NCBI RefSeq assembly: GCF_014197435.1
Contig: NZ_JACIFP010000001.1
Span: 434,001-498,000, forward strand
Origin: Gordonia humi
GTDB lineage: Bacteria; Actinomycetota; Actinomycetes; Mycobacteriales; Mycobacteriaceae
Direction: 5' to 3'
Length of the DNA: 64,000 nt
The position numbers were made by a program, and so were the translations under genes. Below, piece by piece: positions 1 to 64,000 of the stretch. Under the pieces are notes generated by a model. It was not told the origin of the DNA. It saw only the letters and a list, made by a program, of their open reading frames with translations, and searched no databases. Position 1 is the stretch's first letter. Every line of letters starts with the position of its first letter.

Positions 1-814
1 CGTCGGTGACCGCCGCGGCGAGTCCGTCCATGTCGCCGGCCTTGAAGGCGACACGCAACGCGTCGACGGCGTCGGTCCACCCGTGGTGTTCGACGTACTG
101 GTCGTAGGTCTTGACGGTGAGATAGAACGCGACCATGCGGCGCGCGTCGGCGATAGCGCGTTCTGAGTCGTCGTCGTCGACGGCGGTGATCAGCCATCCG
201 TGTTCGACCGTCGACTGCTTGTCCGCAGCCGCCAGGCCCTTCTCCTCCGCGGGCCGCACCACGTCGTCCCACCAGCGGCGCGTGAAGAGGCCGTGTCCGA
301 TGACGCCGTCCGCCGATTTCACGGCGGCGGCCACCATGCCCTTGTTGAAGCCCGCGAACAGGATCGGCACGTCGAGACGACCGAGGACCGGTGCCGCGAC
401 GCGGGCGTCGATCCGATAGAACTCGCCGTCGTAGGTCACGCGCTCGCCGTTCTCCGCGGACAGCCAGGCTCGGACCGCGCCCGCCATATCGCTCATTCGC
501 GCGACGGGGCGGTCGGCCGCGACACCGAACCAGTCACGGTTGATCGAGTACGCACCGGCCCCGAGGCCGACGAACATGCGTCCCGGCGCCTTCGCGTGCA
601 GGGTCCGGACGGCGGACGCGTGCGCGTACGGACTGCGCGAGAAGGCGTAGGCGATACCGGTGCCGACCTGCGCCGTGGACGTCTTGTCGACCATGTCGGC
701 CAGCAGCGCGTACGAATCGTTGTCGACGAAGTCGCCGGTGCAGAACGCCGCGACACCCGCGGCCTCGGCCTCCGCGGCGACCTCGCCATCGGGCCAGGGC
801 AGACCAAACTTCAT
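1..814 (-). CDS. LLM-class F420-dependent oxidoreductase (partial, 3' end outside window)
   Basis: About 271 residues are visible, starting MKFGLPWPDGEVAAEAEAAG. The TIM-barrel pattern of luciferase-like flavin/F420 oxidoreductases is clear: an early FCTGDFVDNDSYALLADM segment, TAQVGTGIAYAFSRSPYAHA, then GRMFVGLGAG (about residues 88-97). The ATG at 814 follows GGAGATGTC, a usable ribosome site. Family members pass hydride between F420 (or FMN) and a small organic substrate in the cytosol. It is divergent from the dehydratase gene at 884 and shares a promoter region that carries the island's common operator, so it probably belongs to the same catabolic regulon. Substrate and strict F420 dependence cannot be read from sequence. 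Confidence 0.85.
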   Translation of the reverse strand, partial: MKFGLPWPDGEVAAEAEAAGVAAFCTGDFVDNDSYALLADMVDKTSTAQVGTGIAYAFSRSPYAHASAVRTLHAKAPGRMFVGLGAGAYSINRDWFGVAADRPVARMSDMAGAVRAWLSAENGERVTYDGEFYRIDARVAAPVLGRLDVPILFAGFNKGMVAAAVKSADGVIGHGLFTRRWWDDVVRPAEEKGLAAADKQSTVEHGWLITAVDDDDSERAIADARRMVAFYLTVKTYDQYVEHHGWTDAVDALRVAFKAGDMDGLAAAVTD

Positions 815-824
815 GACATCTCCT

Positions 825-840
825 TAATCATCTATCTATT
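825..840. promoter_or_regulatory. Operator site A (TAATCATCTATCTATT)
   Basis: This AT-rich block lies in the 69-bp divergent gap between the LLM oxidoreductase and the dehydratase. It matches the core shared with other promoters of this island (TAATCA..TATCT..ATT). A further AT run, TACTATATAGTT, follows and may hold the promoter. Regulator unknown. Confidence 0.5.
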
Positions 841-883
841 TGTACTATATAGTTGCCGGGACTACACCGATAGGAGTTCAAGA

Positions 884-2155
884 ATGAGCGACGTGACAAG
901 CCCAGACCAGGAGGGCTACGGCACACTGACCGATGAGGCCTTCGAGCGATCACGTCGACGGATCGGCATCCCCGAACGGCCGCTCACCCCGCATAACCAC
1001 GAGGTGACCGTCGACGGCACCCGTCACTTCGCCTACGGCTACGGCGACGCGAACCCCCTCTGGTTCGATCCCGAATACGCCGCAACGACCCGGTGGGGCG
1101 GCATCATCGCCCCGCCGAATTTTCTCTACACAATGGGTGAGAACGCCGCGAAACCGGTGACTCCCGAACAGAAGGCCCTCCTCAAGGGCGATCCGTTCGC
1201 CGGTCTCGGCTCCTACCAGGCCGTGATGGAGTTCGAGTGGTTCCGCCCGTTGACCGCAGGCGACCGCTGCAAGGTGCTGCGTGCCCAGGTGGGCGTCCAG
1301 GAGAAGCCGTCGAAGTTCGGTGGCCGCACCGCGCACGTGACCAATGCGTTCCTGTTCGCCAACGGCGACGGCGACATCCACGCGACGCAGCGCGGCACCT
1401 GGATCAACGCCGAGCGCCACACTTCTAAGGCGAATGCGACGAAGACCGACCCGATCGACTTCACCACTCCCTACACCGACGAGCAGCTCGCCGAGATCGA
1501 CGCCGCCTACGACACCGAGACTCGACGCGGAGCACAGACCCGCTACTGGGAGGACGTCACCGTCGGCGACGAGATCCAGCCGCGCGTGAAGGGGCCGCTG
1601 ACCGTCACCGACATCGTCGTGTGGCATCTGGGCTGGGGCATGCAGCTCACTCCGCCCGGAGCGTTCGGCATCGCCCGCTCCATCCGCCGCAAGGTCCCCG
1701 GCCTGTACCCGCCCAACACACGGAACATCCCCGACACCGTGCAGCGACTGCACTGGGAACCCGAGCGTGCCAAAGAACTCGGCCTTCCGATGAACTACGA
1801 CTACGGCGCCATGCGCGAGACCTGGCTGACCCACGCGCTCACCGACTGGATGGGCGACGACGGATGGCTCTGGAAACTGTCGTGCCAGCACCGCAAGTTC
1901 AACTACATGGGCGACACCACCTGGGTCACCGGCACCGTCGTCGACAAGAAGCAGGTCACCGACGAGCGGGGCACCCGCAACGAGATCCATCTCGAGGTGG
2001 CGTGCACCAACCAGCGCGGCGAGGTCTCCACGCCGGGTACCGCGGTCGTCCTGCTGCCGACTCGCGAGGCTGCCGTCGAGCTGCCTAAGCCGCCCGCCGA
2101 CGACCTCGACGGGCTTCTCGCCCACGAGATCGAACTGCTTCGCACCGAAGACTGA
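884..2155 (+). CDS. Double hot-dog MaoC/FAS1-type acyl dehydratase
   Basis: A 423-residue protein with two hot-dog halves, of the MaoC-like FAS1-dehydratase type that hydrates enoyl-CoA or dehydrates 3-hydroxyacyl-CoA. The N-terminal half has the hydratase signature around residues 52-66 (YGYGDANPLWFDPEYA), but the usual active-site His after NP is Trp60, so catalysis may rest on the other half or another residue. The second half starts near residue 215 (YWEDVTVGDEIQPRVKGPLT). The ATG at 884 is chosen because AGGAG ends 7 bases before it; the open frame extends much further upstream without homology. It is followed after 10 bases by an aldehyde dehydrogenase, forming an operon under operator A. 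It probably supplies the hydration step of the island. Confidence 0.82.
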   Translation: MSDVTSPDQEGYGTLTDEAFERSRRRIGIPERPLTPHNHEVTVDGTRHFAYGYGDANPLWFDPEYAATTRWGGIIAPPNFLYTMGENAAKPVTPEQKALLKGDPFAGLGSYQAVMEFEWFRPLTAGDRCKVLRAQVGVQEKPSKFGGRTAHVTNAFLFANGDGDIHATQRGTWINAERHTSKANATKTDPIDFTTPYTDEQLAEIDAAYDTETRRGAQTRYWEDVTVGDEIQPRVKGPLTVTDIVVWHLGWGMQLTPPGAFGIARSIRRKVPGLYPPNTRNIPDTVQRLHWEPERAKELGLPMNYDYGAMRETWLTHALTDWMGDDGWLWKLSCQHRKFNYMGDTTWVTGTVVDKKQVTDERGTRNEIHLEVACTNQRGEVSTPGTAVVLLPTREAAVELPKPPADDLDGLLAHEIELLRTED

Positions 2156-2165
2156 GGAAGAACAC

Positions 2166-3635
2166 GTGACGACTACCGCGACCGACACCACTGTGGTCCC
2201 GACGGATCCGTCCCCGGAGACGCTCCGGCTGGTCCTCGACGCGCAACGCGCGGCGCAGCAGGCCGAGGGCATTCCGTCCGCAGACGTCCGCCTGGATCGG
2301 ATCGACCGATTCATGGCCGCCGTCCTGGAGGCGGCCGAGGAGATCTCCGAATCGTTGGACGCCGACTTCGGAAACCGACCGCGCGCGATCAACCTCAGCA
2401 CCGATCTCGCGGCCGGGATCGGTGCCGTCTCGACGGTCCGCGCAAGCATCGTCGACTGGATGGCGGCCCGGACCGTCCCCGGATCGGAACAGACGGGCGT
2501 TCCCGCATTCGTGCAGACTCGGCCCAAGGGTGTCGTCGGCGTCATCGGTCCGTGGAACTTTCCGGTCTCGCTGGTGGTGCATCCGACGATCGACGCGCTG
2601 GCGGCGGGCAATCGTGTGATGATCAAATTCTCCGACGTCCCCGAGCGCACCGCCGAGGTCTTCGCGCGGGCCGTTGGTACCCGGATGAGCCGCGACGAGG
2701 TCGCCGTGATCCGCGGCGGGCTCGACACGGCACGCACCTTCTCGGATCTGCCACTCGACCACATCATCTTCACCGGGTCACCGGCGGTCGGTGCGCAAGT
2801 CGCCGAGGCCGCGGGGCGCAATCTGGTGCCGGTCACTCTCGAACTCGGCGGCAAGAACCCCGTCGTGGTGTCGGCCGACGCCGATCTGGCCCGGGCCGCG
2901 GGACAGATCGCGGACTTCCGATTGACCAACGGCGGGCAGATCTGTCTGTGCCCGGACTATCTGTTCGTGCCGCGGGCGAAGGTCGACGAGTTCGTCGACG
3001 CCTACCGGGCGGCGGTGTCCGCGATGTACCCGACCTATCTCGACAACCCCGCCGTCGTCTCGATCGTCAACGATCGCAACTACGATCGGGTCACCGGCCT
3101 GATCGACGATGCGGTGGCGAAAGGCGCGCGAGCGGTCACCGTGGCTCCGCCTGACGAACAGCCCCGTCTGCCCGATCGTGCATCGCGGCGGATCGCGCCG
3201 ACGGTCCTCCTCGATGTGACACCGGAGATGACCATCGCGACCGAGGAGATCTTCGGCCCGGTCGTCGTCGTGTACCCGTACGACGATCTCGACGAGACGA
3301 TCGACTACATCAACGCCGCACCAAGCCCGTTGGCCGCCTACTGGTTCGGCCCGGACGATGCCGAGTACCGCCGGTATCTCGATCGAGTCACCTCGGGTGG
3401 GGTCACCCGCAACGCCATCGGCTCGCACTGGGCGGTCGACGGGGCGCCGTCCGGCGGTATCGGGCGCAGTGGCATGGGCGCCTACACCGGCTACACCGGA
3501 TTCCTCACCTTCAGTCATCAGCGCACCGTCGCCAGCGACGAGCGGACGAATCCCCGGCGACCGGACGCCGACGCCGTCGCCGCATTCATCGCGAAGACTG
3601 CTGCGGAGATCACGGCCCGCATCGACACGGCCTAG
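2166..3635 (+). CDS. Aldehyde dehydrogenase, NAD(P)-dependent (coniferyl-aldehyde-dehydrogenase-like)
   Basis: A 489-residue ALDH superfamily enzyme that oxidises an aldehyde to the carboxylic acid. Visible are the IGPWNFPVSL segment, the general-base region TLELGGKNP (Glu about 226) and the catalytic cysteine segment GGQICLCPDY (Cys about 260). Shorter than typical 500-residue ALDHs and lacking the FNxGQxC form, it resembles the coniferyl-aldehyde/fatty-aldehyde branch. The start is GTG at 2166 with GAGGAAG just upstream. It shares an operon with the dehydratase and ends at a strong hairpin. Its likely role is to feed acids to the acyl-CoA ligases downstream; the exact aldehyde is unknown. 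Confidence 0.87.
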   Translation: MTTTATDTTVVPTDPSPETLRLVLDAQRAAQQAEGIPSADVRLDRIDRFMAAVLEAAEEISESLDADFGNRPRAINLSTDLAAGIGAVSTVRASIVDWMAARTVPGSEQTGVPAFVQTRPKGVVGVIGPWNFPVSLVVHPTIDALAAGNRVMIKFSDVPERTAEVFARAVGTRMSRDEVAVIRGGLDTARTFSDLPLDHIIFTGSPAVGAQVAEAAGRNLVPVTLELGGKNPVVVSADADLARAAGQIADFRLTNGGQICLCPDYLFVPRAKVDEFVDAYRAAVSAMYPTYLDNPAVVSIVNDRNYDRVTGLIDDAVAKGARAVTVAPPDEQPRLPDRASRRIAPTVLLDVTPEMTIATEEIFGPVVVVYPYDDLDETIDYINAAPSPLAAYWFGPDDAEYRRYLDRVTSGGVTRNAIGSHWAVDGAPSGGIGRSGMGAYTGYTGFLTFSHQRTVASDERTNPRRPDADAVAAFIAKTAAEITARIDTA

Positions 3636-3649
3636 CGGTATCGCAGACG

Positions 3650-3693
3650 ACACGTGTCGATCGTCCCCGACAACGGGGATGATCGACACGTGT
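3650..3693. terminator. Long bidirectional hairpin terminator
   Basis: ACACGTGTCGATC at 3650-3662 pairs perfectly with 3681-3693, and an inner CCCC/GGGG stem closes a 6-base loop. It lies between the convergent ALDH and DoxX genes and is followed by TGTTTTC on the + strand. Confidence 0.8.
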
Positions 3694-3717
3694 TGTTTTC
3701 GAGTGCCGCGGCAGTGC

Positions 3718-4236
3718 TCAGTGAGACCGATGGAAGGCGGCGAGCTGGGCCGCCGCGGATACGAGACCGAGTCCGCCCGCGACGGCCGCTGCCCGCGTAC
3801 CGGCCAGTCTCTGATCGAGCCCGAGCGATCGGTCGACACTCCAGCGGCCGGGGCCGATCGCGGCCAGCGCAATCGCGGACACGGCCAGGTTGGCCACGTA
3901 TTCCCACCCCTCCGCGGTGATGAAGAACCCGTTCTTCGCGTGAACGGAGCGGCCGGCGACGGCCATCGTGCCGACGACGGCAGCCGCCGCGATCGGTGTC
4001 GCGGCACCCGCGACGATCGCCGCACCCGCACCGGCTTCGACGACTGCGCTGGCACCGGCCTGCAGTCTCGGTGATCGGAAGCCGATCGACTCGAACCAGC
4101 CCGCGGTGCCGTCGAGACTGCGCCCGTGCTTGATTCCGTGAGCGATCATGGTGCCGCCGACCGCGGCACGGAGCAGCAGTTGAACGGGTAGGTTCCCCGA
4201 ACCGGAGCAGCCCGGTTTCGTCACTGTCTTCGCCAT
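3718..4236 (-). CDS. DoxX-family small membrane protein
   Basis: A 172-residue protein with four hydrophobic stretches (about 15-35, 60-85, 88-105 and 120-170) and the DoxX-type opening LLLRAAVGGTMIAHGIKHGRSLDGTAGWFES. DoxX proteins are integral membrane proteins often placed with redox or catabolic operons; no enzymatic activity can be read here. The ATG at 4236 is preceded by GGAAGGA. It is the last gene of an apparent operon acyl-CoA dehydrogenase > enoyl-CoA hydratase > DoxX, 28 bases after the hydratase stop, and ends before the shared hairpin. Confidence 0.78.
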   Translation of the reverse strand: MAKTVTKPGCSGSGNLPVQLLLRAAVGGTMIAHGIKHGRSLDGTAGWFESIGFRSPRLQAGASAVVEAGAGAAIVAGAATPIAAAAVVGTMAVAGRSVHAKNGFFITAEGWEYVANLAVSAIALAAIGPGRWSVDRSLGLDQRLAGTRAAAVAGGLGLVSAAAQLAAFHRSH

Positions 4237-4264
4237 TGTCTGTTCTATCCTTCCGACCCGCCGA

Positions 4265-5038
4265 CTATCGCAGGGTCCACTTCGGTTTGACGAACCCGTC
4301 ACGGGAGACCTCGGCCGTGCCGATCGGGTTGCCGACCGCCGGATAATTCCAGGCCACTGCGTACGCGGCGTTCCGGTCCATGTCAAGGGTCTCCCAGACC
4401 GCCTTCACTGTGCCCTGCACCGCCGTCGGCGGTTTCGCCGCGATCGTCCGAGCGAGTGCGTCGACCCGCCCCCACAGTTCGGCGGCGGGGACCAGCTCGG
4501 ACACGAGGCCGATGGTGTGGGCGCGCAGCGCCGACATCCGCTCGTCGAGGCCGATCAGCGCCCAACGCATCGCCTCGCCGAGCGGCACTCGGCGAGCGAG
4601 ACCGATCGGTTCGAGCGCCGAGGTCATGCCGTAGGAGACATGCGGATCGAAGAACGTCGCATCGTCGGCGGAGACGATGAAGTCGCAGTCGTTCAACCAG
4701 TAGAAGGCGCCCCCGGCCACCATCCCGTGCACCGCGGCGATCACCGGCTTCCACACCTTGTTGGCCCGCGGCGACAGCCCCTGACCGGGATCGTCCTGGC
4801 TCCACACGTTCTGATGCAGGTGGAGTCCTTCGGCGACGTCGACACCGGTGCAGAACGCCTTGTCTCCCGCGGCCCGCAGGACCACGACGTGGACGTCGTC
4901 GTCGTCACGGACGTGCTTCCATACCTGTACGAACTCGTCGATCATCGTGTTGTTGAACGCGTTGAGCTTGTCCGGACGGTTGAGCGTGACGGTGGCGACA
5001 TGCGCATCCACCGCATATTCGATGGTGTCAAAGTTCAT
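4265..5038 (-). CDS. Enoyl-CoA hydratase/isomerase family protein
   Basis: A 257-residue crotonase-fold protein. The family landmarks are VATVTLNRPDKLNAFNN, the oxyanion-hole segments KAFCTGVDVAEG (about 60-70) and AAVHGMVAGGAFYWL (about 100-115), and a glutamate in the SALEPIGLA segment. It would hydrate or isomerise an enoyl-CoA. Its ATG at 5038 overlaps the stop of the upstream acyl-CoA dehydrogenase (ATGA) and AAGGAG sits 9 bases upstream, so this start is preferred over one nine codons earlier. Translational coupling suggests it acts on the product of that dehydrogenase. Confidence 0.87.
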   Translation of the reverse strand: MNFDTIEYAVDAHVATVTLNRPDKLNAFNNTMIDEFVQVWKHVRDDDDVHVVVLRAAGDKAFCTGVDVAEGLHLHQNVWSQDDPGQGLSPRANKVWKPVIAAVHGMVAGGAFYWLNDCDFIVSADDATFFDPHVSYGMTSALEPIGLARRVPLGEAMRWALIGLDERMSALRAHTIGLVSELVPAAELWGRVDALARTIAAKPPTAVQGTVKAVWETLDMDRNAAYAVAWNYPAVGNPIGTAEVSRDGFVKPKWTLR

Positions 5039-6228
5039 GGGGTCGAGCTCCTTGGTCGATGCCATGCCGGATCACGCGGCAACCCGAGTCCGCGTTCGGC
5101 GATGACGTTCTTGAGTACTTCGTTGGTGCCGCCCGCGATCGTCCACGCGCGAGCGTACAGATACGCGTCCTGCCACCACCCGTCGTCGACGGCTGCGGTG
5201 TCGCCCTCGGTGGCGATACCGTCGGCGCCTTCCAATCGCATACCGGCCTCGGTCATCGCCAGGTTGGTGTCACTGAAGAAGATCTTGACGGTCGGCGCAT
5301 CGGTGATCTCGGTCTGACCGGCGAGCATCCGCGACTGCGCTCGCCTGCTCATCAGGTCGACGACCGTCGCGTGCGTCGCGATCCGACCGACCTCCCGACG
5401 GACACTCGACTCACCGAACCGCGGACGAGCCAGGTCGACGAGCCGCCCGACGTTGAGCTGCAGTTCCGACGCCATTGCCGCGACGCCGGTCCGTTCGTGT
5501 GCGAGACTGGAATTAGCAACGGTCCACCCGTTGTCGACCTCGCCGATGACGGCGGACGCCGGAACCCTCACGCCGTCGAAGAACACCTCGTTGAAGTCAG
5601 TGGTACCGGTGATCTCCCGGAGCGGTCGGACATCGATGCCGGGCAGCGTCATGTCGATGGCGAAGGCAGTGATCCCCTTGTGCTTGGGCGCATCCTGATC
5701 GGTCCGGGCGAGAAGATAGCCGACGTCGGCATGCTGACCGTTCGTGGTCCACACCTTCTGCCCGTCTACGATGTAGTGGTCGCCGTCGAGTCGAGCGCGT
5801 GTTCGCAGCGACGCGAGATCGCTGCCCGCACCCGGCTCACTGAACAACTGGCACCAGATGTCCTCACCGCTGCGGATCCGGGGAAGGTAGTGGTCCTTCT
5901 GCGCATCGGTGCCGAAGTCGAGGATTGCGGGGGCGGCGAGCGCGTACGCGCCGATCGGCAGCCAGGTCTGACCGGTCGCCAGTTCCTCGGCGACGACGAA
6001 CGCCTTTCGCAGGTCCCAATCCGACGACCCGCCGTACTGCTCCGGCCACTCCCCACCCAGGTATCCGGCGGCGAAGAGGTCGGCCGTCCATTTCCGGATC
6101 GCCGGAACGAAATCGGCGTCGGGCGCGCGGACGCCCGTATGGTGCTTGACACCGGGGTTACGGTCGGCGATGAATGCGCGCACGCGCGCCCGGAACTCGT
6201 CGAGATCGGCATTCGTGTCGGCCCGCAT
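5035..6228 (-). CDS. Acyl-CoA dehydrogenase, large FadE-type subunit
   Basis: A 397-residue flavoprotein of the acyl-CoA dehydrogenase family that introduces an alpha,beta double bond and passes electrons to ETF. Visible are WPEQYGGSSDWD, the flavin-binding segment CQLFSEPGAGSDLASL, VDGQKVWTTNGQ and the C-terminal AGGTNEVLKNVIAERGLGLPRD. The canonical E-G-T catalytic glutamate near the C-terminus is replaced by G-G-T, so the base probably lies elsewhere, as in isovaleryl-CoA dehydrogenase types. The ATG at 6228 has AGGAGG 7 bases upstream; a GTG six codons earlier would bury that site. It is divergent from a shorter FadE-like gene at 6329, with which it may form an alpha2beta2 enzyme. Confidence 0.88.
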   Translation of the reverse strand: MRADTNADLDEFRARVRAFIADRNPGVKHHTGVRAPDADFVPAIRKWTADLFAAGYLGGEWPEQYGGSSDWDLRKAFVVAEELATGQTWLPIGAYALAAPAILDFGTDAQKDHYLPRIRSGEDIWCQLFSEPGAGSDLASLRTRARLDGDHYIVDGQKVWTTNGQHADVGYLLARTDQDAPKHKGITAFAIDMTLPGIDVRPLREITGTTDFNEVFFDGVRVPASAVIGEVDNGWTVANSSLAHERTGVAAMASELQLNVGRLVDLARPRFGESSVRREVGRIATHATVVDLMSRRAQSRMLAGQTEITDAPTVKIFFSDTNLAMTEAGMRLEGADGIATEGDTAAVDDGWWQDAYLYARAWTIAGGTNEVLKNVIAERGLGLPRDPAWHRPRSSTP

Positions 6229-6252
6229 TCGAGACCCTCCTGTCACCCTGTC

Positions 6253-6269
6253 TTAAATAGTTATATGAT
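6253..6269. promoter_or_regulatory. Operator site B (TTAAATAGTTATATGAT)
   Basis: It lies in the 100-bp divergent gap between the two acyl-CoA dehydrogenase genes and matches 14 of 17 positions of the strongest copy (9740-9757). The surrounding TTACCGTATTTGATAG is also AT-rich and may hold a promoter. Confidence 0.55.
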
Positions 6270-6328
6270 CTTACCGTATTTGATAGTAGCGTCGCGACAC
6301 GACGCGAGCCAGAACAAAGGGCAACCGC

Positions 6329-7300
6329 ATGGATTTCGAACTCAGTGATGAACAAGAGATGCTGCGCGAGGTGTCGCGGAGCATGCTCGCCGCCCACTGC
6401 TCGCCGGAGAAGGTGCGCGACGCGGTCGCGATCGACGTCGACGATTCCCTGTGGCAGCTCGGCGCCGACATGGGGTGGACCGGTCTGCCCGTGCCCGAGA
6501 AACACGGCGGTGCCGCGATGGGCCTGGTCGAGACGACGATCGTCGCCGAGGAGATCGGCCGAGCCCTCGCCCCCGGCCCGTGGACGGACACCGCGATCGC
6601 AGCGTGGGCGGCGTCCTCGGGCGGCGCGCCCGACGATGTGATCGCCGGCCTCGCATCCGGCGATCAGCGCGCCTCGGCCGTCATCGATCCGGGTTTCATC
6701 CAGGCCGCGGCGAGCGCCGACTGGCTGCTCGTCGTCGAGGATGCGGTCCGCTTGATCCCGGCGAACGCCACACAGTTCCGGCGACGCACGACGCTCGACG
6801 AGACGCGCCGGTTCTACGCGGCCGCCGATCTCGCCGACTCCGGATACGAGCTCGCGATCCCGGCGCAACGGGTGCGGGACGCCGCTGCCGTCATGGTGGC
6901 CGCCGACGCCCTCGGCGTCGCCGTAGCGACGATGCGGATGACCATCGACTACGCGACCGTGCGTCAGCAGTTCAATCGGCCGATCGGCTCTTTCCAAGTG
7001 GTCAAGCACAAGATCGCGGACATGCTCATCGCGATCGAGGGCCTGCGATCAACCACGTACTACGCCGCCATGGCCCTCGACGTCGACCTCACCGACGCGT
7101 CGTTGACCGCGAGCGCAGCCAAGGCGTTCGCCGCCGAGAAGGTCCCGGAGATCACCGGCGAAGCGCTGCAGATCCACGGCGGAATCGGGTTCACCTGGGA
7201 ACACGACCTGCACCTCTATCTGCGCCGCGCCAAGACCGACGAAGTCCTCGGCGGCGCTGCGGACTTCCATCACGATCGGGTGGCGACGCTGTTGGTGTGA
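6329..7300 (+). CDS. Acyl-CoA dehydrogenase, short FadE-type subunit
   Basis: 323 residues, shorter than a full acyl-CoA dehydrogenase (about 380). It keeps the N-terminal MDFELSDEQEMLREV helix, an abbreviated middle domain, and the C-terminal helical domain with YATVRQQFNRPIGSFQVVKHKIADM and HGGIGFTWEHDLHLYLRRAKTDEV. No catalytic glutamate motif is evident at the C-terminus. This composition matches the smaller partner of actinobacterial FadE heterotetramers, known for steroid side-chain FadE pairs, which contributes part of the flavin site. It is divergent from the 397-residue FadE at 6228 with operator B between. AAAGGGC precedes the ATG. Confidence 0.84.
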   Translation: MDFELSDEQEMLREVSRSMLAAHCSPEKVRDAVAIDVDDSLWQLGADMGWTGLPVPEKHGGAAMGLVETTIVAEEIGRALAPGPWTDTAIAAWAASSGGAPDDVIAGLASGDQRASAVIDPGFIQAAASADWLLVVEDAVRLIPANATQFRRRTTLDETRRFYAAADLADSGYELAIPAQRVRDAAAVMVAADALGVAVATMRMTIDYATVRQQFNRPIGSFQVVKHKIADMLIAIEGLRSTTYYAAMALDVDLTDASLTASAAKAFAAEKVPEITGEALQIHGGIGFTWEHDLHLYLRRAKTDEVLGGAADFHHDRVATLLV

Positions 7301-7321
7301 CCATCCCGCACGACGCGAATG

Positions 7322-7363
7322 GAACGGGCGGCGACTCTCAGGTCCGAAAGTCGCCGCCCGTTC
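7322..7363. terminator. Perfect 15-bp hairpin between convergent FadE genes
   Basis: GAACGGGCGGCGACT at 7322-7336 is the exact reverse complement of 7349-7363, with a 12-base loop. It sits between the stop at 7300 and the convergent stop at 7379; bidirectional terminator. Confidence 0.8.
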
Positions 7364-7378
7364 GCGTACTCGGGTCGA

Positions 7379-8569
7379 TCACCGGGCGGGCATCGCCGGA
7401 TCTCGCGGCAGGCCGAGCACCTGCTCGGCGATGGTGTTGCGCTGGATCTCCGACGTGCCCGCACCGATCGTGGAGGCACGGGTGGCAATGAATCCCATCA
7501 GCCACCTGCCCTTCTGCACCGCGAGATCGCTGCCGCGCGTCACGATCCCGTCCGCCCCGAGCATCTCCACGGCGAACTCGTGCAATTCCTGCTCGAACAT
7601 GGTGATGAACAGACGTGACACCGACGACGCGGCACCGGGCTCGCCGCGCACGATGATGTCGTTGATGACGCGGCTCGCGTTGTACTTCATCAACCGCACG
7701 CGGATCTCGAAGTCCGCGATACGATCGCGGATGATCAGATCGGAGCCGAGGCCGCGCTCGCGAACGAGGTCGATGAGTTCATCGAGAATCCGGCGATAAT
7801 TGGTCGCCTGGTTCATCGCTCCGGCCGCGCGCTCGTGCCCCAGCGAGGTCCGGACCAGCGGCCAGCCCTCGTTCTCCTCCCCGATCCGGTTGTCGACCGG
7901 CACCTCGACATCGTCGAAGAAGACCTCCGCGAAGTGCGCGGCGCCGGTGATGTCTCGCAGCGGGCGCACGGTGATGCCCGGGGAGTCGGCGTCGATGATC
8001 AGATAGGTGATGCCCTTCTGTCGCGACTCCTGCGTTCCCGTGCGCACCAGGGTGAAGAAGACGTCGGCGTCCGAACCGTGTGTCGTCCAGACCTTCTGTC
8101 CGTTGACGATGTACATGTCGCCCTCGCGGCGCGCCGTCGTGCGCAGCGCCGGAAGATCCGAACCGGCGCCGGGCTCCGAATAGCCCTGGCACCAGATGAG
8201 ATCCTGCCGAAGCATCGGTCCCAGCCAGCGCTCCCGCTGCTCGGGGGTGCCGTACTTGATGATCGTCGGGGCGACGATGCCCAGCCCCGTCCCCAACGGG
8301 GACGGAACACGGGCGCGTGCCGCCTCCTCCTGGTAGATCACCTGCCGCGCGAACGACAGTCCCATGCCGCCGTACTCGACCGGCCACGAGGGGCCCGTCA
8401 TCCGCGCGTCGTACATCGACGCGTGGAACGCTCGAACCCAGGCCTTGCGCTCGTTCGGATCACGCGGTCTGCGCCCGGGGGCGTTCTCAGCGAACCAGCG
8501 GCGGATCCGCGCCCGGAACTCGTCGTCGGTCTCGGCGTCGTGATCGACCGAAGTCGTCTGCTGCGCCAT
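7379..8569 (-). CDS. Acyl-CoA dehydrogenase, large FadE-type subunit
   Basis: A 396-residue acyl-CoA dehydrogenase with WPVEYGGMGLS, CQGYSEPGAGSDLPAL (flavin segment), VNGQKVWTTHGSDAD and the C-terminal STIGAGTSEIQRNTIAEQVLGLPRD. As in isovaleryl-CoA-type enzymes, the C-terminal motif is G-A-G-T-S-E rather than E-G-T, so the catalytic base lies elsewhere. The upstream gene's stop overlaps a first ATG at 8575 (ATGA), but GGAGG is better spaced (7 bases) for the ATG at 8569, which is used here. It forms a two-gene operon with the 370-residue FadE at 9684; such adjacent pairs are the known arrangement of alpha2beta2 acyl-CoA dehydrogenases. Confidence 0.87.
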   Translation of the reverse strand: MAQQTTSVDHDAETDDEFRARIRRWFAENAPGRRPRDPNERKAWVRAFHASMYDARMTGPSWPVEYGGMGLSFARQVIYQEEAARARVPSPLGTGLGIVAPTIIKYGTPEQRERWLGPMLRQDLIWCQGYSEPGAGSDLPALRTTARREGDMYIVNGQKVWTTHGSDADVFFTLVRTGTQESRQKGITYLIIDADSPGITVRPLRDITGAAHFAEVFFDDVEVPVDNRIGEENEGWPLVRTSLGHERAAGAMNQATNYRRILDELIDLVRERGLGSDLIIRDRIADFEIRVRLMKYNASRVINDIIVRGEPGAASSVSRLFITMFEQELHEFAVEMLGADGIVTRGSDLAVQKGRWLMGFIATRASTIGAGTSEIQRNTIAEQVLGLPRDPAMPAR

Positions 8570-8571
8570 GG

Positions 8572-9684
8572 TCATACCTCCATCAGGTCGGCGATGCGGA
8601 CGCGGTGCGCGGTGGGCGCGCCCAGGACGATGGTCGACACGGTGGCCCGTCGAAGATACAGATGCGCATCGCATTCCCAGGTGTAGCCGATGCCGCCGTG
8701 GAACTGAACGTTCTCGCGACTCGACTTCGCGTACGCGGTGGCACACCAGGCAGCGGCGGCAGAGGTGGCGATCGCACCTTCCGGATCACCGTCGGCGAGC
8801 AGCGCCGCAGCGTAGAACGCGGCCGAGCGACCGGACTCGATCTGCACCAACAGGTCCGCGCACCGATGCTTGATCGCCTGAAACGACCCGATCGGACGCT
8901 CGAACTGCACGCGGATCTTCGCGTACTCCACGGTCATGTCCAGCGCTGCGGACGCACCGCCGATCTGCTCGGCCGCGAATGCGGCCGTGGCGAGGTCGCC
9001 GGCACGGGCGATCGCATCGGCGTCGCCGGTGTCGATCCGGGTCGCCGCCGCGTCGGTGAACTCGACCGACGCCACCGCGCGCGTGATGTCGAGCGTCTCG
9101 ACCGGCGTGGCCCGCACACCGGACTGGTCGGCGTCGACGGCGAACAGACCCACCTCGTCACCGATGCGCGCCGCGACCAGGATCAGGCCCGCCGTCCCGC
9201 CGTCGACGACGTAACGCTTGGTGCCCGACACCGTCCACTCCGCGCCGCCGCCTCGCTCAGCCGTCGTCGCGACGTCTGTCGTGTCGAAGCCGAGGTCGGT
9301 GTCGCTGACCGCGACCGTCGCGGTCAGTGAACCGTCGGCGATCCGCGGGAGGAACGCGGCCTGCGCGGTCGTGTCCGCACAGGCGGTCAAGGCCTGCGCA
9401 GCCAACGCGACCGTCGAGAAGTACGGCCCAACGTAGAGCGCTCGCCCGAGCTCTTCCATGACGACGCCCAGCTCGACCGGCCCCATCCCGGTTCCCCCGT
9501 ACTGCTCTGGCACGGCCAGACCCTGCAAGCCCAGCTGTTCGGCCATCTGGCGCCACACCGCGGGGTCGCCCGCGGCACCGCCGTCGGCCAGTTCGCGAAC
9601 CCGCTCGGGGTTCGACTTCTCCAGAAGGAATCGCCGCACCACCTCGCGCAGCTGGTCGTGTTCCTCGGACCATCCGGTGATCAT
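8572..9684 (-). CDS. Acyl-CoA dehydrogenase, smaller FadE-type subunit
   Basis: A 370-residue FadE-like protein: N-terminal EEHDQLREVVRRFLLEKSNPERV, VPEQYGGTGMGPVELGVVMEELGRAL, then C-terminal EYAKIRVQFERPIGSFQAIKHRCADLLVQIESG and FHGGIGYTWECDAHLYLRRATVST. The middle beta-domain lacks a clear SEPxAGSD flavin segment, which fits the partner-subunit class. It is first in the operon, with GGAGG 8 bases before its ATG and operator C about 55 bases upstream. It probably forms a mixed tetramer with the protein of the overlapping gene downstream. Confidence 0.84.
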   Translation of the reverse strand: MITGWSEEHDQLREVVRRFLLEKSNPERVRELADGGAAGDPAVWRQMAEQLGLQGLAVPEQYGGTGMGPVELGVVMEELGRALYVGPYFSTVALAAQALTACADTTAQAAFLPRIADGSLTATVAVSDTDLGFDTTDVATTAERGGGAEWTVSGTKRYVVDGGTAGLILVAARIGDEVGLFAVDADQSGVRATPVETLDITRAVASVEFTDAAATRIDTGDADAIARAGDLATAAFAAEQIGGASAALDMTVEYAKIRVQFERPIGSFQAIKHRCADLLVQIESGRSAAFYAAALLADGDPEGAIATSAAAAWCATAYAKSSRENVQFHGGIGYTWECDAHLYLRRATVSTIVLGAPTAHRVRIADLMEV

Positions 9685-9738
9685 CGTCGTCCTCCGTCGC
9701 CTCGCGCGATGCGGAAACGAACATCGCGACTCGTACAG

Positions 9739-9757
9739 TTTAATCAGTTATCTGATT
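9739..9757. promoter_or_regulatory. Operator site C, best copy (TTTAATCAGTTATCTGATT)
   Basis: This is an inverted repeat, AATCAG-TTAT-CTGATT, in the 97-bp gap upstream of the FadE pair (leftward promoter). It is the most symmetrical of the nine related sites and serves as the reference sequence. Confidence 0.65.
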
Positions 9758-9781
9758 CTACAGGAAGGCAGAGACCGCGGC

Positions 9782-10399
9782 CTACGGTTCGCGACGCGCA
9801 CCGCCGAGGAACACCTCGACGATCGGCCCGACATGGTCCCCTGGGACGGCACGGGCGTGTTCGCGATCTGCGGTACGCAGCGCGAGGACATGCATCAGCA
9901 CCGCGCCGTAGAACTGCTCGACCATCGCCTGCACGGTCACCGATCGCGACAGGTCGCCCGCGTCGACGTAATGCTGAAACACCGCGGTCGCATCCGTGCG
10001 GTGACGCGCGACCACGCGGTCATAGAACTCCGCCACTGGCGGTTCATCCGTCGCCATGTCGACAGAGGCCCGGATCGTCGCCCAGCCCCCCGGATCCAGA
10101 AAATGACGCATGAGTGCCGCAGCCAGCGCCACCAGATCGGCTCGCACATCGCCGGCAAGCAACACCGCCGCGCGAGCGGACACCCGCTCGGAACGCAGCT
10201 CCAGCGCGTCCAGCAGAAGTCCTTTCTTGTCGGACCAGCGCCGATAGAGCGCCGCCTTTCCCACCCCCGCCTCGCGGGCCACACCGTCCATCGTGAAAGC
10301 CGACCATCCGCGCCGGGCGTATACGACCAGCGCGGCATCGACGATGCGACTACTGACGTCCGGATCTCGCGGTCGTCCACGACTCGCCTCATTTCCCAC
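9782..10399 (-). CDS. TetR-family transcriptional regulator
   Basis: About 205 residues. The N-terminal helix-turn-helix spans about residues 36-56 (FTMDGVAREAGVGKAALYRRW) after a basic RGRPRD leader, followed by a helical ligand-binding domain. The frame is open further upstream, but the GTG at 10399 gives the normal TetR length and starts just before RGRPRD; its ribosome site is weak, so the start is uncertain. It is divergent from the ALDH/SDR operon at 10553. The shared 150-bp gap holds a short palindrome (10479-10491) and lacks the island-wide operator, so this protein probably controls that operon and itself. The ligand is unknown. Confidence 0.83.
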   Translation of the reverse strand: MGNEASRGRPRDPDVSSRIVDAALVVYARRGWSAFTMDGVAREAGVGKAALYRRWSDKKGLLLDALELRSERVSARAAVLLAGDVRADLVALAAALMRHFLDPGGWATIRASVDMATDEPPVAEFYDRVVARHRTDATAVFQHYVDAGDLSRSVTVQAMVEQFYGAVLMHVLALRTADREHARAVPGDHVGPIVEVFLGGARREP

Positions 10400-10478
10400 A
10401 GCCTCGATTCTGACCGATGTCGACGGACGCGGCAGCAGCGGTCGACTCCTTGCGGACGAAAGTCGTTCCGTATATGTT

Positions 10479-10491
10479 TCGTGATGCACGA
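10479..10491. promoter_or_regulatory. Candidate TetR operator (TCGTGATGCACGA)
   Basis: A perfect 5-3-5 palindrome in the gap between the TetR gene and the ALDH operon, 62 bases before the ALDH start. A looser CGAAA/TTTCG pair overlaps it. Assignment to this TetR is from position only. Confidence 0.35.
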
Positions 10492-10552
10492 CATAGAGAT
10501 AACTCATTCAGCGATTCAAGTGCCGCTGAGTTCACGATCACGAGGAGTTCTG

Positions 10553-11998
10553 ATGACCGACCGAACACCACCTCCCGTCCACCTCCATATCGGAGACGCC
10601 ACTCTCGCCACCGGATCGGCCGCCGCCTATGACCACGTCGATCCCGCAACCGGAACCGTGAACGCGCAGATCCCGATGGCTGACGCCGCCGACGTCGACC
10701 GCGCGGCGATCGCCGCCCACGAAGCGTTCGACTCGTGGCGTCGAACCACTCCGCAGGAGCGCCGAGCCCTGCTGCACAGGCTCGCCGATCTCATCGACGC
10801 CAATGCCGACGAGTTCGGACGACGGGCCGCTCTCGACAACGGCACACCGGCACAGGCGGCGGCCGCCGGCGTGGCCGCGGCAGCGGAGTGGACTCGCTAC
10901 TACGCGGGCTGGGCGGACAAGCTCACCGGCGAAGTGCAGGGCGATCCCCTCAGTGAGGGAGAGTTCGCCTATTCGCTGGCTCAGCCGTACGGCGTGATCG
11001 GCATCATCATCACCTGGAACGGTCCACTGATCTCCCTCTCGATGAAGATTCCCGCCGCGGTCGCGGCGGGCAACACAGTCGTGGTCAAACCGTCCGAGAT
11101 GACCCCGTTCGCACCCGAACTGTTCGCCGAACTGGTCAAGGAGGCGGGCTTCCCTCCCGGTGTGATCAACATCCTGCCGGGCACGGCCGAAGCGGGCGCA
11201 CAGCTGGTGACCCACGACCTCGTCAAGAAGGTCTCGTTCACCGGCGGCCCGGTGACCGCCGCGAAGATCCTTCAGGCCTGCGCCCCGTCGATGAAGCCCG
11301 CAGTCCTCGAACTCGGCGGAAAGTCGGCGAACATCGTCTTCGACGATGCCGATCCGGCGGCGGTGTGCCCCCACGCCGCGATGATGTCCGTCGGCCTGCT
11401 GACCGGCCAGGGCTGCGCCTTCCCGACCCGATTGCTCGTGCAGGAGTCGATATACGACCAGATCGTCGAGGGGGTCGCCGCGGTGGCCCGGACCATCGTC
11501 ACCGGCGACCCGTTCGACGTGGACACCGTTTCCGGGCCCGTCGTCAACGAGGCCGCCGCCGATCGGATCATGGGTGTGATCGAGCGTGCGAAGAACGACG
11601 GCGCGCGCCTGGTCTGCGGCGGCCACCGCGTCGACCGCCCGGGTTTCTTCATCGAGCCCACCGTGTTCGCCGATGTCGATCCCGGATCGGAGCTCGCGCA
11701 GAACGAGGTGTTCGGTCCAGTGCTCGCGATCACGAAGTTCCGCACCGAGGCGGAGGCTATCGAGATCGCCAACTCGACCGAGTACGGGCTCTCGGGCTAC
11801 ATCCAGACGGCCGACCTGAAACGCGCGACCCGCGTCGCAGCCGAGTTGGAGACCGGCGAGGTCCTGATCAACGGTGCCGCCAATCTCGCGGCCCGACGGC
11901 CGTTCGGCGGCATCGGATTGAGCGGCACCGGCAAGGAAGGCGCCCGTGCGGGCATCGAAGAGTTCTTGCAGGTCAAGAGCGTAGCGATGGGACTGTAG
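10553..11998 (+). CDS. NAD(P)-dependent aldehyde dehydrogenase
   Basis: A 481-residue classical ALDH. Visible are IIITWNGPLISLSMKIPAAVAAGNTVVVKPSEMTP, the general base in AVLELGGKSAN (Glu253), the nucleophile in GLLTGQGCAFPT (Cys288) and the C-terminal RRPFGGIGLSGTGKEG. It converts an aldehyde to an acid in the cytosol. The ATG at 10553 has GAGGAG 5 bases upstream; the longer upstream frame crosses the TetR gene and is not used. It is followed after 3 bases by a mycofactocin-type SDR, so the pair may carry out successive alcohol and aldehyde oxidation. Probably regulated by the divergent TetR. Confidence 0.9.
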   Translation: MTDRTPPPVHLHIGDATLATGSAAAYDHVDPATGTVNAQIPMADAADVDRAAIAAHEAFDSWRRTTPQERRALLHRLADLIDANADEFGRRAALDNGTPAQAAAAGVAAAAEWTRYYAGWADKLTGEVQGDPLSEGEFAYSLAQPYGVIGIIITWNGPLISLSMKIPAAVAAGNTVVVKPSEMTPFAPELFAELVKEAGFPPGVINILPGTAEAGAQLVTHDLVKKVSFTGGPVTAAKILQACAPSMKPAVLELGGKSANIVFDDADPAAVCPHAAMMSVGLLTGQGCAFPTRLLVQESIYDQIVEGVAAVARTIVTGDPFDVDTVSGPVVNEAAADRIMGVIERAKNDGARLVCGGHRVDRPGFFIEPTVFADVDPGSELAQNEVFGPVLAITKFRTEAEAIEIANSTEYGLSGYIQTADLKRATRVAAELETGEVLINGAANLAARRPFGGIGLSGTGKEGARAGIEEFLQVKSVAMGL

Positions 11999-12001
11999 AC
12001 C

Positions 12002-12847
12002 ATGCTGAACCTCGAAGGACAGAAGCTGCCGCTCGACTCGCTCGTCGACCGGGTCGCGTTCATCACCGGCGCGGGGCGAGGCCAGGGCCGCGCCCACGCC
12101 GTGCGTCTGGCAGAACTCGGCGTCGACATCATCGGCGTCGACATCTGCGAAGACATCGCCTCATTCGACTACCCCTGCGCGTCGAGCGACGATCTGTCTG
12201 AGACCAAGCGCCTTGTCGAGGCCGCCGGACGACGGATGCACACCGGTGTCGCGGACGTCCGCGACTTCCCGACGCTGAAGGCCGTGTTCGACGCGGGTTA
12301 TGCCGAGTTCGGCAGGATCGACATCGTCATCGCGAACGCGGGCATGATCCGGTACGGTGCCGAGATCGATCCGCAACAGGAATGGCAGGACACGCTCGAC
12401 GTCATTCTGACCGGTGCGTTCAACACCGTGCGCGCCTCCATCGACGCTCTGGTCTCCGGCGGCCGCGGCGGATCGATCGTGCTGACGTCGTCGTCCGCCG
12501 GACTGAAGGGCACCGCATCGCCCGATGCCAGTCCGCAGGCGTACACCGCAGCCAAGCGCGGTCTCGTCGGCTACATGCAGACGCTGGCGAATCAGTACGC
12601 ACCGGACATGATCCGAGTCAACACCGTCCATCCGACCGGTGTCGTGTCGGGTATGACCGTGAATGACGCGATAGCGGCCAAGGCCGCCGAGGCGGGCAGC
12701 AACATCCAGGCGATGCAGAACGCGCTGCCCATCTCGATCCTCGACGCCGAGGACATCGCGAACGCGGTGGCCTTCCTCGTCTCCGACCAGGCGAAGTTCA
12801 TCACCGGCACGCAGTGGGCCCTCGACGCGGGATTCTCGGTGCGCTGA
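12002..12847 (+). CDS. Mycofactocin-coupled SDR family oxidoreductase
   Basis: A 281-residue short-chain dehydrogenase with the nucleotide site GAGRGQG (23-29), the catalytic Tyr181/Lys185 (AYTAAK) and a serine in VLTSSSAG. The N-terminal signature AFITGAGRGQGRAHAVRLAELGVDIIGVDIC plus the short insertion after it is typical of the carveol-dehydrogenase-like SDR family known to hold NAD tightly and to hand electrons to mycofactocin. It starts 3 bases after the ALDH stop with only a weak ribosome site, suggesting coupled translation. It would oxidise a secondary or cyclic alcohol; the specific substrate is unknown. The transcript ends at the hairpin that follows. Confidence 0.85.
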   Translation: MLNLEGQKLPLDSLVDRVAFITGAGRGQGRAHAVRLAELGVDIIGVDICEDIASFDYPCASSDDLSETKRLVEAAGRRMHTGVADVRDFPTLKAVFDAGYAEFGRIDIVIANAGMIRYGAEIDPQQEWQDTLDVILTGAFNTVRASIDALVSGGRGGSIVLTSSSAGLKGTASPDASPQAYTAAKRGLVGYMQTLANQYAPDMIRVNTVHPTGVVSGMTVNDAIAAKAAEAGSNIQAMQNALPISILDAEDIANAVAFLVSDQAKFITGTQWALDAGFSVR

Positions 12848-12860
12848 GTCATCACGTCAC

Positions 12861-12919
12861 AGTAGAGAAAGAGTCGGCCCGCCGCTTGACCGAGCGGTGG
12901 GCCGACTCTTTGCTCTACT
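12861..12919. terminator. Long bidirectional hairpin terminator
   Basis: AGTAGAG and AAAGAGTCGGCCC (12861-12880) pair with GGGCCGACTCTTT and CTCTACT (12899-12919) around a second GCCGC/GCGGT stem. Flanking A and T runs give U-tracts in both directions. It separates the SDR from the convergent ligase gene. Confidence 0.82.
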
Positions 12920-12927
12920 GTGTCCGG

Positions 12928-14445
12928 CTACGCCGTCGGCACGCTGTGATCTGCCTGCTCCGCGATCTTCTGCACCACGTTGCGGCGCACGAGCTTGCCG
13001 GTCACCGTGCGCGGAATCTCGTTCCAGAACCAGAAGTGATCGGGAGTCTTGCTCGACCGCAGCCCATCGCGAACGAAGGCGCGAAGCGCGTCTGCGTCGA
13101 CCGCGTGACCGGTGCGCAACACCACGGCGGCCTCGATGCGCTGCCCCCACTCCTCGTCCGGCACACCGACCACCGCGACGTCGAGGACATCGGGATGGCG
13201 CATCAGGACCTCCTCGATCTCCGCGGGCGCGATGTTCTCCGCGCCGCGGATGATCGTGTCGTCGATGCGCCCGCCGACGAACAGATAGCCGTCTGCGTCG
13301 AGGTATCCCTGGTCCCGCGTGTCGAAGTATCCGTCGGCGTCCACAGCGCGCCCGATCCCGGCGTACTCGGCGGACACCTGGTCACCGCGCACGCAGATGT
13401 GGCCTACGACGCCCGCGGGTACCGGCCGACCGTCGTCGTCGCGGACCTGCACGTCGACGGAGGGCAGGACCTGCCCGACCGATGCCAGTCGCGCGCGCAC
13501 CGCCGGGTCGTCGGACGCGAGCGCCGCCCGATGGTCGTCCGGGCCGAGAACCGCGACAGTGCTACTCGTCTCGGTCAATCCGTACGCGTTGACGAATCCG
13601 ACCTCCGGCCACACCGCCAGGGCCTTCTCGATGACCGCACCCGGCATCGGCGCACCACCGTAAGCGAGGGACGTGAGCGACGGCACCGCTCCGTCGACTC
13701 CGCCGTGCACGGCCTCGATGATCCGCGCGAGCATCGTCGGAACGACGAGCGCGTTCGTGACGCCTTCCTCCCGCACGGTCTGCAGCCACTGGTCAGGAGT
13801 GAACTGCTCGAGGGTGATCGTCCGACGACCCGCGTACAGATTGGAGATCACGTTGGCGACCGCCGCAATGTGGTACGGCGGCACACTCACCAGCGCGGCG
13901 TCGTCCGGTGCGGCGTTCATGTACTCGACGGAGCCGAGGACGTACGACACCAGATTGCTGTGCCGCAACAGCACGCCCTTCGGTTCGGACGTCGTTCCAC
14001 TCGTGTAGATCACCACTGCCGGACCGTCGTCGTCGACGGGTTCGGGCTCGGCAGCGCCGTCCTCGGCGGTGAGTTCCAGCCACTCGTCCATCGTGTGCGC
14101 GGACAGGCCGGACTCCGTCAGCAACGCCACACCCCGGTCGTCGCCGATGCCCAGCGCATTCGGATGTTTGGCGATCAACGCCTCGAGCTGTTCGGCCCCG
14201 AGACGATAGTTGAGCGGAACCAGCGGGACGCCCGCATACGATGCGGCGAACATGGCGACCGGGAAGGCCGGTCCGTTCGGGCCGAGATAGACGATCGCGT
14301 CGGCCTGAACCGCATCGACCACGGCCGCACCGGCCACGGCCCGATCACGCAGATTCGCCGCGTCGAACCCCGTCGCCCGACGGCCGACGACGATGCGCTC
14401 ACCGAATCCGTCGGCCGCCATGTCGAGAAGCATGGAGAGTCTCAC
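12928..14445 (-). CDS. Acyl-CoA ligase, AMP-binding (FadD-type)
   Basis: A 505-residue adenylate-forming enzyme that activates a carboxylic acid to acyl-CoA with ATP. Visible are the phosphate loop VIYTSGTTSEPKGV (about 145-157), the adenine motif NAYGLTETSST, the hinge GYLFVGGRIDDTIIRGAENIAPAEIEEVL, and the C-terminal catalytic lysine in PRTVTGKLVRR (Lys484). The GTG at 14445 follows GAAGGA by 7 bases and gives the usual N-terminus. It lies 13 bases after a 101-residue protein of unknown function, and both are driven by operator D. Substrate unknown; the lack of any membrane segment suggests a soluble acid. Confidence 0.88.
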   Translation of the reverse strand: MRLSMLLDMAADGFGERIVVGRRATGFDAANLRDRAVAGAAVVDAVQADAIVYLGPNGPAFPVAMFAASYAGVPLVPLNYRLGAEQLEALIAKHPNALGIGDDRGVALLTESGLSAHTMDEWLELTAEDGAAEPEPVDDDGPAVVIYTSGTTSEPKGVLLRHSNLVSYVLGSVEYMNAAPDDAALVSVPPYHIAAVANVISNLYAGRRTITLEQFTPDQWLQTVREEGVTNALVVPTMLARIIEAVHGGVDGAVPSLTSLAYGGAPMPGAVIEKALAVWPEVGFVNAYGLTETSSTVAVLGPDDHRAALASDDPAVRARLASVGQVLPSVDVQVRDDDGRPVPAGVVGHICVRGDQVSAEYAGIGRAVDADGYFDTRDQGYLDADGYLFVGGRIDDTIIRGAENIAPAEIEEVLMRHPDVLDVAVVGVPDEEWGQRIEAAVVLRTGHAVDADALRAFVRDGLRSSKTPDHFWFWNEIPRTVTGKLVRRNVVQKIAEQADHSVPTA

Positions 14446-14458
14446 GAGTACGTCCTTC

Positions 14459-14764
14459 TCAGTCCGACGTCGGCAGCGGCTTGGCCTCCGCGATGACGAG
14501 GAGTTCACCGTTCACCGCGAGCGATCCATCGCCGGCCTTGGTGCACAGGACTTCGAACTCACCGGTCGCGTCGACATATCGCTTACCGATCTGCGAGCCC
14601 TTCATCTGCTCGGGATCCGCGGTCGCCTCCGGAGCGACCTGACCCTTCTCGACCATCGGCACGCCACCGCAGGTGATCGTCACGTCGGCACCCGACAGTT
14701 TCGTCACGATCACGGTCGTGGTGTCCACGGCGCTGGCCAGCGCCAGACCCATCCGAAGTTTCAT
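14459..14764 (-). CDS. Conserved-looking 101-residue protein of unknown function
   Basis: I do not recognise a family. The 101-residue protein starts MKLRMGLALASAVDTTTVIVTKL and has two cysteines (in ITCGGVPM and VLCTKAGDG) and a predicted mostly beta pattern (GKRYVDATGEFEVLCTKAGDGSLAVNGELLVIAEAKPLP). The closing GSQIGKRYVDxxGxFEVLCTK stretch looks like a compact beta-barrel, possibly with a metal bound between the cysteines, but this is inference. GAGGAACGAAGAC precedes the ATG. It is the first gene after operator D and is followed 13 bases later by an acyl-CoA ligase, so a role with ligase substrate handling is possible. Confidence 0.65.
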   Translation of the reverse strand: MKLRMGLALASAVDTTTVIVTKLSGADVTITCGGVPMVEKGQVAPEATADPEQMKGSQIGKRYVDATGEFEVLCTKAGDGSLAVNGELLVIAEAKPLPTSD

Positions 14765-14816
14765 GTCTTCGTTCCTCGCCTTCGGCTACAGATAAAATGT
14801 TGTGGTCCATACTACA

Positions 14817-14834
14817 TTAATCAGTTAGATTAAT
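14817..14834. promoter_or_regulatory. Operator site D (TTAATCAGTTAGATTAAT)
   Basis: It contains perfect arms ATTAATC/GATTAAT around AGTTA (14816-14834) and shares TTAATCAGTTA with site C. It lies in the 77-bp gap upstream of the 101-residue gene. Confidence 0.6.
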
Positions 14835-14841
14835 GTATTGT

Positions 14842-16398
14842 TTATGGAAGGTGGAGTCGAGCTCGCAACGCCGACTTCTCGACCTTGCCCAGGGCCGTCC
14901 GCGGCAGTTCGGCCACCACCCTGATCACCGTCGGCGCCTTCTGGCGAGCCACACCGTGCGCGACGAAGAAGTCGGCGGCCTCGGTCGGTGTCAGGTCGCC
15001 GTCGCGCAGCACGACGAAGGCCGCGACAGTCTCGCCGAGCCGAGGGTCGGGCGCCGCGATCACCGCGACGTCCGCCACTCTCGGGTGCGCACCCAACACG
15101 TCCTCGACCTCCCGCGACGCGATGTTCTCACCGCCGCGGACGATGATGTCCTTCTTGCGATCGGTGATCGTCAGATACCCCTCGGCATCCAGATGCCCGA
15201 CGTCGCCGGTGCGAAACCAGCCGGCATCGAACGCCGCGTCGTCGAGAGAACCGTCCCGATACCCCGCGAACAGTTCGTCGCCCGAGGTCAGAATGTCTCC
15301 GTCCACACCGACCGGCAGGTCGAGCCCGGCGTCGTCGACGATGCGTACCCGGTTGCCCGGCTGCACGCGACCGTCAGTACCGGCCCGCTTGTCGATCGGG
15401 TCGGCTGTCGATCCCGCCGAGACGGTCGGATGCTCGCTCGATCCGTACGCGCGATACGCCACGATGCCCGCCGCGTCCGCCCGAGCGATCAATGCTTCGG
15501 GCACCGTCGCTCCGCCCACCAGGTAGTCGCGGAGCGTCCGGAGAGAAACCGAGCCGCGATCGCGGGCGTCGAGGAAGTCCGCCAAATGCACCGGCGCCCC
15601 GCCGGTGGCCGTCACCGCGTGCTCGTCGACGAGTCCGGCGGCGCGCTCGGCGTCCCATCGATCCATCAGCACCGTCGGAGTTGCGAGCACGAGGATGCGG
15701 AGCAGCCCGTTGACACCGGCCATATGGCCCGGCGGAAACACCGCGAGGTGGCAGGTGCCCGGCCCGGCGTTGCCGGCGACGACGGGCGAGAACGTGTCGG
15801 CCAACAGCGACCGGTGCGTATGCCGGACCCCTTTCGGTGATCCAGTGGTCCCCGAGGTGTAGACGAGCAGCGCGCAGTCGTCCGGATCGCGGTCGGGCGC
15901 AACGAATGCAGCCTCGTCGGCGTGCGCGTCGGCCCAGGAGACGGCCTCATCGGGGACGTCGTCGCCGAGCACCACGACCGTCTCGACCTCGGCGAGCGCG
16001 TCGATCTCGGCCGCGGTGACCGGGCGTCGCCTGCCGAGGAACGACGACGTCAGGGCGACGACCTTCGCGCCGGAGTCACGCAGAATGAACGACAGTTCAC
16101 GCGGACCGTAGTTCGGCACGATCGGTACGATCGTGGCGCCGACGAGGATCGCGGCGGCTTGCAGCACTATTCCCTCGGACCAGTTCGGCAGTTGCAGCGC
16201 GACCACGTCACCGCGTCCGACGCCGATCGACTGCAGCCAAGCGGCGACCACACGCGCCTCCCGCCCGACGCCGCCCAATGACACGATCGCCGGGCGTTCA
16301 TCGCTGACAATCGTCACAGATGCGTCGGGATGGGCTCGGACCGCCTCCTCGACGGCGTCGCCGAGGGTGGTCGGCATCCGCGCGGCCGCAGCAGTCAT
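14842..16398 (-). CDS. Acyl-CoA ligase, AMP-binding (FadD-type)
   Basis: A 518-residue adenylate-forming ligase: phosphate loop LLVYTSGTTGSPKGV (about 175-190), YRAYGSSEHPT, hinge GYLTITDRKKDIIVRGGENIASREVEDVL, and C-terminal catalytic lysine in PRTALGKVEK (Lys505). It resembles the cyclohexanecarboxylate/medium-chain acid ligase branch. Its ATG overlaps the stop of the upstream ligase (ATGA). It is the last gene of the leftward operon enoyl-CoA hydratase > ligase > ligase under operator E. Two consecutive ligases of different sequence suggest either two acids or two stages of one pathway. Confidence 0.88.
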   Translation of the reverse strand: MTAAAARMPTTLGDAVEEAVRAHPDASVTIVSDERPAIVSLGGVGREARVVAAWLQSIGVGRGDVVALQLPNWSEGIVLQAAAILVGATIVPIVPNYGPRELSFILRDSGAKVVALTSSFLGRRRPVTAAEIDALAEVETVVVLGDDVPDEAVSWADAHADEAAFVAPDRDPDDCALLVYTSGTTGSPKGVRHTHRSLLADTFSPVVAGNAGPGTCHLAVFPPGHMAGVNGLLRILVLATPTVLMDRWDAERAAGLVDEHAVTATGGAPVHLADFLDARDRGSVSLRTLRDYLVGGATVPEALIARADAAGIVAYRAYGSSEHPTVSAGSTADPIDKRAGTDGRVQPGNRVRIVDDAGLDLPVGVDGDILTSGDELFAGYRDGSLDDAAFDAGWFRTGDVGHLDAEGYLTITDRKKDIIVRGGENIASREVEDVLGAHPRVADVAVIAAPDPRLGETVAAFVVLRDGDLTPTEAADFFVAHGVARQKAPTVIRVVAELPRTALGKVEKSALRARLHLP

Positions 16399-17900
16399 AC
16401 CGCGATCGCCCGTTTCATGTCCCGGGCCACCGACTCCAGCAGTTCGACGCGGCTCACCTTCGACGACGGCGTCCGCGGAAGTTCCGGCAGAACCGATACG
16501 TGGACGGGCACCTCATACGGCAGCAACTGCTCTCGACAACGGACCAGCAACTCCTTGACCAATTCCGACGGGTCGTCGACCACGGCGTCGTCGGTCAACT
16601 CCACAGCCGCCACCGGGACCTGTCCCAGTCGGTCGTCGGGAAGCGGAGCCACGGCGGCCTCCCCGACCGCCGGATGCGACTCCAGAACTTTACGCACGGT
16701 GTCCGGATGCACCTTGAAGCCACCACGTACGATCGCGTCGTCCGCGCGACCCTGGATCCACAAGAATCCGTCCGCGTCGATCATCGCGAGGTCGCTGGTA
16801 CGCAGCCATTCGTCCGGGCCGACCGGCGACTGCGCGGTGCGGATCTCCAGCCTGCCCGATCGCCCCTGCCCGAGATCTACGCCATCGTCGTCGGCCACCC
16901 GGAGAGTCACTCCCGGAATCGCCCGACCGGCGCTGCCCGCCTTCGACGTCCACCACTTCTCGTGCATCGTCTTGGTCCAGTAGGCGACAGCTCCGGCGAA
17001 CTCGGTGGCCCCGTAGGTCGGCAGCACTCGAATCCCGTAGACCTCCAGGAATTGGTCGATCATTTCGGGCGGGCACGCGGTGGTGCCGGTGGTCACCACC
17101 TCGATCGACCTGAGTTTCTCGGCGGGCACCTTCTCGGTGAGAATCGTGCGCAGCAGTGCGGGCACCAGGCCTGTCGCGCGTGGCCGGTGCCGTTCGACAG
17201 CTCGAACCCAGGGCTCGAGTTCGAACTTTCGCATGAGGCAGACCCGACGGCCGGCGTACAGCGGCCCGAGTGCACCCCAGAATCCCCCGATGTGCACCAA
17301 CGGTGTCACCACCATCGTCACGCCGCGCCGAAAGAGCGTGTCGGTCGGCGGTGCGGGCACACTGGACGTGATCGCCGTGTCGAACTGCCGTTCGCGGATC
17401 AGCACCCGCTTCGGCGGCCCAGTGGTCCCGGAGGTCAGCATCTCTACGATGACGCCGGGCGACGAGTCGCTCGGCCGGACCTCGCCGAGACCCTTCACCT
17501 CCCGCACCCCGTCCACGGACAGTTCGAGAACCGCCGCATCGCCGACTGCTTCCATCACGCCTTCGCCGGCGAGCGCCACACGAGTACCCACCACCACCGG
17601 AAGCTCGGCCCGCTGGATGTCGTGGGAGAGACGTCGCGGAGGCTGCAGCCCGCTCAGGGTGACGATGCACCGGTTGCGCGCGATCAACGAGACGAGGACC
17701 CCGACATGCTCGGGTCGGTTCTCGAGGACTATGCCGACTCGTGCCCCGTCCGGGAACCCGTTGGCCGTCAGCCACGCGTCCAGTGTCCGGTCGATCGACT
17801 GCAGGTCACCCCACGTCCGCCACTGCTCCTCGAACTCGATCGCCTCGGCGTCAGTGGGAGCCTCGTCCAACAACTGTCGGAATCGCGAACGGCTGTCCAT
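16395..17900 (-). CDS. Acyl-CoA ligase, AMP-binding (divergent)
   Basis: A 501-residue adenylate-forming protein with VEMLTSGTTGPPKRV (about 150-163; the usual KG is KR), PTYGATEFAGAV, hinge GFLWIQGRADDAIVRGGFKVHPDTV and the C-terminal lysine in PRTPSSKVSR (Lys481). These sites indicate an active acid:CoA ligase, more divergent than the other two in this window. Its ATG begins one base after the stop of the hydratase gene and its own stop overlaps the next ligase, so all three are translationally coupled. The natural acid is unknown. Confidence 0.85.
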   Translation of the reverse strand: MDSRSRFRQLLDEAPTDAEAIEFEEQWRTWGDLQSIDRTLDAWLTANGFPDGARVGIVLENRPEHVGVLVSLIARNRCIVTLSGLQPPRRLSHDIQRAELPVVVGTRVALAGEGVMEAVGDAAVLELSVDGVREVKGLGEVRPSDSSPGVIVEMLTSGTTGPPKRVLIRERQFDTAITSSVPAPPTDTLFRRGVTMVVTPLVHIGGFWGALGPLYAGRRVCLMRKFELEPWVRAVERHRPRATGLVPALLRTILTEKVPAEKLRSIEVVTTGTTACPPEMIDQFLEVYGIRVLPTYGATEFAGAVAYWTKTMHEKWWTSKAGSAGRAIPGVTLRVADDDGVDLGQGRSGRLEIRTAQSPVGPDEWLRTSDLAMIDADGFLWIQGRADDAIVRGGFKVHPDTVRKVLESHPAVGEAAVAPLPDDRLGQVPVAAVELTDDAVVDDPSELVKELLVRCREQLLPYEVPVHVSVLPELPRTPSSKVSRVELLESVARDMKRAIAV

Positions 17901-17901
17901 G

Positions 17902-18666
17902 TCAGCGGCCCTTCCAGACCGGTTCGCGCTTCTCCGCGAAGGCGCTGGCCCCTTCGCGCGCGTCCTCAGACGTCATCACCGGTGCGATGAGCGCGTTCTG
18001 CTTGTCCCAGCCCTCCGCGAACGTCCAGTCTCCCGCGGTCCGTGCTATCTGCTTGGTCACCGCAACCGCGAGCGGTCCGTTCGCGGCGATGGTCGCCGCG
18101 AGCTCGAGAGCACCGTCGATCGCGCCGCCCTCGTCGGTCAGGCGGTTCACCAGGCCGAGAGTGGCGGCGCGTTCGGCGGTGATCGGATCGCCGGTCAACA
18201 ACATCTCGAGCGCGATCGCCTGCGGGAGTCGTTGCGGCAGCAGCATCGCCGCCCCCGCACCGGCCACCAGCGCCCGCTTCACCTCGGGGACTCCGAACTT
18301 CGCGTTGCGCGCGGCCACCACCATGTCGCAGGCGAGTAGAAGCTCGAAACCCCCGGCGACGGCCCATCCCTCGACAGCCCCGATCAGCGGCTTACGAGGA
18401 GGTGTCTGGGTGATACCTGCCAGCCCACGGCCGTCAACGGTCGGCGTCTCACCTCGCAGGAACGCCTTGAGGTCCATACCGGCGCAGAACGTCCCGCCCG
18501 CACCGGTCAGCACACCGACGCGGAGGTCGTCACTTGCTTCCAGCTCGTCGACGGCGGCGGCTACGCCCTGTGCGACAGCACCGTTGATCGCGTTCTTGGC
18601 CTCGGGCCGGTTGATCGTGATGACTTGAACGCCGCCCCGACGCTCGACTAGTACTTCGTTCGACAT
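17902..18666 (-). CDS. Enoyl-CoA hydratase (crotonase family)
   Basis: A 254-residue crotonase-fold enzyme: VQVITINRPEAKNAINGA, oxyanion-hole segments GGTFCAGMDLKAF (about 60-72) and GAVEGWAVAGGFELLLACD (about 98-116), and FGVPEVKRALVAGAGAAMLLP with the first catalytic glutamate region. It hydrates 2-enoyl-CoA. The ATG at 18666 has AAGGAG 5 bases upstream, so the longer upstream frame is not used. It is first in a three-gene coupled operon with two acyl-CoA ligases, divergent from an acyl-CoA dehydrogenase across operator E. Confidence 0.88.
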   Translation of the reverse strand: MSNEVLVERRGGVQVITINRPEAKNAINGAVAQGVAAAVDELEASDDLRVGVLTGAGGTFCAGMDLKAFLRGETPTVDGRGLAGITQTPPRKPLIGAVEGWAVAGGFELLLACDMVVAARNAKFGVPEVKRALVAGAGAAMLLPQRLPQAIALEMLLTGDPITAERAATLGLVNRLTDEGGAIDGALELAATIAANGPLAVAVTKQIARTAGDWTFAEGWDKQNALIAPVMTSEDAREGASAFAEKREPVWKGR

Positions 18667-18749
18667 GCCGTCTCCTTGTGATCTCGCGAATGCGACCGAC
18701 GCCGCACCGATCGACGGCATCAGAAACTGATTGCCGTAGACGCTAGCAC

Positions 18750-18767
18750 ATAATCAGTTTAATCATT
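18750..18767. promoter_or_regulatory. Operator site E (ATAATCAGTTTAATCATT)
   Basis: It lies in the 134-bp divergent gap between the hydratase-ligase operon and the acyl-CoA dehydrogenase operon. It shares TAATCAGTT and the closing ATT with site C (13 of 17). Confidence 0.55.
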
Positions 18768-18800
18768 AAGCTGTCTAAAGACAGGAACGAGAGGAAAACC

Positions 18801-19949
18801 ATGCCCGCACCCCGTTCGGTGTACACCCCCGAACATGAAGAGTTCCGAGGGGTCGTCCGCGACTTCCTCGCCCGAGAGGTCGCCCCGCATCATGAGCGGT
18901 GGGAGGCCGCCGGCCAGGTCGACAAGAGCGTCTACGTGGCAGCCGCGCAGGCCGGTGTCATGGGATTCTCGGTTCCCGACGAGTACGGCGGGCTGGGCGT
19001 CGATGACTTCCGATACAACGCGATCGTCGCCGAGGAACTGGCCGCATCCGGACTGAGCGGGCCCGCACTCACCTTGCACAACGACATCATCGCGCCATAT
19101 CTGCTGCGTCTGACGACCGAAGACCAGCGCAGGCGCTGGCTCACCGGCCTCGCCGCCGGGGAGAAGACCTTCGCCATCGGCATGAGCGAGCCGACCGCCG
19201 GATCGGACCTGGCAGGCATCCGAACCTCGGCCGTCCGGGACGGCGACAGGTGGGTGATCAACGGCCAGAAGACATTCATCTCCAACGGGATCCTGTCCGA
19301 CGTCGTGATCGTCGTGTGCCGCACCGATCCCGACGCGGGCCACAAGGGATTCAGCCTCATCGCGGTCGAGGACGGCACTCCCGGATTCGAGCGCGGTCGC
19401 AAACTCGACAAGATGGGCCATCGAGCACAGGACACGGCCGAGCTGTTCTTCGCCGACTGCCGCGTCCCGGCGTCGAACCTGCTCGGCACCGAAGGCCGCG
19501 GCTTCTACCACCTGATGGAGAATCTGCCGTCCGAACGACTGTCGATCGCCATCAGCGCGATCGCCGGTGCCCGCGCCGTGTTCGATCAGACCGTGCGGTA
19601 CGCACATGACCGCCACGCCTTCGGCCAGGAGATCGGGTCGTTCCAGGCCAACCGGTTCGCCATCGCCGAGATGGCCACCGAACTCGACATCGCGCAAGTC
19701 TACATCGACAACTGCATCCAGCGGGTCGTGGAGGACACCCTGACGGCCGTGGACGCCGCGAAAGCCAAGTGGTGGTGCACCGAGTTGCACAAGAAGGTCG
19801 TCGACCAGTGCCTGCAGCTGCACGGCGGCTACGGCTACATGCTCGAATACCCGGTGGCCAAGGCCTACCAGGACGTGCGAATCAGCACCATCCTGGGCGG
19901 CACCACCGAGATCATGAAGGACATCATCGGGCGCGACCTCGGATTCTGA
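18801..19949 (+). CDS. Acyl-CoA dehydrogenase (FadE-type, full length)
   Basis: A 382-residue acyl-CoA dehydrogenase with VPDEYGGLGVDDF, the flavin segment IGMSEPTAGSDLAGI, INGQKTFISNGILSD, DKMGHRAQDTAELFF, YAHDRHAFGQEIGSFQA, LQLHGGYGYMLEYPVAKAYQDVRI and C-terminal LGGTTEIMKDIIGR. The E-G-T catalytic glutamate is G-G-T here, so the base is probably on an earlier helix, as in isovaleryl-CoA dehydrogenase. All domains are complete, suggesting a homotetramer, unlike the paired FadE genes nearby. GAGAGGA precedes the ATG. It leads an operon with an SDR of the 3-hydroxyacyl-CoA dehydrogenase type. Confidence 0.89.
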   Translation: MPAPRSVYTPEHEEFRGVVRDFLAREVAPHHERWEAAGQVDKSVYVAAAQAGVMGFSVPDEYGGLGVDDFRYNAIVAEELAASGLSGPALTLHNDIIAPYLLRLTTEDQRRRWLTGLAAGEKTFAIGMSEPTAGSDLAGIRTSAVRDGDRWVINGQKTFISNGILSDVVIVVCRTDPDAGHKGFSLIAVEDGTPGFERGRKLDKMGHRAQDTAELFFADCRVPASNLLGTEGRGFYHLMENLPSERLSIAISAIAGARAVFDQTVRYAHDRHAFGQEIGSFQANRFAIAEMATELDIAQVYIDNCIQRVVEDTLTAVDAAKAKWWCTELHKKVVDQCLQLHGGYGYMLEYPVAKAYQDVRISTILGGTTEIMKDIIGRDLGF

Positions 19950-19985
19950 CCGCCCTTCCTCGAAACGAAAGAGAGAACCAAGAGT

Positions 19986-20747
19986 ATGGACATCACGGAC
20001 AAGCGTGCGGTCGTCGTCGGCGGCGCCTCCGGCATGGGCCGGGCCAGTGCTGAACTCCTGGCCGAGCGCGGCGCGAAGGTCGCCATCGTCGATCGGCCAG
20101 GCGGCGCGGGTGAGGCGATCGCCTCGGCGATCGGCGGCGTGTTCATCGACGGCGACATCACGGATCACAGCGCGATCGAGGTCCAACTGGCGAAGGCGGT
20201 CGAGCAGCTCGGCGGATTGAACATCGCGGTCAACACCGCGGGCGGCGGGATCGTCGGCAAGACTCTCGGCAAGAAGGGTCCGCACACGCTGGAGGATTTC
20301 AGCAGCGTCATCGATCTGAATCTGATCTCAACGTTCAACCTGAACCGTCTTCAGGCCGCGCACATGGCCGAGTCGGAGCCCGATGAGGACGGCGAGCGGG
20401 GTGTCATCATCAACACGTCGTCGATCGCGGCGTTCGAGGGGCAGATCGGACAGGTCGCGTACAGCGCGGCGAAGGCCGGTATCGCGGGCATGGCACTCAC
20501 GATGGCCCGCGACCTCGGCCCGTACGGCATCCGCGCGCTCGCCATCGCGCCCAGCCTCTTCGAGACCGGCGCCGTCGCCGGACTGCCCGAGGACGCCGTC
20601 GGGCCGCTGGTCGCGGGCAACGCGTTCCCCAAGCGCATGGGCCGCCCGAGCGAGTACGCCAAGCTCGCGGCGGCGATCGTCGAGAATCCTATGCTCAACG
20701 GGCAGTGCCTGCGCCTGGACGCCGGTATGCGCTTCGCGCCGCGTTAG
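19986..20747 (+). CDS. SDR, 3-hydroxyacyl-CoA dehydrogenase type II-like
   Basis: A 253-residue short-chain dehydrogenase with GGASGMG nucleotide site (12-18), NTAGGGIVGKT, and catalytic Tyr159/Lys163 (AYSAAK). The SxxN-TxGG pattern and the CPSLFET-like tail (AIAPSLFETGAVAGLP) resemble HSD17B10-type 3-hydroxyacyl-CoA dehydrogenases, which oxidise the beta-hydroxyl to a ketone with NAD. It lies 36 bases after the acyl-CoA dehydrogenase and ends at a long hairpin, so it likely provides the second oxidation of the same spiral. Confidence 0.86.
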   Translation: MDITDKRAVVVGGASGMGRASAELLAERGAKVAIVDRPGGAGEAIASAIGGVFIDGDITDHSAIEVQLAKAVEQLGGLNIAVNTAGGGIVGKTLGKKGPHTLEDFSSVIDLNLISTFNLNRLQAAHMAESEPDEDGERGVIINTSSIAAFEGQIGQVAYSAAKAGIAGMALTMARDLGPYGIRALAIAPSLFETGAVAGLPEDAVGPLVAGNAFPKRMGRPSEYAKLAAAIVENPMLNGQCLRLDAGMRFAPR

Positions 20748-20762
20748 AATCCCTCCCAGGAA

Positions 20763-20812
20763 TGACAAGAGGTCGTCGCCGCCGCATTCGCGGCAGCGAC
20801 GACCTCTTGTCA
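20763..20812. terminator. 17-bp perfect hairpin terminator
   Basis: TGACAAGAGGTCGTCGC (20763-20779) is the exact reverse complement of 20796-20812, with a small internal CCGC/GCGG stem in the loop. It follows the SDR stop by 15 bases. The rest of the gap to 20913 shows nothing recognisable. Confidence 0.82.
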
Positions 20813-20913
20813 GATTGAAGACGTACCGAAACGGACTGTCATACCTCACAGCACGCTCACGTCATCCGCAGCCGTTTCGACACGGCTCGTCGCTTATCCA
20901 GACGGACCCGTCC

Positions 20914-21726
20914 TCAGCGCCGCTCGTGGTAGGCCATCTCCTGCGCCAGGTTCGCCACGATCGAGCCGTCAGCGACGATCGACCCTGAATACCATCCGCG
21001 CCGCCTCCTCACCAGGCCGGGACTCAGGTCGACGAAGATCCAGTCGTTCCACTGCGGAACCTCGTGGAACCAGATCGCGTGGTCGAGACTGGGGCCGAGG
21101 TCTTCGTGGCCGATGCGGCGCACTAGTCCGGTGGAGTAGTCGGAGAGATAGGCGATCGCCGCCGCGTGCATCAACGGATCGTCCCGCACCAACGGCACCG
21201 CGGGCCGCGCCCAGAACCTGGTCGGAAACGAATTATCGCGCGCAGACCACTCGTACACCCGGACGTCCATCGCGATCGTCGGTTCGGTGGTTAGCGTTCG
21301 ACACGCTTCGAGAGGCACCACTGATACCACCGGATCGGGTCCGAACTCCTCACCGCGCACGTCGGTACGGAAAGACACCGACATCGTGGATATGGTCTCC
21401 CCGCGTTGCCGGACCGTCGCGCGGCGCGCGGAGTACGACCGCCCGTCGCTGTCGGTGTCGACCCAGATGTCGACCGGCTCGGCGCTGCTCCCGCGCCGCA
21501 GAAAGTAACCGTGCAGCGAATGCGGAACGCGGTCGGCCGCGACGGTGGCCCCGCACGCGACCAACGCCTGTGCCATCACTTGGCCGCCGTAGAGCGCTCC
21601 GCCGGTCGGCGCGACGTACGTCGACCGGAACGACGCGCGACCGATCCGATCGATCGCCGATACATCCTCGAAAGACGGTGACGCGCACCGTTCGGCCGGC
21701 CCACTCGCCGCATCGGACGTTGCCAT
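20914..21726 (-). CDS. TesB-like acyl-CoA thioesterase
   Basis: A 270-residue double hot-dog thioesterase of the TesB/acyl-CoA thioesterase II family, hydrolysing acyl-CoA to free acid and CoA. Visible are GGALYGGQVMAQALVACGATV, HSLHGYFLRRGS, RSYSARRATVRQRGETISTMSVSF in the first half and SLDHAIWFHEVPQWNDWIFVDL, GRRRGWYSGSIVADGSIVANLAQEM in the second (Asp, Ser/Thr and Gln positions typical of TesB are present). The ATG at 21726 follows GGAGG by 4 bases; an earlier GTG is not used. It is divergent from a second TesB-like gene across operator F, so the two are probably co-regulated. Confidence 0.85.
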   Translation of the reverse strand: MATSDAASGPAERCASPSFEDVSAIDRIGRASFRSTYVAPTGGALYGGQVMAQALVACGATVAADRVPHSLHGYFLRRGSSAEPVDIWVDTDSDGRSYSARRATVRQRGETISTMSVSFRTDVRGEEFGPDPVVSVVPLEACRTLTTEPTIAMDVRVYEWSARDNSFPTRFWARPAVPLVRDDPLMHAAAIAYLSDYSTGLVRRIGHEDLGPSLDHAIWFHEVPQWNDWIFVDLSPGLVRRRRGWYSGSIVADGSIVANLAQEMAYHERR

Positions 21727-21771
21727 GGGACCTCCATCCGTCGTATCGACCACTCGCTCCGCCAGATCTTC

Positions 21772-21793
21772 TTTAATAGTTCTATTATATAAC
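21772..21793. promoter_or_regulatory. Operator site F, next to a start codon
   Basis: It begins TTTAATAGTTCTATTATATA and differs at only three positions from site G (29605-29626). It ends one base before the ATG at 21795, so a repressor bound here would also block leaderless initiation. Confidence 0.6.
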
Positions 21794-21794
21794 T

Positions 21795-22703
21795 ATGTTT
21801 GATGCCACTGAACTCACCGTGAGCGCACCGCCGACCCCGCGCCCTCCACTCGGTCGGATACTCGATCTCGACGACGTACGCACCGACCTGTATGAGGGCC
21901 ATTCGTACGTCGGTGCGGTGCCGCGGATCTTCGGTGGACAAGCGGTCGGGCAGGCGGTGATAGCGGCGGGTCGGACTGTCGCTCCCGACCGGACGGTTCA
22001 CTCGATCCGATGCACCTTCGTACACCCCGGTCGACCGGAGACACCGATCGAATACCACGTCGATCGGGTTCGGGACGGCCGCAGCTTCACCACTCGATCC
22101 GTTCGCGCCATCCAAGGAGACGACGTGATCCTTCTGGCGACGGTCTCGTTCCAGGCGACCGAGACAGGACTCTCCCATCAGACGCCCACATTCGACGCAC
22201 CGCCGCCGTCGGCGACCACCGAGTTCGACAACGGCGCCGACGGTTCGAACTCGGCGGGCGCAGACTGGCTCGCCCGCCTCCGTGAGAATGTGGCCGTCGA
22301 CTTCCAGTTCCCGGACGAGCATCCGCGCATCGCGAATCTCCGCGGTGAGACCCGTCCACCGTTCCAGCAGGCCTGGGTGCGGACGGCCGAACGACTGTCC
22401 GACGATCCCCTGTCCCAGGCCGCCGGATTCGCGTACGCGTCCGACCTGTTCCTCCTGTCATCCGTGCTGCCGCCCCACGCACTGACGACCGACCGGCCGG
22501 GCCTGCAGCTGGCGAGCCTGGACCACTCGGTGTGGTTTCACGCACCGTTCCGATCCGACATGTGGCACCTGTACGAGCAAGAAGGTGTCTGGACCGGCGG
22601 GGGCCGCGCACTCACTCGCGGTCACCTGTTCAGCCGCGACGGAGTTCTCATGGCCAGCACGACCCAGGAAGGCGTAGTGCGGGTACGCGAGACCACGACG
22701 TGA
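21795..22703 (+). CDS. TesB-like acyl-CoA thioesterase, probably leaderless
   Basis: A 302-residue double hot-dog thioesterase: RIFGGQAVGQAVIAAGRTV, HSIRCTFVHPGRPETPIEYHVDRVRDGRSFTTRSVRAIQ, and a C-terminal SLDHSVWFHAPFRSDMWHLYEQEGVWTGGGRALTRGHLFSRDG typical of TesB. No ribosome site precedes the ATG; AT-rich promoter-like sequence (TATTATATAACT) reaches it, so translation is probably leaderless, or starts at a GTG eight codons later. Together with the neighbouring TesB and hot-dog genes, it suggests active release of CoA esters or CoA salvage during catabolism. Confidence 0.8.
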   Translation: MFDATELTVSAPPTPRPPLGRILDLDDVRTDLYEGHSYVGAVPRIFGGQAVGQAVIAAGRTVAPDRTVHSIRCTFVHPGRPETPIEYHVDRVRDGRSFTTRSVRAIQGDDVILLATVSFQATETGLSHQTPTFDAPPPSATTEFDNGADGSNSAGADWLARLRENVAVDFQFPDEHPRIANLRGETRPPFQQAWVRTAERLSDDPLSQAAGFAYASDLFLLSSVLPPHALTTDRPGLQLASLDHSVWFHAPFRSDMWHLYEQEGVWTGGGRALTRGHLFSRDGVLMASTTQEGVVRVRETTT

Positions 22704-22731
22704 TCTCCGAGTGTCCCGCAGACGGAACATC

Positions 22732-22768
22732 CTGCGTGTCGCGGCCCTCAGAGAGTCACGACACGCAG
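22732..22768. terminator. Weak candidate hairpin
   Basis: CTGCGTGTCG (22732-22741) pairs with CGACACGCAG (22759-22768) over a 17-base loop, between convergent thioesterase genes. Confidence 0.4.
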
Positions 22769-22790
22769 ATGTCACGTCGCACGAGACGCG

Positions 22791-23444
22791 TCAGGGCTGA
22801 CCCGGCCGCAGTGCGATGAACAGTCCCTCCGCTTCGGCGCACAGGATGTCCTGGTCGTGGATGGTTGCCCGCAACACTCGCTTGCGTCCGTCCTCGCTGA
22901 CCAGCCAAGCCCGGATGGTCAGCGTCCGGTTGACCGGGGTGATCGACCGGAAATCCGTGTTGAGGTATGCCGTGCGCTGCGGTGGACGCCCGCTCGCGTT
23001 GGCCAGTCGTCCGAGGATCTCGTCGAAGACCAGCGGAATCGCCCCGCCGTGCACCGCACCGTTGCCACCCAGGAAGTACGGTCCGAAGTACACCGTTCCG
23101 GAGGCCGAACGGTCGTCGACCTCGGCGAGGTCGACCGTCGGGGACATCGTCTGACCACGACTCACCAGATCGGTCCGACGACCGAAGACGCGATCACGCT
23201 CGGCGACCGCGAGCGGATCGAGACCACGAGCCAGCTCGGACAACGACTCGGTCATCGACGCGATGAGTTCGGTCTCCGGCCTCGCTTCAGCGAGCCGATC
23301 CAAGAAGTCGCCGAGGGCGTTGGTCAACTCGTCGTACGCGGCACTGTACTCATCGCCGCCGTACAGGTTGGCCGATCGCCACGGCCGCTCACCGGTGTCG
23401 GTGAGGAGGACCGTGCGGTCGGGCTGCTCGCCTGCGGACGTCAA
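22791..23444 (-). CDS. Hot-dog thioesterase (PaaI-like)
   Basis: About 217 residues with a C-terminal single hot-dog domain carrying the PaaI-type signature GNGAVHGGAIPLVFDEILGRLAN (about residues 128-150). An N-terminal helical region of about 90 residues has no recognised fold. The best start is TTG at 23444, overlapping the stop of the upstream small gene (TTGA), with GGAAG about 9 bases upstream; earlier in-frame starts would run through that gene. It is last in a five-gene coupled operon that includes the Ltp/DUF35 pair. It likely hydrolyses a short acyl- or aroyl-CoA product or dead-end ester. Confidence 0.78.
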   Translation of the reverse strand: MTSAGEQPDRTVLLTDTGERPWRSANLYGGDEYSAAYDELTNALGDFLDRLAEARPETELIASMTESLSELARGLDPLAVAERDRVFGRRTDLVSRGQTMSPTVDLAEVDDRSASGTVYFGPYFLGGNGAVHGGAIPLVFDEILGRLANASGRPPQRTAYLNTDFRSITPVNRTLTIRAWLVSEDGRKRVLRATIHDQDILCAEAEGLFIALRPGQP

Positions 23445-23665
23445 GCGGGCACACTTCCGGTGTGCACGCGCGCGCCGTGCAGTCCCTCGGCGGTCGACGC
23501 GGCCTCCACGCGCCATTCACCGCACGAGCACCAGCAGTCGTAGGTGCCGGACTCGGTCGGGATGATGGCCTGACCGTCGCAACTGCCGCCGGTGTTGGCG
23601 ATGGACTGCATGAACTCGAGGGGCTTCTCGTGCAGAGAGTTGTCCTCATCGTGATCACTCATCAT
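23441..23665 (-). CDS. Small cysteine-rich protein of unknown function
   Basis: A 74-residue protein, family not recognised. The N-terminus is acidic (MMSDHDEDNSLHEKP). The C-terminal half has Cys29 and a tight C-W-C-S-C cluster (Cys44, 46 and 48) within TYDCWCSCGEWRVEA, which looks like a metal or disulfide site. AAGGA precedes the two ATGs; the second (23662) is equally possible. Its start overlaps the end of the DUF35 gene by 11 bases and its stop overlaps the thioesterase start, so it is produced with both. It might be a zinc or iron-sulfur accessory factor, which is inference. Confidence 0.7.
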   Translation of the reverse strand: MMSDHDEDNSLHEKPLEFMQSIANTGGSCDGQAIIPTESGTYDCWCSCGEWRVEAASTAEGLHGARVHTGSVPA

Positions 23666-24101
23666 TCGATCCTTCTTCTGTCGATGCCGGCCGGAACACG
23701 GGGAGGAGCCAGCCGTCGGTGATGGGGTGGAAGTCGACCGTCAGCTTCATGCCGATCGAGACGGCCGAGGAGTCGACATCGATCACATTGCTGACCAGCC
23801 GGGCACCCGGGGCATCCGGCAGATCGACGACCACCGGGACCAGTGTCACATCGGGGAGTCCCGGAAACCCGTGAACCACCGCGAAGCTGTAGACCTCGGC
23901 CTCGCCTGCCAACTCAGTCCAGTCGACCCGGGCCGACTGGCATTCGGGACAGTACGGGGTGGGCGGCAACCGGAACGTGGCGCAGTCGGCGCATTTCGGA
24001 GCCACCAGGCGACGTTCCTTCGCGGCCTCCCAGAACGGTTCCGTCGTCGGGCTCGTCGTGATCCGCACGGTCTCGCCGGGCAGCGCTGTCGCTGTCGCCA
24101 T
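23655..24101 (-). CDS. Zn-ribbon/OB-fold DUF35 protein
   Basis: A 148-residue protein with an N-terminal helix, a rubredoxin-like zinc ribbon (Cys37, Cys40, Cys51 and Cys54 in CADC...CPEC) and a C-terminal OB-fold (EVYSFAVVHGFPGLPDVTLVPVVVDLPD). DUF35 partners bind thiolase-fold lipid-transfer proteins; in steroid side-chain degradation the Ltp2-DUF35 complex is a retro-aldolase. Its ATG shares a base with the stop of the upstream Ltp-like gene (TGATG), supporting a stoichiometric complex. It is required as scaffold or acyl-CoA binder rather than as the catalyst. Confidence 0.87.
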   Translation of the reverse strand: MATATALPGETVRITTSPTTEPFWEAAKERRLVAPKCADCATFRLPPTPYCPECQSARVDWTELAGEAEVYSFAVVHGFPGLPDVTLVPVVVDLPDAPGARLVSNVIDVDSSAVSIGMKLTVDFHPITDGWLLPVFRPASTEEGSNDE

Positions 24102-25315
24102 CAGCTGTCCCTTCCTAGAATGATGCCGGAGACGGGCAGTGACGCCGGCCCGCCCGTGACGAGTGCATGCTCGGCACCCGCGACCTGATTGATCGCCGTA
24201 CCACGCATCTGCTCCACGCCTTCGACGATGTGCGTCATCCCGATGATGTATGCCTCCGACAGCTGCCCGCCGTGGGTATTGACTGGGATCGTGCCCTTGT
24301 TCGGCGTCGGCGAATAGCGGATCGCACCCGACTCGACGAAGGCGCCTCCTTCGCCGCGCTCACAGAAACCATAGTCTTCGAGTTGCATGAGAACCATCGG
24401 AGAGAAGTGGTCATAGAGAAGCGCGACATCGATGTCACCGGGCGTCAACCCCGACTGGCGGTACAGCCGATCGGCGATCGGCTTATTGCCCGCCGACGCG
24501 AAGTACTCGTCGGGCATACCCATCCAGGCGAATGCTCGCCCCCACTCCTTGGTACCGCCGTGCGCCGCGGCGACGAGCGGTACCGGCTTCTGCTTCAGAT
24601 CCCGCGCTCGATCGATCGACGTGGTCAGGACGGCCACCGCACCGTCCGTCTCCTGACAGAAGTCGTAGAGGCACAGCGGCTCGGCGATCATGCGTGCCCC
24701 GAAGTAGTCCTCCTTGGTCAACGGCGTACCGCGAAAACGCGCCTTCGGACGATTCTGAGCGTTCTGCCGTTCGGCCATCGCGATCTCGCAGAACGCCTCC
24801 CGGCGGGTTCCGTACAGATACATGTGCCTGCGTGCGAGGACCGACATCAGGTGTCCCGGACCGGCGAGTCCGCTCGGCTGCAGGAACGAATTGACCGGAT
24901 CCGGCGCGACCGCCGCGAAGACGGTGCCGAGGCGTTGTCTGGACTGTTGCAGCGCCATCACCGTGACGACCATCGTCGCGTCGCCTGCCACGATCGCTGC
25001 GCGGGCGAGTCCGATCGATCCGGCCGAGCCGCCGCCACCCGAGGTCAGCGACGCGGTGAAGGTGACCTCGGGGATGCCCAGAGTCTCCATGAAATCCGCG
25101 GTGTCCATCTTCTCGCCGTAGCCTGCGCCCGCACCCGAGTAGTAGGCGAAGCCGTCGATGTCCTTGACCGAGACGCCCGCATCCTCGCACGCGGCGAGAA
25201 TCGCCTCGCACGCCATCTGCGTCGTCGTCTGCGGCCAACTCTCTCCGCGTTTGTAGTAGGGAGTCGCGCCGACGCCGACGATGGCGACGTCGCGCAGCCC
25301 GGTGGACTGTGTCAT
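24101..25315 (-). CDS. Thiolase-fold lipid-transfer protein, probable acyl-CoA retro-aldolase
   Basis: A 404-residue SCP2-thiolase-like protein: LRDVAIVGVGATPYYKRGES at the N-terminus, HGGTKEWGR, LYDHFSPMVLMQLEDYGFC and NTHGGQLSEAYIIGMTHIVEGVEQMRG near the C-terminus. The segment where thiolases carry the nucleophilic Cys reads ASLTSGGGGSAGSIG, with no cysteine, so Claisen chemistry is unlikely. This and the overlapping DUF35 gene match the Ltp-type retro-aldolases that split a tertiary beta-hydroxyacyl-CoA into a ketone and a shorter acyl-CoA. The ATG at 25315 follows GAGGGA, 7 bases after the amidohydrolase stop. Confidence 0.84.
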   Translation of the reverse strand: MTQSTGLRDVAIVGVGATPYYKRGESWPQTTTQMACEAILAACEDAGVSVKDIDGFAYYSGAGAGYGEKMDTADFMETLGIPEVTFTASLTSGGGGSAGSIGLARAAIVAGDATMVVTVMALQQSRQRLGTVFAAVAPDPVNSFLQPSGLAGPGHLMSVLARRHMYLYGTRREAFCEIAMAERQNAQNRPKARFRGTPLTKEDYFGARMIAEPLCLYDFCQETDGAVAVLTTSIDRARDLKQKPVPLVAAAHGGTKEWGRAFAWMGMPDEYFASAGNKPIADRLYRQSGLTPGDIDVALLYDHFSPMVLMQLEDYGFCERGEGGAFVESGAIRYSPTPNKGTIPVNTHGGQLSEAYIIGMTHIVEGVEQMRGTAINQVAGAEHALVTGGPASLPVSGIILGRDS

Positions 25316-25322
25316 GGCCGGA

Positions 25323-26459
25323 TCATCCCTCGATGACGTCGGTGCTCGCGGGCACCGACGGGACGTCAGGGAAGAGCTCGTAAAACGCGCCCTGCGTGAT
25401 CCGCAGGGTGGTCTCGGGCTTCGCGTCGGCGAACAGTCCTTCGAGGGTCTTCTGCGTGTGGCCGAATGTCCCCTCCATGTGCGGGTAGTCCGATCCGAAC
25501 ATGACGTTGTTGTAGCCCATCGCCTCGCATGCGGCGACCGCGGTCTCATCGTGCTGGAACGATGCGTACACCTGCGTCATCAAGATCTCCTTCGGATCCC
25601 GACTGAGCTTGGGACGGACCGCCATGTGGTGCTGACGGTAGCCTTCGAGCAGACGGTCGCCGAGGAACGGAATCCACGTCGCGCCGCCCTCGGAGATCAG
25701 GACCCGCAGGTTCGGATGCCTGTCGAGCGCACCGGATGCGACGAGCTTCATCGCCGCGCGCTGCCCGGAGAACGTGGTCTCCGTGTAGTTCATGACCGCA
25801 CCGCCCGGTCCGCGGTAGACCACCCCTGCACCGGCCGCGGCCATGTCGACCGGATCGGTGCCGATGTGAAACGCCGGGATGATGCCTGCCTTATCGCAGA
25901 TGTCCCAGAACGGCTCCCAGTCGTTGCGGTGCCAGTCCGGTGCCGACGGATGGGGCGTCGTCGGCAGGAAGACGGCCTTGAAATCGTTCTCCGCCAACCA
26001 CTCGATCTCGCCGACCGCGTCCTCGACGCGCAGGGTGGACACCTGTCCGGTGACGACATAGCGGTCGGAGACGGGCGCCAGTTCGTCACGTGCGTATTCG
26101 TTGCTGGCCCGCATGCACGCCTTCAGCAGCTCCGGGGTGCGGAACGTCGACGCCCACATGCCGAGGCTTGGAAAGATGACCTCGCCCCACACACCTTCTT
26201 TATCGAGGTCGGCTAGTCGCGCCCGCGGATCGCGGACCCCTTGCGGCCGGTGGCTCTCCTCGAGGAACTCCGCCGCTGCCGACGTCGGAAGCTTGCGACG
26301 GAACGTCTGGCCATCGACCGAGACCGTCTCCCACTCTCCGTCTGGATCCTTCTCCGACTTCGGTGTGAGATCGGCCATCTCTTTCGTGAGTCGCGATGTC
26401 CACACATCGTCCGGCTCGAGGAAGTGAGAGTCGCCCGAGTTGGTCCACATCTTGGTCAT
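25323..26459 (-). CDS. Amidohydrolase-2 family metal-dependent hydrolase/decarboxylase
   Basis: A 378-residue TIM-barrel amidohydrolase of the ACMSD-like type. The metal site near the N-terminus reads SGDSHFLEP (Asp10, His12 and Glu15) instead of HxH; later motifs include FHIGTDPVD, LRVLISEGGATWIPFLGDRL and the aspartate in GSDYPHMEG. Family members hydrolyse C-N/C-O bonds or decarboxylate and are common in aromatic, terpenoid and steroid clusters. The ATG at 26459 has GGAGG 7 bases upstream; an ATG two codons earlier is too close to it. It is first in the operon leading to the Ltp/DUF35 pair, with operator H in the divergent gap to a TetR gene. Confidence 0.84.
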   Translation of the reverse strand: MTKMWTNSGDSHFLEPDDVWTSRLTKEMADLTPKSEKDPDGEWETVSVDGQTFRRKLPTSAAAEFLEESHRPQGVRDPRARLADLDKEGVWGEVIFPSLGMWASTFRTPELLKACMRASNEYARDELAPVSDRYVVTGQVSTLRVEDAVGEIEWLAENDFKAVFLPTTPHPSAPDWHRNDWEPFWDICDKAGIIPAFHIGTDPVDMAAAGAGVVYRGPGGAVMNYTETTFSGQRAAMKLVASGALDRHPNLRVLISEGGATWIPFLGDRLLEGYRQHHMAVRPKLSRDPKEILMTQVYASFQHDETAVAACEAMGYNNVMFGSDYPHMEGTFGHTQKTLEGLFADAKPETTLRITQGAFYELFPDVPSVPASTDVIEG

Positions 26460-26545
26460 GTGCATTCCTCCACGCATTCCTTGGCTCGCGCTAGTGCGAA
26501 CCGCTCGTCAAACAGTATATTCGTCTAACGGATTCGAGCAAGACT

Positions 26546-26567
26546 TTTTAATAACTTTCTATTATAT
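26546..26567. promoter_or_regulatory. Operator site H (TTTAATAACTTTCTATTATA)
   Basis: It sits in the 151-bp divergent gap between the amidohydrolase operon and the TetR gene at 26611, 43 bases before the latter. It is a looser match to sites F and G. If the adjacent TetR is the island's regulator, this would be its own autoregulatory site. Confidence 0.5.
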
Positions 26568-26610
26568 TTTTCGATGGCACACTGATACGGCCGGCGAAGG
26601 GACGTGAACC

Positions 26611-27270
26611 GTGGCCAAACGAGCACACGTGACAGGGGAGGCCACACGGATCGCGCTGATGGAGGCCGCCGAACGGCTGTTCGCCGAGCGCGGCGTCGAG
26701 GGTGCGACACTGCGGGAGATCCGCGAGTCGGCGGGGCAGTCGAACACGTCGGTGATTTCGTACCACTTCGGTTCGAAACTCGGCTTGATCCAGGCACTCA
26801 TCCGTTGGCGTAGCGACGATCTCGTTCGCAGGCGAACCGAGCTTCTGAACGACGCCCGGCACACCGGAACGGAGCACGACCCACGAACCGCCGTGCGGCT
26901 CGTCGTCGATCCACTCGTCGAATCGATCGCGTCCGGGTCGATGTTCACGCCGTTCCTCGCGCGCCTGAGCGAGAACCCTCGGGCGACGAAGAACTACTGG
27001 CCGCCGGACGTCTACGACTGGACGGCCGACTTGATGGAACTCATCGTCGACGCCGCCGCAGGCGACATACCGGACCGGATCCAGCGGGGACGGACCTTCC
27101 AGATGTACAACAGTGTGCTGAACCTGCTGAGCGAGCACGCTCGATCGGGCCACCCGATCAGCGAGGTCCAGCTGAGCAACTCCATCGACGGGTGGGTCCA
27201 CATGCTCACGGCGCCGATGTCGGCGCAGACCCACCGACTGCTCGACGCGAACGAGGTTCAGGCCAGCTGA
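26611..27270 (+). CDS. TetR-family transcriptional regulator (candidate island regulator)
   Basis: 219 residues with a helix-turn-helix at about 33-54 (TLREIRESAGQSNTSVISYHFG) and a long helical sensor domain (about 70-215). The GTG at 26611 has GAAGGGA 8 bases upstream. It is divergent from the amidohydrolase/Ltp operon and directly behind a copy of the island-wide operator. Of the two TetR genes here it is the better candidate for binding all nine sites, because the other TetR's own promoter lacks the motif. The inducing ligand would be expected to be an acyl-CoA, by analogy with KstR-type regulators; this is inference. Confidence 0.85.
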   Translation: MAKRAHVTGEATRIALMEAAERLFAERGVEGATLREIRESAGQSNTSVISYHFGSKLGLIQALIRWRSDDLVRRRTELLNDARHTGTEHDPRTAVRLVVDPLVESIASGSMFTPFLARLSENPRATKNYWPPDVYDWTADLMELIVDAAAGDIPDRIQRGRTFQMYNSVLNLLSEHARSGHPISEVQLSNSIDGWVHMLTAPMSAQTHRLLDANEVQAS

Positions 27271-28289
27271 CTCGACAGATACGGCACGTCAGCGAGGGCA
27301 CGCAGCGCATCGTTGAGGTGCGTGCATCCCGCCGTTCCGCTCAGCTCGTCGAGCACCGCGCTCCGCAGGTCGGCCATCGGCGTTCCGATCAGACGATCGA
27401 CGTTGAGCACTGCAAGCGGACACTCGGCGTACGGGAGGACATGGGCTTCGGGCGTCACCGACGCGAGTCGCCCGGTTTCCAGATCTGCGCTCGCGCGTAA
27501 ACCGTACTCGTGTACTGCGATCCGACTCCCGGTCGGGCGGGTCGCACTGTCTTGGAACATCGCGTCGACGTACGCCGTCGAACCGTCTCGCCACACATCG
27601 ATCCGCCGTGCCCGCCGCATCGATACCTCGGCGATCTCGGCGAGGTCGTGCCAGGCGAGCGGGTCCGGGACTGAGTCGAGCGGCTCCACCGGCCGCGTGC
27701 GATGTGTCCAACGCGAGGTCCCGTCGGGGGCCAGTCCACTCGATCCCGGCATGAAGCCGGTGCAGATACCGACCATCGTGCGCCGGGCGGGCCCGGGCGA
27801 CCTCGGCACGTCGGCGAGAAGTTGTTCGATCGGGTACCACTGAGCGAAGGCGAACCCCGAGACGAGGGTCGCACCGGGGACGTCGTCGAGCATCAGATCC
27901 ACCGGATCGTGACCGGTGATCGATGGCACGGCATCGCCGAGCCGTCGACGGAAGCCGCTGCCCGCCCCGCCGCCGACCAGATGCTCGATCCCAGGACGCC
28001 CGGGCTCGGCTTCTATCCGCAGAACGTTCCGCCGCGGATCGACGTCGAGACGCATCCGGCTCGTCGCGAGGGTCTTCGTCGAGCGGTCCTCGGCCGTCCG
28101 CAGATCTCGCCCGCGACCGTCGAGGTACAGGTCGGTGCCCCACCCGTCCGCCCAGCGCATGTCGATCGTCGTGGTGCGACGAATCGACCCCGGACGTCGT
28201 CCCGGTGCAGACTGCCCGGGGCCGTGCACCCGCGCACGCGAATTCGAGAAGTCCGGTGCGGCAACGTCGTTCGAAAATTCCTCGGTCAT
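27258..28289 (-). CDS. DUF2889 family protein
   Basis: 343 residues, matching the DUF2889 layout: the opening RRTTTIDMRWADGWGTDLYLDGRGRDL, a beta-rich middle, and the closing GTAGCTHLNDALRALADVPYL (Cys and His in GCTHLND). Function is unknown in the family; it occurs with fatty-acid or aromatic catabolic genes. It overlaps the convergent TetR gene by 13 bases. A GATGAGG ribosome site precedes the ATG. The promoter gap has only a weak half of the common operator (AAATCATT), so it may be regulated separately. Confidence 0.77.
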   Translation of the reverse strand: MTEEFSNDVAAPDFSNSRARVHGPGQSAPGRRPGSIRRTTTIDMRWADGWGTDLYLDGRGRDLRTAEDRSTKTLATSRMRLDVDPRRNVLRIEAEPGRPGIEHLVGGGAGSGFRRRLGDAVPSITGHDPVDLMLDDVPGATLVSGFAFAQWYPIEQLLADVPRSPGPARRTMVGICTGFMPGSSGLAPDGTSRWTHRTRPVEPLDSVPDPLAWHDLAEIAEVSMRRARRIDVWRDGSTAYVDAMFQDSATRPTGSRIAVHEYGLRASADLETGRLASVTPEAHVLPYAECPLAVLNVDRLIGTPMADLRSAVLDELSGTAGCTHLNDALRALADVPYLSSQLA

Positions 28290-28356
28290 GTCGACACCTC
28301 ATCAGCACAATGATTTACTTCTTGACTCTATGCCCGCACGCCCCGGAATCGCGGAT

Positions 28357-28383
28357 GCCCGACGTCGATCGTCGACGCCGGGC
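28357..28383. terminator. Hairpin in the gap upstream of the DUF2889 gene
   Basis: GCCCGACGTCGA and TCGACGCCGGGC pair with one G-T over a 3-base loop, in the 112-bp gap 18 bases past the leftward thiolase stop side. Both neighbours point leftward, so it could only end transcripts entering from the right strand or act as a processing site. Confidence 0.4.
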
Positions 28384-28401
28384 TTCTGCATGAGACCGCG
28401 C

Positions 28402-29583
28402 TCAGATGCGCTCGATGATGGTGGCGTTGGCCATGCCGCCGCCCTCGCACATCGTCTGCAGACCGTAGCGACCACCAGTCTGTTCCAGGTAGTTCACCAT
28501 CGTCGCCATGAGGCGCGTACCCGAGCCGCCGAGCGGATGTCCGAGTGCGATCGCTCCACCGCGCGGATTCAGCTTGGCTTCGTCGGCACCGAACTCACGC
28601 GCCCACGCCAGCGGGACCGGCGCAAACGCCTCGTTGACCTCATAGGCGTCGATCTCCCCGATCGACAGCCCCGACTTCGCGAGGGCCTGCTTCGTCGCCG
28701 GGATGACGCCATCGAGCATGACCAGCGGGTCCGAACCCGACACTGCGAACGTGTGGAATCGCGCACGCGGCTTGAGACCGAGTTCGGCGGCCTTCTCCTC
28801 GCTCATGATGAGTGCGGCCGACGCTCCGTCGGTGAGCGGCGACGAGTTGCCGGGCGTGATGGCCCAGGTGATCTCGGGAAACCGCTTCGCGAACTGCTCG
28901 TTGTAGAACGCCGACGTGAGCCCGGCGAGTCCGGCGGCAGTGGTGGTCGGCCGAACCGTCTCGTCGACGAGGTGAGTGGAACCGCCGGGCAGGGTGACCG
29001 ACACCATCTCGTCGGCGAACGCCCCCTCGGCGAAAGCCACAGCCGCACGCTCATGAGAGCGCGCCGAGAACGCATCCAGCTCTTCACGGCTGATGTTCCG
29101 GCGCGCCGCGATGAGCTCGGCGCCGATGCCCTGGTGCGCGAGACCCGCCGGGTAGCGCTCGGCGAGCGGTCCCTGCGGGTCGGTTCCCGGCAGCGCCGCG
29201 GCACCCATCGGGACGCGACTCATCGACTCCACACCGCCCGCGATCACGATGTCCTGGGCGCCGGAGATGATCGCCTGGGCCGCGAAGTGGGCGGCCTGCT
29301 GGCTCGAACCGCACTGACGATCGATCGTGGTGCCGGGGACGGACTCGGGGAATCCCGCGTGAAGAACTGCGGTCCGCGCGATGTTGAGCGACTGGTCGCC
29401 GACCTGCCCGACACAGCCGGCGATCACGTCATCCACCAGCTGAGGATCGAGGCCGTTTCGCTCAACGAGTAGGCGGATGACCTGCGATAACATCACCGCC
29501 GGATGCATCTCGGACAGCGCACCGCCCGGCTTTCCTTTACCCGATCCGGTACGGATGATGTCGACGATGACAGCAGAAGTCAC
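28402..29583 (-). CDS. Acetyl-CoA acyltransferase (thiolase)
   Basis: A 393-residue catalytic thiolase with all three active-site residues: Cys91 (TIDRQCGSSQQA), His349 (GHPLGGSG) and Cys379 (MCEGGGMANA). It cleaves 3-ketoacyl-CoA to acetyl-CoA (or propionyl-CoA) and a shortened acyl-CoA. It resembles FadA-type thiolases of actinobacterial lipid/steroid clusters. It is transcribed alone from a promoter overlapping operator G. Together with the acyl-CoA dehydrogenases, hydratases and the HSD10-like SDR it completes a beta-oxidation spiral encoded within the island. Confidence 0.92.
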   Translation of the reverse strand: MTSAVIVDIIRTGSGKGKPGGALSEMHPAVMLSQVIRLLVERNGLDPQLVDDVIAGCVGQVGDQSLNIARTAVLHAGFPESVPGTTIDRQCGSSQQAAHFAAQAIISGAQDIVIAGGVESMSRVPMGAAALPGTDPQGPLAERYPAGLAHQGIGAELIAARRNISREELDAFSARSHERAAVAFAEGAFADEMVSVTLPGGSTHLVDETVRPTTTAAGLAGLTSAFYNEQFAKRFPEITWAITPGNSSPLTDGASAALIMSEEKAAELGLKPRARFHTFAVSGSDPLVMLDGVIPATKQALAKSGLSIGEIDAYEVNEAFAPVPLAWAREFGADEAKLNPRGGAIALGHPLGGSGTRLMATMVNYLEQTGGRYGLQTMCEGGGMANATIIERI

Positions 29584-29604
29584 GAGTAGCTCCTCGGCTC
29601 GAAC

Positions 29605-29626
29605 TTTAATAGTTATCTAATATAAC
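29605..29626. promoter_or_regulatory. Operator site G
   Basis: It begins TTTAATAGTTATCTAATATA and contains the inverted repeat GTTAT-CTAAT-ATAAC. It lies 22 bases upstream of the thiolase start, so it would overlap the leftward promoter. It matches site F at 19 of 22 positions. Confidence 0.62.
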
Positions 29627-29667
29627 CATTCGAGGGTCTGTGTCGCAACACCGATCCACACTTGAGG

Positions 29668-30199
29668 TCAGCAGCGAGCGGCCGCACCGATAGCCGATGC
29701 GCAGCGGACAAATGCTTCGAAAAGCACGTGATGGTGAGGATCGCGGCCAGCTCGCTGACCGCGATCCGATCTGCGGCGGACATCGTTCACAGATAGTCGA
29801 CGGTGCCACCGCGCACGACACCGCCCTACTGCACCCACACGTACTGAGCCGGAGCATCGACGCAACCGAGCGTTTCGCCAACCCGTCGGCGATCCCGGCA
29901 CCCCCTGTTGGTCGTACTTCCACGTCCATCCGCAATCCGCCTCTCGCACCGCGTAGGCCGCAGCCACATCCCGCAAGTCAGGCCGGATATCCGTCGAGAA
30001 GAGCAAGACGACACTCGCCCGAGAGCTCTTGCATCACCCCGCGCCACCATCCGTGATGCGCTTGCTGGCCACGCACGAGGACTACGGTTCGATCTCCGCC
30101 TCCACGGACATCGAACCAGATCTCGGCGTCGCCGACCTCCACCGAGCGTTCCAGTCCGTCGACACCTCCCGGCGGACCGATGTTGCGCAACTCACTCAT
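29668..30199 (-). pseudogene. Decayed alpha/beta hydrolase
   Basis: The reading frame starts MSELRNIGPPGGVDGLERSV and runs about 70 codons through an alpha/beta-hydrolase beginning (IWFDVRGGGDRTVVLVRGQQAHHGWWRG; the usual HG of the oxyanion loop is RG) before a stop after LLDGYPA. Further fragments lie in other frames of the same strand: RPDLRDVAAAY, then AQYVWVQ ending at a stop, then DPHHHVLFEAF, which matches the C-terminal catalytic-His region of such hydrolases. The nucleophile-elbow region is missing. Point changes, frameshifts and an internal deletion are the simplest explanation. It is divergent from the alcohol dehydrogenase and still has operator I in front. No other gene occupies 29627-30199. 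Confidence 0.7.
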
Positions 30200-30204
30200 A
30201 TATA

Positions 30205-30223
30205 CAGATAACTGATTGTTATA
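30205..30223. promoter_or_regulatory. Operator site I (minus strand TAACAATCAGTTATCTG)
   Basis: On the minus strand it carries the exact 13-base core AATCAGTTATCTG of site C. It sits in the divergent gap between the hydrolase pseudogene and the alcohol dehydrogenase. The remaining bases to 30332 show no other motif. Confidence 0.6.
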
Positions 30224-30332
30224 ATTGTGCGGAATATTCTCCCGCCGAGTGTTTTCCACAGCTCGCTTCGAACCCGTCCGCGAGCGTTCGTATCGGCAAG
30301 AGCACTCGCCCCTCCGACCACAGGATTGACGA

Positions 30333-31445
30333 ATGAAGATCAAAGCAGCAGTTCTTGAGGGCCCCGGCCACGAGTGGGCGGTCGAAGAGATCGACCTCCT
30401 TGAACCCGGGCCGGGCGAGGTGCGCGTCGCGAACAAGTTCGCCGGCATGTGTCACTCCGATGCACATCTGAAGCACATGGGCGGCATGGGAACCTACCCG
30501 ATCGTCGGCGGCCACGAGGGATCCGGAATCGTCGAAGCGGTCGGCGACGGTGTCGATCGTGTTCAGGTCGGCGACCACGTCGTGTACTCGTTCATTCCGT
30601 CGTGCGGCACGTGCCGATACTGTGCCACCGGGCGCTCCTATCTGTGCGACTGGGGCGCAAACGCAGGCACCGGGCTGATGGCCGACGGCACCTACCGCTT
30701 TGAACGCAACGGTGAGGGAGTCGGCGGATTCTGCGCTCTGGGGACCTTCTCCGAACGGATGGTCGTCTCGCAGCGCTCGCTCGTCAAGATCGACACGAGC
30801 ATTCCCCTCGACGTGGCCGCCCTGTTGTCGTGCGGGGTCCCCACCGGGTGGGGTGCGGCAGTCAACGCTGCGGAGGTTGCCCCTGGCGATGTCGTCGTCG
30901 TCTTCGGCGCAGGCGGAATCGGCGTCAACGCTGTGCAAGGCGCGGCGCACGCGGGCGCCAGCCACATCATCGTCGTCGATCCGGTGCCCTTTAAACGGGA
31001 GTTCGCGCTGAGCGTCGGCGCAACCAGGGCCACCGATGACGCTACGCAGGCCGCTCGGTGGGCGCAGGAACTGTCCGCGGGAACGGGAGCCGACTCCGTG
31101 ATCGTCTGCTCTGGAGTCATGGACGCTGCGACCGTCGGCCGGGCCGCCGGATGCGCGGGCAAGGGCGCCACGCTCGCCGTGGTCGGCCTCAGCGACGTGC
31201 CGACCGACATCGCGGTCGCACTGCCCGTTGGACTCCTGGCGTACAACGTCCTCCGAATTCAAGGTGTTCTGTTCGGCCAGTGCAACCCGCAATCCGACAT
31301 CCCGCTGTTCCTGCGGCTATGGGCGGAAGGCAGGCTCGAATTAGACCGCCTGATCAGCCACCGGTACACCCTGGACCAAGTCAATCAAGGGTATGTCGAC
31401 CAAGAGGCCGGCACGATCATTCGCGGACTCATCGAGTTCCCGTGA
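30333..31445 (+). CDS. NDMA/mycofactocin-type zinc alcohol dehydrogenase
   Basis: A 370-residue medium-chain zinc dehydrogenase. Catalytic zinc ligands are Cys40 and His61-Glu62 with a third cysteine in LLSCGVPTGWGA; structural zinc ligands are Cys91, 94, 97 and 105. The Rossmann site is VVFGAGGIGVNAVQGA. The YSFIPSCGTCRYCATGRSYLCDWGANAGTG stretch with a long 110-135 insertion, and the LRIQGVLFGQCNPQSDIP tail, match the NDMA-dependent alcohol dehydrogenases that hold NAD tightly and regenerate it through mycofactocin. It would oxidise a primary alcohol to the aldehyde for the ALDHs of the island. AGGA precedes the ATG. Regulation through operator I is likely. Confidence 0.87.
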   Translation: MKIKAAVLEGPGHEWAVEEIDLLEPGPGEVRVANKFAGMCHSDAHLKHMGGMGTYPIVGGHEGSGIVEAVGDGVDRVQVGDHVVYSFIPSCGTCRYCATGRSYLCDWGANAGTGLMADGTYRFERNGEGVGGFCALGTFSERMVVSQRSLVKIDTSIPLDVAALLSCGVPTGWGAAVNAAEVAPGDVVVVFGAGGIGVNAVQGAAHAGASHIIVVDPVPFKREFALSVGATRATDDATQAARWAQELSAGTGADSVIVCSGVMDAATVGRAAGCAGKGATLAVVGLSDVPTDIAVALPVGLLAYNVLRIQGVLFGQCNPQSDIPLFLRLWAEGRLELDRLISHRYTLDQVNQGYVDQEAGTIIRGLIEFP

Positions 31446-31498
31446 AGACGGCTCCACCGTAGGACGGCCCCTCCGCCTACCCGACCAGCGGACGGACC

Positions 31499-34400
31499 TC
31501 AGTTCTTGTACGGCCGCATAGGTCCCGGCGTCCAGAGGCCGTTGTGCGGGACCTCGCTGAGGTCGAGCTTCGCGTTCTGCTGCGGGACGAGGGGGACGAA
31601 CCGGCGCAGGGTGCCCCAGTCCTTGGCCCACGCGTTGCGCAGGTACGCCGGTTTCTGGATCGACTGCAGCATGTTCTCGGTGATGCCGAGCGGGCCGCCG
31701 TAGTCTCCCGCCATCCAGCGCTGCGAGTTGACGCGTTCGCCTTCGGCGTCGGGTGTGATCCGCCACTCGGGGACCTCGAGGATCCCGTCGACCGCGGCGG
31801 CCGGGCGCTGGCACGGGAACGCCAGGGCGACTTCCCAGTCCAACAGCACCGGGGCGTCGCTGCCGACGAGCGTGTTCAACACGGTCAGATCGGTGACGCG
31901 CGGCGGCGTGACCGCCACCCACTGCGCGGGCGCAGGCGAGACGTCGTCGGCGACGATCCGCACCACGCTGGCGCGCGGCGGCGCATCCTTCAACGGGAAC
32001 CGCAGATTGCGCCATTCGGGCGCGCCGCCGACGTCGAGCGGCGTCATCGAAGCGACCGTCGTGACCTTGCCGTCCGGCTCCACCCGGCCGAACTCGAGAC
32101 GCACCTTCTGGCCCGGGTTCACCACGTTCCACTCGTCGGTGTACTCGATCGTGCCGGCCACCGACATGGTGACCAGCGGAGCCGCGTCGCTGCGCTCGGG
32201 CAGTTGGTACCACCCGGAGGTCAGGTGGCCGCGGCCGTTCGGCGACCCGAAGGTGCCGAGCACCGGCACCTGGCGCTGATCCAGGCCGAACGGCAGTTTG
32301 ACCGACGATCCGTTCACGCCGCGCGTGCTGACGGTGCCGCCGCTGGTGTCACCCGACGACGAGTCCTGCGAGTCGTCGGTCGCCTGGTCGTCGCCGGTCT
32401 GCTGGATGGCGCCGCTCGACTCCTCACCGGAGTCGCTCGAATCCGCCTCCAGGTTCGACGAGACGCCGTCGGGGGTGAAACCCTCCGACTCGCCCGCCAG
32501 CGCGGCCGCGACACTCATGTTCCGCTGCCCCGCGACCTCGGCGGGCCGCAGCAGTCCCTGGTTGGGGTCGGCCTCGACGAGCACGTCCTCGGCGAGGGCG
32601 CACGGCTTGCCGCGGAACGAGTCGATGTTCGAGCTGGTCCAGGTCCACGAGTCGCTGCGCGCCGCCTTGGCGAACGAGGCGAACGTGAACAGCAGCACGA
32701 CGGCGCACACGATCGACAGCGAGTACGTCGGGATCCGTCCGAGGAGTCCACCGCTGTCGCGCACCGGTTCGGCACCGGTCTGCTCCCGCTGATCGTCGCG
32801 GTAGTACTGCCACGCGCCGTACAGCGCGATGAGGACGGCGACGACGAGGATCGGCCAGAACAGGCCGATGCCGTGGAAGTGGGGGGTGTCGTCCGACCAC
32901 GGAATGCCGTAGCTGCCGACGTACCACCACTGGTTCCGTCCGGCGAACGAGACGGCGAGCGCGAAGACGGCGGCCGCGGCGAAGAACGTGCGGTTGCAGC
33001 GCCGGGTCAGGACGGCCGGGCGGACCATCGCCGTCGCGGCGGCCGCGAGCACACCGGTCAGACAGGCGATGGAGCCCAGCTGGTGGGTGGCCTTGGTCGG
33101 CACGAACGCGAGGACCACCACGGCGCCCGCGGTGACGGCGATGAGCCGCCACAGCGGGAAGCTCGGAATGCCCGACACCCGTCGCCTGCTGAGCAGGACC
33201 AGGACGATGAGCAGCACGGCGAGGATCGTCACGAACACGCCGATCCGGCGCGCGATGGAGCCGTCCGGTGTCGGGTTGAGCAGCACGTAGTAGCGCATGC
33301 CCTCGTTCCACCACTTGTTGGTGGGTCCGACGATGCCCTGGACCTTGACGCCCTCCATGATCGACGCGAGCGTCTGATCGGCGAATATCTCGTAGAGGAT
33401 CGCCAGGCCGGAGGCCAACAGCGGCATCAGCATCGGCAGCCAGCCGTCGCGGCCGCTGCGCGAGCGGAGCCGGGCGAACAGCGGACGCAGTCCGGCGACC
33501 AGTGCGACGACGGCGATCGCCCCGACCGGGTGGATCGTCAACGTCAGGGCGGCGGCCACGATGGCCAGCGCCCACGGCACCAGGCGTCCGGTCGCGATGC
33601 CTCGTTCGACGAGGATCCAGGTGGCGAGGATGCCGACGGTGATCGCGGGCTCCACGCGCAGGCCGTTGTTGAACGGCAGCCAGACGGCTAGGAAGGCCAG
33701 CGCCGCGGCCCAGTACGCGGCGTGCGAGGTCCGCACCGCGCGTCCCAGACGGGGAAGCGCGAACCGGCTGATCAAGAACCATCCGGCCAGGCCGAACAGC
33801 AGCGGGAGCAGACGCAGCCACGGCACCGAGGTGCTGACCTGCATCCACAGTGAGAGGTACTGGTAGTGCCAGCCGAACGGGTCCTGCGGCACGCCGAAGT
33901 AACGATAGTAGTTGTCCAGATAGCCCGCGCCGGGCGCGATCCGACCGACCGTCACCTGGTAGCCGTCGTCGGCGGTGTTGCCGCCGATGAACAGCCAGAC
34001 GATCAGGACCGCGGTGACCAGGACGTCGGGCACCGTCGGGCGCCACCAGCCGCGTGCCAGCATGCGCCGCAGCTTCTTACCGTCACGCGCGTCGAGGACG
34101 GCCAACGCGACGATCGACAGCACCGTCATCAGGACGCCGAAGATCAGCAGGGCGCCCTTGAGCGTGGTGGGGGTGGAGATGAACCGCGTGTCGACGGTCG
34201 AGTGGTAGCTCAGCCCCTCGGTGTCGGCGGTCTTCGGCAGGTCGGTGTAGACGCCGATGATCTGCGGACGCGACTTCGGATCGTCCGAGGAGAAGGTGGT
34301 CTGCGCACCGTCGGCGGTGAATCCCTCGACCGATCCCCGGGTTCCGGAGGTGTCCGCGTGGAAGAGGATGCGGCAGTCGGCCGACGCCTGCGCCGGAGCG

Positions 34401-34834
34401 CGCGGCACGTTGAGCACGACCGCGTTGCGCTGGGTCACCAGGATCCGGTCGGCGGTCGCGCGGACGAACAATCCGACGGTCCCCGCCTCCTCACCCGCCG
34501 CGGGAACCGTCGACAGGAGCACGCCCCCGTTCGCCGGCAGGTCCGCGGCGAGTCGACACGGCACCGACAGGTCCATGTCAACCGGCGCGTACGAGACGTT
34601 GGGCGCCGCGACCGACTCGACGACCGGTGTCGAGCTCTGGCCCGTGGCCTGCGGCCAGTTCAGTTCGGTCTGCGTGTACGAGACCGGCAGGATCGGCGCC
34701 ACGATCGCCAGGAGCACGCCGAGCGCACCGGCGACGACGGCGACGATCTTGGCGATCTTCACGGTCCGGGCGCTGGGCCCAGCCGTCGGTTCGACGACGT
34801 CCTGCGGGATTTCCACGTTCTCCACTTCACTCAT
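31499..34834 (-). CDS. Emb-family arabinosyltransferase (second of two)
   Basis: A 1111-residue GT-C type membrane arabinosyltransferase that builds arabinan of arabinogalactan/LAM from decaprenyl-phospho-arabinose at the outer face of the membrane. It has an N-terminal helix (about 28-48), a periplasmic beta domain, about 12 further membrane helices, the catalytic Asp pair in TADDGYQVTVGR (Asp289/Asp290) with DNYYRYFGVPQDPFGWHYQYL, and a C-terminal carbohydrate-binding domain. Unusually, a Ser/Asp/Glu-rich low-complexity stretch (about residues 790-836, bases 32325-32465) interrupts the C-terminal domain. The ATG lies 8 bases inside the end of the upstream emb gene. Which of EmbA/B/C it matches is not resolved. 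Confidence 0.9.
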   Translation of the reverse strand: MSEVENVEIPQDVVEPTAGPSARTVKIAKIVAVVAGALGVLLAIVAPILPVSYTQTELNWPQATGQSSTPVVESVAAPNVSYAPVDMDLSVPCRLAADLPANGGVLLSTVPAAGEEAGTVGLFVRATADRILVTQRNAVVLNVPRAPAQASADCRILFHADTSGTRGSVEGFTADGAQTTFSSDDPKSRPQIIGVYTDLPKTADTEGLSYHSTVDTRFISTPTTLKGALLIFGVLMTVLSIVALAVLDARDGKKLRRMLARGWWRPTVPDVLVTAVLIVWLFIGGNTADDGYQVTVGRIAPGAGYLDNYYRYFGVPQDPFGWHYQYLSLWMQVSTSVPWLRLLPLLFGLAGWFLISRFALPRLGRAVRTSHAAYWAAALAFLAVWLPFNNGLRVEPAITVGILATWILVERGIATGRLVPWALAIVAAALTLTIHPVGAIAVVALVAGLRPLFARLRSRSGRDGWLPMLMPLLASGLAILYEIFADQTLASIMEGVKVQGIVGPTNKWWNEGMRYYVLLNPTPDGSIARRIGVFVTILAVLLIVLVLLSRRRVSGIPSFPLWRLIAVTAGAVVVLAFVPTKATHQLGSIACLTGVLAAAATAMVRPAVLTRRCNRTFFAAAAVFALAVSFAGRNQWWYVGSYGIPWSDDTPHFHGIGLFWPILVVAVLIALYGAWQYYRDDQREQTGAEPVRDSGGLLGRIPTYSLSIVCAVVLLFTFASFAKAARSDSWTWTSSNIDSFRGKPCALAEDVLVEADPNQGLLRPAEVAGQRNMSVAAALAGESEGFTPDGVSSNLEADSSDSGEESSGAIQQTGDDQATDDSQDSSSGDTSGGTVSTRGVNGSSVKLPFGLDQRQVPVLGTFGSPNGRGHLTSGWYQLPERSDAAPLVTMSVAGTIEYTDEWNVVNPGQKVRLEFGRVEPDGKVTTVASMTPLDVGGAPEWRNLRFPLKDAPPRASVVRIVADDVSPAPAQWVAVTPPRVTDLTVLNTLVGSDAPVLLDWEVALAFPCQRPAAAVDGILEVPEWRITPDAEGERVNSQRWMAGDYGGPLGITENMLQSIQKPAYLRNAWAKDWGTLRRFVPLVPQQNAKLDLSEVPHNGLWTPGPMRPYKN

Positions 34835-37800
34835 TCGGCGACACCGCCCTGATCGGTCCGGTCCGGTGCCAGCCCCATGCCTTCGAGGCGCCGGTGCTCA
34901 CACGCGCGGCCGGTGCGTCCGGCATCAGGGGCGTCAGTTTGATCAACGCACCCCAGTCCTCATGCCAGTCGTTCTTCAGATAGCTGGACGCGGTCGACGG
35001 CTTGGTCACCGCGTCGACGGCGCCTTCGACGCCGCCGCCCGAGACGTGCTGCCACGACTTGGACTTGGAACCCGCCGTGATCTGATCGGGCGAGATCTGC
35101 CAGCCCGGGACGTCCCAGACACCGTCGCGCGCGGTCATCGGCTGCTGGCACGGGAACTGGGCGCCGACGGACAGGTCGAGCAACACCGGCTGATCGTGGC
35201 CGACGAGTGCGTCGAGCGTCTTCAGGCGCGGTGCGCGCGGCGGGGTGAACGCCAGCCACTCGTCCGGATTGACGTTCGAGTCGTCGGCCACGATCCGCAT
35301 CGCGGTGGCCCCGGCGGGCACCTGGTCCATCGGTACGCGCAGGTTGCGCCACGGACGGTTGGCGCCCCAGTCCGGGTCGATCGGAACGGCCTGCCCGACC
35401 TTGGTGAAGCCGCTTCCGTCCTGGCGACCGAACTCGACGATCAGTGATCGTCCGGGACGCTCGGCGTCGTCCCCATCGATGGAGAAGATCGATCCGGCGG
35501 CCGAGATCACCAGCAGCGGTGACACGTTCCGGTCGGGCAGCTCGTACCACGAGGAGGTGAGCGTCGCGGTCCCGTCGTCGTACCCGTAGCTGCCGAGCAC
35601 CGGCGTGGTGGCCGGATTCAGCCCGAACGGCAGTGCTGCGGTGGACCCGTTGACCGTCTCAGGTCCGCGCCCGCCGGTGGTCCCGGGCGTGCCGAGCGTC
35701 ACCGAGAAGCTCTGCGACACCTTGCGTCCGGTGTGAATGGTGCCCGCGCCGATCCCGATGTTGTCCGGCACCAGGTCGTCGGCGACACCGTTCGGCGTGA
35801 ACCCGTGCGAGTCGCCCGCCAGCGCCTTCGACGGGTCGTCGGTGCCGATCGGGGTCAGCATGCCGACATTGGAGTCGGGTTCGACGAAGACGTCGTCGGC
35901 CATTCCGCAGGTGTCTCCGGTGAGCGACCGCAGGTCGGCGCTGACGTGCGTGTACGTGTCCGAGCGGGCGACGGCCGCGCGCGCGAACAGCGCGAACTCG
36001 GCCAGCAGCAGCGCGACGACGATGATCAGCATCGGCGCCGACAGCATCGCGCGTCGCCACCCGGTCGGGTGGGCGGGTTCGCGCGGCGGACGCACATGGC
36101 ACCAGACGGCCGCGAGGAAGCAGAGGCCGGTCAACACGAGGACGAGGGTGGGCAGCGGCTGTCCGGCCAGGCCCGGGATCTTGTCCGACCAGGAGATGCC
36201 CAGGTCGAAGCTCCAGCCCCACGCGTTGGCGCCGGCCGTCGCACCCGCGCAGGCGAGCATCAAGGCGGCGAGGTAGATCCAGAAGTCGCGGGTGGACCGT
36301 CCCGCCTGCTGCGCCATGATCACCACGACGACGGCGGCCAGCGCCGACCCGAGCCCGGTGTAGACGCCGAACTGGACGGTCCACTTGGTCGGGGTGAACG
36401 CGAGGAGCAGCACGGTCAGCAGTGTGGCACCCACCAGACGCCATACGGGGCCGCGGGCGATGCCCGGAATGTGCTTGCGCCGCAGCAGGACCGCGAGCGT
36501 CGCGAGCAGCGCCAAAATGAGCAGCAGCACCGGGAGCCTGCGGGCGAGGGCGCCGTCGTCGTGCGAGAGGGTCAGGAAGTAGAAGCGCAGCAGTTCCTGG
36601 TACCAGTCGGCGGTCGGTCCGATCACGTAGCGCACGCGGGTCGCTTCGAGCACGGTGGCGACGGTCTGCTGGCGGAACACGACGAACACCACCAGCGCGC
36701 AGGCGGCCAGGACCGGCGCGACCAACGACGCCAGCGCCACATCGCGACGGCGGGCGCGGACCGCGCGCAGCATGGGGCGGCTGCCCGCGATGAGCACGGC
36801 CACCGCGATGAGTCCGTGTGGAGCGACGGCCAGAGTGAGTCCGGCGAACAGCGCGGCGAGCGCGGCGGGCAGGAGCTGGCGGGTCGAGACCGTCCGCTCC
36901 ACCATCCACCAGGTGAGCAGCGAGCCGAGCACGATGATCGTCTCACTGCGCAGACCGCTCGCGAACGGCATCCAGAACGCCACGAAGACGGCGGCCGCGG
37001 TGAGGGTCGCGAGCTGGGAGCGACGCAGCGCCACACCCAGTCGTGGCAGGAGCACACGGGAGAGGATGAACCAGGAGACGAGGCCGGCGACCAGCGCGGG
37101 CAATCGCATCCAGACGGCGGCGCTCGAGATCTCCGACCAGTGGTGCAGGAACGCGTAGTACCAGTCGAACGGCGCCTCGGGCACGTTGAACCAGCGGTAG
37201 TAGTCGCCGAAATAGCCTGCGTCGGAGGCGTTCCGACCCATCGTCAGGATGTAGCCGTCATCGGACGAGCCGGCCCCGAGGAAGTGCCAGACGACCAGCG
37301 CGAGGGTCACCAGGACATCTGCCAGACGAGGGATCAGCAGTCGCCAGCGACCGGCCGGGGCGAAACGGTGACGGTACCCGCCGAGGACGTCCAGTCGGTA
37401 CGCCGCGAACAGGGCGACGACGGCGGCGATCACGCCGATCACCAGCACCAGCCACTTGACGACCGTCGGGGTGACGTCGAACCGGTTGTCGACGTCGACG
37501 TGCACGGCGAGGCCGGAGTTCTGCGCGTCCTCGACCTGCGCCGCGTCGAGGGAGGTGAACACGCCCGCGACCAGTGGCTTCTGTGCGTCGTCGGAGGTCA
37601 CGGCCGGGCCGAGTCCGATGAACCGAGCGAACACCGTGGGCCCGTCGGTCCACACGTGCAGCTCTTTACATCGGGCGAGCTCGTCCCTGCTCGCGCTTGC
37701 GACCTCGGTGCCGCGGACGGTCACCGAGGCTCCGGTGCGCGACGCGGTGATCGACAACGCGTTGTCGCGGAACCCCTCGGCCGACGACGGCATCGTCGAG

Positions 37801-38063
37801 ACGATCGTCGCCGGATCGGTCTGTCGGGTGAGCGTGTCGCAGCCGATCGTGATGTCGAGCCCGGCGGGAGTCTGCGTCGTCAGCGGGGCGACGACCGAGC
37901 CGTTGGCCGGTTCCAGTTGTTGTCCGGCGGGCCAATCGATCGTCGCATCATGCTGCGTGACCGGCAGAAACGGTGTGGCTATCGCGGCGACGATCGCGAT
38001 CGCCCCGGCCACGGCCGCGATGATCGCGTACGTCCGAGCGCGCGCTGTGGTCGGAGTAGGCAT
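34827..38063 (-). CDS. Emb-family arabinosyltransferase (first of two)
   Basis: A 1078-residue arabinosyltransferase of the EmbA/B/C family: N-terminal helix (about 10-32) with FLPVTQHDATIDWP, periplasmic domain, glycosyltransferase core with SSDDGYILTMGR (Asp268/Asp269) and GDYYRWFNVPEAPFDWYYAFL, and a C-terminal domain with SSWYELPDRNVSPLLVISAAG. It acts with the overlapping second Emb protein; in mycobacteria these enzymes work as homodimers or heterodimers and are the ethambutol targets. AGGA lies 8 bases upstream of the ATG. Only two emb genes are present here instead of the three of Mycobacterium tuberculosis. Confidence 0.9.
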   Translation of the reverse strand: MPTPTTARARTYAIIAAVAGAIAIVAAIATPFLPVTQHDATIDWPAGQQLEPANGSVVAPLTTQTPAGLDITIGCDTLTRQTDPATIVSTMPSSAEGFRDNALSITASRTGASVTVRGTEVASASRDELARCKELHVWTDGPTVFARFIGLGPAVTSDDAQKPLVAGVFTSLDAAQVEDAQNSGLAVHVDVDNRFDVTPTVVKWLVLVIGVIAAVVALFAAYRLDVLGGYRHRFAPAGRWRLLIPRLADVLVTLALVVWHFLGAGSSDDGYILTMGRNASDAGYFGDYYRWFNVPEAPFDWYYAFLHHWSEISSAAVWMRLPALVAGLVSWFILSRVLLPRLGVALRRSQLATLTAAAVFVAFWMPFASGLRSETIIVLGSLLTWWMVERTVSTRQLLPAALAALFAGLTLAVAPHGLIAVAVLIAGSRPMLRAVRARRRDVALASLVAPVLAACALVVFVVFRQQTVATVLEATRVRYVIGPTADWYQELLRFYFLTLSHDDGALARRLPVLLLILALLATLAVLLRRKHIPGIARGPVWRLVGATLLTVLLLAFTPTKWTVQFGVYTGLGSALAAVVVVIMAQQAGRSTRDFWIYLAALMLACAGATAGANAWGWSFDLGISWSDKIPGLAGQPLPTLVLVLTGLCFLAAVWCHVRPPREPAHPTGWRRAMLSAPMLIIVVALLLAEFALFARAAVARSDTYTHVSADLRSLTGDTCGMADDVFVEPDSNVGMLTPIGTDDPSKALAGDSHGFTPNGVADDLVPDNIGIGAGTIHTGRKVSQSFSVTLGTPGTTGGRGPETVNGSTAALPFGLNPATTPVLGSYGYDDGTATLTSSWYELPDRNVSPLLVISAAGSIFSIDGDDAERPGRSLIVEFGRQDGSGFTKVGQAVPIDPDWGANRPWRNLRVPMDQVPAGATAMRIVADDSNVNPDEWLAFTPPRAPRLKTLDALVGHDQPVLLDLSVGAQFPCQQPMTARDGVWDVPGWQISPDQITAGSKSKSWQHVSGGGVEGAVDAVTKPSTASSYLKNDWHEDWGALIKLTPLMPDAPAARVSTGASKAWGWHRTGPIRAVSPNE

Positions 38064-38115
38064 CAGGGGAATCCTAGTTCGTGGCGATGAGGAAAGCCTG
38101 AAGGCCGTCGCCGCA

Positions 38116-38132
38116 TTGCAACGTCACTGCAA
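38116..38132. promoter_or_regulatory. Inverted repeat TTGCA-N7-TGCAA upstream of the aldehyde dehydrogenase
   Basis: TTGCAACGTCACTGCAA lies 72 bases before the ALDH start in a 140-bp divergent gap. A second imperfect pair (TCACAT...ATGTGA, 38157-38184) follows. No regulator gene is adjacent, so this is a candidate only. Confidence 0.4.
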
Positions 38133-38203
38133 CCATCCGCGGCCTATCGTGTGCTTCACATCACTCAGTGACCGAAGATGTGACACGACGAAGGAGTCAT
38201 CAG

Positions 38204-39727
<1,524 letters not shown>

Positions 39728-39784
39728 TCCCGCCGGTCGAGCGGAATCGAGACCTACTCCACCCCGGTCGACCCACGACAGACC

Positions 39785-39817
39785 CTCGCCCGGGCCGGCG
39801 AACCCGGCCCGGGCGAG
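39785..39817 (+). terminator. GC hairpin between ALDH and DUF779
   Basis: CTCGCCCGGGCCGG (39785-39798) pairs perfectly with 39804-39817 over a 5-base loop. There is no U-tract, so it may be a partial terminator or an RNA-stability element. Confidence 0.55.
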
Positions 39818-39868
39818 CTCCGATCCGCATACGCTCGATACGTACCCACCGATGAAAGGACGACGGCC

Positions 39869-40282
39869 ATGTCCACCGCCCCCGACCGTGTCACGGCGAC
39901 CCCGGCCGCCGTCGAACTCCTCACGAAACTGACCGAACTGCACGGCGGTCTGATGATCCACCAGTCAGGCGGATGCTGTGACGGGTCGGCCCCGATGTGC
40001 TATCCGGTCGGTGAGTTCCGCGTCGGTCAGCGCGATGTGCTGGTCGGCATCGTCGATCTGCCCGCCCCGCTTCCGGAGGTCCGCATCTGGATCAACGGCG
40101 ACCAGTTCGAACTCTGGAAGCACACGCAGCTGATCCTCGACGTCGTGAAGGGGCGCGGCGCGGGATTCTCCCTCGAGGCCCCGGAGGGCGTACGGTTCCT
40201 CTCCCGCAGCCGCGCCTTCGACGACGACGAGATGGCACTGCTGGCGGCGAACCCGCCGAAGGTCGGCGCCGACTTCGAGTAG
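39869..40282 (+). CDS. DUF779 family protein
   Basis: A 137-residue protein with the family signature MIHQSGGCCDGSAPMCYP (Cys36/Cys37 and a third Cys at about 44), then QFELWKHTQLILDVVKGRGAGFSLE. DUF779 proteins are almost always next to ExaC-type aldehyde dehydrogenases, as here, and are presumed to assist them; the biochemical role is not established. GAAAGGA precedes the ATG. It ends the ALDH operon; GGAGGT/ACCTCC just after the stop may be a weak terminator. Confidence 0.87.
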   Translation: MSTAPDRVTATPAAVELLTKLTELHGGLMIHQSGGCCDGSAPMCYPVGEFRVGQRDVLVGIVDLPAPLPEVRIWINGDQFELWKHTQLILDVVKGRGAGFSLEAPEGVRFLSRSRAFDDDEMALLAANPPKVGADFE

Positions 40283-40429
40283 GTCTGCCCCAGGAGGTGT
40301 CAGACCTCCGCACGATCCTCTCCCGGTTCGGCGCCGCTCTCCGCCGACCATCGACTCGTCCGACGCCGAGCGGCCCTTCCGCGGGGTCGTCCTCGCGGCG
40401 AAATCCAGCGACACGGCCACCGCACACTG

Positions 40430-40587
40430 GCTCATATCCCGCATGCCGCGATGCATGGATCGGGGTGGCCCAGAACGACGGCGACCAGGCGCCCTCCTCC
40501 GCCAGACGGAGCGCGTGTTCGCGACGCTGTCCGCGCGGCACCGGTGATGAATCCGACCTTGTCCTGCACTCGTTCTGCAATGCACAT
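40430..40587 (-). pseudogene. SDR fragment (mycofactocin-coupled SDR-like N-terminus)
   Basis: From the ATG at 40587 the frame reads MCIAERVQDKVGFITGAAR, then the homology continues in another frame as RGQRREHALRLAEEGA before returning to LVAVV. Together this is a clear nucleotide-binding start (ITGAARGQ..HALRLAEEGA) of the same SDR class as the gene at 12002. Only about 50 codons remain, with at least two frameshifts and no catalytic YxxxK region. The rest of 40283-40812 shows no gene; it holds the weak hairpin at 40292-40308 and the LysR promoter. Confidence 0.6.
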
Positions 40588-40812
40588 CACAGCGCTCGGG
40601 ATTGATGGCCATGCCAGATGATTTCGAGAAGGAAGCACATAGACTCCGACGGACCTCACGTGACGGGGTAGATCGTGCACGTCGATCCGACGCCCGCCGA
40701 AGAGATATCGCGGCTGTCGTTTGGCACGACCTCGCACGATAACGGTCTGTGATCGCCGAACGGCCGCGTCGTGAACGGCCGGATCGACCCGCGAGCGCAT
40801 AGGGTCGGGCGC

Positions 40813-41688
40813 ATGGACATGGTGCGGCACCTGCGGGTCTTCGTCGCCGTCGCCGAGGAGGGACACTTCGGCGACGCGGCGCGACGACTCGACCTGTCGC
40901 AGCCCGCCGTCTCCCAGATCCTGCGACGGACCGAGCGAGAACTGGGGGTCGACCTGATCAAGCGGACGCAGCGCGGCGCCGAACTCACCGGGGCGGGACG
41001 GGCGCTGCTGGCCCGCGCGCGTCTGTTCGTCGACGATGCGGACCGGCTGATCTCGGACGCACGACGGTCCGCGGGATCGAGCGAGGCGTTGCGGTGGGGC
41101 GCGGCCGACGTGTGCGGTCGGATCGTTGCTGCCGAATGCGCCGCCCGCCTCGCCGAGCACGTCGACGAACAGATGCCCGTCGTCGGCTCGACCGTCGAGC
41201 TCATCGAACAGGTCGGCTCCGGACAACTCGACCTCGCCGTCGTCGAACACCCCGCGTTGACGGCCGGACTGGAGTCGACGGCGACGATCCGGCTTCCACG
41301 ACGGGTGATCGTGCCGACGACGCATCCGACGGCGTCGGCCGAGCGGCCGCGTCTGTCGCGCCTGGCCGATCTGTCGTTGGCGTATACGCCGAGATCGGCC
41401 GGTCCCCCGGCGTTCGACCAGCTCATCGACGAACTCCGTGCGGCGGGTGTCGATCCGTCGACGACCGTCACCGCGTCGGTTACCGAGTGCGCGGCCCTCG
41501 TCGCGGCTGGCGATGCGTTCACCGTGACAGCGGATCCGGGCGCCTTCCGCGAGGTGCCGGGAGTCTCCGTGCTGTCGACCGACCTGCCCCGCATGCGCGT
41601 GCGAATCGTCTATCGAACCGTCGCGCATCGCGACCTGGCCGAACAACTCGCATCCGACCTGTGGCGCCTCGCGAAGGCGACGCCGTGA
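40813..41688 (+). CDS. LysR-family transcriptional regulator
   Basis: 291 residues with an N-terminal winged HTH (about 17-37: GHFGDAARRLDLSQPAVSQIL) and a periplasmic-binding-like effector domain. The ATG at 40813 is used because the HTH starts normally from there; AGGG lies 8 bases upstream. Its stop overlaps the GTG of the beta-lactamase-like gene (GTGA) and that gene overlaps a penicillin-binding protein, so all three are one operon. LysR regulators of beta-lactamases (AmpR type) sense muropeptides; a wall-stress role here is inference. Confidence 0.87.
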   Translation: MDMVRHLRVFVAVAEEGHFGDAARRLDLSQPAVSQILRRTERELGVDLIKRTQRGAELTGAGRALLARARLFVDDADRLISDARRSAGSSEALRWGAADVCGRIVAAECAARLAEHVDEQMPVVGSTVELIEQVGSGQLDLAVVEHPALTAGLESTATIRLPRRVIVPTTHPTASAERPRLSRLADLSLAYTPRSAGPPAFDQLIDELRAAGVDPSTTVTASVTECAALVAAGDAFTVTADPGAFREVPGVSVLSTDLPRMRVRIVYRTVAHRDLAEQLASDLWRLAKATP

Positions 41689-42578
41689 CCCGTGCACCTC
41701 TAGACCGGGCCGTGACCGACGTCTTCGCCGACGCCGGTTGCGCCGGATGGATCCACGCGAGGTCGCTGGCGCCCGGCGGCGAAGCGTACTCGTGGCGCGG
41801 CGACCAGCCGGTGGTTCTGGGTTCGGTGTACAAGACCGCTCTGCTGGTCTCGTTGTGTCGCCTCGCCGACGACGGTCTGGCCGACCTGGGAGCGATCGTC
41901 ACCACCGATCCGCCGTCCGTCACGGCGGGCCCGACCGGGATCTCGATCCTGCCCGACCCGGTCACCACGACGCTGCGGAATCTGGCGATCTCGATGATGA
42001 CCGTCTCCGACAACGGCGCCGCCGACCTTCTCCTCGGCGAGGTCGGGGTCGCCCGGCTGACCGCCGATCTCGAAGCGCTCGGTGTACCCGGCATCCGCAT
42101 CGCGGACGGCGTGCGCGAACACTATCGACGGCTGCGAGCCGAGACCGGCACCACGACGACAGAGGAGGCGTTCGCCGTGCTGGCCGACCCGGACACCGAC
42201 GTCGAGGTGTCGGCCTACGACGTCGCCTACTCGGCGGCGGGTTCGCCGGAGGACTGCACCCGTCTGCTCGCGCGCATCTGGAACGACACGGCCGCGTCGC
42301 CGTCCTCGTGCGCGTTCATCCGCGACACGATGCGCAGACAGGTGGTGCGCTCGCGGCTGGCCGCGGGCTTCCCCGCGCCGATGACGGTCGCCGGGAAGAC
42401 CGGGTCGATCGGTGTGATCCGCAACGAGATCGGGGTCGTCGAAGCGCCCGGCGAGTACCCGGTCGCGATCGCAGTCTTCACCATGAGCGCCCGCGTCGGC
42501 GCCGACATGCCCGTGATCGACCGGGCGATCGGTGACGTCGCGCGGACCGTCGTCACAGAACTGAGGAGACCATGCTGA
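41685..42578 (+). CDS. Class A beta-lactamase-like serine hydrolase without signal peptide
   Basis: A 297-residue penicillin-recognising fold with the three active-site motifs: SVYK (Ser47-Lys50), SDN (108-110) and KTG (238-240). The class A ExxxN glutamate is not obvious in the omega-loop region (about 150-175). The first 20 residues (MTRAPLDRAVTDVFADAGCA) hold no signal peptide or Tat motif, so the protein is probably cytoplasmic, unlike normal beta-lactamases. The start is GTG at 41685, overlapping the LysR stop, with AAGG 7 bases upstream. It overlaps the lipoprotein PBP gene by 7 bases. It might hydrolyse a beta-lactam, an amide or a peptide stem fragment; not decidable from sequence. 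Confidence 0.8.
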   Translation: MTRAPLDRAVTDVFADAGCAGWIHARSLAPGGEAYSWRGDQPVVLGSVYKTALLVSLCRLADDGLADLGAIVTTDPPSVTAGPTGISILPDPVTTTLRNLAISMMTVSDNGAADLLLGEVGVARLTADLEALGVPGIRIADGVREHYRRLRAETGTTTTEEAFAVLADPDTDVEVSAYDVAYSAAGSPEDCTRLLARIWNDTAASPSSCAFIRDTMRRQVVRSRLAAGFPAPMTVAGKTGSIGVIRNEIGVVEAPGEYPVAIAVFTMSARVGADMPVIDRAIGDVARTVVTELRRPC

Positions 42579-44317
42579 TCCGACTCCGCGGCCCGGCCGC
42601 CGCTCTCGTCCTCGCCCTGGTCGCCGGGATCGCCGTCGCCTGCGGGTCCGATTCGCCCGCGGAGCGGTTGGCCGCGGCGCTCACCGCCCACGAGCCGACC
42701 ACCGCGGCCCCGCTGACCACCGATCCGGTTGCCGCGAGCAAGACGCTGGTCGACACGTTCGACGGCATGGGAGATGCGACCGTCGACGTCGAGGTGAATG
42801 ACGACGACACCGAGTTCACCTGGACCTGGCACCTGCCGAGGGAGCGCGACGTCTCCTATCGGACGCCCGTCGAGTTGGACGGCGACAAGGTGACGTGGTC
42901 GCCGACCCTGATCCACCGCTCGATGTCGGCGGGCGATCGGCTGCTGTACAGCGACGTGAAAGACTACGAGACTCCCGTCACCGACCGACAGAACCGGCCT
43001 CTGCTCACCTGGCGGGAGGTCACGGTCGTATCGCTCGACGCTGCGGAGTCGGCGTCGGCGACCGAGCTCGCACGCAAGCTGAGGCCGGTGACCGACGGGG
43101 TCACCGCGGCATCGATCCGCGCCGAGCTTCGTGGCAAGCGGGGGCCGCAGACCGTCGTGGCGCTGCGCGCCGCCGACGCCGAGCGGATCGGCTCGCTCGA
43201 CGGGATCGACGGTGTGACCACACGTGTCGAGGGCAGACTGATCACCGCGTACAAGAACCTCCGTTCACCGACGACGAACGGGCTCGAAGAGCGGTGGCGA
43301 CAGGTGGTCGACGCCGCGGCTGGTGCGGACGTGAGCATCGTGAACGGCGACGGCGAACCCGTCGCCGAGGTTCAGAAGTTTCCCGGGACCTCGCCCGACC
43401 CGGTGCGGACCACGCTCGACGTCGCACTCCAGCAGGCCGCGACCGACGCGGTCGCGGGCGAGAAGCGGCCGACGATGCTCGTGGCGATCCGTCCGTCGAC
43501 GGGCGGTATTCTCGCCGTCGCACAGAACGACGCCGCGGACGAGGAAGGTCCGATCGCGTTGACCGGCTTGTACGCGCCCGGGTCGACGTTCAAGACGATC
43601 ACCACCGCCGCCGCTCTGCGGGCCGGGGTGACCACGCCGGACGCGCGTCTCGCCTGTCCGGGGGAGCAGGAGTTCGGCGACCGCGTGATCCCGAACGAGG
43701 ACGAGTTCGATCTCGGAACCGTGCCGCTGCACACCGCGTTCGCGCAGTCGTGCAACACCACGATGGCCGGCCTGTCGACCGAACTCGGCGACGACGCGCT
43801 CACCGACACCGCCCGAGCATTCGGCTTGGGCGTCGACTACACCGTCCCCGGACTCACCACGATCACCGGTGAGGTCCCCGCGGCGTCATCGCCCGCGCAG
43901 AAGGTGGAGAGCGGCATCGGACAGGGTGCCGTGACCGCGTCGCCGTTCGGAATGGCCGTCGTCGAGGCCTCGCTGGCGGCCCGAAAGACCGTGGTACCCA
44001 GCCTGATCGACGGCCAGAAGACCACCTACGACACCGAACCCGCGACCATCTCGGCTCCGATCGCCGCAGCGATCCGATCCGCGATGCGCGAAGCCGTCTC
44101 GTCGGGCACCGCCACGAGCCTGCGCGACATCCCCGGACTGGGCGGGAAGACCGGGACCGCGGAGTTCGGCGACAACAAGCACTCGCACGGCTGGTTCGCC
44201 GGCATCGACGGCGACCTCGCCTTCGCGACACTCGTCGTGGGCGGTGACAGCTCCACGCCCGCACTGAAGGTCAGCGGTGACTTCCTACGGGCGGCGCAGG
44301 GCGACATGCCACGCTGA
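42572..44317 (+). CDS. Lipoprotein penicillin-binding protein (NTF2-like N-terminal, transpeptidase)
   Basis: 581 residues. An N-terminal signal with lipobox ends at Cys24 (GIAVAC), so it is anchored as a lipoprotein outside the membrane. An NTF2-like/MecA N-terminal domain (about 30-140) and a dimerisation region are followed by the transpeptidase domain with STFK (Ser338-Lys341), SCN (393-395) and KTGT (526-529). It cross-links peptidoglycan and is the PbpA-like, mecA-N-type PBP found in Mycobacteriales. GAGGAG lies 3 bases before the ATG, which overlaps the preceding stop. Its coupling to a beta-lactamase-like protein and a LysR suggests a beta-lactam or wall-stress unit. Confidence 0.88.
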   Translation: MLIRLRGPAAALVLALVAGIAVACGSDSPAERLAAALTAHEPTTAAPLTTDPVAASKTLVDTFDGMGDATVDVEVNDDDTEFTWTWHLPRERDVSYRTPVELDGDKVTWSPTLIHRSMSAGDRLLYSDVKDYETPVTDRQNRPLLTWREVTVVSLDAAESASATELARKLRPVTDGVTAASIRAELRGKRGPQTVVALRAADAERIGSLDGIDGVTTRVEGRLITAYKNLRSPTTNGLEERWRQVVDAAAGADVSIVNGDGEPVAEVQKFPGTSPDPVRTTLDVALQQAATDAVAGEKRPTMLVAIRPSTGGILAVAQNDAADEEGPIALTGLYAPGSTFKTITTAAALRAGVTTPDARLACPGEQEFGDRVIPNEDEFDLGTVPLHTAFAQSCNTTMAGLSTELGDDALTDTARAFGLGVDYTVPGLTTITGEVPAASSPAQKVESGIGQGAVTASPFGMAVVEASLAARKTVVPSLIDGQKTTYDTEPATISAPIAAAIRSAMREAVSSGTATSLRDIPGLGGKTGTAEFGDNKHSHGWFAGIDGDLAFATLVVGGDSSTPALKVSGDFLRAAQGDMPR

Positions 44318-44397
44318 GCAGGTCCTCCCCCCTGCGGCGGACGCGGACACCGCGCCGGTGCTGCCCGGCTCTGGAGTCGAGACCCCCACAAACCGAG

Positions 44398-45882
44398 TCA
44401 GGCGGCGTCGAGAAGCGTCGCCAGGAGCGCTTCGACGGCCGAACCGGAGCCGCGGGGTGGACCGTGGGGCAGGAATTCGGGTTCCTGCCCGACATGGTGG
44501 AGTGGATTCACCTGCCATGGGCGGGTCGATCCGGACGGTCGCCACCCGACGCGCCCGGCGTGCGGGCCGTCGGTCAGGAGCCGGGTCTCCCATTTCCCGG
44601 GTCCCTTCCCCTCGGCCCGATTGTGTTTGCCGCACGCCGCACCCAGGTTGACGATGTCGGTCGTCCCGCCGTCCTCCCACCTCGTGACGTGGTGGGCTTC
44701 GGTCCGGGAGAACGGGACATCGCATTCGGGACCGCTGCACCCGCGATCGCGGGCGAACAACGCCAGCCGCTGCGCCTTCGACGCCAACCGTTTACCCCGC
44801 CCGAGGTAGAGGATTTCACTGGTATGCGCTTTGAACACGGCCAGATGTGGGGTGGCGTGGGCGGCGACCTCGACCAGATCCTTCACCGGAACCCGCGCCC
44901 CGGTCGCCGTATACGCGACACCGGCTTCAGCCGCCAGCTCCTGATCGGTGACGGTCACAACAAGCTCGGCCGGAATCCTATCCGGACGGCCGAGCGCACC
45001 GTGTCCCAACACGAAGTCGAGCATCGCGGCCAATGCGTCGTGGTTGCGTTGGGCGGTGCTGCGGGTATCGCGTTCGACGGCGGCGGCGAGAACCTGCGGG
45101 TCCAGACCGTCCCGGTCGACGGCCCCGAACACCGGTGATTCATCGTCGGGGTTGTTCATCCCGGGTGCGGCCCATGCGGTGAGTATGACGTCGAGTTTGG
45201 CCCGGACCGCCGGGGTGAGTGATCCGCGGAGCGTGGACATCAATCGGGCATCTTGCGGGGCCACGGTGAATCCACGCGTGCGCTTGCGGTCACCGTCGTC
45301 GGTGAGTTCCCCGTCGGGGTCGAGGTGACCGAGGAGTCGCTCGCCGACTGCGCGGACTCCGTCCGGGGTGAGGTCCCGCGCCGCGGCCGCGAGGTGTTCT
45401 TCGGCCGCGGTGACGGTGTCGGCGTCGATCGCGGCGGGAATCTTGTCGATCACGTCGGCGATAGTGCGGACGTGTGCCCGGTTGATGCCGCCCTCACGAA
45501 GTGCGTGGGCGGTAGCCTCGAAACGGGCAGGGAGTCGTTGGCCGCCGATGCCGAGGAACTCGCCGGTGGCGAACATGAGTTTCATCCGGGTGTTGGCTTC
45601 GGGTGCACCCACCCGGAGACCGGTGGTCATGTACTTCTGTATGTTCTGGAAACCGCGGGTGTGGAAGGCGTACTGGTCGTTGATCTCGATCATCAGCGAG
45701 GTGGTGGCGGCTTCGTGGCGGTTGCGGATGCGTTCGTCGGTTTCCGCGGCGGCCAGGAGGTCCTCTCCGGTGAGGGCGGCGAACTTGGTGTCGTTGAGTT
45801 TGGCGAACGCGGCCTCGGCGAGCGCGAGGAGAGCTGCGGGTGAATCCGGGAGTGTCGGGCCGTCGTGGGTGGGTTCGGTCAT
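44398..45882 (-). CDS. 13E12 repeat (DUF222) HNH nuclease family protein
   Basis: A 494-residue protein: DUF222 domain (about 20-330) then a C-terminal HNH nuclease (about 370-430) with RGCSGPECDVPFSRTEAHHVTRWEDGGTTDIVNLGAACGKHNRAEG, where the His-His, Asn and His of the HNH fold and a Cys-rich zinc motif are all present. The family is abundant in Gordonia and Mycobacterium genomes, with unknown biological role. The start ATG at 45882 lies inside the 8-bp target duplication of an IS256-family element, 5 bases from its end. The original ribosome site (AAGGGGG) is now 1.5 kb away at 47366-47381, so expression is probably lost or much reduced. Confidence 0.88.
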   Translation of the reverse strand: MTEPTHDGPTLPDSPAALLALAEAAFAKLNDTKFAALTGEDLLAAAETDERIRNRHEAATTSLMIEINDQYAFHTRGFQNIQKYMTTGLRVGAPEANTRMKLMFATGEFLGIGGQRLPARFEATAHALREGGINRAHVRTIADVIDKIPAAIDADTVTAAEEHLAAAARDLTPDGVRAVGERLLGHLDPDGELTDDGDRKRTRGFTVAPQDARLMSTLRGSLTPAVRAKLDVILTAWAAPGMNNPDDESPVFGAVDRDGLDPQVLAAAVERDTRSTAQRNHDALAAMLDFVLGHGALGRPDRIPAELVVTVTDQELAAEAGVAYTATGARVPVKDLVEVAAHATPHLAVFKAHTSEILYLGRGKRLASKAQRLALFARDRGCSGPECDVPFSRTEAHHVTRWEDGGTTDIVNLGAACGKHNRAEGKGPGKWETRLLTDGPHAGRVGWRPSGSTRPWQVNPLHHVGQEPEFLPHGPPRGSGSAVEALLATLLDAA

Positions 45883-45886
45883 CGGA
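45879..45886. repeat. Target site duplication, left copy (TCATCGGA)
   Basis: An identical 8-bp sequence occurs at 47358-47365; it includes the start codon (CAT on + strand) of the 13E12 gene. Confidence 0.85.
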
Positions 45887-47357
45887 GGGCGTGTCAGATG
45901 GTGTGTGTAAGCGGTGATGTTCAGTCCTGAAAGGAACTCACCTCGTGACCATCGAAGAGAATGTAGTTGTGGATCAACCTGTTTCGCGTGAAGAACGCCG
46001 ACGACGCCAGGCAGCGACCGTCGATCAACTCGTCGCTTCCGGGGCGTTGGACGGCGTGTTCGCCCAGATCGACGCCGGCCAGCCGATCGCCGGCGAAGAC
46101 GGCCTCCTCAACGCCTTGTTGAAGGCCACCCTCGAGCGAGGGCTCAACGTCGAGCTGACCGAGCACCTCGGCTACGAGACTGGTGACGCCGACGCCTCGT
46201 CGTTTCCGAACTCGCGCAACGGCTACAGCGCGAAGACGCTGGCGACCGAGGTCGGCGATGTGGAGATCAGCGTCCCGCGTGATCGGGACGGCACCTTCAC
46301 GCCGATGCTCGTGCGTAAGGGGCAGCGCCGCCTCGACGGGCTCGACGGGATGATCGTGTCCCTGTATGCGGGTGGGATGACGATCCGAGACATTCAGCAT
46401 CACCTGATCTCGACGATCGGCACCGACTTGTCGCACGAGACGATTTCGAAGATCACCGACGAGGTCTCCGACGAAGTGACCCGGTGGCAGACCCGCGACC
46501 TCGACGCCCTGTACCCGGTCATCTACCTGGACGCGATCGTGGTCAAGATCCGTGACGGCGGGCACGTGATCAACAAGGCCGCGCACATTGCCGTCGGCGT
46601 CGACATGGACGGGGTCAAACACGTCCTGGGCATCTGGATCCAGGAGCATGAGGGTGCCAAGTTCTGGGCTGGGGTCTGCGCCGAGCTCCGCAACCGCGGA
46701 GTCGCGGACGTGCTCATCGTGTGCTGTGACGGGCTGACCGGGTTCGCTGAGGCCGTTGAGGCCACGTGGCCGCAAGCGACGGTCCAAACATGTGTGGTGC
46801 ACCTGATCCGGGCGTCGATGCGGTTCGTCTCCTACACCGACCGCAAAGCCGTCGTGCGCCTGTTGAAGCCGATCTATCAGGCCTCGACCGAGCAGGCCGC
46901 CGCCGACGCATTAGACGCGTTCGAAGACTCCGACATGGGGCGGAAGTATCCATCGGCAGTGAAGTCGTTCCGGGCAGCGTGGGACCGGTTCATCCCGTTC
47001 CTGACGTTCCCTCCCGAGTTACGGAAGGTCATCTACACGACCAACGCGATCGAGTCGTTGAACTTCCAGCTGCGCAAGGTCACGAAGAACCGCGGGCAGT
47101 TCCCCAACGACGCCGCGGCAGTGAAGCTGTTGTGGCTGGCCATCTGCAACATCGAGGACAAACGCGCCCGCGAACGCGCCAAGGAGCGCGGGAAGAACGC
47201 CGCTGATCGACGAGCCTCCGGACGCCTCGTCGAGGGTGCGGTCACCACGAACTGGAAACGCGCTCTCGAACAGTTATCGATGGTCTATCCCGAACGAATC
47301 GACCGTCACCTCTAACTCGAACACTAGACCGACTTACACAGAAAACTTGACAGGCTC
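45887..47357 (+). mobile_element. Complete IS256-family insertion sequence
   Basis: A 1471-bp element with imperfect 25-bp terminal inverted repeats (45887-45911 and 47333-47357; 18 of 25 positions match, outer bases GGGCGTGTCA / GAGCCTGTCA inverted). It carries one transposase gene and is flanked by the 8-bp direct repeat TCATCGGA. Duplication length and repeat type are normal for IS256. Both ends and the transposase look intact, so the copy is likely recent. Confidence 0.88.
45945..47315 (+). CDS. IS256-family transposase (mutator type)
   Basis: A 456-residue DDE transposase. The DDE triad fits Asp in YPVIYLDAIVVKIRDGG, Asp in VCCDGLTGFAEAVEATWP and Glu in TTNAIESLNFQLRK (the last is the family's signature C-terminal block). 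N-terminal residues RRRRQAATVDQLV with the helical NVELTEHLGYE segment form the DNA-binding part. The GTG at 45945 follows AAAGGA by 9 bases. There is no frameshift or internal stop. Confidence 0.93.
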   Translation: MTIEENVVVDQPVSREERRRRQAATVDQLVASGALDGVFAQIDAGQPIAGEDGLLNALLKATLERGLNVELTEHLGYETGDADASSFPNSRNGYSAKTLATEVGDVEISVPRDRDGTFTPMLVRKGQRRLDGLDGMIVSLYAGGMTIRDIQHHLISTIGTDLSHETISKITDEVSDEVTRWQTRDLDALYPVIYLDAIVVKIRDGGHVINKAAHIAVGVDMDGVKHVLGIWIQEHEGAKFWAGVCAELRNRGVADVLIVCCDGLTGFAEAVEATWPQATVQTCVVHLIRASMRFVSYTDRKAVVRLLKPIYQASTEQAAADALDAFEDSDMGRKYPSAVKSFRAAWDRFIPFLTFPPELRKVIYTTNAIESLNFQLRKVTKNRGQFPNDAAAVKLLWLAICNIEDKRARERAKERGKNAADRRASGRLVEGAVTTNWKRALEQLSMVYPERIDRHL

Positions 47358-47365
47358 TCATCGGA
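47358..47365. repeat. Target site duplication, right copy (TCATCGGA)
   Basis: Exact repeat of 45879-45886. Joining 45886 to 47366 recreates the empty site. Confidence 0.85.
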
Positions 47366-47381
47366 TTCACCCCCTTGTAAG
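47366..47381 (-). promoter_or_regulatory. Displaced ribosome-binding site of the 13E12/HNH gene
   Basis: On the minus strand this reads CTTACAAGGGGGTGAA. In the reconstructed empty site AAGGGGG would lie 8 bases before the 13E12 ATG; no comparable site remains next to the gene now. The gap 47382-47448 contains nothing else recognisable beyond the presumed old promoter. Confidence 0.65.
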
Positions 47382-47448
47382 TGCTGGTCATAGCCGTTTT
47401 CGACCTTTGACCACACACTAACAAGCACCTACGACATTCTCGGATCGC

Positions 47449-48438
47449 TCAGCCCACCAGCAGCACACCGCCCAGCCCGAGCAGTCCCACCAGGACGGTC
47501 GCACAAGCCGCGAGGACGAATGGACGCGCGCCCACCGACCGGAACATCGTGATCCGGACGCCGGTGCCGAGTCCGAACATCGCCGCGGTCAGTGCGATCA
47601 CCTGGATCTGTTTACCCACCGCGAGCACCGGATCGGGGACGACGCCGGTCGAGCGCAGCGCGACGAAGGCCAGGAAGCCGATCACGAACAGCGGTACCAG
47701 CGGCGGACGCTTTCCCGTGCCCTGTGCGTGGGTGCGCTGCCGGATGCTCAGTACGGCGAGAACCGGAGCGAGCAGGATCACGCGAGCCAGCTTCACCACC
47801 ACGGCGACGGCGAGCGCGCCGCCTCCGATCATTCCTCCCGCCGCCACGACCTGGGCGACCTCGTGGATCGATCCGCCCGCCCACATTCCCGCATCGTGGT
47901 CGGACAGCCCCATCAGGTGTGCGGCGAACGGGAGCGCGGGGATCAGCACGGTACCGAATACGACGACGCAGGCGACGGCCGCCGCCACGTCCTCGTCATC
48001 CGCGTCGATGACACCGTCGACCGCGGCGACCGCGGCCGCCCCGCAGATGGAGCTCCCGCAGGCGATCAGCAGACGCTGAGCGAACGGGATACCGAGGAGC
48101 TTCCCGATGTACAGGGTTCCGAGAATGCCGCCGACCACGATGACGACGACCATCGCGATCACACCGAATCCGAGACCCAGGATGTCACCGACGACCAGTT
48201 GCAGACCGAGCAGAGCGACGCCGATGCGAAGCACGCTCTTCGAGACGATCGTCAGCCCCGGCCGCACGACATCGGGCAATGCGGTCGCATTGGCGCAGAC
48301 CGCGCCCAGGACGATCGCGATCAGAAGAGAGCTCACCGCGGGCACGAAGGCGTTGATCCCGACAGCGATCGCAGTGCCGACCGCGGCCAGCGCGAGTCCT
48401 GGAACCACGTCGGCCACCTGCGGTTTGAGCATCGTCAT
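47449..48438 (-). CDS. YeiH family (UPF0324) membrane protein, putative exporter
   Basis: A 329-residue integral membrane protein with about 10 helices. Family landmarks are LLIAIVLGAVCANATALPDVVRPGLTIVSKSVLRIGVALLGLQL, IACGSSICGAAAVAA and GGSIHEVAQVVAAGGMIGGGALAVAVVVKLARVILLAP. YeiH proteins are proposed sulfate/sulfonate or related anion exporters; the substrate is not certain. Two closely spaced ATGs exist (48438 and 48432). It is divergent from a LysR gene across a pair of palindromes, the arrangement seen for yeiH-yeiE. Confidence 0.86.
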   Translation of the reverse strand: MTMLKPQVADVVPGLALAAVGTAIAVGINAFVPAVSSLLIAIVLGAVCANATALPDVVRPGLTIVSKSVLRIGVALLGLQLVVGDILGLGFGVIAMVVVIVVGGILGTLYIGKLLGIPFAQRLLIACGSSICGAAAVAAVDGVIDADDEDVAAAVACVVVFGTVLIPALPFAAHLMGLSDHDAGMWAGGSIHEVAQVVAAGGMIGGGALAVAVVVKLARVILLAPVLAVLSIRQRTHAQGTGKRPPLVPLFVIGFLAFVALRSTGVVPDPVLAVGKQIQVIALTAAMFGLGTGVRITMFRSVGARPFVLAACATVLVGLLGLGGVLLVG

Positions 48439-48484
48439 GCTTCAAGCTTCGGCGAAGAGACCACCTGCCGGAACCCCGCCGTTC

Positions 48485-48524
48485 GATATGCCGTCATATC
48501 TCCTTGATATGGACGATCCATATC
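48485..48524. promoter_or_regulatory. Tandem palindromic LysR operators
   Basis: Two inverted repeats are in series: GATATG-N4-CATATC (48485-48500) and GATATGG-N5-CCATATC (48506-48524), 5 bases apart, in the 118-bp divergent gap. The T-rich/A-rich half-sites fit LysR binding (recognition and activation sites). Confidence 0.7.
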
Positions 48525-48556
48525 TGAATCGCATCACCGCAGGTTAGAGTCGACCC

Positions 48557-49456
48557 ATGGATCTACGATCGCTCGACCTCGGAGCACTCGAACTGCTCGT
48601 CGGCGTCGACGATCACGGCAGCCTCAGCGCGGCCGCCCGCGCATGCGGCGTCGCCCAACCGAACGCGAGCCGGTCCGTCTCGCGTCTCGAACGTCAACTC
48701 GGCGTGCCACTGCTCAAACGCGCGACCGTCGGTTCGACGCTCACCGCCCAGGGCACCGTCCTCGTCCACTGGGCACGCAAGATCATCGACGACACCGCGC
48801 AGATGCTCGACGTCGCATCCGGGCTCCACACCGACCACACCGCCGAGATGACGGTGGGCGCGTCGATGACCGTCGCCGAACACCTCCTCCCCCGCTGGCT
48901 CGGCGTGTTCCGCGCGCGGTTCCCCGAGGTGACCGTGCATCTGCGTGTTCTGAACTCGTCGACGGTCTTCGTCTCCCTGGCCAACGACGCCTGCGATGTC
49001 GGCTTCGTCGAGTCGCCGACCGTGCCGTCCACGCTCTGCGACACCGTCGTCGCACGGGACCGACTGGTGCTCGTGGTCCCGCCGGACCATCCCTGGACCA
49101 GACGTCGCCGGAAGGTCACCGCCGAGGAACTCGCCGCTACACCGCTCCTCGTCCGGGAGCCCGGATCGGGGACCCGCATCACGCTCGACGAGGCCCTGGC
49201 AGGCTATGCGCGCGCCGACCCGATCCTCGAACTCGGCAGCAGCGCGGCGATCCGAACATCCGTCGCCGCGGGGGTGGGCCCCGCGGTGCTCAGTACACTC
49301 GCGATCGCGGACGAAGCGCGGTCCGGCGCGGTGCGACCGGTGGAAGTGGACGGCCTGGACCTGACCCGCCGACTCCGCGCGGTGTGGCGACCGCCCCGTG
49401 AACTGCGCGGTCCCGCAGCCGAACTCGTCCGCATCGCAAGGAAGTCGACACCGTGA
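48557..49456 (+). CDS. LysR-family regulator (YeiE-like)
   Basis: 299 residues; HTH at about 22-42 (SLSAAARACGVAQPNASRSVSRLERQLG) and an effector domain from about 93. It is divergent from the YeiH-type exporter and the likely binder of the two palindromes between them; in other bacteria this LysR type controls the neighbouring exporter. Its stop overlaps the GTG of the methyltransferase gene (GTGA). Confidence 0.88.
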   Translation: MDLRSLDLGALELLVGVDDHGSLSAAARACGVAQPNASRSVSRLERQLGVPLLKRATVGSTLTAQGTVLVHWARKIIDDTAQMLDVASGLHTDHTAEMTVGASMTVAEHLLPRWLGVFRARFPEVTVHLRVLNSSTVFVSLANDACDVGFVESPTVPSTLCDTVVARDRLVLVVPPDHPWTRRRRKVTAEELAATPLLVREPGSGTRITLDEALAGYARADPILELGSSAAIRTSVAAGVGPAVLSTLAIADEARSGAVRPVEVDGLDLTRRLRAVWRPPRELRGPAAELVRIARKSTP

Positions 49457-50070
49457 CCGATGTACAGCCCGGCTACGACGCCATGGCCGCCGAGTACGCG
49501 CGGGTGCTGCCCGACCCGTTCCAGACCCCGCTCGAACGGGGTGCCGTCGACGCGTTCGCCGCGCACGTACGAGCCGCGGACCTCGGTCCGACGATCGTCG
49601 ACGTCGGCTGCGGCACCGGGCACATCGCCGCGCACCTCACGACCGCGGGATTCTCCGTGACCGCCGTCGACCCGAGTGCAGGCATGCTCGACCAGGCACG
49701 ACTCGCCTATCGGGATCTGTCGTTCACCCGAGACGACGCGTCGTTGGGCAGCGTCGACCTGGGTGCCGCGGCCGGGGTGATCGCCCGCTACAGCTTGATT
49801 CACGTCGCTCCGGAACAGGTTCGAGAGACCTTGCGTGACTGGGCCGCTCGGCTGCGCTCCGGATCGGTGGTCCTGCTCGCGGGACAGTCGACCGATGAAT
49901 CGGGTACCGCCCCGTTCGACCACGCCGTCGCACCGGCGTGGCGCTGGCATCCCGACGAGGTCGTGCGGGCGCTGTCCGATGCCGGCTTCGCGGAACTCTG
50001 GCGCACGGTGAGCCGCCCGTCCGACGGGTACGGCCGTTTTCCCGAGTTCCACGTGTGCGCGCGACGCTGA
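49453..50070 (+). CDS. Class I SAM-dependent methyltransferase
   Basis: 205 residues. The SAM site is IVDVGCGTGHIAAHL (about 49-63), followed by VTAVDPSAGMLDQAR (acidic end of strand 2), DDASLGSVD and GVIARYSLIHVAPEQV. It resembles the small UbiE/ArsM-like generic methyltransferases; the substrate is unknown. The GTG start overlaps the LysR stop, so the two are coupled. Confidence 0.85.
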   Translation: MTDVQPGYDAMAAEYARVLPDPFQTPLERGAVDAFAAHVRAADLGPTIVDVGCGTGHIAAHLTTAGFSVTAVDPSAGMLDQARLAYRDLSFTRDDASLGSVDLGAAAGVIARYSLIHVAPEQVRETLRDWAARLRSGSVVLLAGQSTDESGTAPFDHAVAPAWRWHPDEVVRALSDAGFAELWRTVSRPSDGYGRFPEFHVCARR

Positions 50071-50093
50071 TCGACGACTGATTCCACTCGGCG

Positions 50094-53000
50094 CTATCGC
50101 GGCTTCACCAACGGGAACGCCAGCGACTCCCGGATCGAGCGACCGGTGATCAGCATGACGACGCGGTCCACGCCGATACCGAGTCCACCCGTCGGCGGCA
50201 TCGCGTATTCGAGTGCGGTGAGGAAGTCCTCGTCGACCTCCATCGCCTCGACGTCGCCGCCCGCCGCCTTGATCGACTGCGCGGTGAGCCTGGCGCGCTG
50301 CTCCAACGGATCGGTCAGCTCGGTGTACGCGGTGCCCAGCTCCATGCCCCAGGCCACGAGGTCCCAACGCTCGGCGACCCCGTCGATGCTCCGATGCGCC
50401 CTGGTCAGCGGCGACGTCGACGTCGGGAAGTCTCGGTAGAACGTCGGGAACTCGGTCTCCCCCTCGACGAGGTGCTCGTACATCTCGAGCACGATGTGCC
50501 CGGCGTCCCAGTCGGGGCGCACCGGGATGTCGTGAACGCGGCAGATCTGGGCGAGCGCATCCGCCGTCGACGACGGCGTGATCTTCGCGCCGCACGCGCG
50601 CGACACCGCGTCGTGCACGGACACCACCGGCCACGGCCCGGAGATGTCGACCCGTTCGCGACCGCCGTCGACGATCCGCTCGATCACCGGCTCACCGTGC
50701 ACCGCTACCGCCGCAGCGATGATCATCTCGCGGGCCAGCCCCCGCATCGACTCGTAGTCCTGGTGCGCCGCATACGCTTCCAGACTCGTGAACTCGGGAT
50801 TGTGCGAATGGTCGACGCCCTCGTTGCGGAAATTGCGGCCGATCTCGAAGACCTTCTCCACACCGGCGACGCACAACCGCTTCAAATAGAGCTCGGGGGC
50901 GATCCGCAGGTACAGGTCGAGGTCGTAGGCGTTGATGTGCGTCCGGAACGGCGCGGCGTTGGCCCCACCGTGCACCGGTTGCAGGATCGGCGTCTCGACG
51001 TCGAGGAAACCGTTGTCGGACATGTGTCGACGCAGCGCGCCCACCACCGCCGACCGGGCGACGAGCTGCCGACGCGCCGACGGATCGACGGCGAGGTCGA
51101 GGTAGCGTCTGCGCACCTTGGCCTCCGGATCGGACAGACCCGCCCACTTGTCGGGCAGTGGATGCAGGCACTTGCCGTCGAGGTGCCAGCCGTCGATGAG
51201 CACCGACAGCTCGCCGCTGCGGCTCGATCCGATCAGCCCCGTCGCACCGATCAGATCGCCGAGATCCAGCGAGGAGGCGAAGTCGGGGCCGTCGATCGCA
51301 CCCGGTTCGACGAGGAGCTGCACGTCGCCGGACCAGTCGCGGCAGCGCGCGAACACCACGGATCCGAAGTCGCGGAGGGCGACGATCCGTCCCGCGACCG
51401 ACACCCGGGTCCCCGCCGGCTCCGCGACGGCTGCGGCCACGGTGTGCGTCGGCGCCTGAGCTACCGGGTACGGATCGACGGCGTCGTCGACGAGTCGCTG
51501 CAGCTTGGACAGCCGCACCTTGACCTGTTCGGGACGGTGCGGAGCGGAGGCGGACGCCGCGACCTGAGTCGCCTCGACGGCGGCGATCAACTCGTCGACG
51601 TCGACGCCGTCGGGGATCGCCGCGGCGCCGCGCGTGTAGTGACGTTCCCGGCGTGCCGCCCCCGGCAACTGCACGAATCCTTCGGCGACGACGGATGCCA
51701 AACCGACCCGCGGCAGCGATCGTCCGCCGGCGTAACAGACGTAGCGCGGCACCCAGTCGGGTCGGTACTTCTCGTTCGACCGGTACAGCGACTCCATCTG
51801 GTAGTAGCGCGAGACGAAGCCCAGCACTCCGTGGGCCGCCTTGGTGACCGGGCTCGAGCCGATCTCGGCCCCTTTGACGAAGACCCCGCGGAATGTGGCG
51901 AAGTTCAGCGAGATCCGCGTGACCCCGACCGTGCCCGCGTTCCGCGCGAACTCGGACACCATCGTCTCGACGACGCCGTTGGGTCCCTGCCGGTCGCGGC
52001 GCATGAGGTCCAGCGAGGCGCCGGTGGCGCCCCACGGAACGAATCCGAGCATGCCGATGACCTGTTCGTCGTCGGTGTCGGCGTACTTCACCGCTTCGAC
52101 GAGCAGGCAGTCGCCGTCCGCGGGGTCGCCGACTCGACTCAGCGCCATCGCGAAGCCGCGCTCGTCCTCGGTGTCGCGCCATTCGTCGGCGCGACGACAG
52201 ACCTGTACGAGTTCGTCGACGCTCAGCTCGGCGAAGCGTCGGATGCGGACGGTGACGCCGAGACGCTTCACCCGGGCCACCGAACCTCGGACGCTCTTGC
52301 GGTCCGGACCGGACAGCGAGTAGTCGGCGACGTGCAGGATCGCCTCGTCGCCGATCGTGAGAGCGGTCAGCCCCGCGGCCTCGAACGTGTGGGCGCCCGC
52401 CGCACTGACCCCGAGCGCGGCCGGACGCCATCCGTAGCGTTCGGCGAGCGCCATGAACTCGGCGATCGCGTCGGCCCACGAATCCGGGTCGCCGATCGGG
52501 TCGCCGCCCGCGACGGCGGTCGACAACTCCACGCGATACGTGATCGCGGCGCGGCCGTCGGAGGCGAAGACGACCGCCTTGTCTCGTCGGGTCGAGAAGT
52601 ACGCGAGGGAGTCGTCGTCTCCGTAGGCAGTGATCAACGCGCGGACGAGCCGTTCGTCGGCGGCGGTCATCAGCGAGGCGAGCCGTTGCGAGCGGAACAG
52701 GACGACGCCCGCGGCGATCAGCGCGAGCGCGCCGAACAGGCCGAGGAGCCAGGTGATGATGCCGGGCGCGTGGTGGTCACCGAGCCGGTGCAGTTCGAGC
52801 GAGGAGAAGGCGACGACGTGATCGAACGCGTACGGCAGCCGCTCCCCCGACCGCAATGTGCCCGGTGCGAGCGTCACCAGACCCCAGCCGACCGCGGTGC
52901 CGACGGCGAGACCACCGGTCAGGACGGCGAGTGCGGCCCGGATCGCGCCGCGGCGCACCCTCGTCGAGAACTGCCGGTACGAGGCGACCATCACCAGGAG

Positions 53001-53471
53001 GGCGAGGACGTCGACGACCAGACCGATCGCGGATGGGACGCGGTCGTCGTAGTAGCGTCTGCCGAGACCTGCGACCAGTACGACGAGGAGATTCACGGTC
53101 GCGGAGGCTCCCAACACGCCCACGGTGATCCACCACGCGATTCGTTTGCGCTGCCCCAGCGAGACCGCGAGGAGTCCGAGGACCACCGTCCACGCGAGAC
53201 TGGTGCTCGGCAACGGGAACAGGTGACTGTCGATGTAGTGCTGCGGCACTCGAATCAGTCGGTGGAACGGCGGAATGACCGCCGACAGCAGCGAGACGAC
53301 GGCGAGCAGACCGACGAGGGTGCCCGCCTTCTCCGGCACCGTGTGTCCGAAGCCCTGCGGGTGGGTGATCCTGTCGACCGCGCCGCTCGCCCGCCGGACA
53401 GCGCTGGCTCGCCGCCCGGCTTCGCGGGAGTTCAGTTCGTCGGGACTGCGCGGAGAACGTGCATCTGCCAT
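50094..53471 (-). CDS. lysX: LysX, bifunctional lysyl-tRNA synthetase / lysylphosphatidylglycerol synthetase
   Basis: 1125 residues in three parts. The N-terminal membrane domain (about 47-270) has seven hydrophobic helices; next is a DUF2156-type lysyl-phosphatidylglycerol synthase domain (about 280-580, with KADEWRDTEDERGFAMALSR and VPWGATGASLDLMRRDRQGPNGVVE); last is a complete class II lysyl-tRNA synthetase (about 620-1125) with OB-fold, motif 2 FEIGRNFRNEGVDHSHNPEFTSLE and motif 3 GLGIGVDRVVML. It charges lysine and transfers it to phosphatidylglycerol, which modifies membrane charge. Members in mycobacteria support resistance to cationic peptides. It is convergent with the methyltransferase gene and starts 56 bases from the divergent S4 gene. 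Confidence 0.95.
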   Translation of the reverse strand: MADARSPRSPDELNSREAGRRASAVRRASGAVDRITHPQGFGHTVPEKAGTLVGLLAVVSLLSAVIPPFHRLIRVPQHYIDSHLFPLPSTSLAWTVVLGLLAVSLGQRKRIAWWITVGVLGASATVNLLVVLVAGLGRRYYDDRVPSAIGLVVDVLALLVMVASYRQFSTRVRRGAIRAALAVLTGGLAVGTAVGWGLVTLAPGTLRSGERLPYAFDHVVAFSSLELHRLGDHHAPGIITWLLGLFGALALIAAGVVLFRSQRLASLMTAADERLVRALITAYGDDDSLAYFSTRRDKAVVFASDGRAAITYRVELSTAVAGGDPIGDPDSWADAIAEFMALAERYGWRPAALGVSAAGAHTFEAAGLTALTIGDEAILHVADYSLSGPDRKSVRGSVARVKRLGVTVRIRRFAELSVDELVQVCRRADEWRDTEDERGFAMALSRVGDPADGDCLLVEAVKYADTDDEQVIGMLGFVPWGATGASLDLMRRDRQGPNGVVETMVSEFARNAGTVGVTRISLNFATFRGVFVKGAEIGSSPVTKAAHGVLGFVSRYYQMESLYRSNEKYRPDWVPRYVCYAGGRSLPRVGLASVVAEGFVQLPGAARRERHYTRGAAAIPDGVDVDELIAAVEATQVAASASAPHRPEQVKVRLSKLQRLVDDAVDPYPVAQAPTHTVAAAVAEPAGTRVSVAGRIVALRDFGSVVFARCRDWSGDVQLLVEPGAIDGPDFASSLDLGDLIGATGLIGSSRSGELSVLIDGWHLDGKCLHPLPDKWAGLSDPEAKVRRRYLDLAVDPSARRQLVARSAVVGALRRHMSDNGFLDVETPILQPVHGGANAAPFRTHINAYDLDLYLRIAPELYLKRLCVAGVEKVFEIGRNFRNEGVDHSHNPEFTSLEAYAAHQDYESMRGLAREMIIAAAVAVHGEPVIERIVDGGRERVDISGPWPVVSVHDAVSRACGAKITPSSTADALAQICRVHDIPVRPDWDAGHIVLEMYEHLVEGETEFPTFYRDFPTSTSPLTRAHRSIDGVAERWDLVAWGMELGTAYTELTDPLEQRARLTAQSIKAAGGDVEAMEVDEDFLTALEYAMPPTGGLGIGVDRVVMLITGRSIRESLAFPLVKPR

Positions 53472-53527
53472 GTCGAGAAGTTATGCCCCGATCCTGTGTC
53501 CACGCTTATGACCCCTCGCGTGGGAGA

Positions 53528-53749
53528 ATGACTCGCGTGGACGACATCGAGATCCGGGATCAATCAATCCGACTTGGGCAGTTCCTGAAGCTGGCGAATC
53601 TCATCGATACCGGGGCGGATGCCAAGGTCGTCGTCGGCGACGGTCTGGTGTCGGTGAACGGCGACGTCGAAACGCGTCGCGGTCGTCAGTTGACGGTCGG
53701 CGACGTCGTCGAGGTGGGTGGAGTCAGCGTGCGGGTCGCAGCCGGGTGA
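53528..53749 (+). CDS. S4-domain RNA-binding protein (YbcJ-like)
   Basis: A 73-residue protein consisting almost entirely of an S4 RNA-binding fold: IRLGQFLKLANLIDTGADAKVVVGDGLVSVNGDVETRRGRQLTVGDVVEVGGVSVRV. The SIRLGQFLKLANLIDTG.AK opening and GLVSVNGxxExRRGRQL core are typical of YbcJ/YaaA-like small proteins linked to ribosomes or RNA. GGGAGA lies directly before the ATG; a GTG three codons later is possible. It overlaps the next gene tail to tail by 26 bases. Confidence 0.82.
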   Translation: MTRVDDIEIRDQSIRLGQFLKLANLIDTGADAKVVVGDGLVSVNGDVETRRGRQLTVGDVVEVGGVSVRVAAG

Positions 53750-53873
53750 GTTCGGCGGTGGTCGCAAGACGCTCGCTCTGCTCGGCCAGTTCCGCCGGGG
53801 CCTTCGGCCGCGCACCGAAGATGCGGGTGATGCTCGTGAATGACATGCGGCGTCGTTGACGACTGGACTGCAT
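53724..53873 (-). CDS. Small 49-residue basic protein (hypothetical)
   Basis: An intact frame of 49 residues, MQSSRQRRRMSFTSITRIFG then ARPKAPAELAEQSERLATTAELTRLRPAR, basic at both ends with a helical middle. GGAGGAG lies 8 bases before the ATG, an unusually good ribosome site, and a short inverted repeat lies just upstream. I do not recognise the family. It is absent from most length-limited gene lists and overlaps the S4 gene's last codons on the opposite strand, so it could be a chance frame, but the strong start region argues for expression. Confidence 0.5.
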   Translation of the reverse strand: MQSSRQRRRMSFTSITRIFGARPKAPAELAEQSERLATTAELTRLRPAR

Positions 53874-53890
53874 GAGGTTGTCTCCTCCCC

Positions 53891-53911
53891 GAGACTCTCT
53901 GAATTAGTCTC
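53891..53911. promoter_or_regulatory. Inverted repeat GAGACT-N9-AGTCTC
   Basis: It lies 18 bases upstream of the 49-residue gene on its promoter side. The flanking AATT and TAGATC are the only AT-rich bases nearby, so it may be an operator overlapping that promoter. The rest of 53912-54071 is GC-rich and featureless. Confidence 0.35.
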
Positions 53912-54071
53912 ACTAGATCATCGTCGCTTCGGCCGCGAAACGTTAGCCGCACCGCCGCGAACGAGGGTCATTTCACATTCGGTGCCCGTCGTGGTCGCCG
54001 TGCGGGAGAGCCGGATCACGCGCTACCGTGAGACGTCGGCCGATCAGACCACGACGAGAGGCGTCGCGCAC

Positions 54072-54980
54072 ATGGCATCAGCGGATTCCGGGGGCCTCGC
54101 GGTCGTCGGGCTCAACAAGACCTTCGGTTCCCTCACCGCGTTGTCGGACGTGTCGTTCGAGGTGGGCGCGGGCGAGATCTTCGGTTTCGTGGGATCCAAC
54201 GGTGCGGGCAAGTCGACCACGATGCGGATCATCCTGGGCGTGCTGGCGGCGAACTCGGGCGAGGCGCTCTTCGACGGCCGCGTGATCGACGCCGACATCC
54301 GACGGCGGATCGGCTACATGCCCGAGGAACGCGGCCTGTATCCGAAGATGAAGGTCGGCGACCAGTTGGTCTACCTGGCTCGACTCCACGGTCTGTCGGC
54401 GTCCGACGCCGCGGACGCCACCGCGTACTGGACTCAGCGCCTCGGCGTCGAGGCCCGCATCCGCGACAACGTCGGCGACCTGTCCCTCGGCAATCAGCAA
54501 CGTGTGCAGCTCGCGGCCGCCCTGGTCTTCGCTCCCGACGTCCTCGTCCTGGACGAGCCGTTCTCCGGCCTCGACCCGGTCGCCGTCGACGTCATGAGCG
54601 AGGTGATCCTGGAGAAGTCGCGCGACGGCGTGCCCGTCCTGTTCTCCAGCCATCAGTTGGAGCTGGTCCAACGTCTGTGCGACCGCGTCGGCATCATCGC
54701 CAAAGGCCGGATGCGTGCGCTGGGAGCCGTCGACGAGCTCCGGGCCCGCGGCGGAGTACGGCTGCGGATCGACGCGCCGAACGCTCCGCACGGCTGGGCC
54801 GACACGCTGCCCGGCGTCGTACGCGCCGACTACGGCGGCGAGACCGTGCTGCAGGTGGACGGATCGCACGACGACCAGCGGATCCTGACCGCGGCCCTGG
54901 CGACCGGGCCGGTGCACGCGTTCGCGTCCGCCACCCCCGATCTGACCGAGATGTTCCGAGAGGTCGTGACCGCGCAATGA
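54072..54980 (+). CDS. ABC transporter ATP-binding protein
   Basis: A 302-residue ABC ATPase with Walker A GSNGAGKST (about 40-48), the signature LSLGNQQRVQLAAALV in place of LSGGQ, Walker B VLVLDEPFSGLDP (about 160-170) and the H-loop FSSHQLEL. A C-terminal DUF4162-like tail (about 225-302) is present, as in drug/sodium exporters. The ATG at 54072 is chosen at the start of homology; the ribosome site (GAGAGG) is 10 bases upstream. The stop overlaps the permease start (ATGA). Confidence 0.9.
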   Translation: MASADSGGLAVVGLNKTFGSLTALSDVSFEVGAGEIFGFVGSNGAGKSTTMRIILGVLAANSGEALFDGRVIDADIRRRIGYMPEERGLYPKMKVGDQLVYLARLHGLSASDAADATAYWTQRLGVEARIRDNVGDLSLGNQQRVQLAAALVFAPDVLVLDEPFSGLDPVAVDVMSEVILEKSRDGVPVLFSSHQLELVQRLCDRVGIIAKGRMRALGAVDELRARGGVRLRIDAPNAPHGWADTLPGVVRADYGGETVLQVDGSHDDQRILTAALATGPVHAFASATPDLTEMFREVVTAQ

Positions 54981-56164
54981 GCACCCCCGAACCAGCCTCC
55001 GCGTGGACCTCGGTCCGTCTGATCGCGGCTCGTGAGATCACCACCCGCGTCCGGACCCGCTCGTTCGTCGTCACCAACGTGATCATGCTGCTGGTGGCGA
55101 TCGTCGGCTGCATCGTCGCCGCACAGTTCGTCGGCGACGACGGTCCGAAGACCGAGACCGTCGCGACGCAGGGTGTCAGCCCCGGGGCCAAGGCGTCGAT
55201 CACCGCGACCGGCGAGCAGTTGGGCGTCACGTTGAAGCTCACCGACTCGGCCGACGCCCGGACCCAGGCCGCCGACGGCTCAGTGAAGGCCGCCGTCGTC
55301 GCCGAGCCGGGCGGCGGATTCCGCGTCTACTCCGAGGACGAACTCGATTCGGACCTCGAGGCGGCGATCAAGGGCGGCATCTCGTCGGCCGCCGTCGACG
55401 CCGCCCTGCAGAAGGCCGGCACCGATCCGGCGACGCTGCAGCAGAACACGAGCGTCACCGTCGAACGGACCAAGAAGGTCGCCGACGATCAGGGGCAGCG
55501 ACTCGCGCTGTCGTACGTCGGCACCCTGCTGATGTTCATGATGGTCTTCGGCGGTGGCATGGCCGTCGCCGTCGGCGTGGTCGAGGAGAAGGTGTCGCGG
55601 ATCGTCGAGATCCTGCTCGCCACGGTGAAGCCCGGTCATCTGCTGTGGGGCAAGATCCTCGGCATCGGCATCGTGCAGATGGCGTCGACACTGCTGTTCG
55701 CCGCCGCCGGGTTCATCACGGCGACCGCGACCGGGCTGCTGACCATACCCAGCGTCGCCGGTGCGATGCTCGGCGTCTCGATCGTCTGGCTGATCCTGGG
55801 CTTCCTGTTCTTCGCCGCCCTCTACGCCGCGACGGGCGCGATGGTGTCCCGTCAGGAGGAGATCAACAGCGCCTCATGGCCGTTGATGATCATCGCGATG
55901 GCAACCCTGTACGCCGGCATCTTCGGCATCACGTCTCCCGGATCGTCGCTGATGAGCGTCCTGGCATGGATTCCACCGTTCTCGTCGACAGTGATCCCGA
56001 TGCGCGTGGCGACCGATGAGTCCAGCTGGTTCGAGGTTGCGGGATCATGTGTGGTGATGGCCGTCGTGACCGCGATCGCCGTCTGGGTCGCCGGACGGAT
56101 CTACCGGCGGTCGGTGCTCCTCACCGGCGCGCGCGTTCCATGGAAGACGGCGTTGGGGAAGTAG
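54977..56164 (+). CDS. ABC-2 type permease (NatB-like)
   Basis: A 395-residue membrane protein. One helix (about 30-50) is followed by an external domain of about 120 residues, then five C-terminal helices (about 175-380) with the ABC-2 signature GVVEEKVSRIVEILLATVKPGHLLWGKILG. With the overlapping ATPase it forms an exporter of the NatAB/drug efflux type; the substrate is unknown. Its end is followed by a non-related lyase-family gene after 40 bases. Confidence 0.9.
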   Translation: MSTPEPASAWTSVRLIAAREITTRVRTRSFVVTNVIMLLVAIVGCIVAAQFVGDDGPKTETVATQGVSPGAKASITATGEQLGVTLKLTDSADARTQAADGSVKAAVVAEPGGGFRVYSEDELDSDLEAAIKGGISSAAVDAALQKAGTDPATLQQNTSVTVERTKKVADDQGQRLALSYVGTLLMFMMVFGGGMAVAVGVVEEKVSRIVEILLATVKPGHLLWGKILGIGIVQMASTLLFAAAGFITATATGLLTIPSVAGAMLGVSIVWLILGFLFFAALYAATGAMVSRQEEINSASWPLMIIAMATLYAGIFGITSPGSSLMSVLAWIPPFSSTVIPMRVATDESSWFEVAGSCVVMAVVTAIAVWVAGRIYRRSVLLTGARVPWKTALGK

Positions 56165-56203
56165 GGCGTCGACAACCGCACCGGCGTTGGGTAAGCCTGT
56201 GGG

Positions 56204-56965
56204 ATGACCTCCATCGACGTCCTCGCCGACCGCGCCCGAACACTCCTCGCTCTCCACCGCCCCGGCACCCCGGTGATCCTGCCGACCGTCTGGGACGCAT
56301 GGTCGGCGAAGCTCGCCGTCGACGCGGGCTTCACCGCCCTCACCGTCGGCAGCCATCCGGTCGCCGACTCCATCGGGAAGACCGACAACGAGGGAATGTC
56401 CTACGCCGACCTTCTGACCCGCGTCGCACAGATCACCGACGCCGTCGACGTACCGATCTCGGTCGACATCGAGTCGGGCTACGGTGAGAGCCCTCAGCGG
56501 CTCGTGTCCGGACTTCTGGACGTCGGTGCGGTCGGCCTCAACATCGAGGACACCGTCCACGGCGACGGAGGCCGACTGCGTTCGTCGACCGAACACGCCG
56601 AGTTCGTCCGCGCGCTGCGTGCCGCCGCGGACGAGGCGAAGGTGCACATCGTGATCAACGCTCGCACCGATCTCTTCCTCCGCCAGGACGGCGACGACGC
56701 CGACCGCGTCGACCGGGCCATCGCTCGGCTCACGGAGGCCGCCGACGCCGGAGCGGACTGCCTGTACCCGGTGGGCCGCCATGATCCCGACACGGTGAAA
56801 CGCCTGACCGACGCACTGTCGCTGCCGGTCAACGTGATCGCGCTGCCCGGCGTCGACGACCCGGCGACGTTCGGCCCGCTCGGCGTCGGACGGATCAGTT
56901 TCGGGCCGTTCCTGCAGGCCGCGCTCGCGGAGAAGGCGACGGAACTGCTGGGTCGCTGGCGCTGA
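56204..56965 (+). CDS. Isocitrate lyase/PEP mutase superfamily protein
   Basis: A 253-residue beta-barrel of the PEP mutase/2-methylisocitrate lyase group: VILPTVWDAWSAKLAVDAGFTALTVGSHPVADSIG, the metal-binding VDIESGYGES, NIEDTVHGDGG and the ARTDLFL loop. The lyase KKCG-type catalytic loop is absent (the KTDNEGMSY segment replaces it), which fits the oxaloacetate-decarboxylase/carboxyphosphonate-mutase-like branch. It may cleave a small hydroxy- or keto-acid; the substrate is unknown. It is transcribed alone and ends at a long hairpin. Confidence 0.83.
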   Translation: MTSIDVLADRARTLLALHRPGTPVILPTVWDAWSAKLAVDAGFTALTVGSHPVADSIGKTDNEGMSYADLLTRVAQITDAVDVPISVDIESGYGESPQRLVSGLLDVGAVGLNIEDTVHGDGGRLRSSTEHAEFVRALRAAADEAKVHIVINARTDLFLRQDGDDADRVDRAIARLTEAADAGADCLYPVGRHDPDTVKRLTDALSLPVNVIALPGVDDPATFGPLGVGRISFGPFLQAALAEKATELLGRWR

Positions 56966-56974
56966 CGACGACGT

Positions 56975-57012
56975 CGGCCCTCCTCGCCGGACGGGTCCGG
57001 TGAGGAGGGCCG
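56975..57012. terminator. Bidirectional hairpin terminator
   Basis: CGGCCCTCCTCGCCGGA pairs with TCCGGTGAGGAGGGCCG (one G-T) over a 4-base loop, between the convergent lyase and gltD genes. Confidence 0.82.
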
Positions 57013-57034
57013 AAGCTCTCAGTGACGTGGAACG

Positions 57035-58489
57035 CTACCTCTGCGCCACCTGCGTCGGAACGATCGGTGCGGGAAGCAGCGTCTGTCCTGCCAGGTAGCG
57101 GTCCACACCCGCGGCGGCCGAACGGCCCTCGGCGATGGCCCAGACGATCAGCGACTGTCCGCGACCGGCGTCGCCCGCCACGAACACGCCCGGCAGACCG
57201 ACCGCACCGAAGTCGGCATCGCGGGCGACGTTGCCACGGGCGTCGTAGGTGGCGCCCAGCTCGTCGAGCAGATCGCCCCGCTCGGGCCCGACGAAGCCCA
57301 TCGCGAGGAGGACGAGGTCGGCTTCGAGCTCGAAGTCGGAGCCCTCCACCTTCTCGAAGCGGCCGTTCACCATCGTCACTTCGTGCGCCTTCAGTGCGGT
57401 CACCGTGCCGTCGGATCCGGTGAACTGCTCGGTGTTCACGCTGTAGACGCGCTCACCGCCCTCCTCATGAGCGGATGCGACACGGTACATGAGCGGGTAG
57501 GTCGGCCACGGGGTCGACTCGGCGCGCTCGATCGGCGGCTTCGGCATGATCTCGAACTGGTGGACCTGCTTGGCCCCCTGACGCAGCGCGGTGCCGAGGC
57601 AGTCGGCTCCGGTGTCGCCGCCGCCGATGATCACGACGCTCTTGCCCTCGGCGGTGATCTGGTTCTCGACGGTGTCGCCCTGCTGCACGCGGTTGGCCTG
57701 CGGCAGGAACTCCATCGCCTGGTGGATGCCGGTCAGCTCGCGGCCCGGGATCGGCAGATCGCGGCCGATCGTGGAGCCGTTGGCCAGGACGACGGCGTCG
57801 AAGTCGCCGCGCAACTGCTCGACGGTCACATCGACACCCACGTTGACGCCGGCGCGGAAGACGGTGCCTTCGGCCTCCATCTGCTCCAGACGTCGGTCGA
57901 TGAACCGCTTCTCCATCTTGAACTCGGGGATGCCGTACCGCATCAGACCGCCGATGCGATCGGCGCGCTCGAAGACGGTCACATCGTGACCGGCCCGCGT
58001 CAGCTGCTGGGCCGCGGCCAGACCGGCGGGACCCGAACCCACGACGGCGACCTTGCGGCCCGACTTCTCGGACGGCAGGACCGGCGCGACGGTTCCGGAG
58101 TCCCACGCCTTCTCGATCAGCTCCACCTCGACCTGCTTGATGGTCACGGCGGGCTGGTTGATGCCGAGCACGCACGATGCCTCACACGGCGCCGGGCACA
58201 GGCGTCCGGTGAACTCCGGGAAGTTGTTGGTCGCGTGCAGCCGGTCGATGCCGGCGTCCCACTGGCCCTTGTAGACCAGGTCGTTCCACTCGGGGATCAG
58301 ATTCCCGAGCGGACAGCCGTTGTGGCAGAACGGGATTCCGCAGTCCATGCAGCGGCTGGCCTGGGTCTGCAGAGTGGAGTCGGCGAAGTCGTTGTAGACC
58401 TCTTTCCAGTCCATGAGCCGCAGGTCCACCGGGCGCCGGGTCGGCGTCTCGCGGTCGGTGTGCTTGAGAAAACCTCTGGGATCAGCCAC
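57035..58489 (-). CDS. gltD: Glutamate synthase small (beta) subunit
   Basis: A 484-residue NADPH-binding flavoprotein that feeds electrons to GltB for glutamine + 2-oxoglutarate to 2 glutamate. N-terminal 4Fe-4S cysteines are in [17 protein letters not shown] and [12 protein letters not shown], the FAD site in [15 protein letters not shown], the NADPH site in [13 protein letters not shown], and the second FAD contact in [21 protein letters not shown]. The start is GTG with GGAGG 6 bases upstream, inside the last codons of gltB (8-bp overlap). Confidence 0.96.
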
Positions 58490-61400
58490 GAGCCGCCTCC
58501 ATGATCGCGTCGTTCACATCTCGTCCGGTCTTCTCGGCGACGTCGATGGCGGCGAGAACCTTCTTGTAGTCACGGGGCATCACCTTGACGAAGTGCCCCT
58601 GTCGGATCGACCAGTCGTCGAGGACGGCCGCGGCCACCGTCGAACCGGTCTCGTCACGGTGCTCGGTCAGCACGCCCTCCAGGAAGAGGACGTCGTCGGC
58701 GTCGAGTTCCTCCAGGTCGACGAGTTCGGCGTTCAGATTCGCCTCGAACGTGTCCTTGGGGTCGTAGACGTACGCGACGCCGCCCGACATGCCTGCCGCG
58801 AAGTTGCGGCCCGTCGCGCCGAGCACGACGACGCTGCCACCGGTCATGTACTCGCAACCGTGGTCGCCGACGCCTTCGACGACGGCCTGCACTCCGGAGT
58901 TGCGGACGCAGAAGCGCTCGCCCGCGACACCGCGCAGGAAGATCTTTCCGCCGGTGCCGCCGAAGCCGATCACGTTGCCCGCGATGATGTTCTCCTCGGC
59001 GACGAAGTCGGCGGGAGCGTTGCGCGGCGGACGGATCACGAGCTTGCCACCCGACAGGCCCTTGCCGACGAAGTCGTTGGCGTCGCCTTCGAGGCGCATC
59101 GTGATCCCGCGCGGGACGAACGCGCCGAAACTGTTGCCCGCCGACCCGGTGAAGTCGATCGAGATGGTGCCGTCGGGCAGTCCCTGCGCACCGTACGCCT
59201 TGGTGACCTCGTGGCCGAGCATGGTGCCGACCGTCCGGTTCACGTTGGTGATCGGGCTGGTCAGGTTGACGCGGGTGCCGGATTCGACGGCCGCCCGGGC
59301 CTTGACGATGAGCTCGTTGTCGAGCGCCTTGTCGAGTCCGTGATCCTGGGTGCCCGTGCAGTACAGGTCCTGGTTCATGAACGGCGACTCCGGGCTGGTC
59401 AGAATCGGCGACAGGTCGAGCTTGCCGGCCTTGGTGCCGTTCCAACGCGCCAGCGCCTTGGTGGTGTCGAGCGCGTCGAACCGCCCGATGGCCTCGTTCA
59501 GTGTGCGGAAACCGAGGCGCGCCAACAGCTCCCGAACCTCTTCGGCGATGTACAGCATGAAGTTCTCGACGAACTCGGGCTTACCGGAGAAGCGCTCGCG
59601 CAGCAGCGGGTTCTGCGTCGCGACACCCACCGGGCAGGTGTCCAGGTGGCAGACGCGCATCATGACACAACCCGAGACGACGAGCGGTGCGGTCGCGAAT
59701 CCGAACTCCTCGCCGCCGAGGAGTGCCGCGATCATCACATCGCGACCGGTCTTGAGCTGGCCGTCGACCTGCACGACGATGCGGTCGCGCAGACCGTTGA
59801 GCAGCAGCGTCTGCTGGGTCTCGGCCAGACCGATCTCCCACGGGGCGCCCGCGTGCTTGAGCGAGGTCAGCGGGCTCGCGCCGGTTCCGCCGTCGTGCCC
59901 GGAGATCAGGACGACGTCGGCGTGCGCCTTCGACACACCGGCGGCGACGGTGCCCACGCCGAGTTCGGAGACGAGCTTGACGTGGATGCGCGCGGCCGGA
60001 TTCGCGTTCTTCAGATCGTGGATCAGCTGCGCGAGGTCCTCGATCGAGTAGATGTCGTGGTGCGGCGGCGGCGAGATGAGGCCGACGCCCGGGGTGGAGC
60101 CGCGGACCTCGGCGACCCACGGGTACACCTTGTGCGGCGGCAGCTGCCCGCCCTCACCGGGCTTGGCGCCCTGCGCCATCTTGATCTGGATGTCGGTGCA
60201 GTTGCTCAGGTAGTGGCTGGTGACGCCGAACCGACCCGACGCGACCTGCTTGATCGCGCTGCGTCGCCAGTCGCCGTTCTCGTCGTGACTGAAACGACGC
60301 GGATCCTCGCCGCCCTCGCCGGAGTTGGAGCGTCCGCCCAACCGGTTCATGGCGATGGCCAGCGTCTCGTGCGCCTCGGCGGAGATGGAGCCGTAGCTCA
60401 TCGCGCCCGTCGAGAAGCGTTTGACGATCTCACTCGCCGGCTCCACCTTGTCGAGCGGGATCGGGTCCCGGTCGCCGAAGTTGAAGTCGAACAGACCGCG
60501 CAGGGTGCCCAGTCTGCTCGACTGGTCGTCGACGAGCTTGGTGTACTCCTTGAACACGCTGTACTGCCCGGTGCGGGTGGCGTGCTGCAGTTTGAACACG
60601 GTGTCCGGGTTGAACAGGTGGTACTCGCCCTCGCGGCGCCACTGGTACTCGCCGCTGATCTCGAGTTCACGGTAGGCGCGCTCGCTCGGGCGGTCGGTGA
60701 AGGCCACGGAATGCCTGCGCGCCACCTCGCCCGCGATCTCATCGAGTCCGATGCCGTCGAGCTGGCTGTTCAGGCCAGTGAAGAACTCGTCGACCACGTC
60801 CTGTGCGATGCCGATCACCTGGAACAGCTGGGCACCGTTGTACGACGGGACCGTGGAGATGCCCATCTTGCTCATCACCTTGAGCACGCCCTTGCCCGCG
60901 GCCTTGATGTAGTTGGTGCGGGCCTTGACGAAGCGGGCGGCGTGGTCGAGGTCGTCGGTGCCGGGCACGGTGAGTGAACCCGACTCGAGCATGTCCTCGA
61001 TGGTCTCGAACGCCATGTACGGGTTGATGCCGCTGGCGCCGAACGCGACGAGCAGCGCCATGTGGTGCACTTCGCGGGCGTCGCCGGACTCGACGACGAT
61101 GCTCGCGCGGGTGCGGGTCCGCTCACGCACCAGGTGATGGTGGACGGCGGCGGTCAGCAGCAACGACGGGATCGGTGCGAGCGTCTCGTCGGACTCGCGG
61201 TCGGACAGCACGATGATCCGCGCACCGTCGGCGATGGCCGCGGACGCCTTCGCTCGCACCTGGTCGAGCGCGGCGCGCAGGCCGGCGCCGCCCTCCGCGA
61301 CCGGGTACAGGCCGTGAATGTGGACCGATCCGAAACCGGTCGCCTCGCCGTCGATGTCGACCAGACGAGCGAGGTCGTCGTTGTCGAGGATCGGCTGGCT

Positions 61401-63167
61401 CAGCACGATCTGCTTAGCCGAGTCCGCACCGGGCTTCAGCAGATCGCGCTCGCCGCCGATACGGTGCCGGATGCTGGTGACGATCTCCTCGCGGATCGCG
61501 TCCAGCGGCGGGTTGGTGACCTGCGCGAACATCTGCTGGAAGTAGTCGAACAGCATGCGCGGTCGGGACGACAGCACGGCGACAGGCGTGTCGGTGCCCA
61601 TCGATCCGATGGCCTCGGCTCCGGTCGCCGCCATCGGCGAGATGAGGATGTTCAGGTCCTCGTTGGTGTAGCCGAAGACCTGCTGGCGCAGGGCGACGCG
61701 GTCGTGCGCCATATGGCGGTGCGGCGGCGCGGGCAGATCCTCCAGCTTCACCTGGTTGGCGTCGAGCCACTCCTGGTACGGGTGCTCACCGGCGAGGGAG
61801 TCCTTGACCTCCTCATCGGCGACGATGCGACCCTGCGCGGTGTCAACCAGGAACATCTTGCCCGGCTGCAGCCGCGTTCGGGTGACGATGTCCTCGGGCG
61901 CGATGTCGAGGACGCCGACTTCGGAGCCCAGTACGACGAGACCGTCCTTGGTGACCCAGATGCGGGACGGGCGCAGACCGTTGCGGTCCAGGACCGCGCC
62001 GATCACGGTGCCGTCCGTGAAGCACACCGACGCCGGTCCGTCCCAGGCCTCCATGAGGGCCGAGTGGTACTCGTAGAACGCCCGGTGCTCGGGCTTCATG
62101 TCCTCGCTGCGCTCCCACGCCTCGGGCACCATCATCAGGACCGCGTGCGGCAGGCTGCGGCCGCCGAGGTGCAGCAGTTCGAGGACCTCGTCGAATCGAG
62201 CGGTGTCGGAGGCGCCCGGCGTGCACACCGGGAAGATCTTGTCAGCCAGGCTGCTTCGAGCCGGCTCGCTCGCCGCGCTCCCGGCGCCGCCGAACGCGTC
62301 GGTGTCGATCAGCGCTTCACGGGCACGCATCCAGTTCTCGTTACCGGTGACCGTGTTGATCTCGCCGTTGTGGGCGACGCGGCGGAAGGGGTGCGCGAGC
62401 GGCCAGGACGGGAACGTGTTGGTGGAGAAGCGCGAGTGGACCATGCCGAGCGCACTCTCGACGCGCTCGTCCTGCAGGTCGAGGTAGAAGTCGCGCAGCT
62501 GCGGCGTCGTCAGCATGCCCTTGTAGACCATGGTCTGCCCCGACAGGCTCGGGAAGTAGACGGTGTCGCGGCCCGGGCCGTCCTGACCCGCGCCCTTCTC
62601 CCCGAGCTCGTACTGGACCCGCTTGCGGACGACGTAGGCCTTGCGCTCGAGGTCCATCACCTCCGCACTGTCCGGATCGCTCCCGCTCGCGTCGCTCCCG
62701 GCGAGCGCCAGGAACACCTGGCGGAACGTCGGCATGGCGTCGCGGGCGAGCGCGCCCAGCGACGATTCGTCGACCGGGACCTCGCGCCAGCCGAGGAGTT
62801 CGAGCCCCTCGTCGGCGACGATCTTCTCGACGCCCGCGACGGCGTCGCGCACGTCCTGCGCCGACTGCGGGAGGAAGGCGATGCCGGTGGCGTACGCGCC
62901 CTCGGCGGGCAGGTCGAAGTCGACCGCCTCGCGCAGGAAGCGGTCCGGAACCTGAATCATGATGCCCGCGCCGTCGCCCGTGTTGGGCTCGGCACCCGCG
63001 GCACCACGGTGTTCGAGGTTGACCAGCACGGTGATCGCCTTCTCGACGATGTCGCGGCTGCGTCGTCCGTGCATGTCGACGACGAACGCCACACCACATG
63101 CATCGTGTTCGTTGATCGGATCGTAGAGCCCGACGGGCCCAGGCAAGTGCTTCATGGAAACTGCCAT
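58482..63167 (-). CDS. gltB: Glutamate synthase large (alpha) subunit
   Basis: A 1561-residue ferredoxin/NADPH-type GOGAT large subunit. The glutaminase domain begins at Cys24 ([11 protein letters not shown]), the nucleophile exposed after removal of the leader. The central and FMN synthase domains carry [42 protein letters not shown] and [15 protein letters not shown]; 3Fe-4S cysteines are in [15 protein letters not shown]; the C-terminal beta-helix ends in [13 protein letters not shown]. The ATG at 63167 fits the usual N-terminus; a second ATG four codons later (63155) is equally plausible, and the open frame extends further up without homology. A perfect palindrome lies about 52 bases upstream. 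Confidence 0.95.
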
Positions 63168-63218
63168 TCCTGCACGCGACGCTGCGTACCGATTCTTCAC
63201 TCTCGGACCCGGTCGGGC

Positions 63219-63237
63219 TGATGTGAATCGCACATCA
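63219..63237. promoter_or_regulatory. 19-bp perfect palindrome upstream of gltB (TGATGTG-N5-CACATCA)
   Basis: It lies in the 220-bp divergent gap. It recalls CRP/GlxR-type half-sites (TGTG...CACA) but with 5 rather than 6 spacer bases. A nitrogen regulator or a GlxR-like protein could bind; the assignment is not possible from sequence. The rest of the gap holds a looser TGTGCC/GGCACA repeat and no gene. Confidence 0.5.
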
Positions 63238-63387
63238 CCGGGGATTCAGCGTCGTTGCTGGCGTGCTCGGTCGATGCCGAGCGTGGTGCCGTAATTGTGC
63301 CACGGGTGGGCACAGGTCGGCAAAATCGGTTGGACATCCCACAGAAACAGCCGCGTAACGAGCAGGTTGCACCGTATCGTCACAGGT

Positions 63388-64000
63388 GTGACCGGAGCTA
63401 CTGCGAGTAACACATATACCTCTTCCGGCGCGAGCGACAGCGGATCCGCCCGCGCCCGTGCACGCGGTGCATACATCTGGCGCACCACGCGTCCGATGAT
63501 GGGGATCGCCGCACGTGTGCCGTTCCTCGGACCGACGGTGGTTCCGCTGATCCGACCCGCACTGAACTCGTCATTGTCGGCCATCAGTCCGGTTCCACGT
63601 GGAACGGTGACGACGACGGTCCGAACACGATCCGGCGACGGCCGGGTGCGCGGCGAGTGGACGCACGAGGGGTCGCGGTTCGGCGGCGGACTCCCGAACC
63701 CCGCGAGCGGCCGCAGCATCGTCTACTACCTGCACGGCAGCGGCTACCTGGTGTGCTCGACGCGCACCCACCGCGGACTCGTCGCCCGACTGGTGCGCCG
63801 CGAAGGCATCGGCGCCTTCAGCCTCGACTACCGACTCGGCCCCGAACACCGCTTCCCCGCCGGCGGAGACGACGCGATCCGCGGCTATCGCTGGCTCCTG
63901 GACCAGGGGTTCTCCGGCGACCAGATCATCGTCGCGGGCGACTCCGCGGGAGGTCACCTGGCGCAGGATCTGATCGCGGCGAACCACGCCGACGGGGTAC
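63388..64000 (+). CDS. HSL-type alpha/beta hydrolase (partial, 3' end outside window)
   Basis: About 204 residues are visible. After a low-complexity leader, the hormone-sensitive-lipase oxyanion loop reads YYLHGSGYLVCSTRTHRG (HGSGY in place of HGGG), followed by DYRLGPEHRFPAGGDDAIRGYRWLLDQGF and the nucleophile elbow GDSAGGH (Ser about residue 192). It would hydrolyse carboxylic esters or lipids. The GTG at 63388 lacks a strong ribosome site, so the start is approximate. It is divergent from gltB. Confidence 0.8.
   Translation, partial: MTGATASNTYTSSGASDSGSARARARGAYIWRTTRPMMGIAARVPFLGPTVVPLIRPALNSSLSAISPVPRGTVTTTVRTRSGDGRVRGEWTHEGSRFGGGLPNPASGRSIVYYLHGSGYLVCSTRTHRGLVARLVRREGIGAFSLDYRLGPEHRFPAGGDDAIRGYRWLLDQGFSGDQIIVAGDSAGGHLAQDLIAANHADGV

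Follow-up and report, generated by a model that had tools for sequence, protein, structure and literature searches.

An AT-rich operator repeated across a catabolic island of Gordonia humi and a GntR/FCD protein as its candidate reader

The window analysed here, a 64,000-nucleotide stretch of Gordonia humi DNA, carries catabolic operons with related AT-rich sites in their promoter gaps, and it raises the question of whether these sites form one operator and which regulator reads it. A preliminary description had listed nine such sites and assigned them to a single TetR-type repressor. All nine were found, each within a few bases of the position given there, and an ungapped alignment of 22-mers placed them as follows.

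200..31445, no strand: in-window part of the catabolic island, the whole of which starts ~29 kb left of the window
824..845, + strand: operator A, between a leftward 331-aa ORF and a rightward FAS1-dehydratase-like gene; 30.4 bits (left-out 25.2)
6253..6274, + strand: operator B, between divergent acyl-CoA dehydrogenase genes 5035-6246 (-) and 6329-7300 (+); 34.5 bits
9740..9761, + strand: operator C, 56 bp upstream of acyl-CoA dehydrogenase 8572-9684 (-); 33.8 bits
14817..14838, + strand: operator D, before leftward genes 14459-14764 and 12928-14508 (AMP-binding enzyme); 30.7 bits
18750..18771, + strand: operator E, in the gap of a divergent pair, enoyl-CoA hydratase 17902-18720 (-) and acyl-CoA dehydrogenase 18801-19949 (+); 25.8 bits
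21772..21793, + strand: operator F, flanked by two divergently read acyl-CoA thioesterase genes, 20914-21753 (-) and 21795-22703 (+); 32.7 bits
26547..26568, + strand: operator G, flanked by amidohydrolase 25323-26477 (-) and TetR2 26611-27270 (+); 26.7 bits
29605..29626, + strand: operator H, upstream of thiolase 28402-29583 (-), which is followed by a DUF2889 gene; 35.5 bits
30198..30219, - strand: operator I, upstream of zinc alcohol dehydrogenase 30333-31445 (+); 27.7 bits; 13-mer in common with C
10489..10510, - strand: weak site resembling the operator, between TetR1 and ALDH; 15.2 bits (nine-site matrix); outside the count of 16 sites given below

Left-out scores of the nine sites ranged from 17.9 to 32.4 bits, and 9/9 exceeded the background maxima of 13.5-15.5 bits obtained from 360 kb of the same genome, taken as 18 stretches of 20 kb. 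The nine-site matrix found no place of at least 14 bits across this background, so that the scan spoke against a generic promoter element, and none of the 62 background 22-mers that were at least 70% AT scored 16 bits or more. The absence of sites after 31 kb was borne out, since a scan of the window from 31.5 to 64 kb gave no place of at least 10 bits. Operators C and I do share the exact 13-mer AATCAGTTATCTG, and a genome search with one mismatch allowed returned just these two matches. Agreement at 19 of 22 positions had been ascribed to F and G; it belongs to F and H, the best ungapped F/G alignment having 14 of 22. Sites do lie at nearly every catabolic operon, but the ALDH-SDR operon (about 10.5-12.8 kb) has the weak 15.2-bit site alone.

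The sites are conserved in related genomes. Operator B is a block of identity to G025 and G017 inside an otherwise diverged gap, and operator E, identical to G025 at 21 of 22 positions, is likewise an identity block in a diverged gap. The counterpart of operator A in G025 is identical at 18 of 22 positions and scores 30.1 bits with the own-only matrix; A falls within the longest reading of ORF 200-2155, and in relatives the gene start follows the site. Counterparts of C, which has perfect 6-bp arms AATCAG/CTGATT flanking TTAT, and of D score 24.3 and 21.5 bits in G025, and the thiolase promoter of that genome holds a site of 19.8 bits (own-only matrix). For operator G, whose left-out score of 18.4 is the second-lowest of the nine, the equivalent gap in G025 contains a non-aligning site of 20.7 bits with the pooled matrix and 14.5 bits with the nine-site matrix.

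Although the nine sites are real, they make up only part of the regulon with which they had been equated, as the sites start before the window edge. Seven more of at least 14 bits lie in the preceding 30 kb (three in locus L029 and four in L111), which brings the total in this genome to 16 operator sites in 14 gaps at C1:404.7-464.2 kb, a catabolic island of ~60 kb. A covariance model built from sequence alone lacked the power for genome-wide use (three matches in the own genome at E up to 10, 3/3 of them within the island, and three in four other genomes), and IUPAC patterns were used instead. Confinement of the operator shows in the pattern counts: the island, 1.2% of the genome, takes in 16 of the 17 places where a 22-base pattern matches in the own genome, and for a 16-base pattern the figure is 13 of 20. 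One operator extends over the island, and the comparison therefore supports one regulon, with the repeated site as the mark of a shared control switch.

Operator clusters recur as islands in seven other Gordonia genomes. Three or more motif matches were present in nine genomes of the genus, the ninth (G076) having three scattered matches, and in G004, G009, G020 and G030, all motif-poor relatives, the 22-base pattern matched 0-2 times per genome. When a pattern was searched across the order with a single mismatch allowed, 2 of 298 genomes had matches, the own genome and one other.

Pooling of 68 sites gave the consensus TTAATYAGTTAACTRATTnWACTRTat, an AT-rich palindrome (TTAATYAGTTAACTRATT) with a further half-site, ACTR, on one side. 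ACT was found at +21..23 in 19/68 sites against 0-2 at 13 control offsets, a count that is partly selected because columns 21-22 belong to the matrix that picked the sites. The pooled logo has symmetry axes at 15.0 (mirrored correlation 0.86) and 10.5 (0.78). According to PMC4494728, sites of the FadR subfamily of GntR regulators are A/T-rich palindromes with GT and AC spaced by 2-3 nt, and 13 orthologous groups of the subfamily have a weaker additional box 7-12 nt off centre. The consensus YAGT-TA-ACTR agrees with GT-N2-AC; individual sites are looser (GT at 8-9 in 41/68, AC at 12-13 in 17/68, both in 8/68). Boxes of the TKGT/ACMA type were not matched, A occupying position 7 in 61/68 sites. 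Such boxes, together with Arg at position 28 of the HTH, are usual rather than defining; PMC4494728 names two regulators, NanR and BioR, that depart from the site consensus.

A gene for a protein of this subfamily lies within the island, to the left of the window.

C1:413515-414327 (L209:2515-3327), start 20.5 kb before window base 1: GntR/FCD (FadR-subfamily) gene, 270 aa

On the strength of sequence comparison, we consider it probable that this GntR/FCD protein, encoded outside the window, is the reader of the operator by predicted binding, and not an in-window TetR. The protein has an N-terminal winged helix (PF00392, 66.9 bits, cut-off 27) and a C-terminal FCD domain (PF07729, 62.7 bits, cut-off 24.3), and both domains were above cut-off in 7/7 island proteins scanned. 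Its best PDB profile match is NanR (2.4e-21). The predicted model contains six long helices in residues 110-258 (mean pLDDT 78.5), an FCD domain having six or seven, and all 50 rows among the Foldseek matches listed were GntR-family proteins, with TM-scores of 0.34-0.45 by query length; prediction and Foldseek together confirm the domain class and nothing further. Known FadR-subfamily regulators with FCD domains (NanR, PdhR, LldR/CGL2915 and VanR) have the same PF00392 and PF07729 domains and an AT-rich palindrome with an extra half-site; the Gordonia system differs in its YAGT/ACTR box in place of TKGT/ACMA, in the missing Arg28 and in having 16 operators over 60 kb. Arg28, which prefers G/C in the box, occurs in 0/13 of the genus GntR proteins, and its absence would fit the A found there instead of G. 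Its lack is not peculiar to motif carriers: among lower-scoring genus loci, of which 11 were readable and 6 unread, 5 of the 11 are without it, as are 29/29 loci of other genera and the solved E. coli-type regulator 7c7e.

Operator and GntR gene co-occur across genomes. Relatives of the island GntR, 37-71% identical, were present in the fetched islands of G025, G028, G027 and G073, and tblastn added G017 and G074 as well as a second locus in each of G017 and G025. The eight best GntR genomes among 59 (G025, G017, G000, G028, G027, G074, G073 and G003, E at most 1e-105; next-best 3.4e-98) are eight of the nine genomes with at least three motif matches, a co-occurrence that is partly by construction as the query was drawn from motif islands; of the eight, only G003 and G017 were not query rows, and G017 is a near copy of G025. 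A site of at least 20 bits lay within 1.5 kb at 13/13 of the best genus GntR loci, among them 5/5 of those from genomes outside the matrix, which represent about two lineages with near-identical sites. Among lower-scoring genus loci, fetched for 17 of 24 such genomes, no site of this strength was found within the same distance (0/17, best 14.1 bits). In the own genome a site lies 104 bp upstream of the GntR start. Of 29 loci fetched from other genera, 25 were without a nearby site of at least 17 bits and four had one, which in two cases lay upstream of the GntR gene, at 69 and 85 bp.

The GntR gene could be just a frequent member of the regulon, with the operator read by another regulator from outside the islands, and the annotation did cover only islands and flanks. 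We regard this as unlikely, since sites beside the GntR gene persist in genomes with 0-1 motif matches (G026, G018, G002, G021 and G067), as would be expected of GntR autoregulation.

The TetR proteins require separate treatment, and the relevant in-window features are the following.

9782..10411, - strand: TetR1, PF00440 and PF16859; likely start ~10411 by comparison with the G025 relative
26611..27270, + strand: TetR2, PF00440
10449..10474, no strand: different palindrome, putative operator of TetR1; 23.8 bits with a palindromic model built on promoters of relatives of TetR1 and TetR3 (highest background score 15.8; the site itself is part of the fit)

TetR2 dimers might bind a 19-bp YAGTW-N9-WACTR element at all sites: operator G lies ~65 bp upstream of the gene, the equivalent gap in G025 holds the site described above, a TetR2-like gene of G028 (44%) has a 20.0-bit site ~30 bp before its start, and both the axis at 15.0 and the 19-bp spacing also suit a TetR. 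We nevertheless judge this very unlikely. TetR2 orthologues were found in G017 and G025 alone among 60 other genomes searched (G073 and G074 were not searched genome-wide), at a locus that also holds a second GntR and is separated from the main motif island of the respective genome by ~57 and 97 kb. TetR2 was not found with every operator cluster: G027, which has a dense motif island, yielded no orthologue of it (best match 30% identical), and Nocardia jinanensis has a 60% orthologue, yet the best site in its 20.6-kb locus reaches 15.8 bits. We read TetR2 as a probable regulon member and local regulator.

Control by TetR1 or TetR3, a PF16859 pair, is highly improbable. Such TetRs do occur in the islands of G000, G025, G017, G027 and G073 and, in G003, on a different contig; the first island comparison gave TetR1 relatives in five genomes and GntR relatives in four, and in G094 a site of the operator kind, scoring 20.8 bits, stands 111 bp upstream of one PF16859 relative. 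However, 16 of 27 promoters of the subfamily, including those of TetR1 and TetR3, reach at least 14 bits for the other palindrome in an in-sample fit (the promoter in G094 matches both kinds), our operator exceeded 10 bits at 1 of 29 loci of PF16859 relatives, and the recognition helices vary between islands. TetR1 and TetR3 are encoded in the island and have a putative operator of another sequence, and TetR1 is read as a presumptive local regulator, not the regulator of the whole regulon. From the proposal of one TetR-type repressor for the whole island, one operator and one regulon survive; the TetR assignment is not supported, given G027 and the separate palindrome at the TetR1/TetR3 promoters. 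TetR4 has no relatives in the compared islands. A DoxX gene common to several islands was examined as a small regulator and is not one.

That the sites are ordinary AT-rich promoter elements, as their composition and position in promoter gaps might suggest, is scarcely credible in view of the empty 360-kb background, where AT-rich 22-mers do not score, the near-absence of matches in the motif-poor relatives and the identity blocks at B and E.

For the GntR/FCD protein, we infer that it would bind the AT-rich palindrome at all 16 sites, which occupy 14 gaps and include one upstream of its own gene, and that it would most likely repress, rather than activate, operons for acyl-CoA ligase, acyl-CoA dehydrogenase, hydratase, thiolase, CoA-transferase and an ABC importer. 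Repression would be lifted when an inducer, a carboxylate or a CoA thioester of the pathway and hence a pointer to its substrate, fills the FCD domain. Chances appear even that this pair amounts to a portable control code, with the GntR and its operator moving as a unit through Gordonia, wired each time into partly different acyl-CoA catabolic operons, outside the usual FadR-subfamily boxes in its YAGT/ACTR box and lack of Arg28, and reaching other Mycobacteriales. The 60-kb catabolic gene block thereby gains a candidate regulator and a testable operator, whose matrix flags similar islands in other genomes. As the operator would mark distant genes of one regulon, it could help to group the pathway genes and steer the hunt for the inducer and hence the substrate. 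Literature matches to the longer operator strings included no title on bacterial regulation, a shorter string stood in cloning primers in the passages checked, and we make no claim of an unpublished operator; the matches listed for DUF2889 and Gordonia contained nothing on this island.

KstR and KstR2 are TetR-family regulators of sterol regulons, and the KstR operator has the consensus TNNAACNNGTTNNA. The preliminary description saw no fit to either, and we agree: measured against their consensuses, 0/16 own sites matched KstR with at most one mismatch (8/16 with at most two; 1/68 pooled sites with at most one) and 0/16 matched KstR2 with at most two. These systems likewise exert multi-operon control of acyl-CoA catabolism in actinobacteria, through a different operator and a regulator of another family.

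The nine AT-rich operator sites (A–I) reported in the preliminary description at promoters in the first 31 kb of the window are present in the sequence. We built a 22-column matrix from these sites, and 18 stretches of 20 kb (360 kb) across the same 5.09-Mb genome served as background. With this matrix, the window from 1 to 31.5 kb gave 10 places of at least 14 bits, namely the nine sites and a weak one at 10489, and none was found from 31.5 to 64 kb, in agreement with the earlier statement that the motif stops after 31 kb; L029 and L111, stretches from the 40 kb preceding the window, contained three and four. The possibility that the motif is a generic promoter element, named there as a refuting condition, was not borne out, as no place in the 360 kb background reached 14 bits. 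All nine sites outscored every background position when each was left out in turn, and first-order Markov shuffles of the window (n = 20) gave 0–2 positions of at least 12 bits per shuffle.

In contig coordinates (C1), the island contains 16 operator sites from C1:404748 to C1:464219, spread over 14 gaps, two of which carry two sites each; this count omits a 15.2-bit site at C1:444489, the weakest site counted (C1:404748) being of 14.9 bits. The ORF following the site at C1:428909 takes this site in when read at its longest. Genome-wide, a 22-base pattern had 17 matches, 16 of them inside the island, and a 16-base pattern had 20 places, 13 of them inside; since reversed-pattern controls gave 2 and 17 matches, respectively, the 1 and 7 matches outside are at chance level. 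At window 31.5 kb the island gives way to two emb-type arabinosyltransferase genes. Among its products are acyl-CoA, aldehyde and short-chain dehydrogenases, acyl-CoA ligases, CoA-transferases, hydratases, thiolases, thioesterases and a branched-chain amino acid-type ABC importer. For two of the island's regulators, the closest named relatives (62% and 84% identical) belong to Gordonia. A DoxX membrane protein gene (window 3718–4386) has relatives in several motif genomes. A syntenic core at 22791–29583 (4HBT, OB, thiolase, amidohydrolase, TetR2, DUF2889, thiolase) is also found, at L024, L027 and L030, in genomes G025 and G017 and partly in Nocardia jinanensis.

Operator clusters were found in other genomes, at 2152–2183 kb in G025, 3744–3776 kb in G017 and 3211–3259 kb in G027, as well as in G073, G003 and G074 and, less densely, in G028. 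G025 holds counterparts of seven window promoters (A–E, G and H); for the other two, F and I, none was found. Six counterparts (A–E, H) carry sites of 19.8–31.4 bits with own-only matrices; that of G scored 14.5 bits, and 20.7 with a pooled matrix which includes that site. The B and E sites are identity blocks inside otherwise diverged gaps, and the G site and its counterpart do not align with each other. Pooling 68 sites of at least 17 bits from our genome and six others (G017 was omitted as a near copy of G025) gave the consensus TTAATYAGTTAACTRATTnWACTRTat. Sites were pooled in repeated rounds with a score threshold, a procedure that makes a consensus sharper.

Scanning the small proteins of the G027 island for domains revealed a GntR + FCD protein, a relative of our 270-aa protein (GntR, C1:413515–414327), which has relatives in four other genomes on island comparison; both domains are present in our protein and five others. 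Among 59 genus genomes, the eight best-matching for GntR are eight of the nine with at least three motif matches (8/8 vs 1/51, Fisher p 4e-9), the single exception being G076, whose three matches are scattered. As the query was taken from the motif islands themselves, what is informative here is that no motif-poor genome among the 59 scored as high as the top eight, that G003 was recovered though absent from the query, and that in five more genomes with intermediate scores (about two lineages, with near-identical sites) the gene has a site of 20.0–27.3 bits no more than 1.5 kb away. At 17 lower-scoring GntR loci, drawn from 24 such genomes, the best nearby site had 14.1 bits. Of the earlier proposal that one TetR-type repressor controls the island, the shared, island-confined operator stands, while it is GntR rather than a TetR that tracks the motif. 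G025 has two GntR paralogues ~98 kb apart, both in motif-bearing loci (L024:11934–12893, L138:4263–5210), and G017 likewise has two, ~58 kb apart. GntR relatives in other genera have operator-like sites of 17.6–21.7 bits nearby (L245, L248, L249, L263).

FadR-subfamily sites are described in PMC4494728 as A/T-rich palindromes with TKGT/ACMA boxes, in which GT and AC are separated by 2 or 3 nt, and with additional, weaker boxes 7–12 nt from the centre. The centre and extra box of our operator agree with these at consensus level, columns 21–22 of the extra box being part of the matrix that selected the sites. On the opposite side, AGT occurs at −2 to 0 in 5/68 sites, vs 0–2 at 14 control offsets. 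Unlike in the usual TKGT box, K is A here in 61/68 sites; PMC4494728 reports that Arg28 prefers G/C at this position, and Arg28 is absent from 13 of 13 genus GntR proteins. Our GntR has, by eye, Gly at position 59, at odds with the avoidance of A/T reported there for this residue. The pooled operator has a second symmetry axis at position 15.0. For relatives, PMC2230225 and PMC8012715 describe a TNGTNNNACNA consensus and cooperative dimer binding.

Observed here are the operator sites, how they are confined to the island and conserved, and that they co-occur with GntR. In the proposed mechanism, a GntR dimer would cover the central palindrome, and the flanking half-site may take a second; together, they would shut the promoters until the FCD domain is occupied by an acid of the pathway or by its CoA ester. 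Regulators of this GntR class usually repress rather than activate, and GntR would probably do likewise here.

Two TetR proteins had been put forward as the regulator. TetR1 (the TetR from 10399; 9782–10411, minus strand, PF16859 kind) was examined after TetR2 because, among our island regulators, it was the one with relatives in the largest number of other genomes (five). However, among 27 promoters from its subfamily, 16, including those of TetR1 and TetR3 of our island, fit another palindrome (TATACnGAACG..CGTTCnGTAAA type):

Window 10449–10474, second palindrome, TetR1 promoter
L029, about 11624–11649, second palindrome, TetR3 promoter

This palindrome also precedes TetR1/TetR3 relatives in other genera, and our operator was found at 1 of 29 loci of relatives; TetR1 may control the neighbouring ALDH-SDR operon. 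TetR2 (26611–27270, plus strand) is disfavoured, with no orthologue in G027, orthologues only in G017 and G025 among 60 other genomes, and a best site of only 15.8 bits at the locus of a 60% orthologue in Nocardia jinanensis. Three unrelated TetR genes in different islands (L142:18678–19358, L148:17141–17830, L111:16275–16874) have the operator 18–93 bp upstream, and local TetRs therefore look like members of the regulon.
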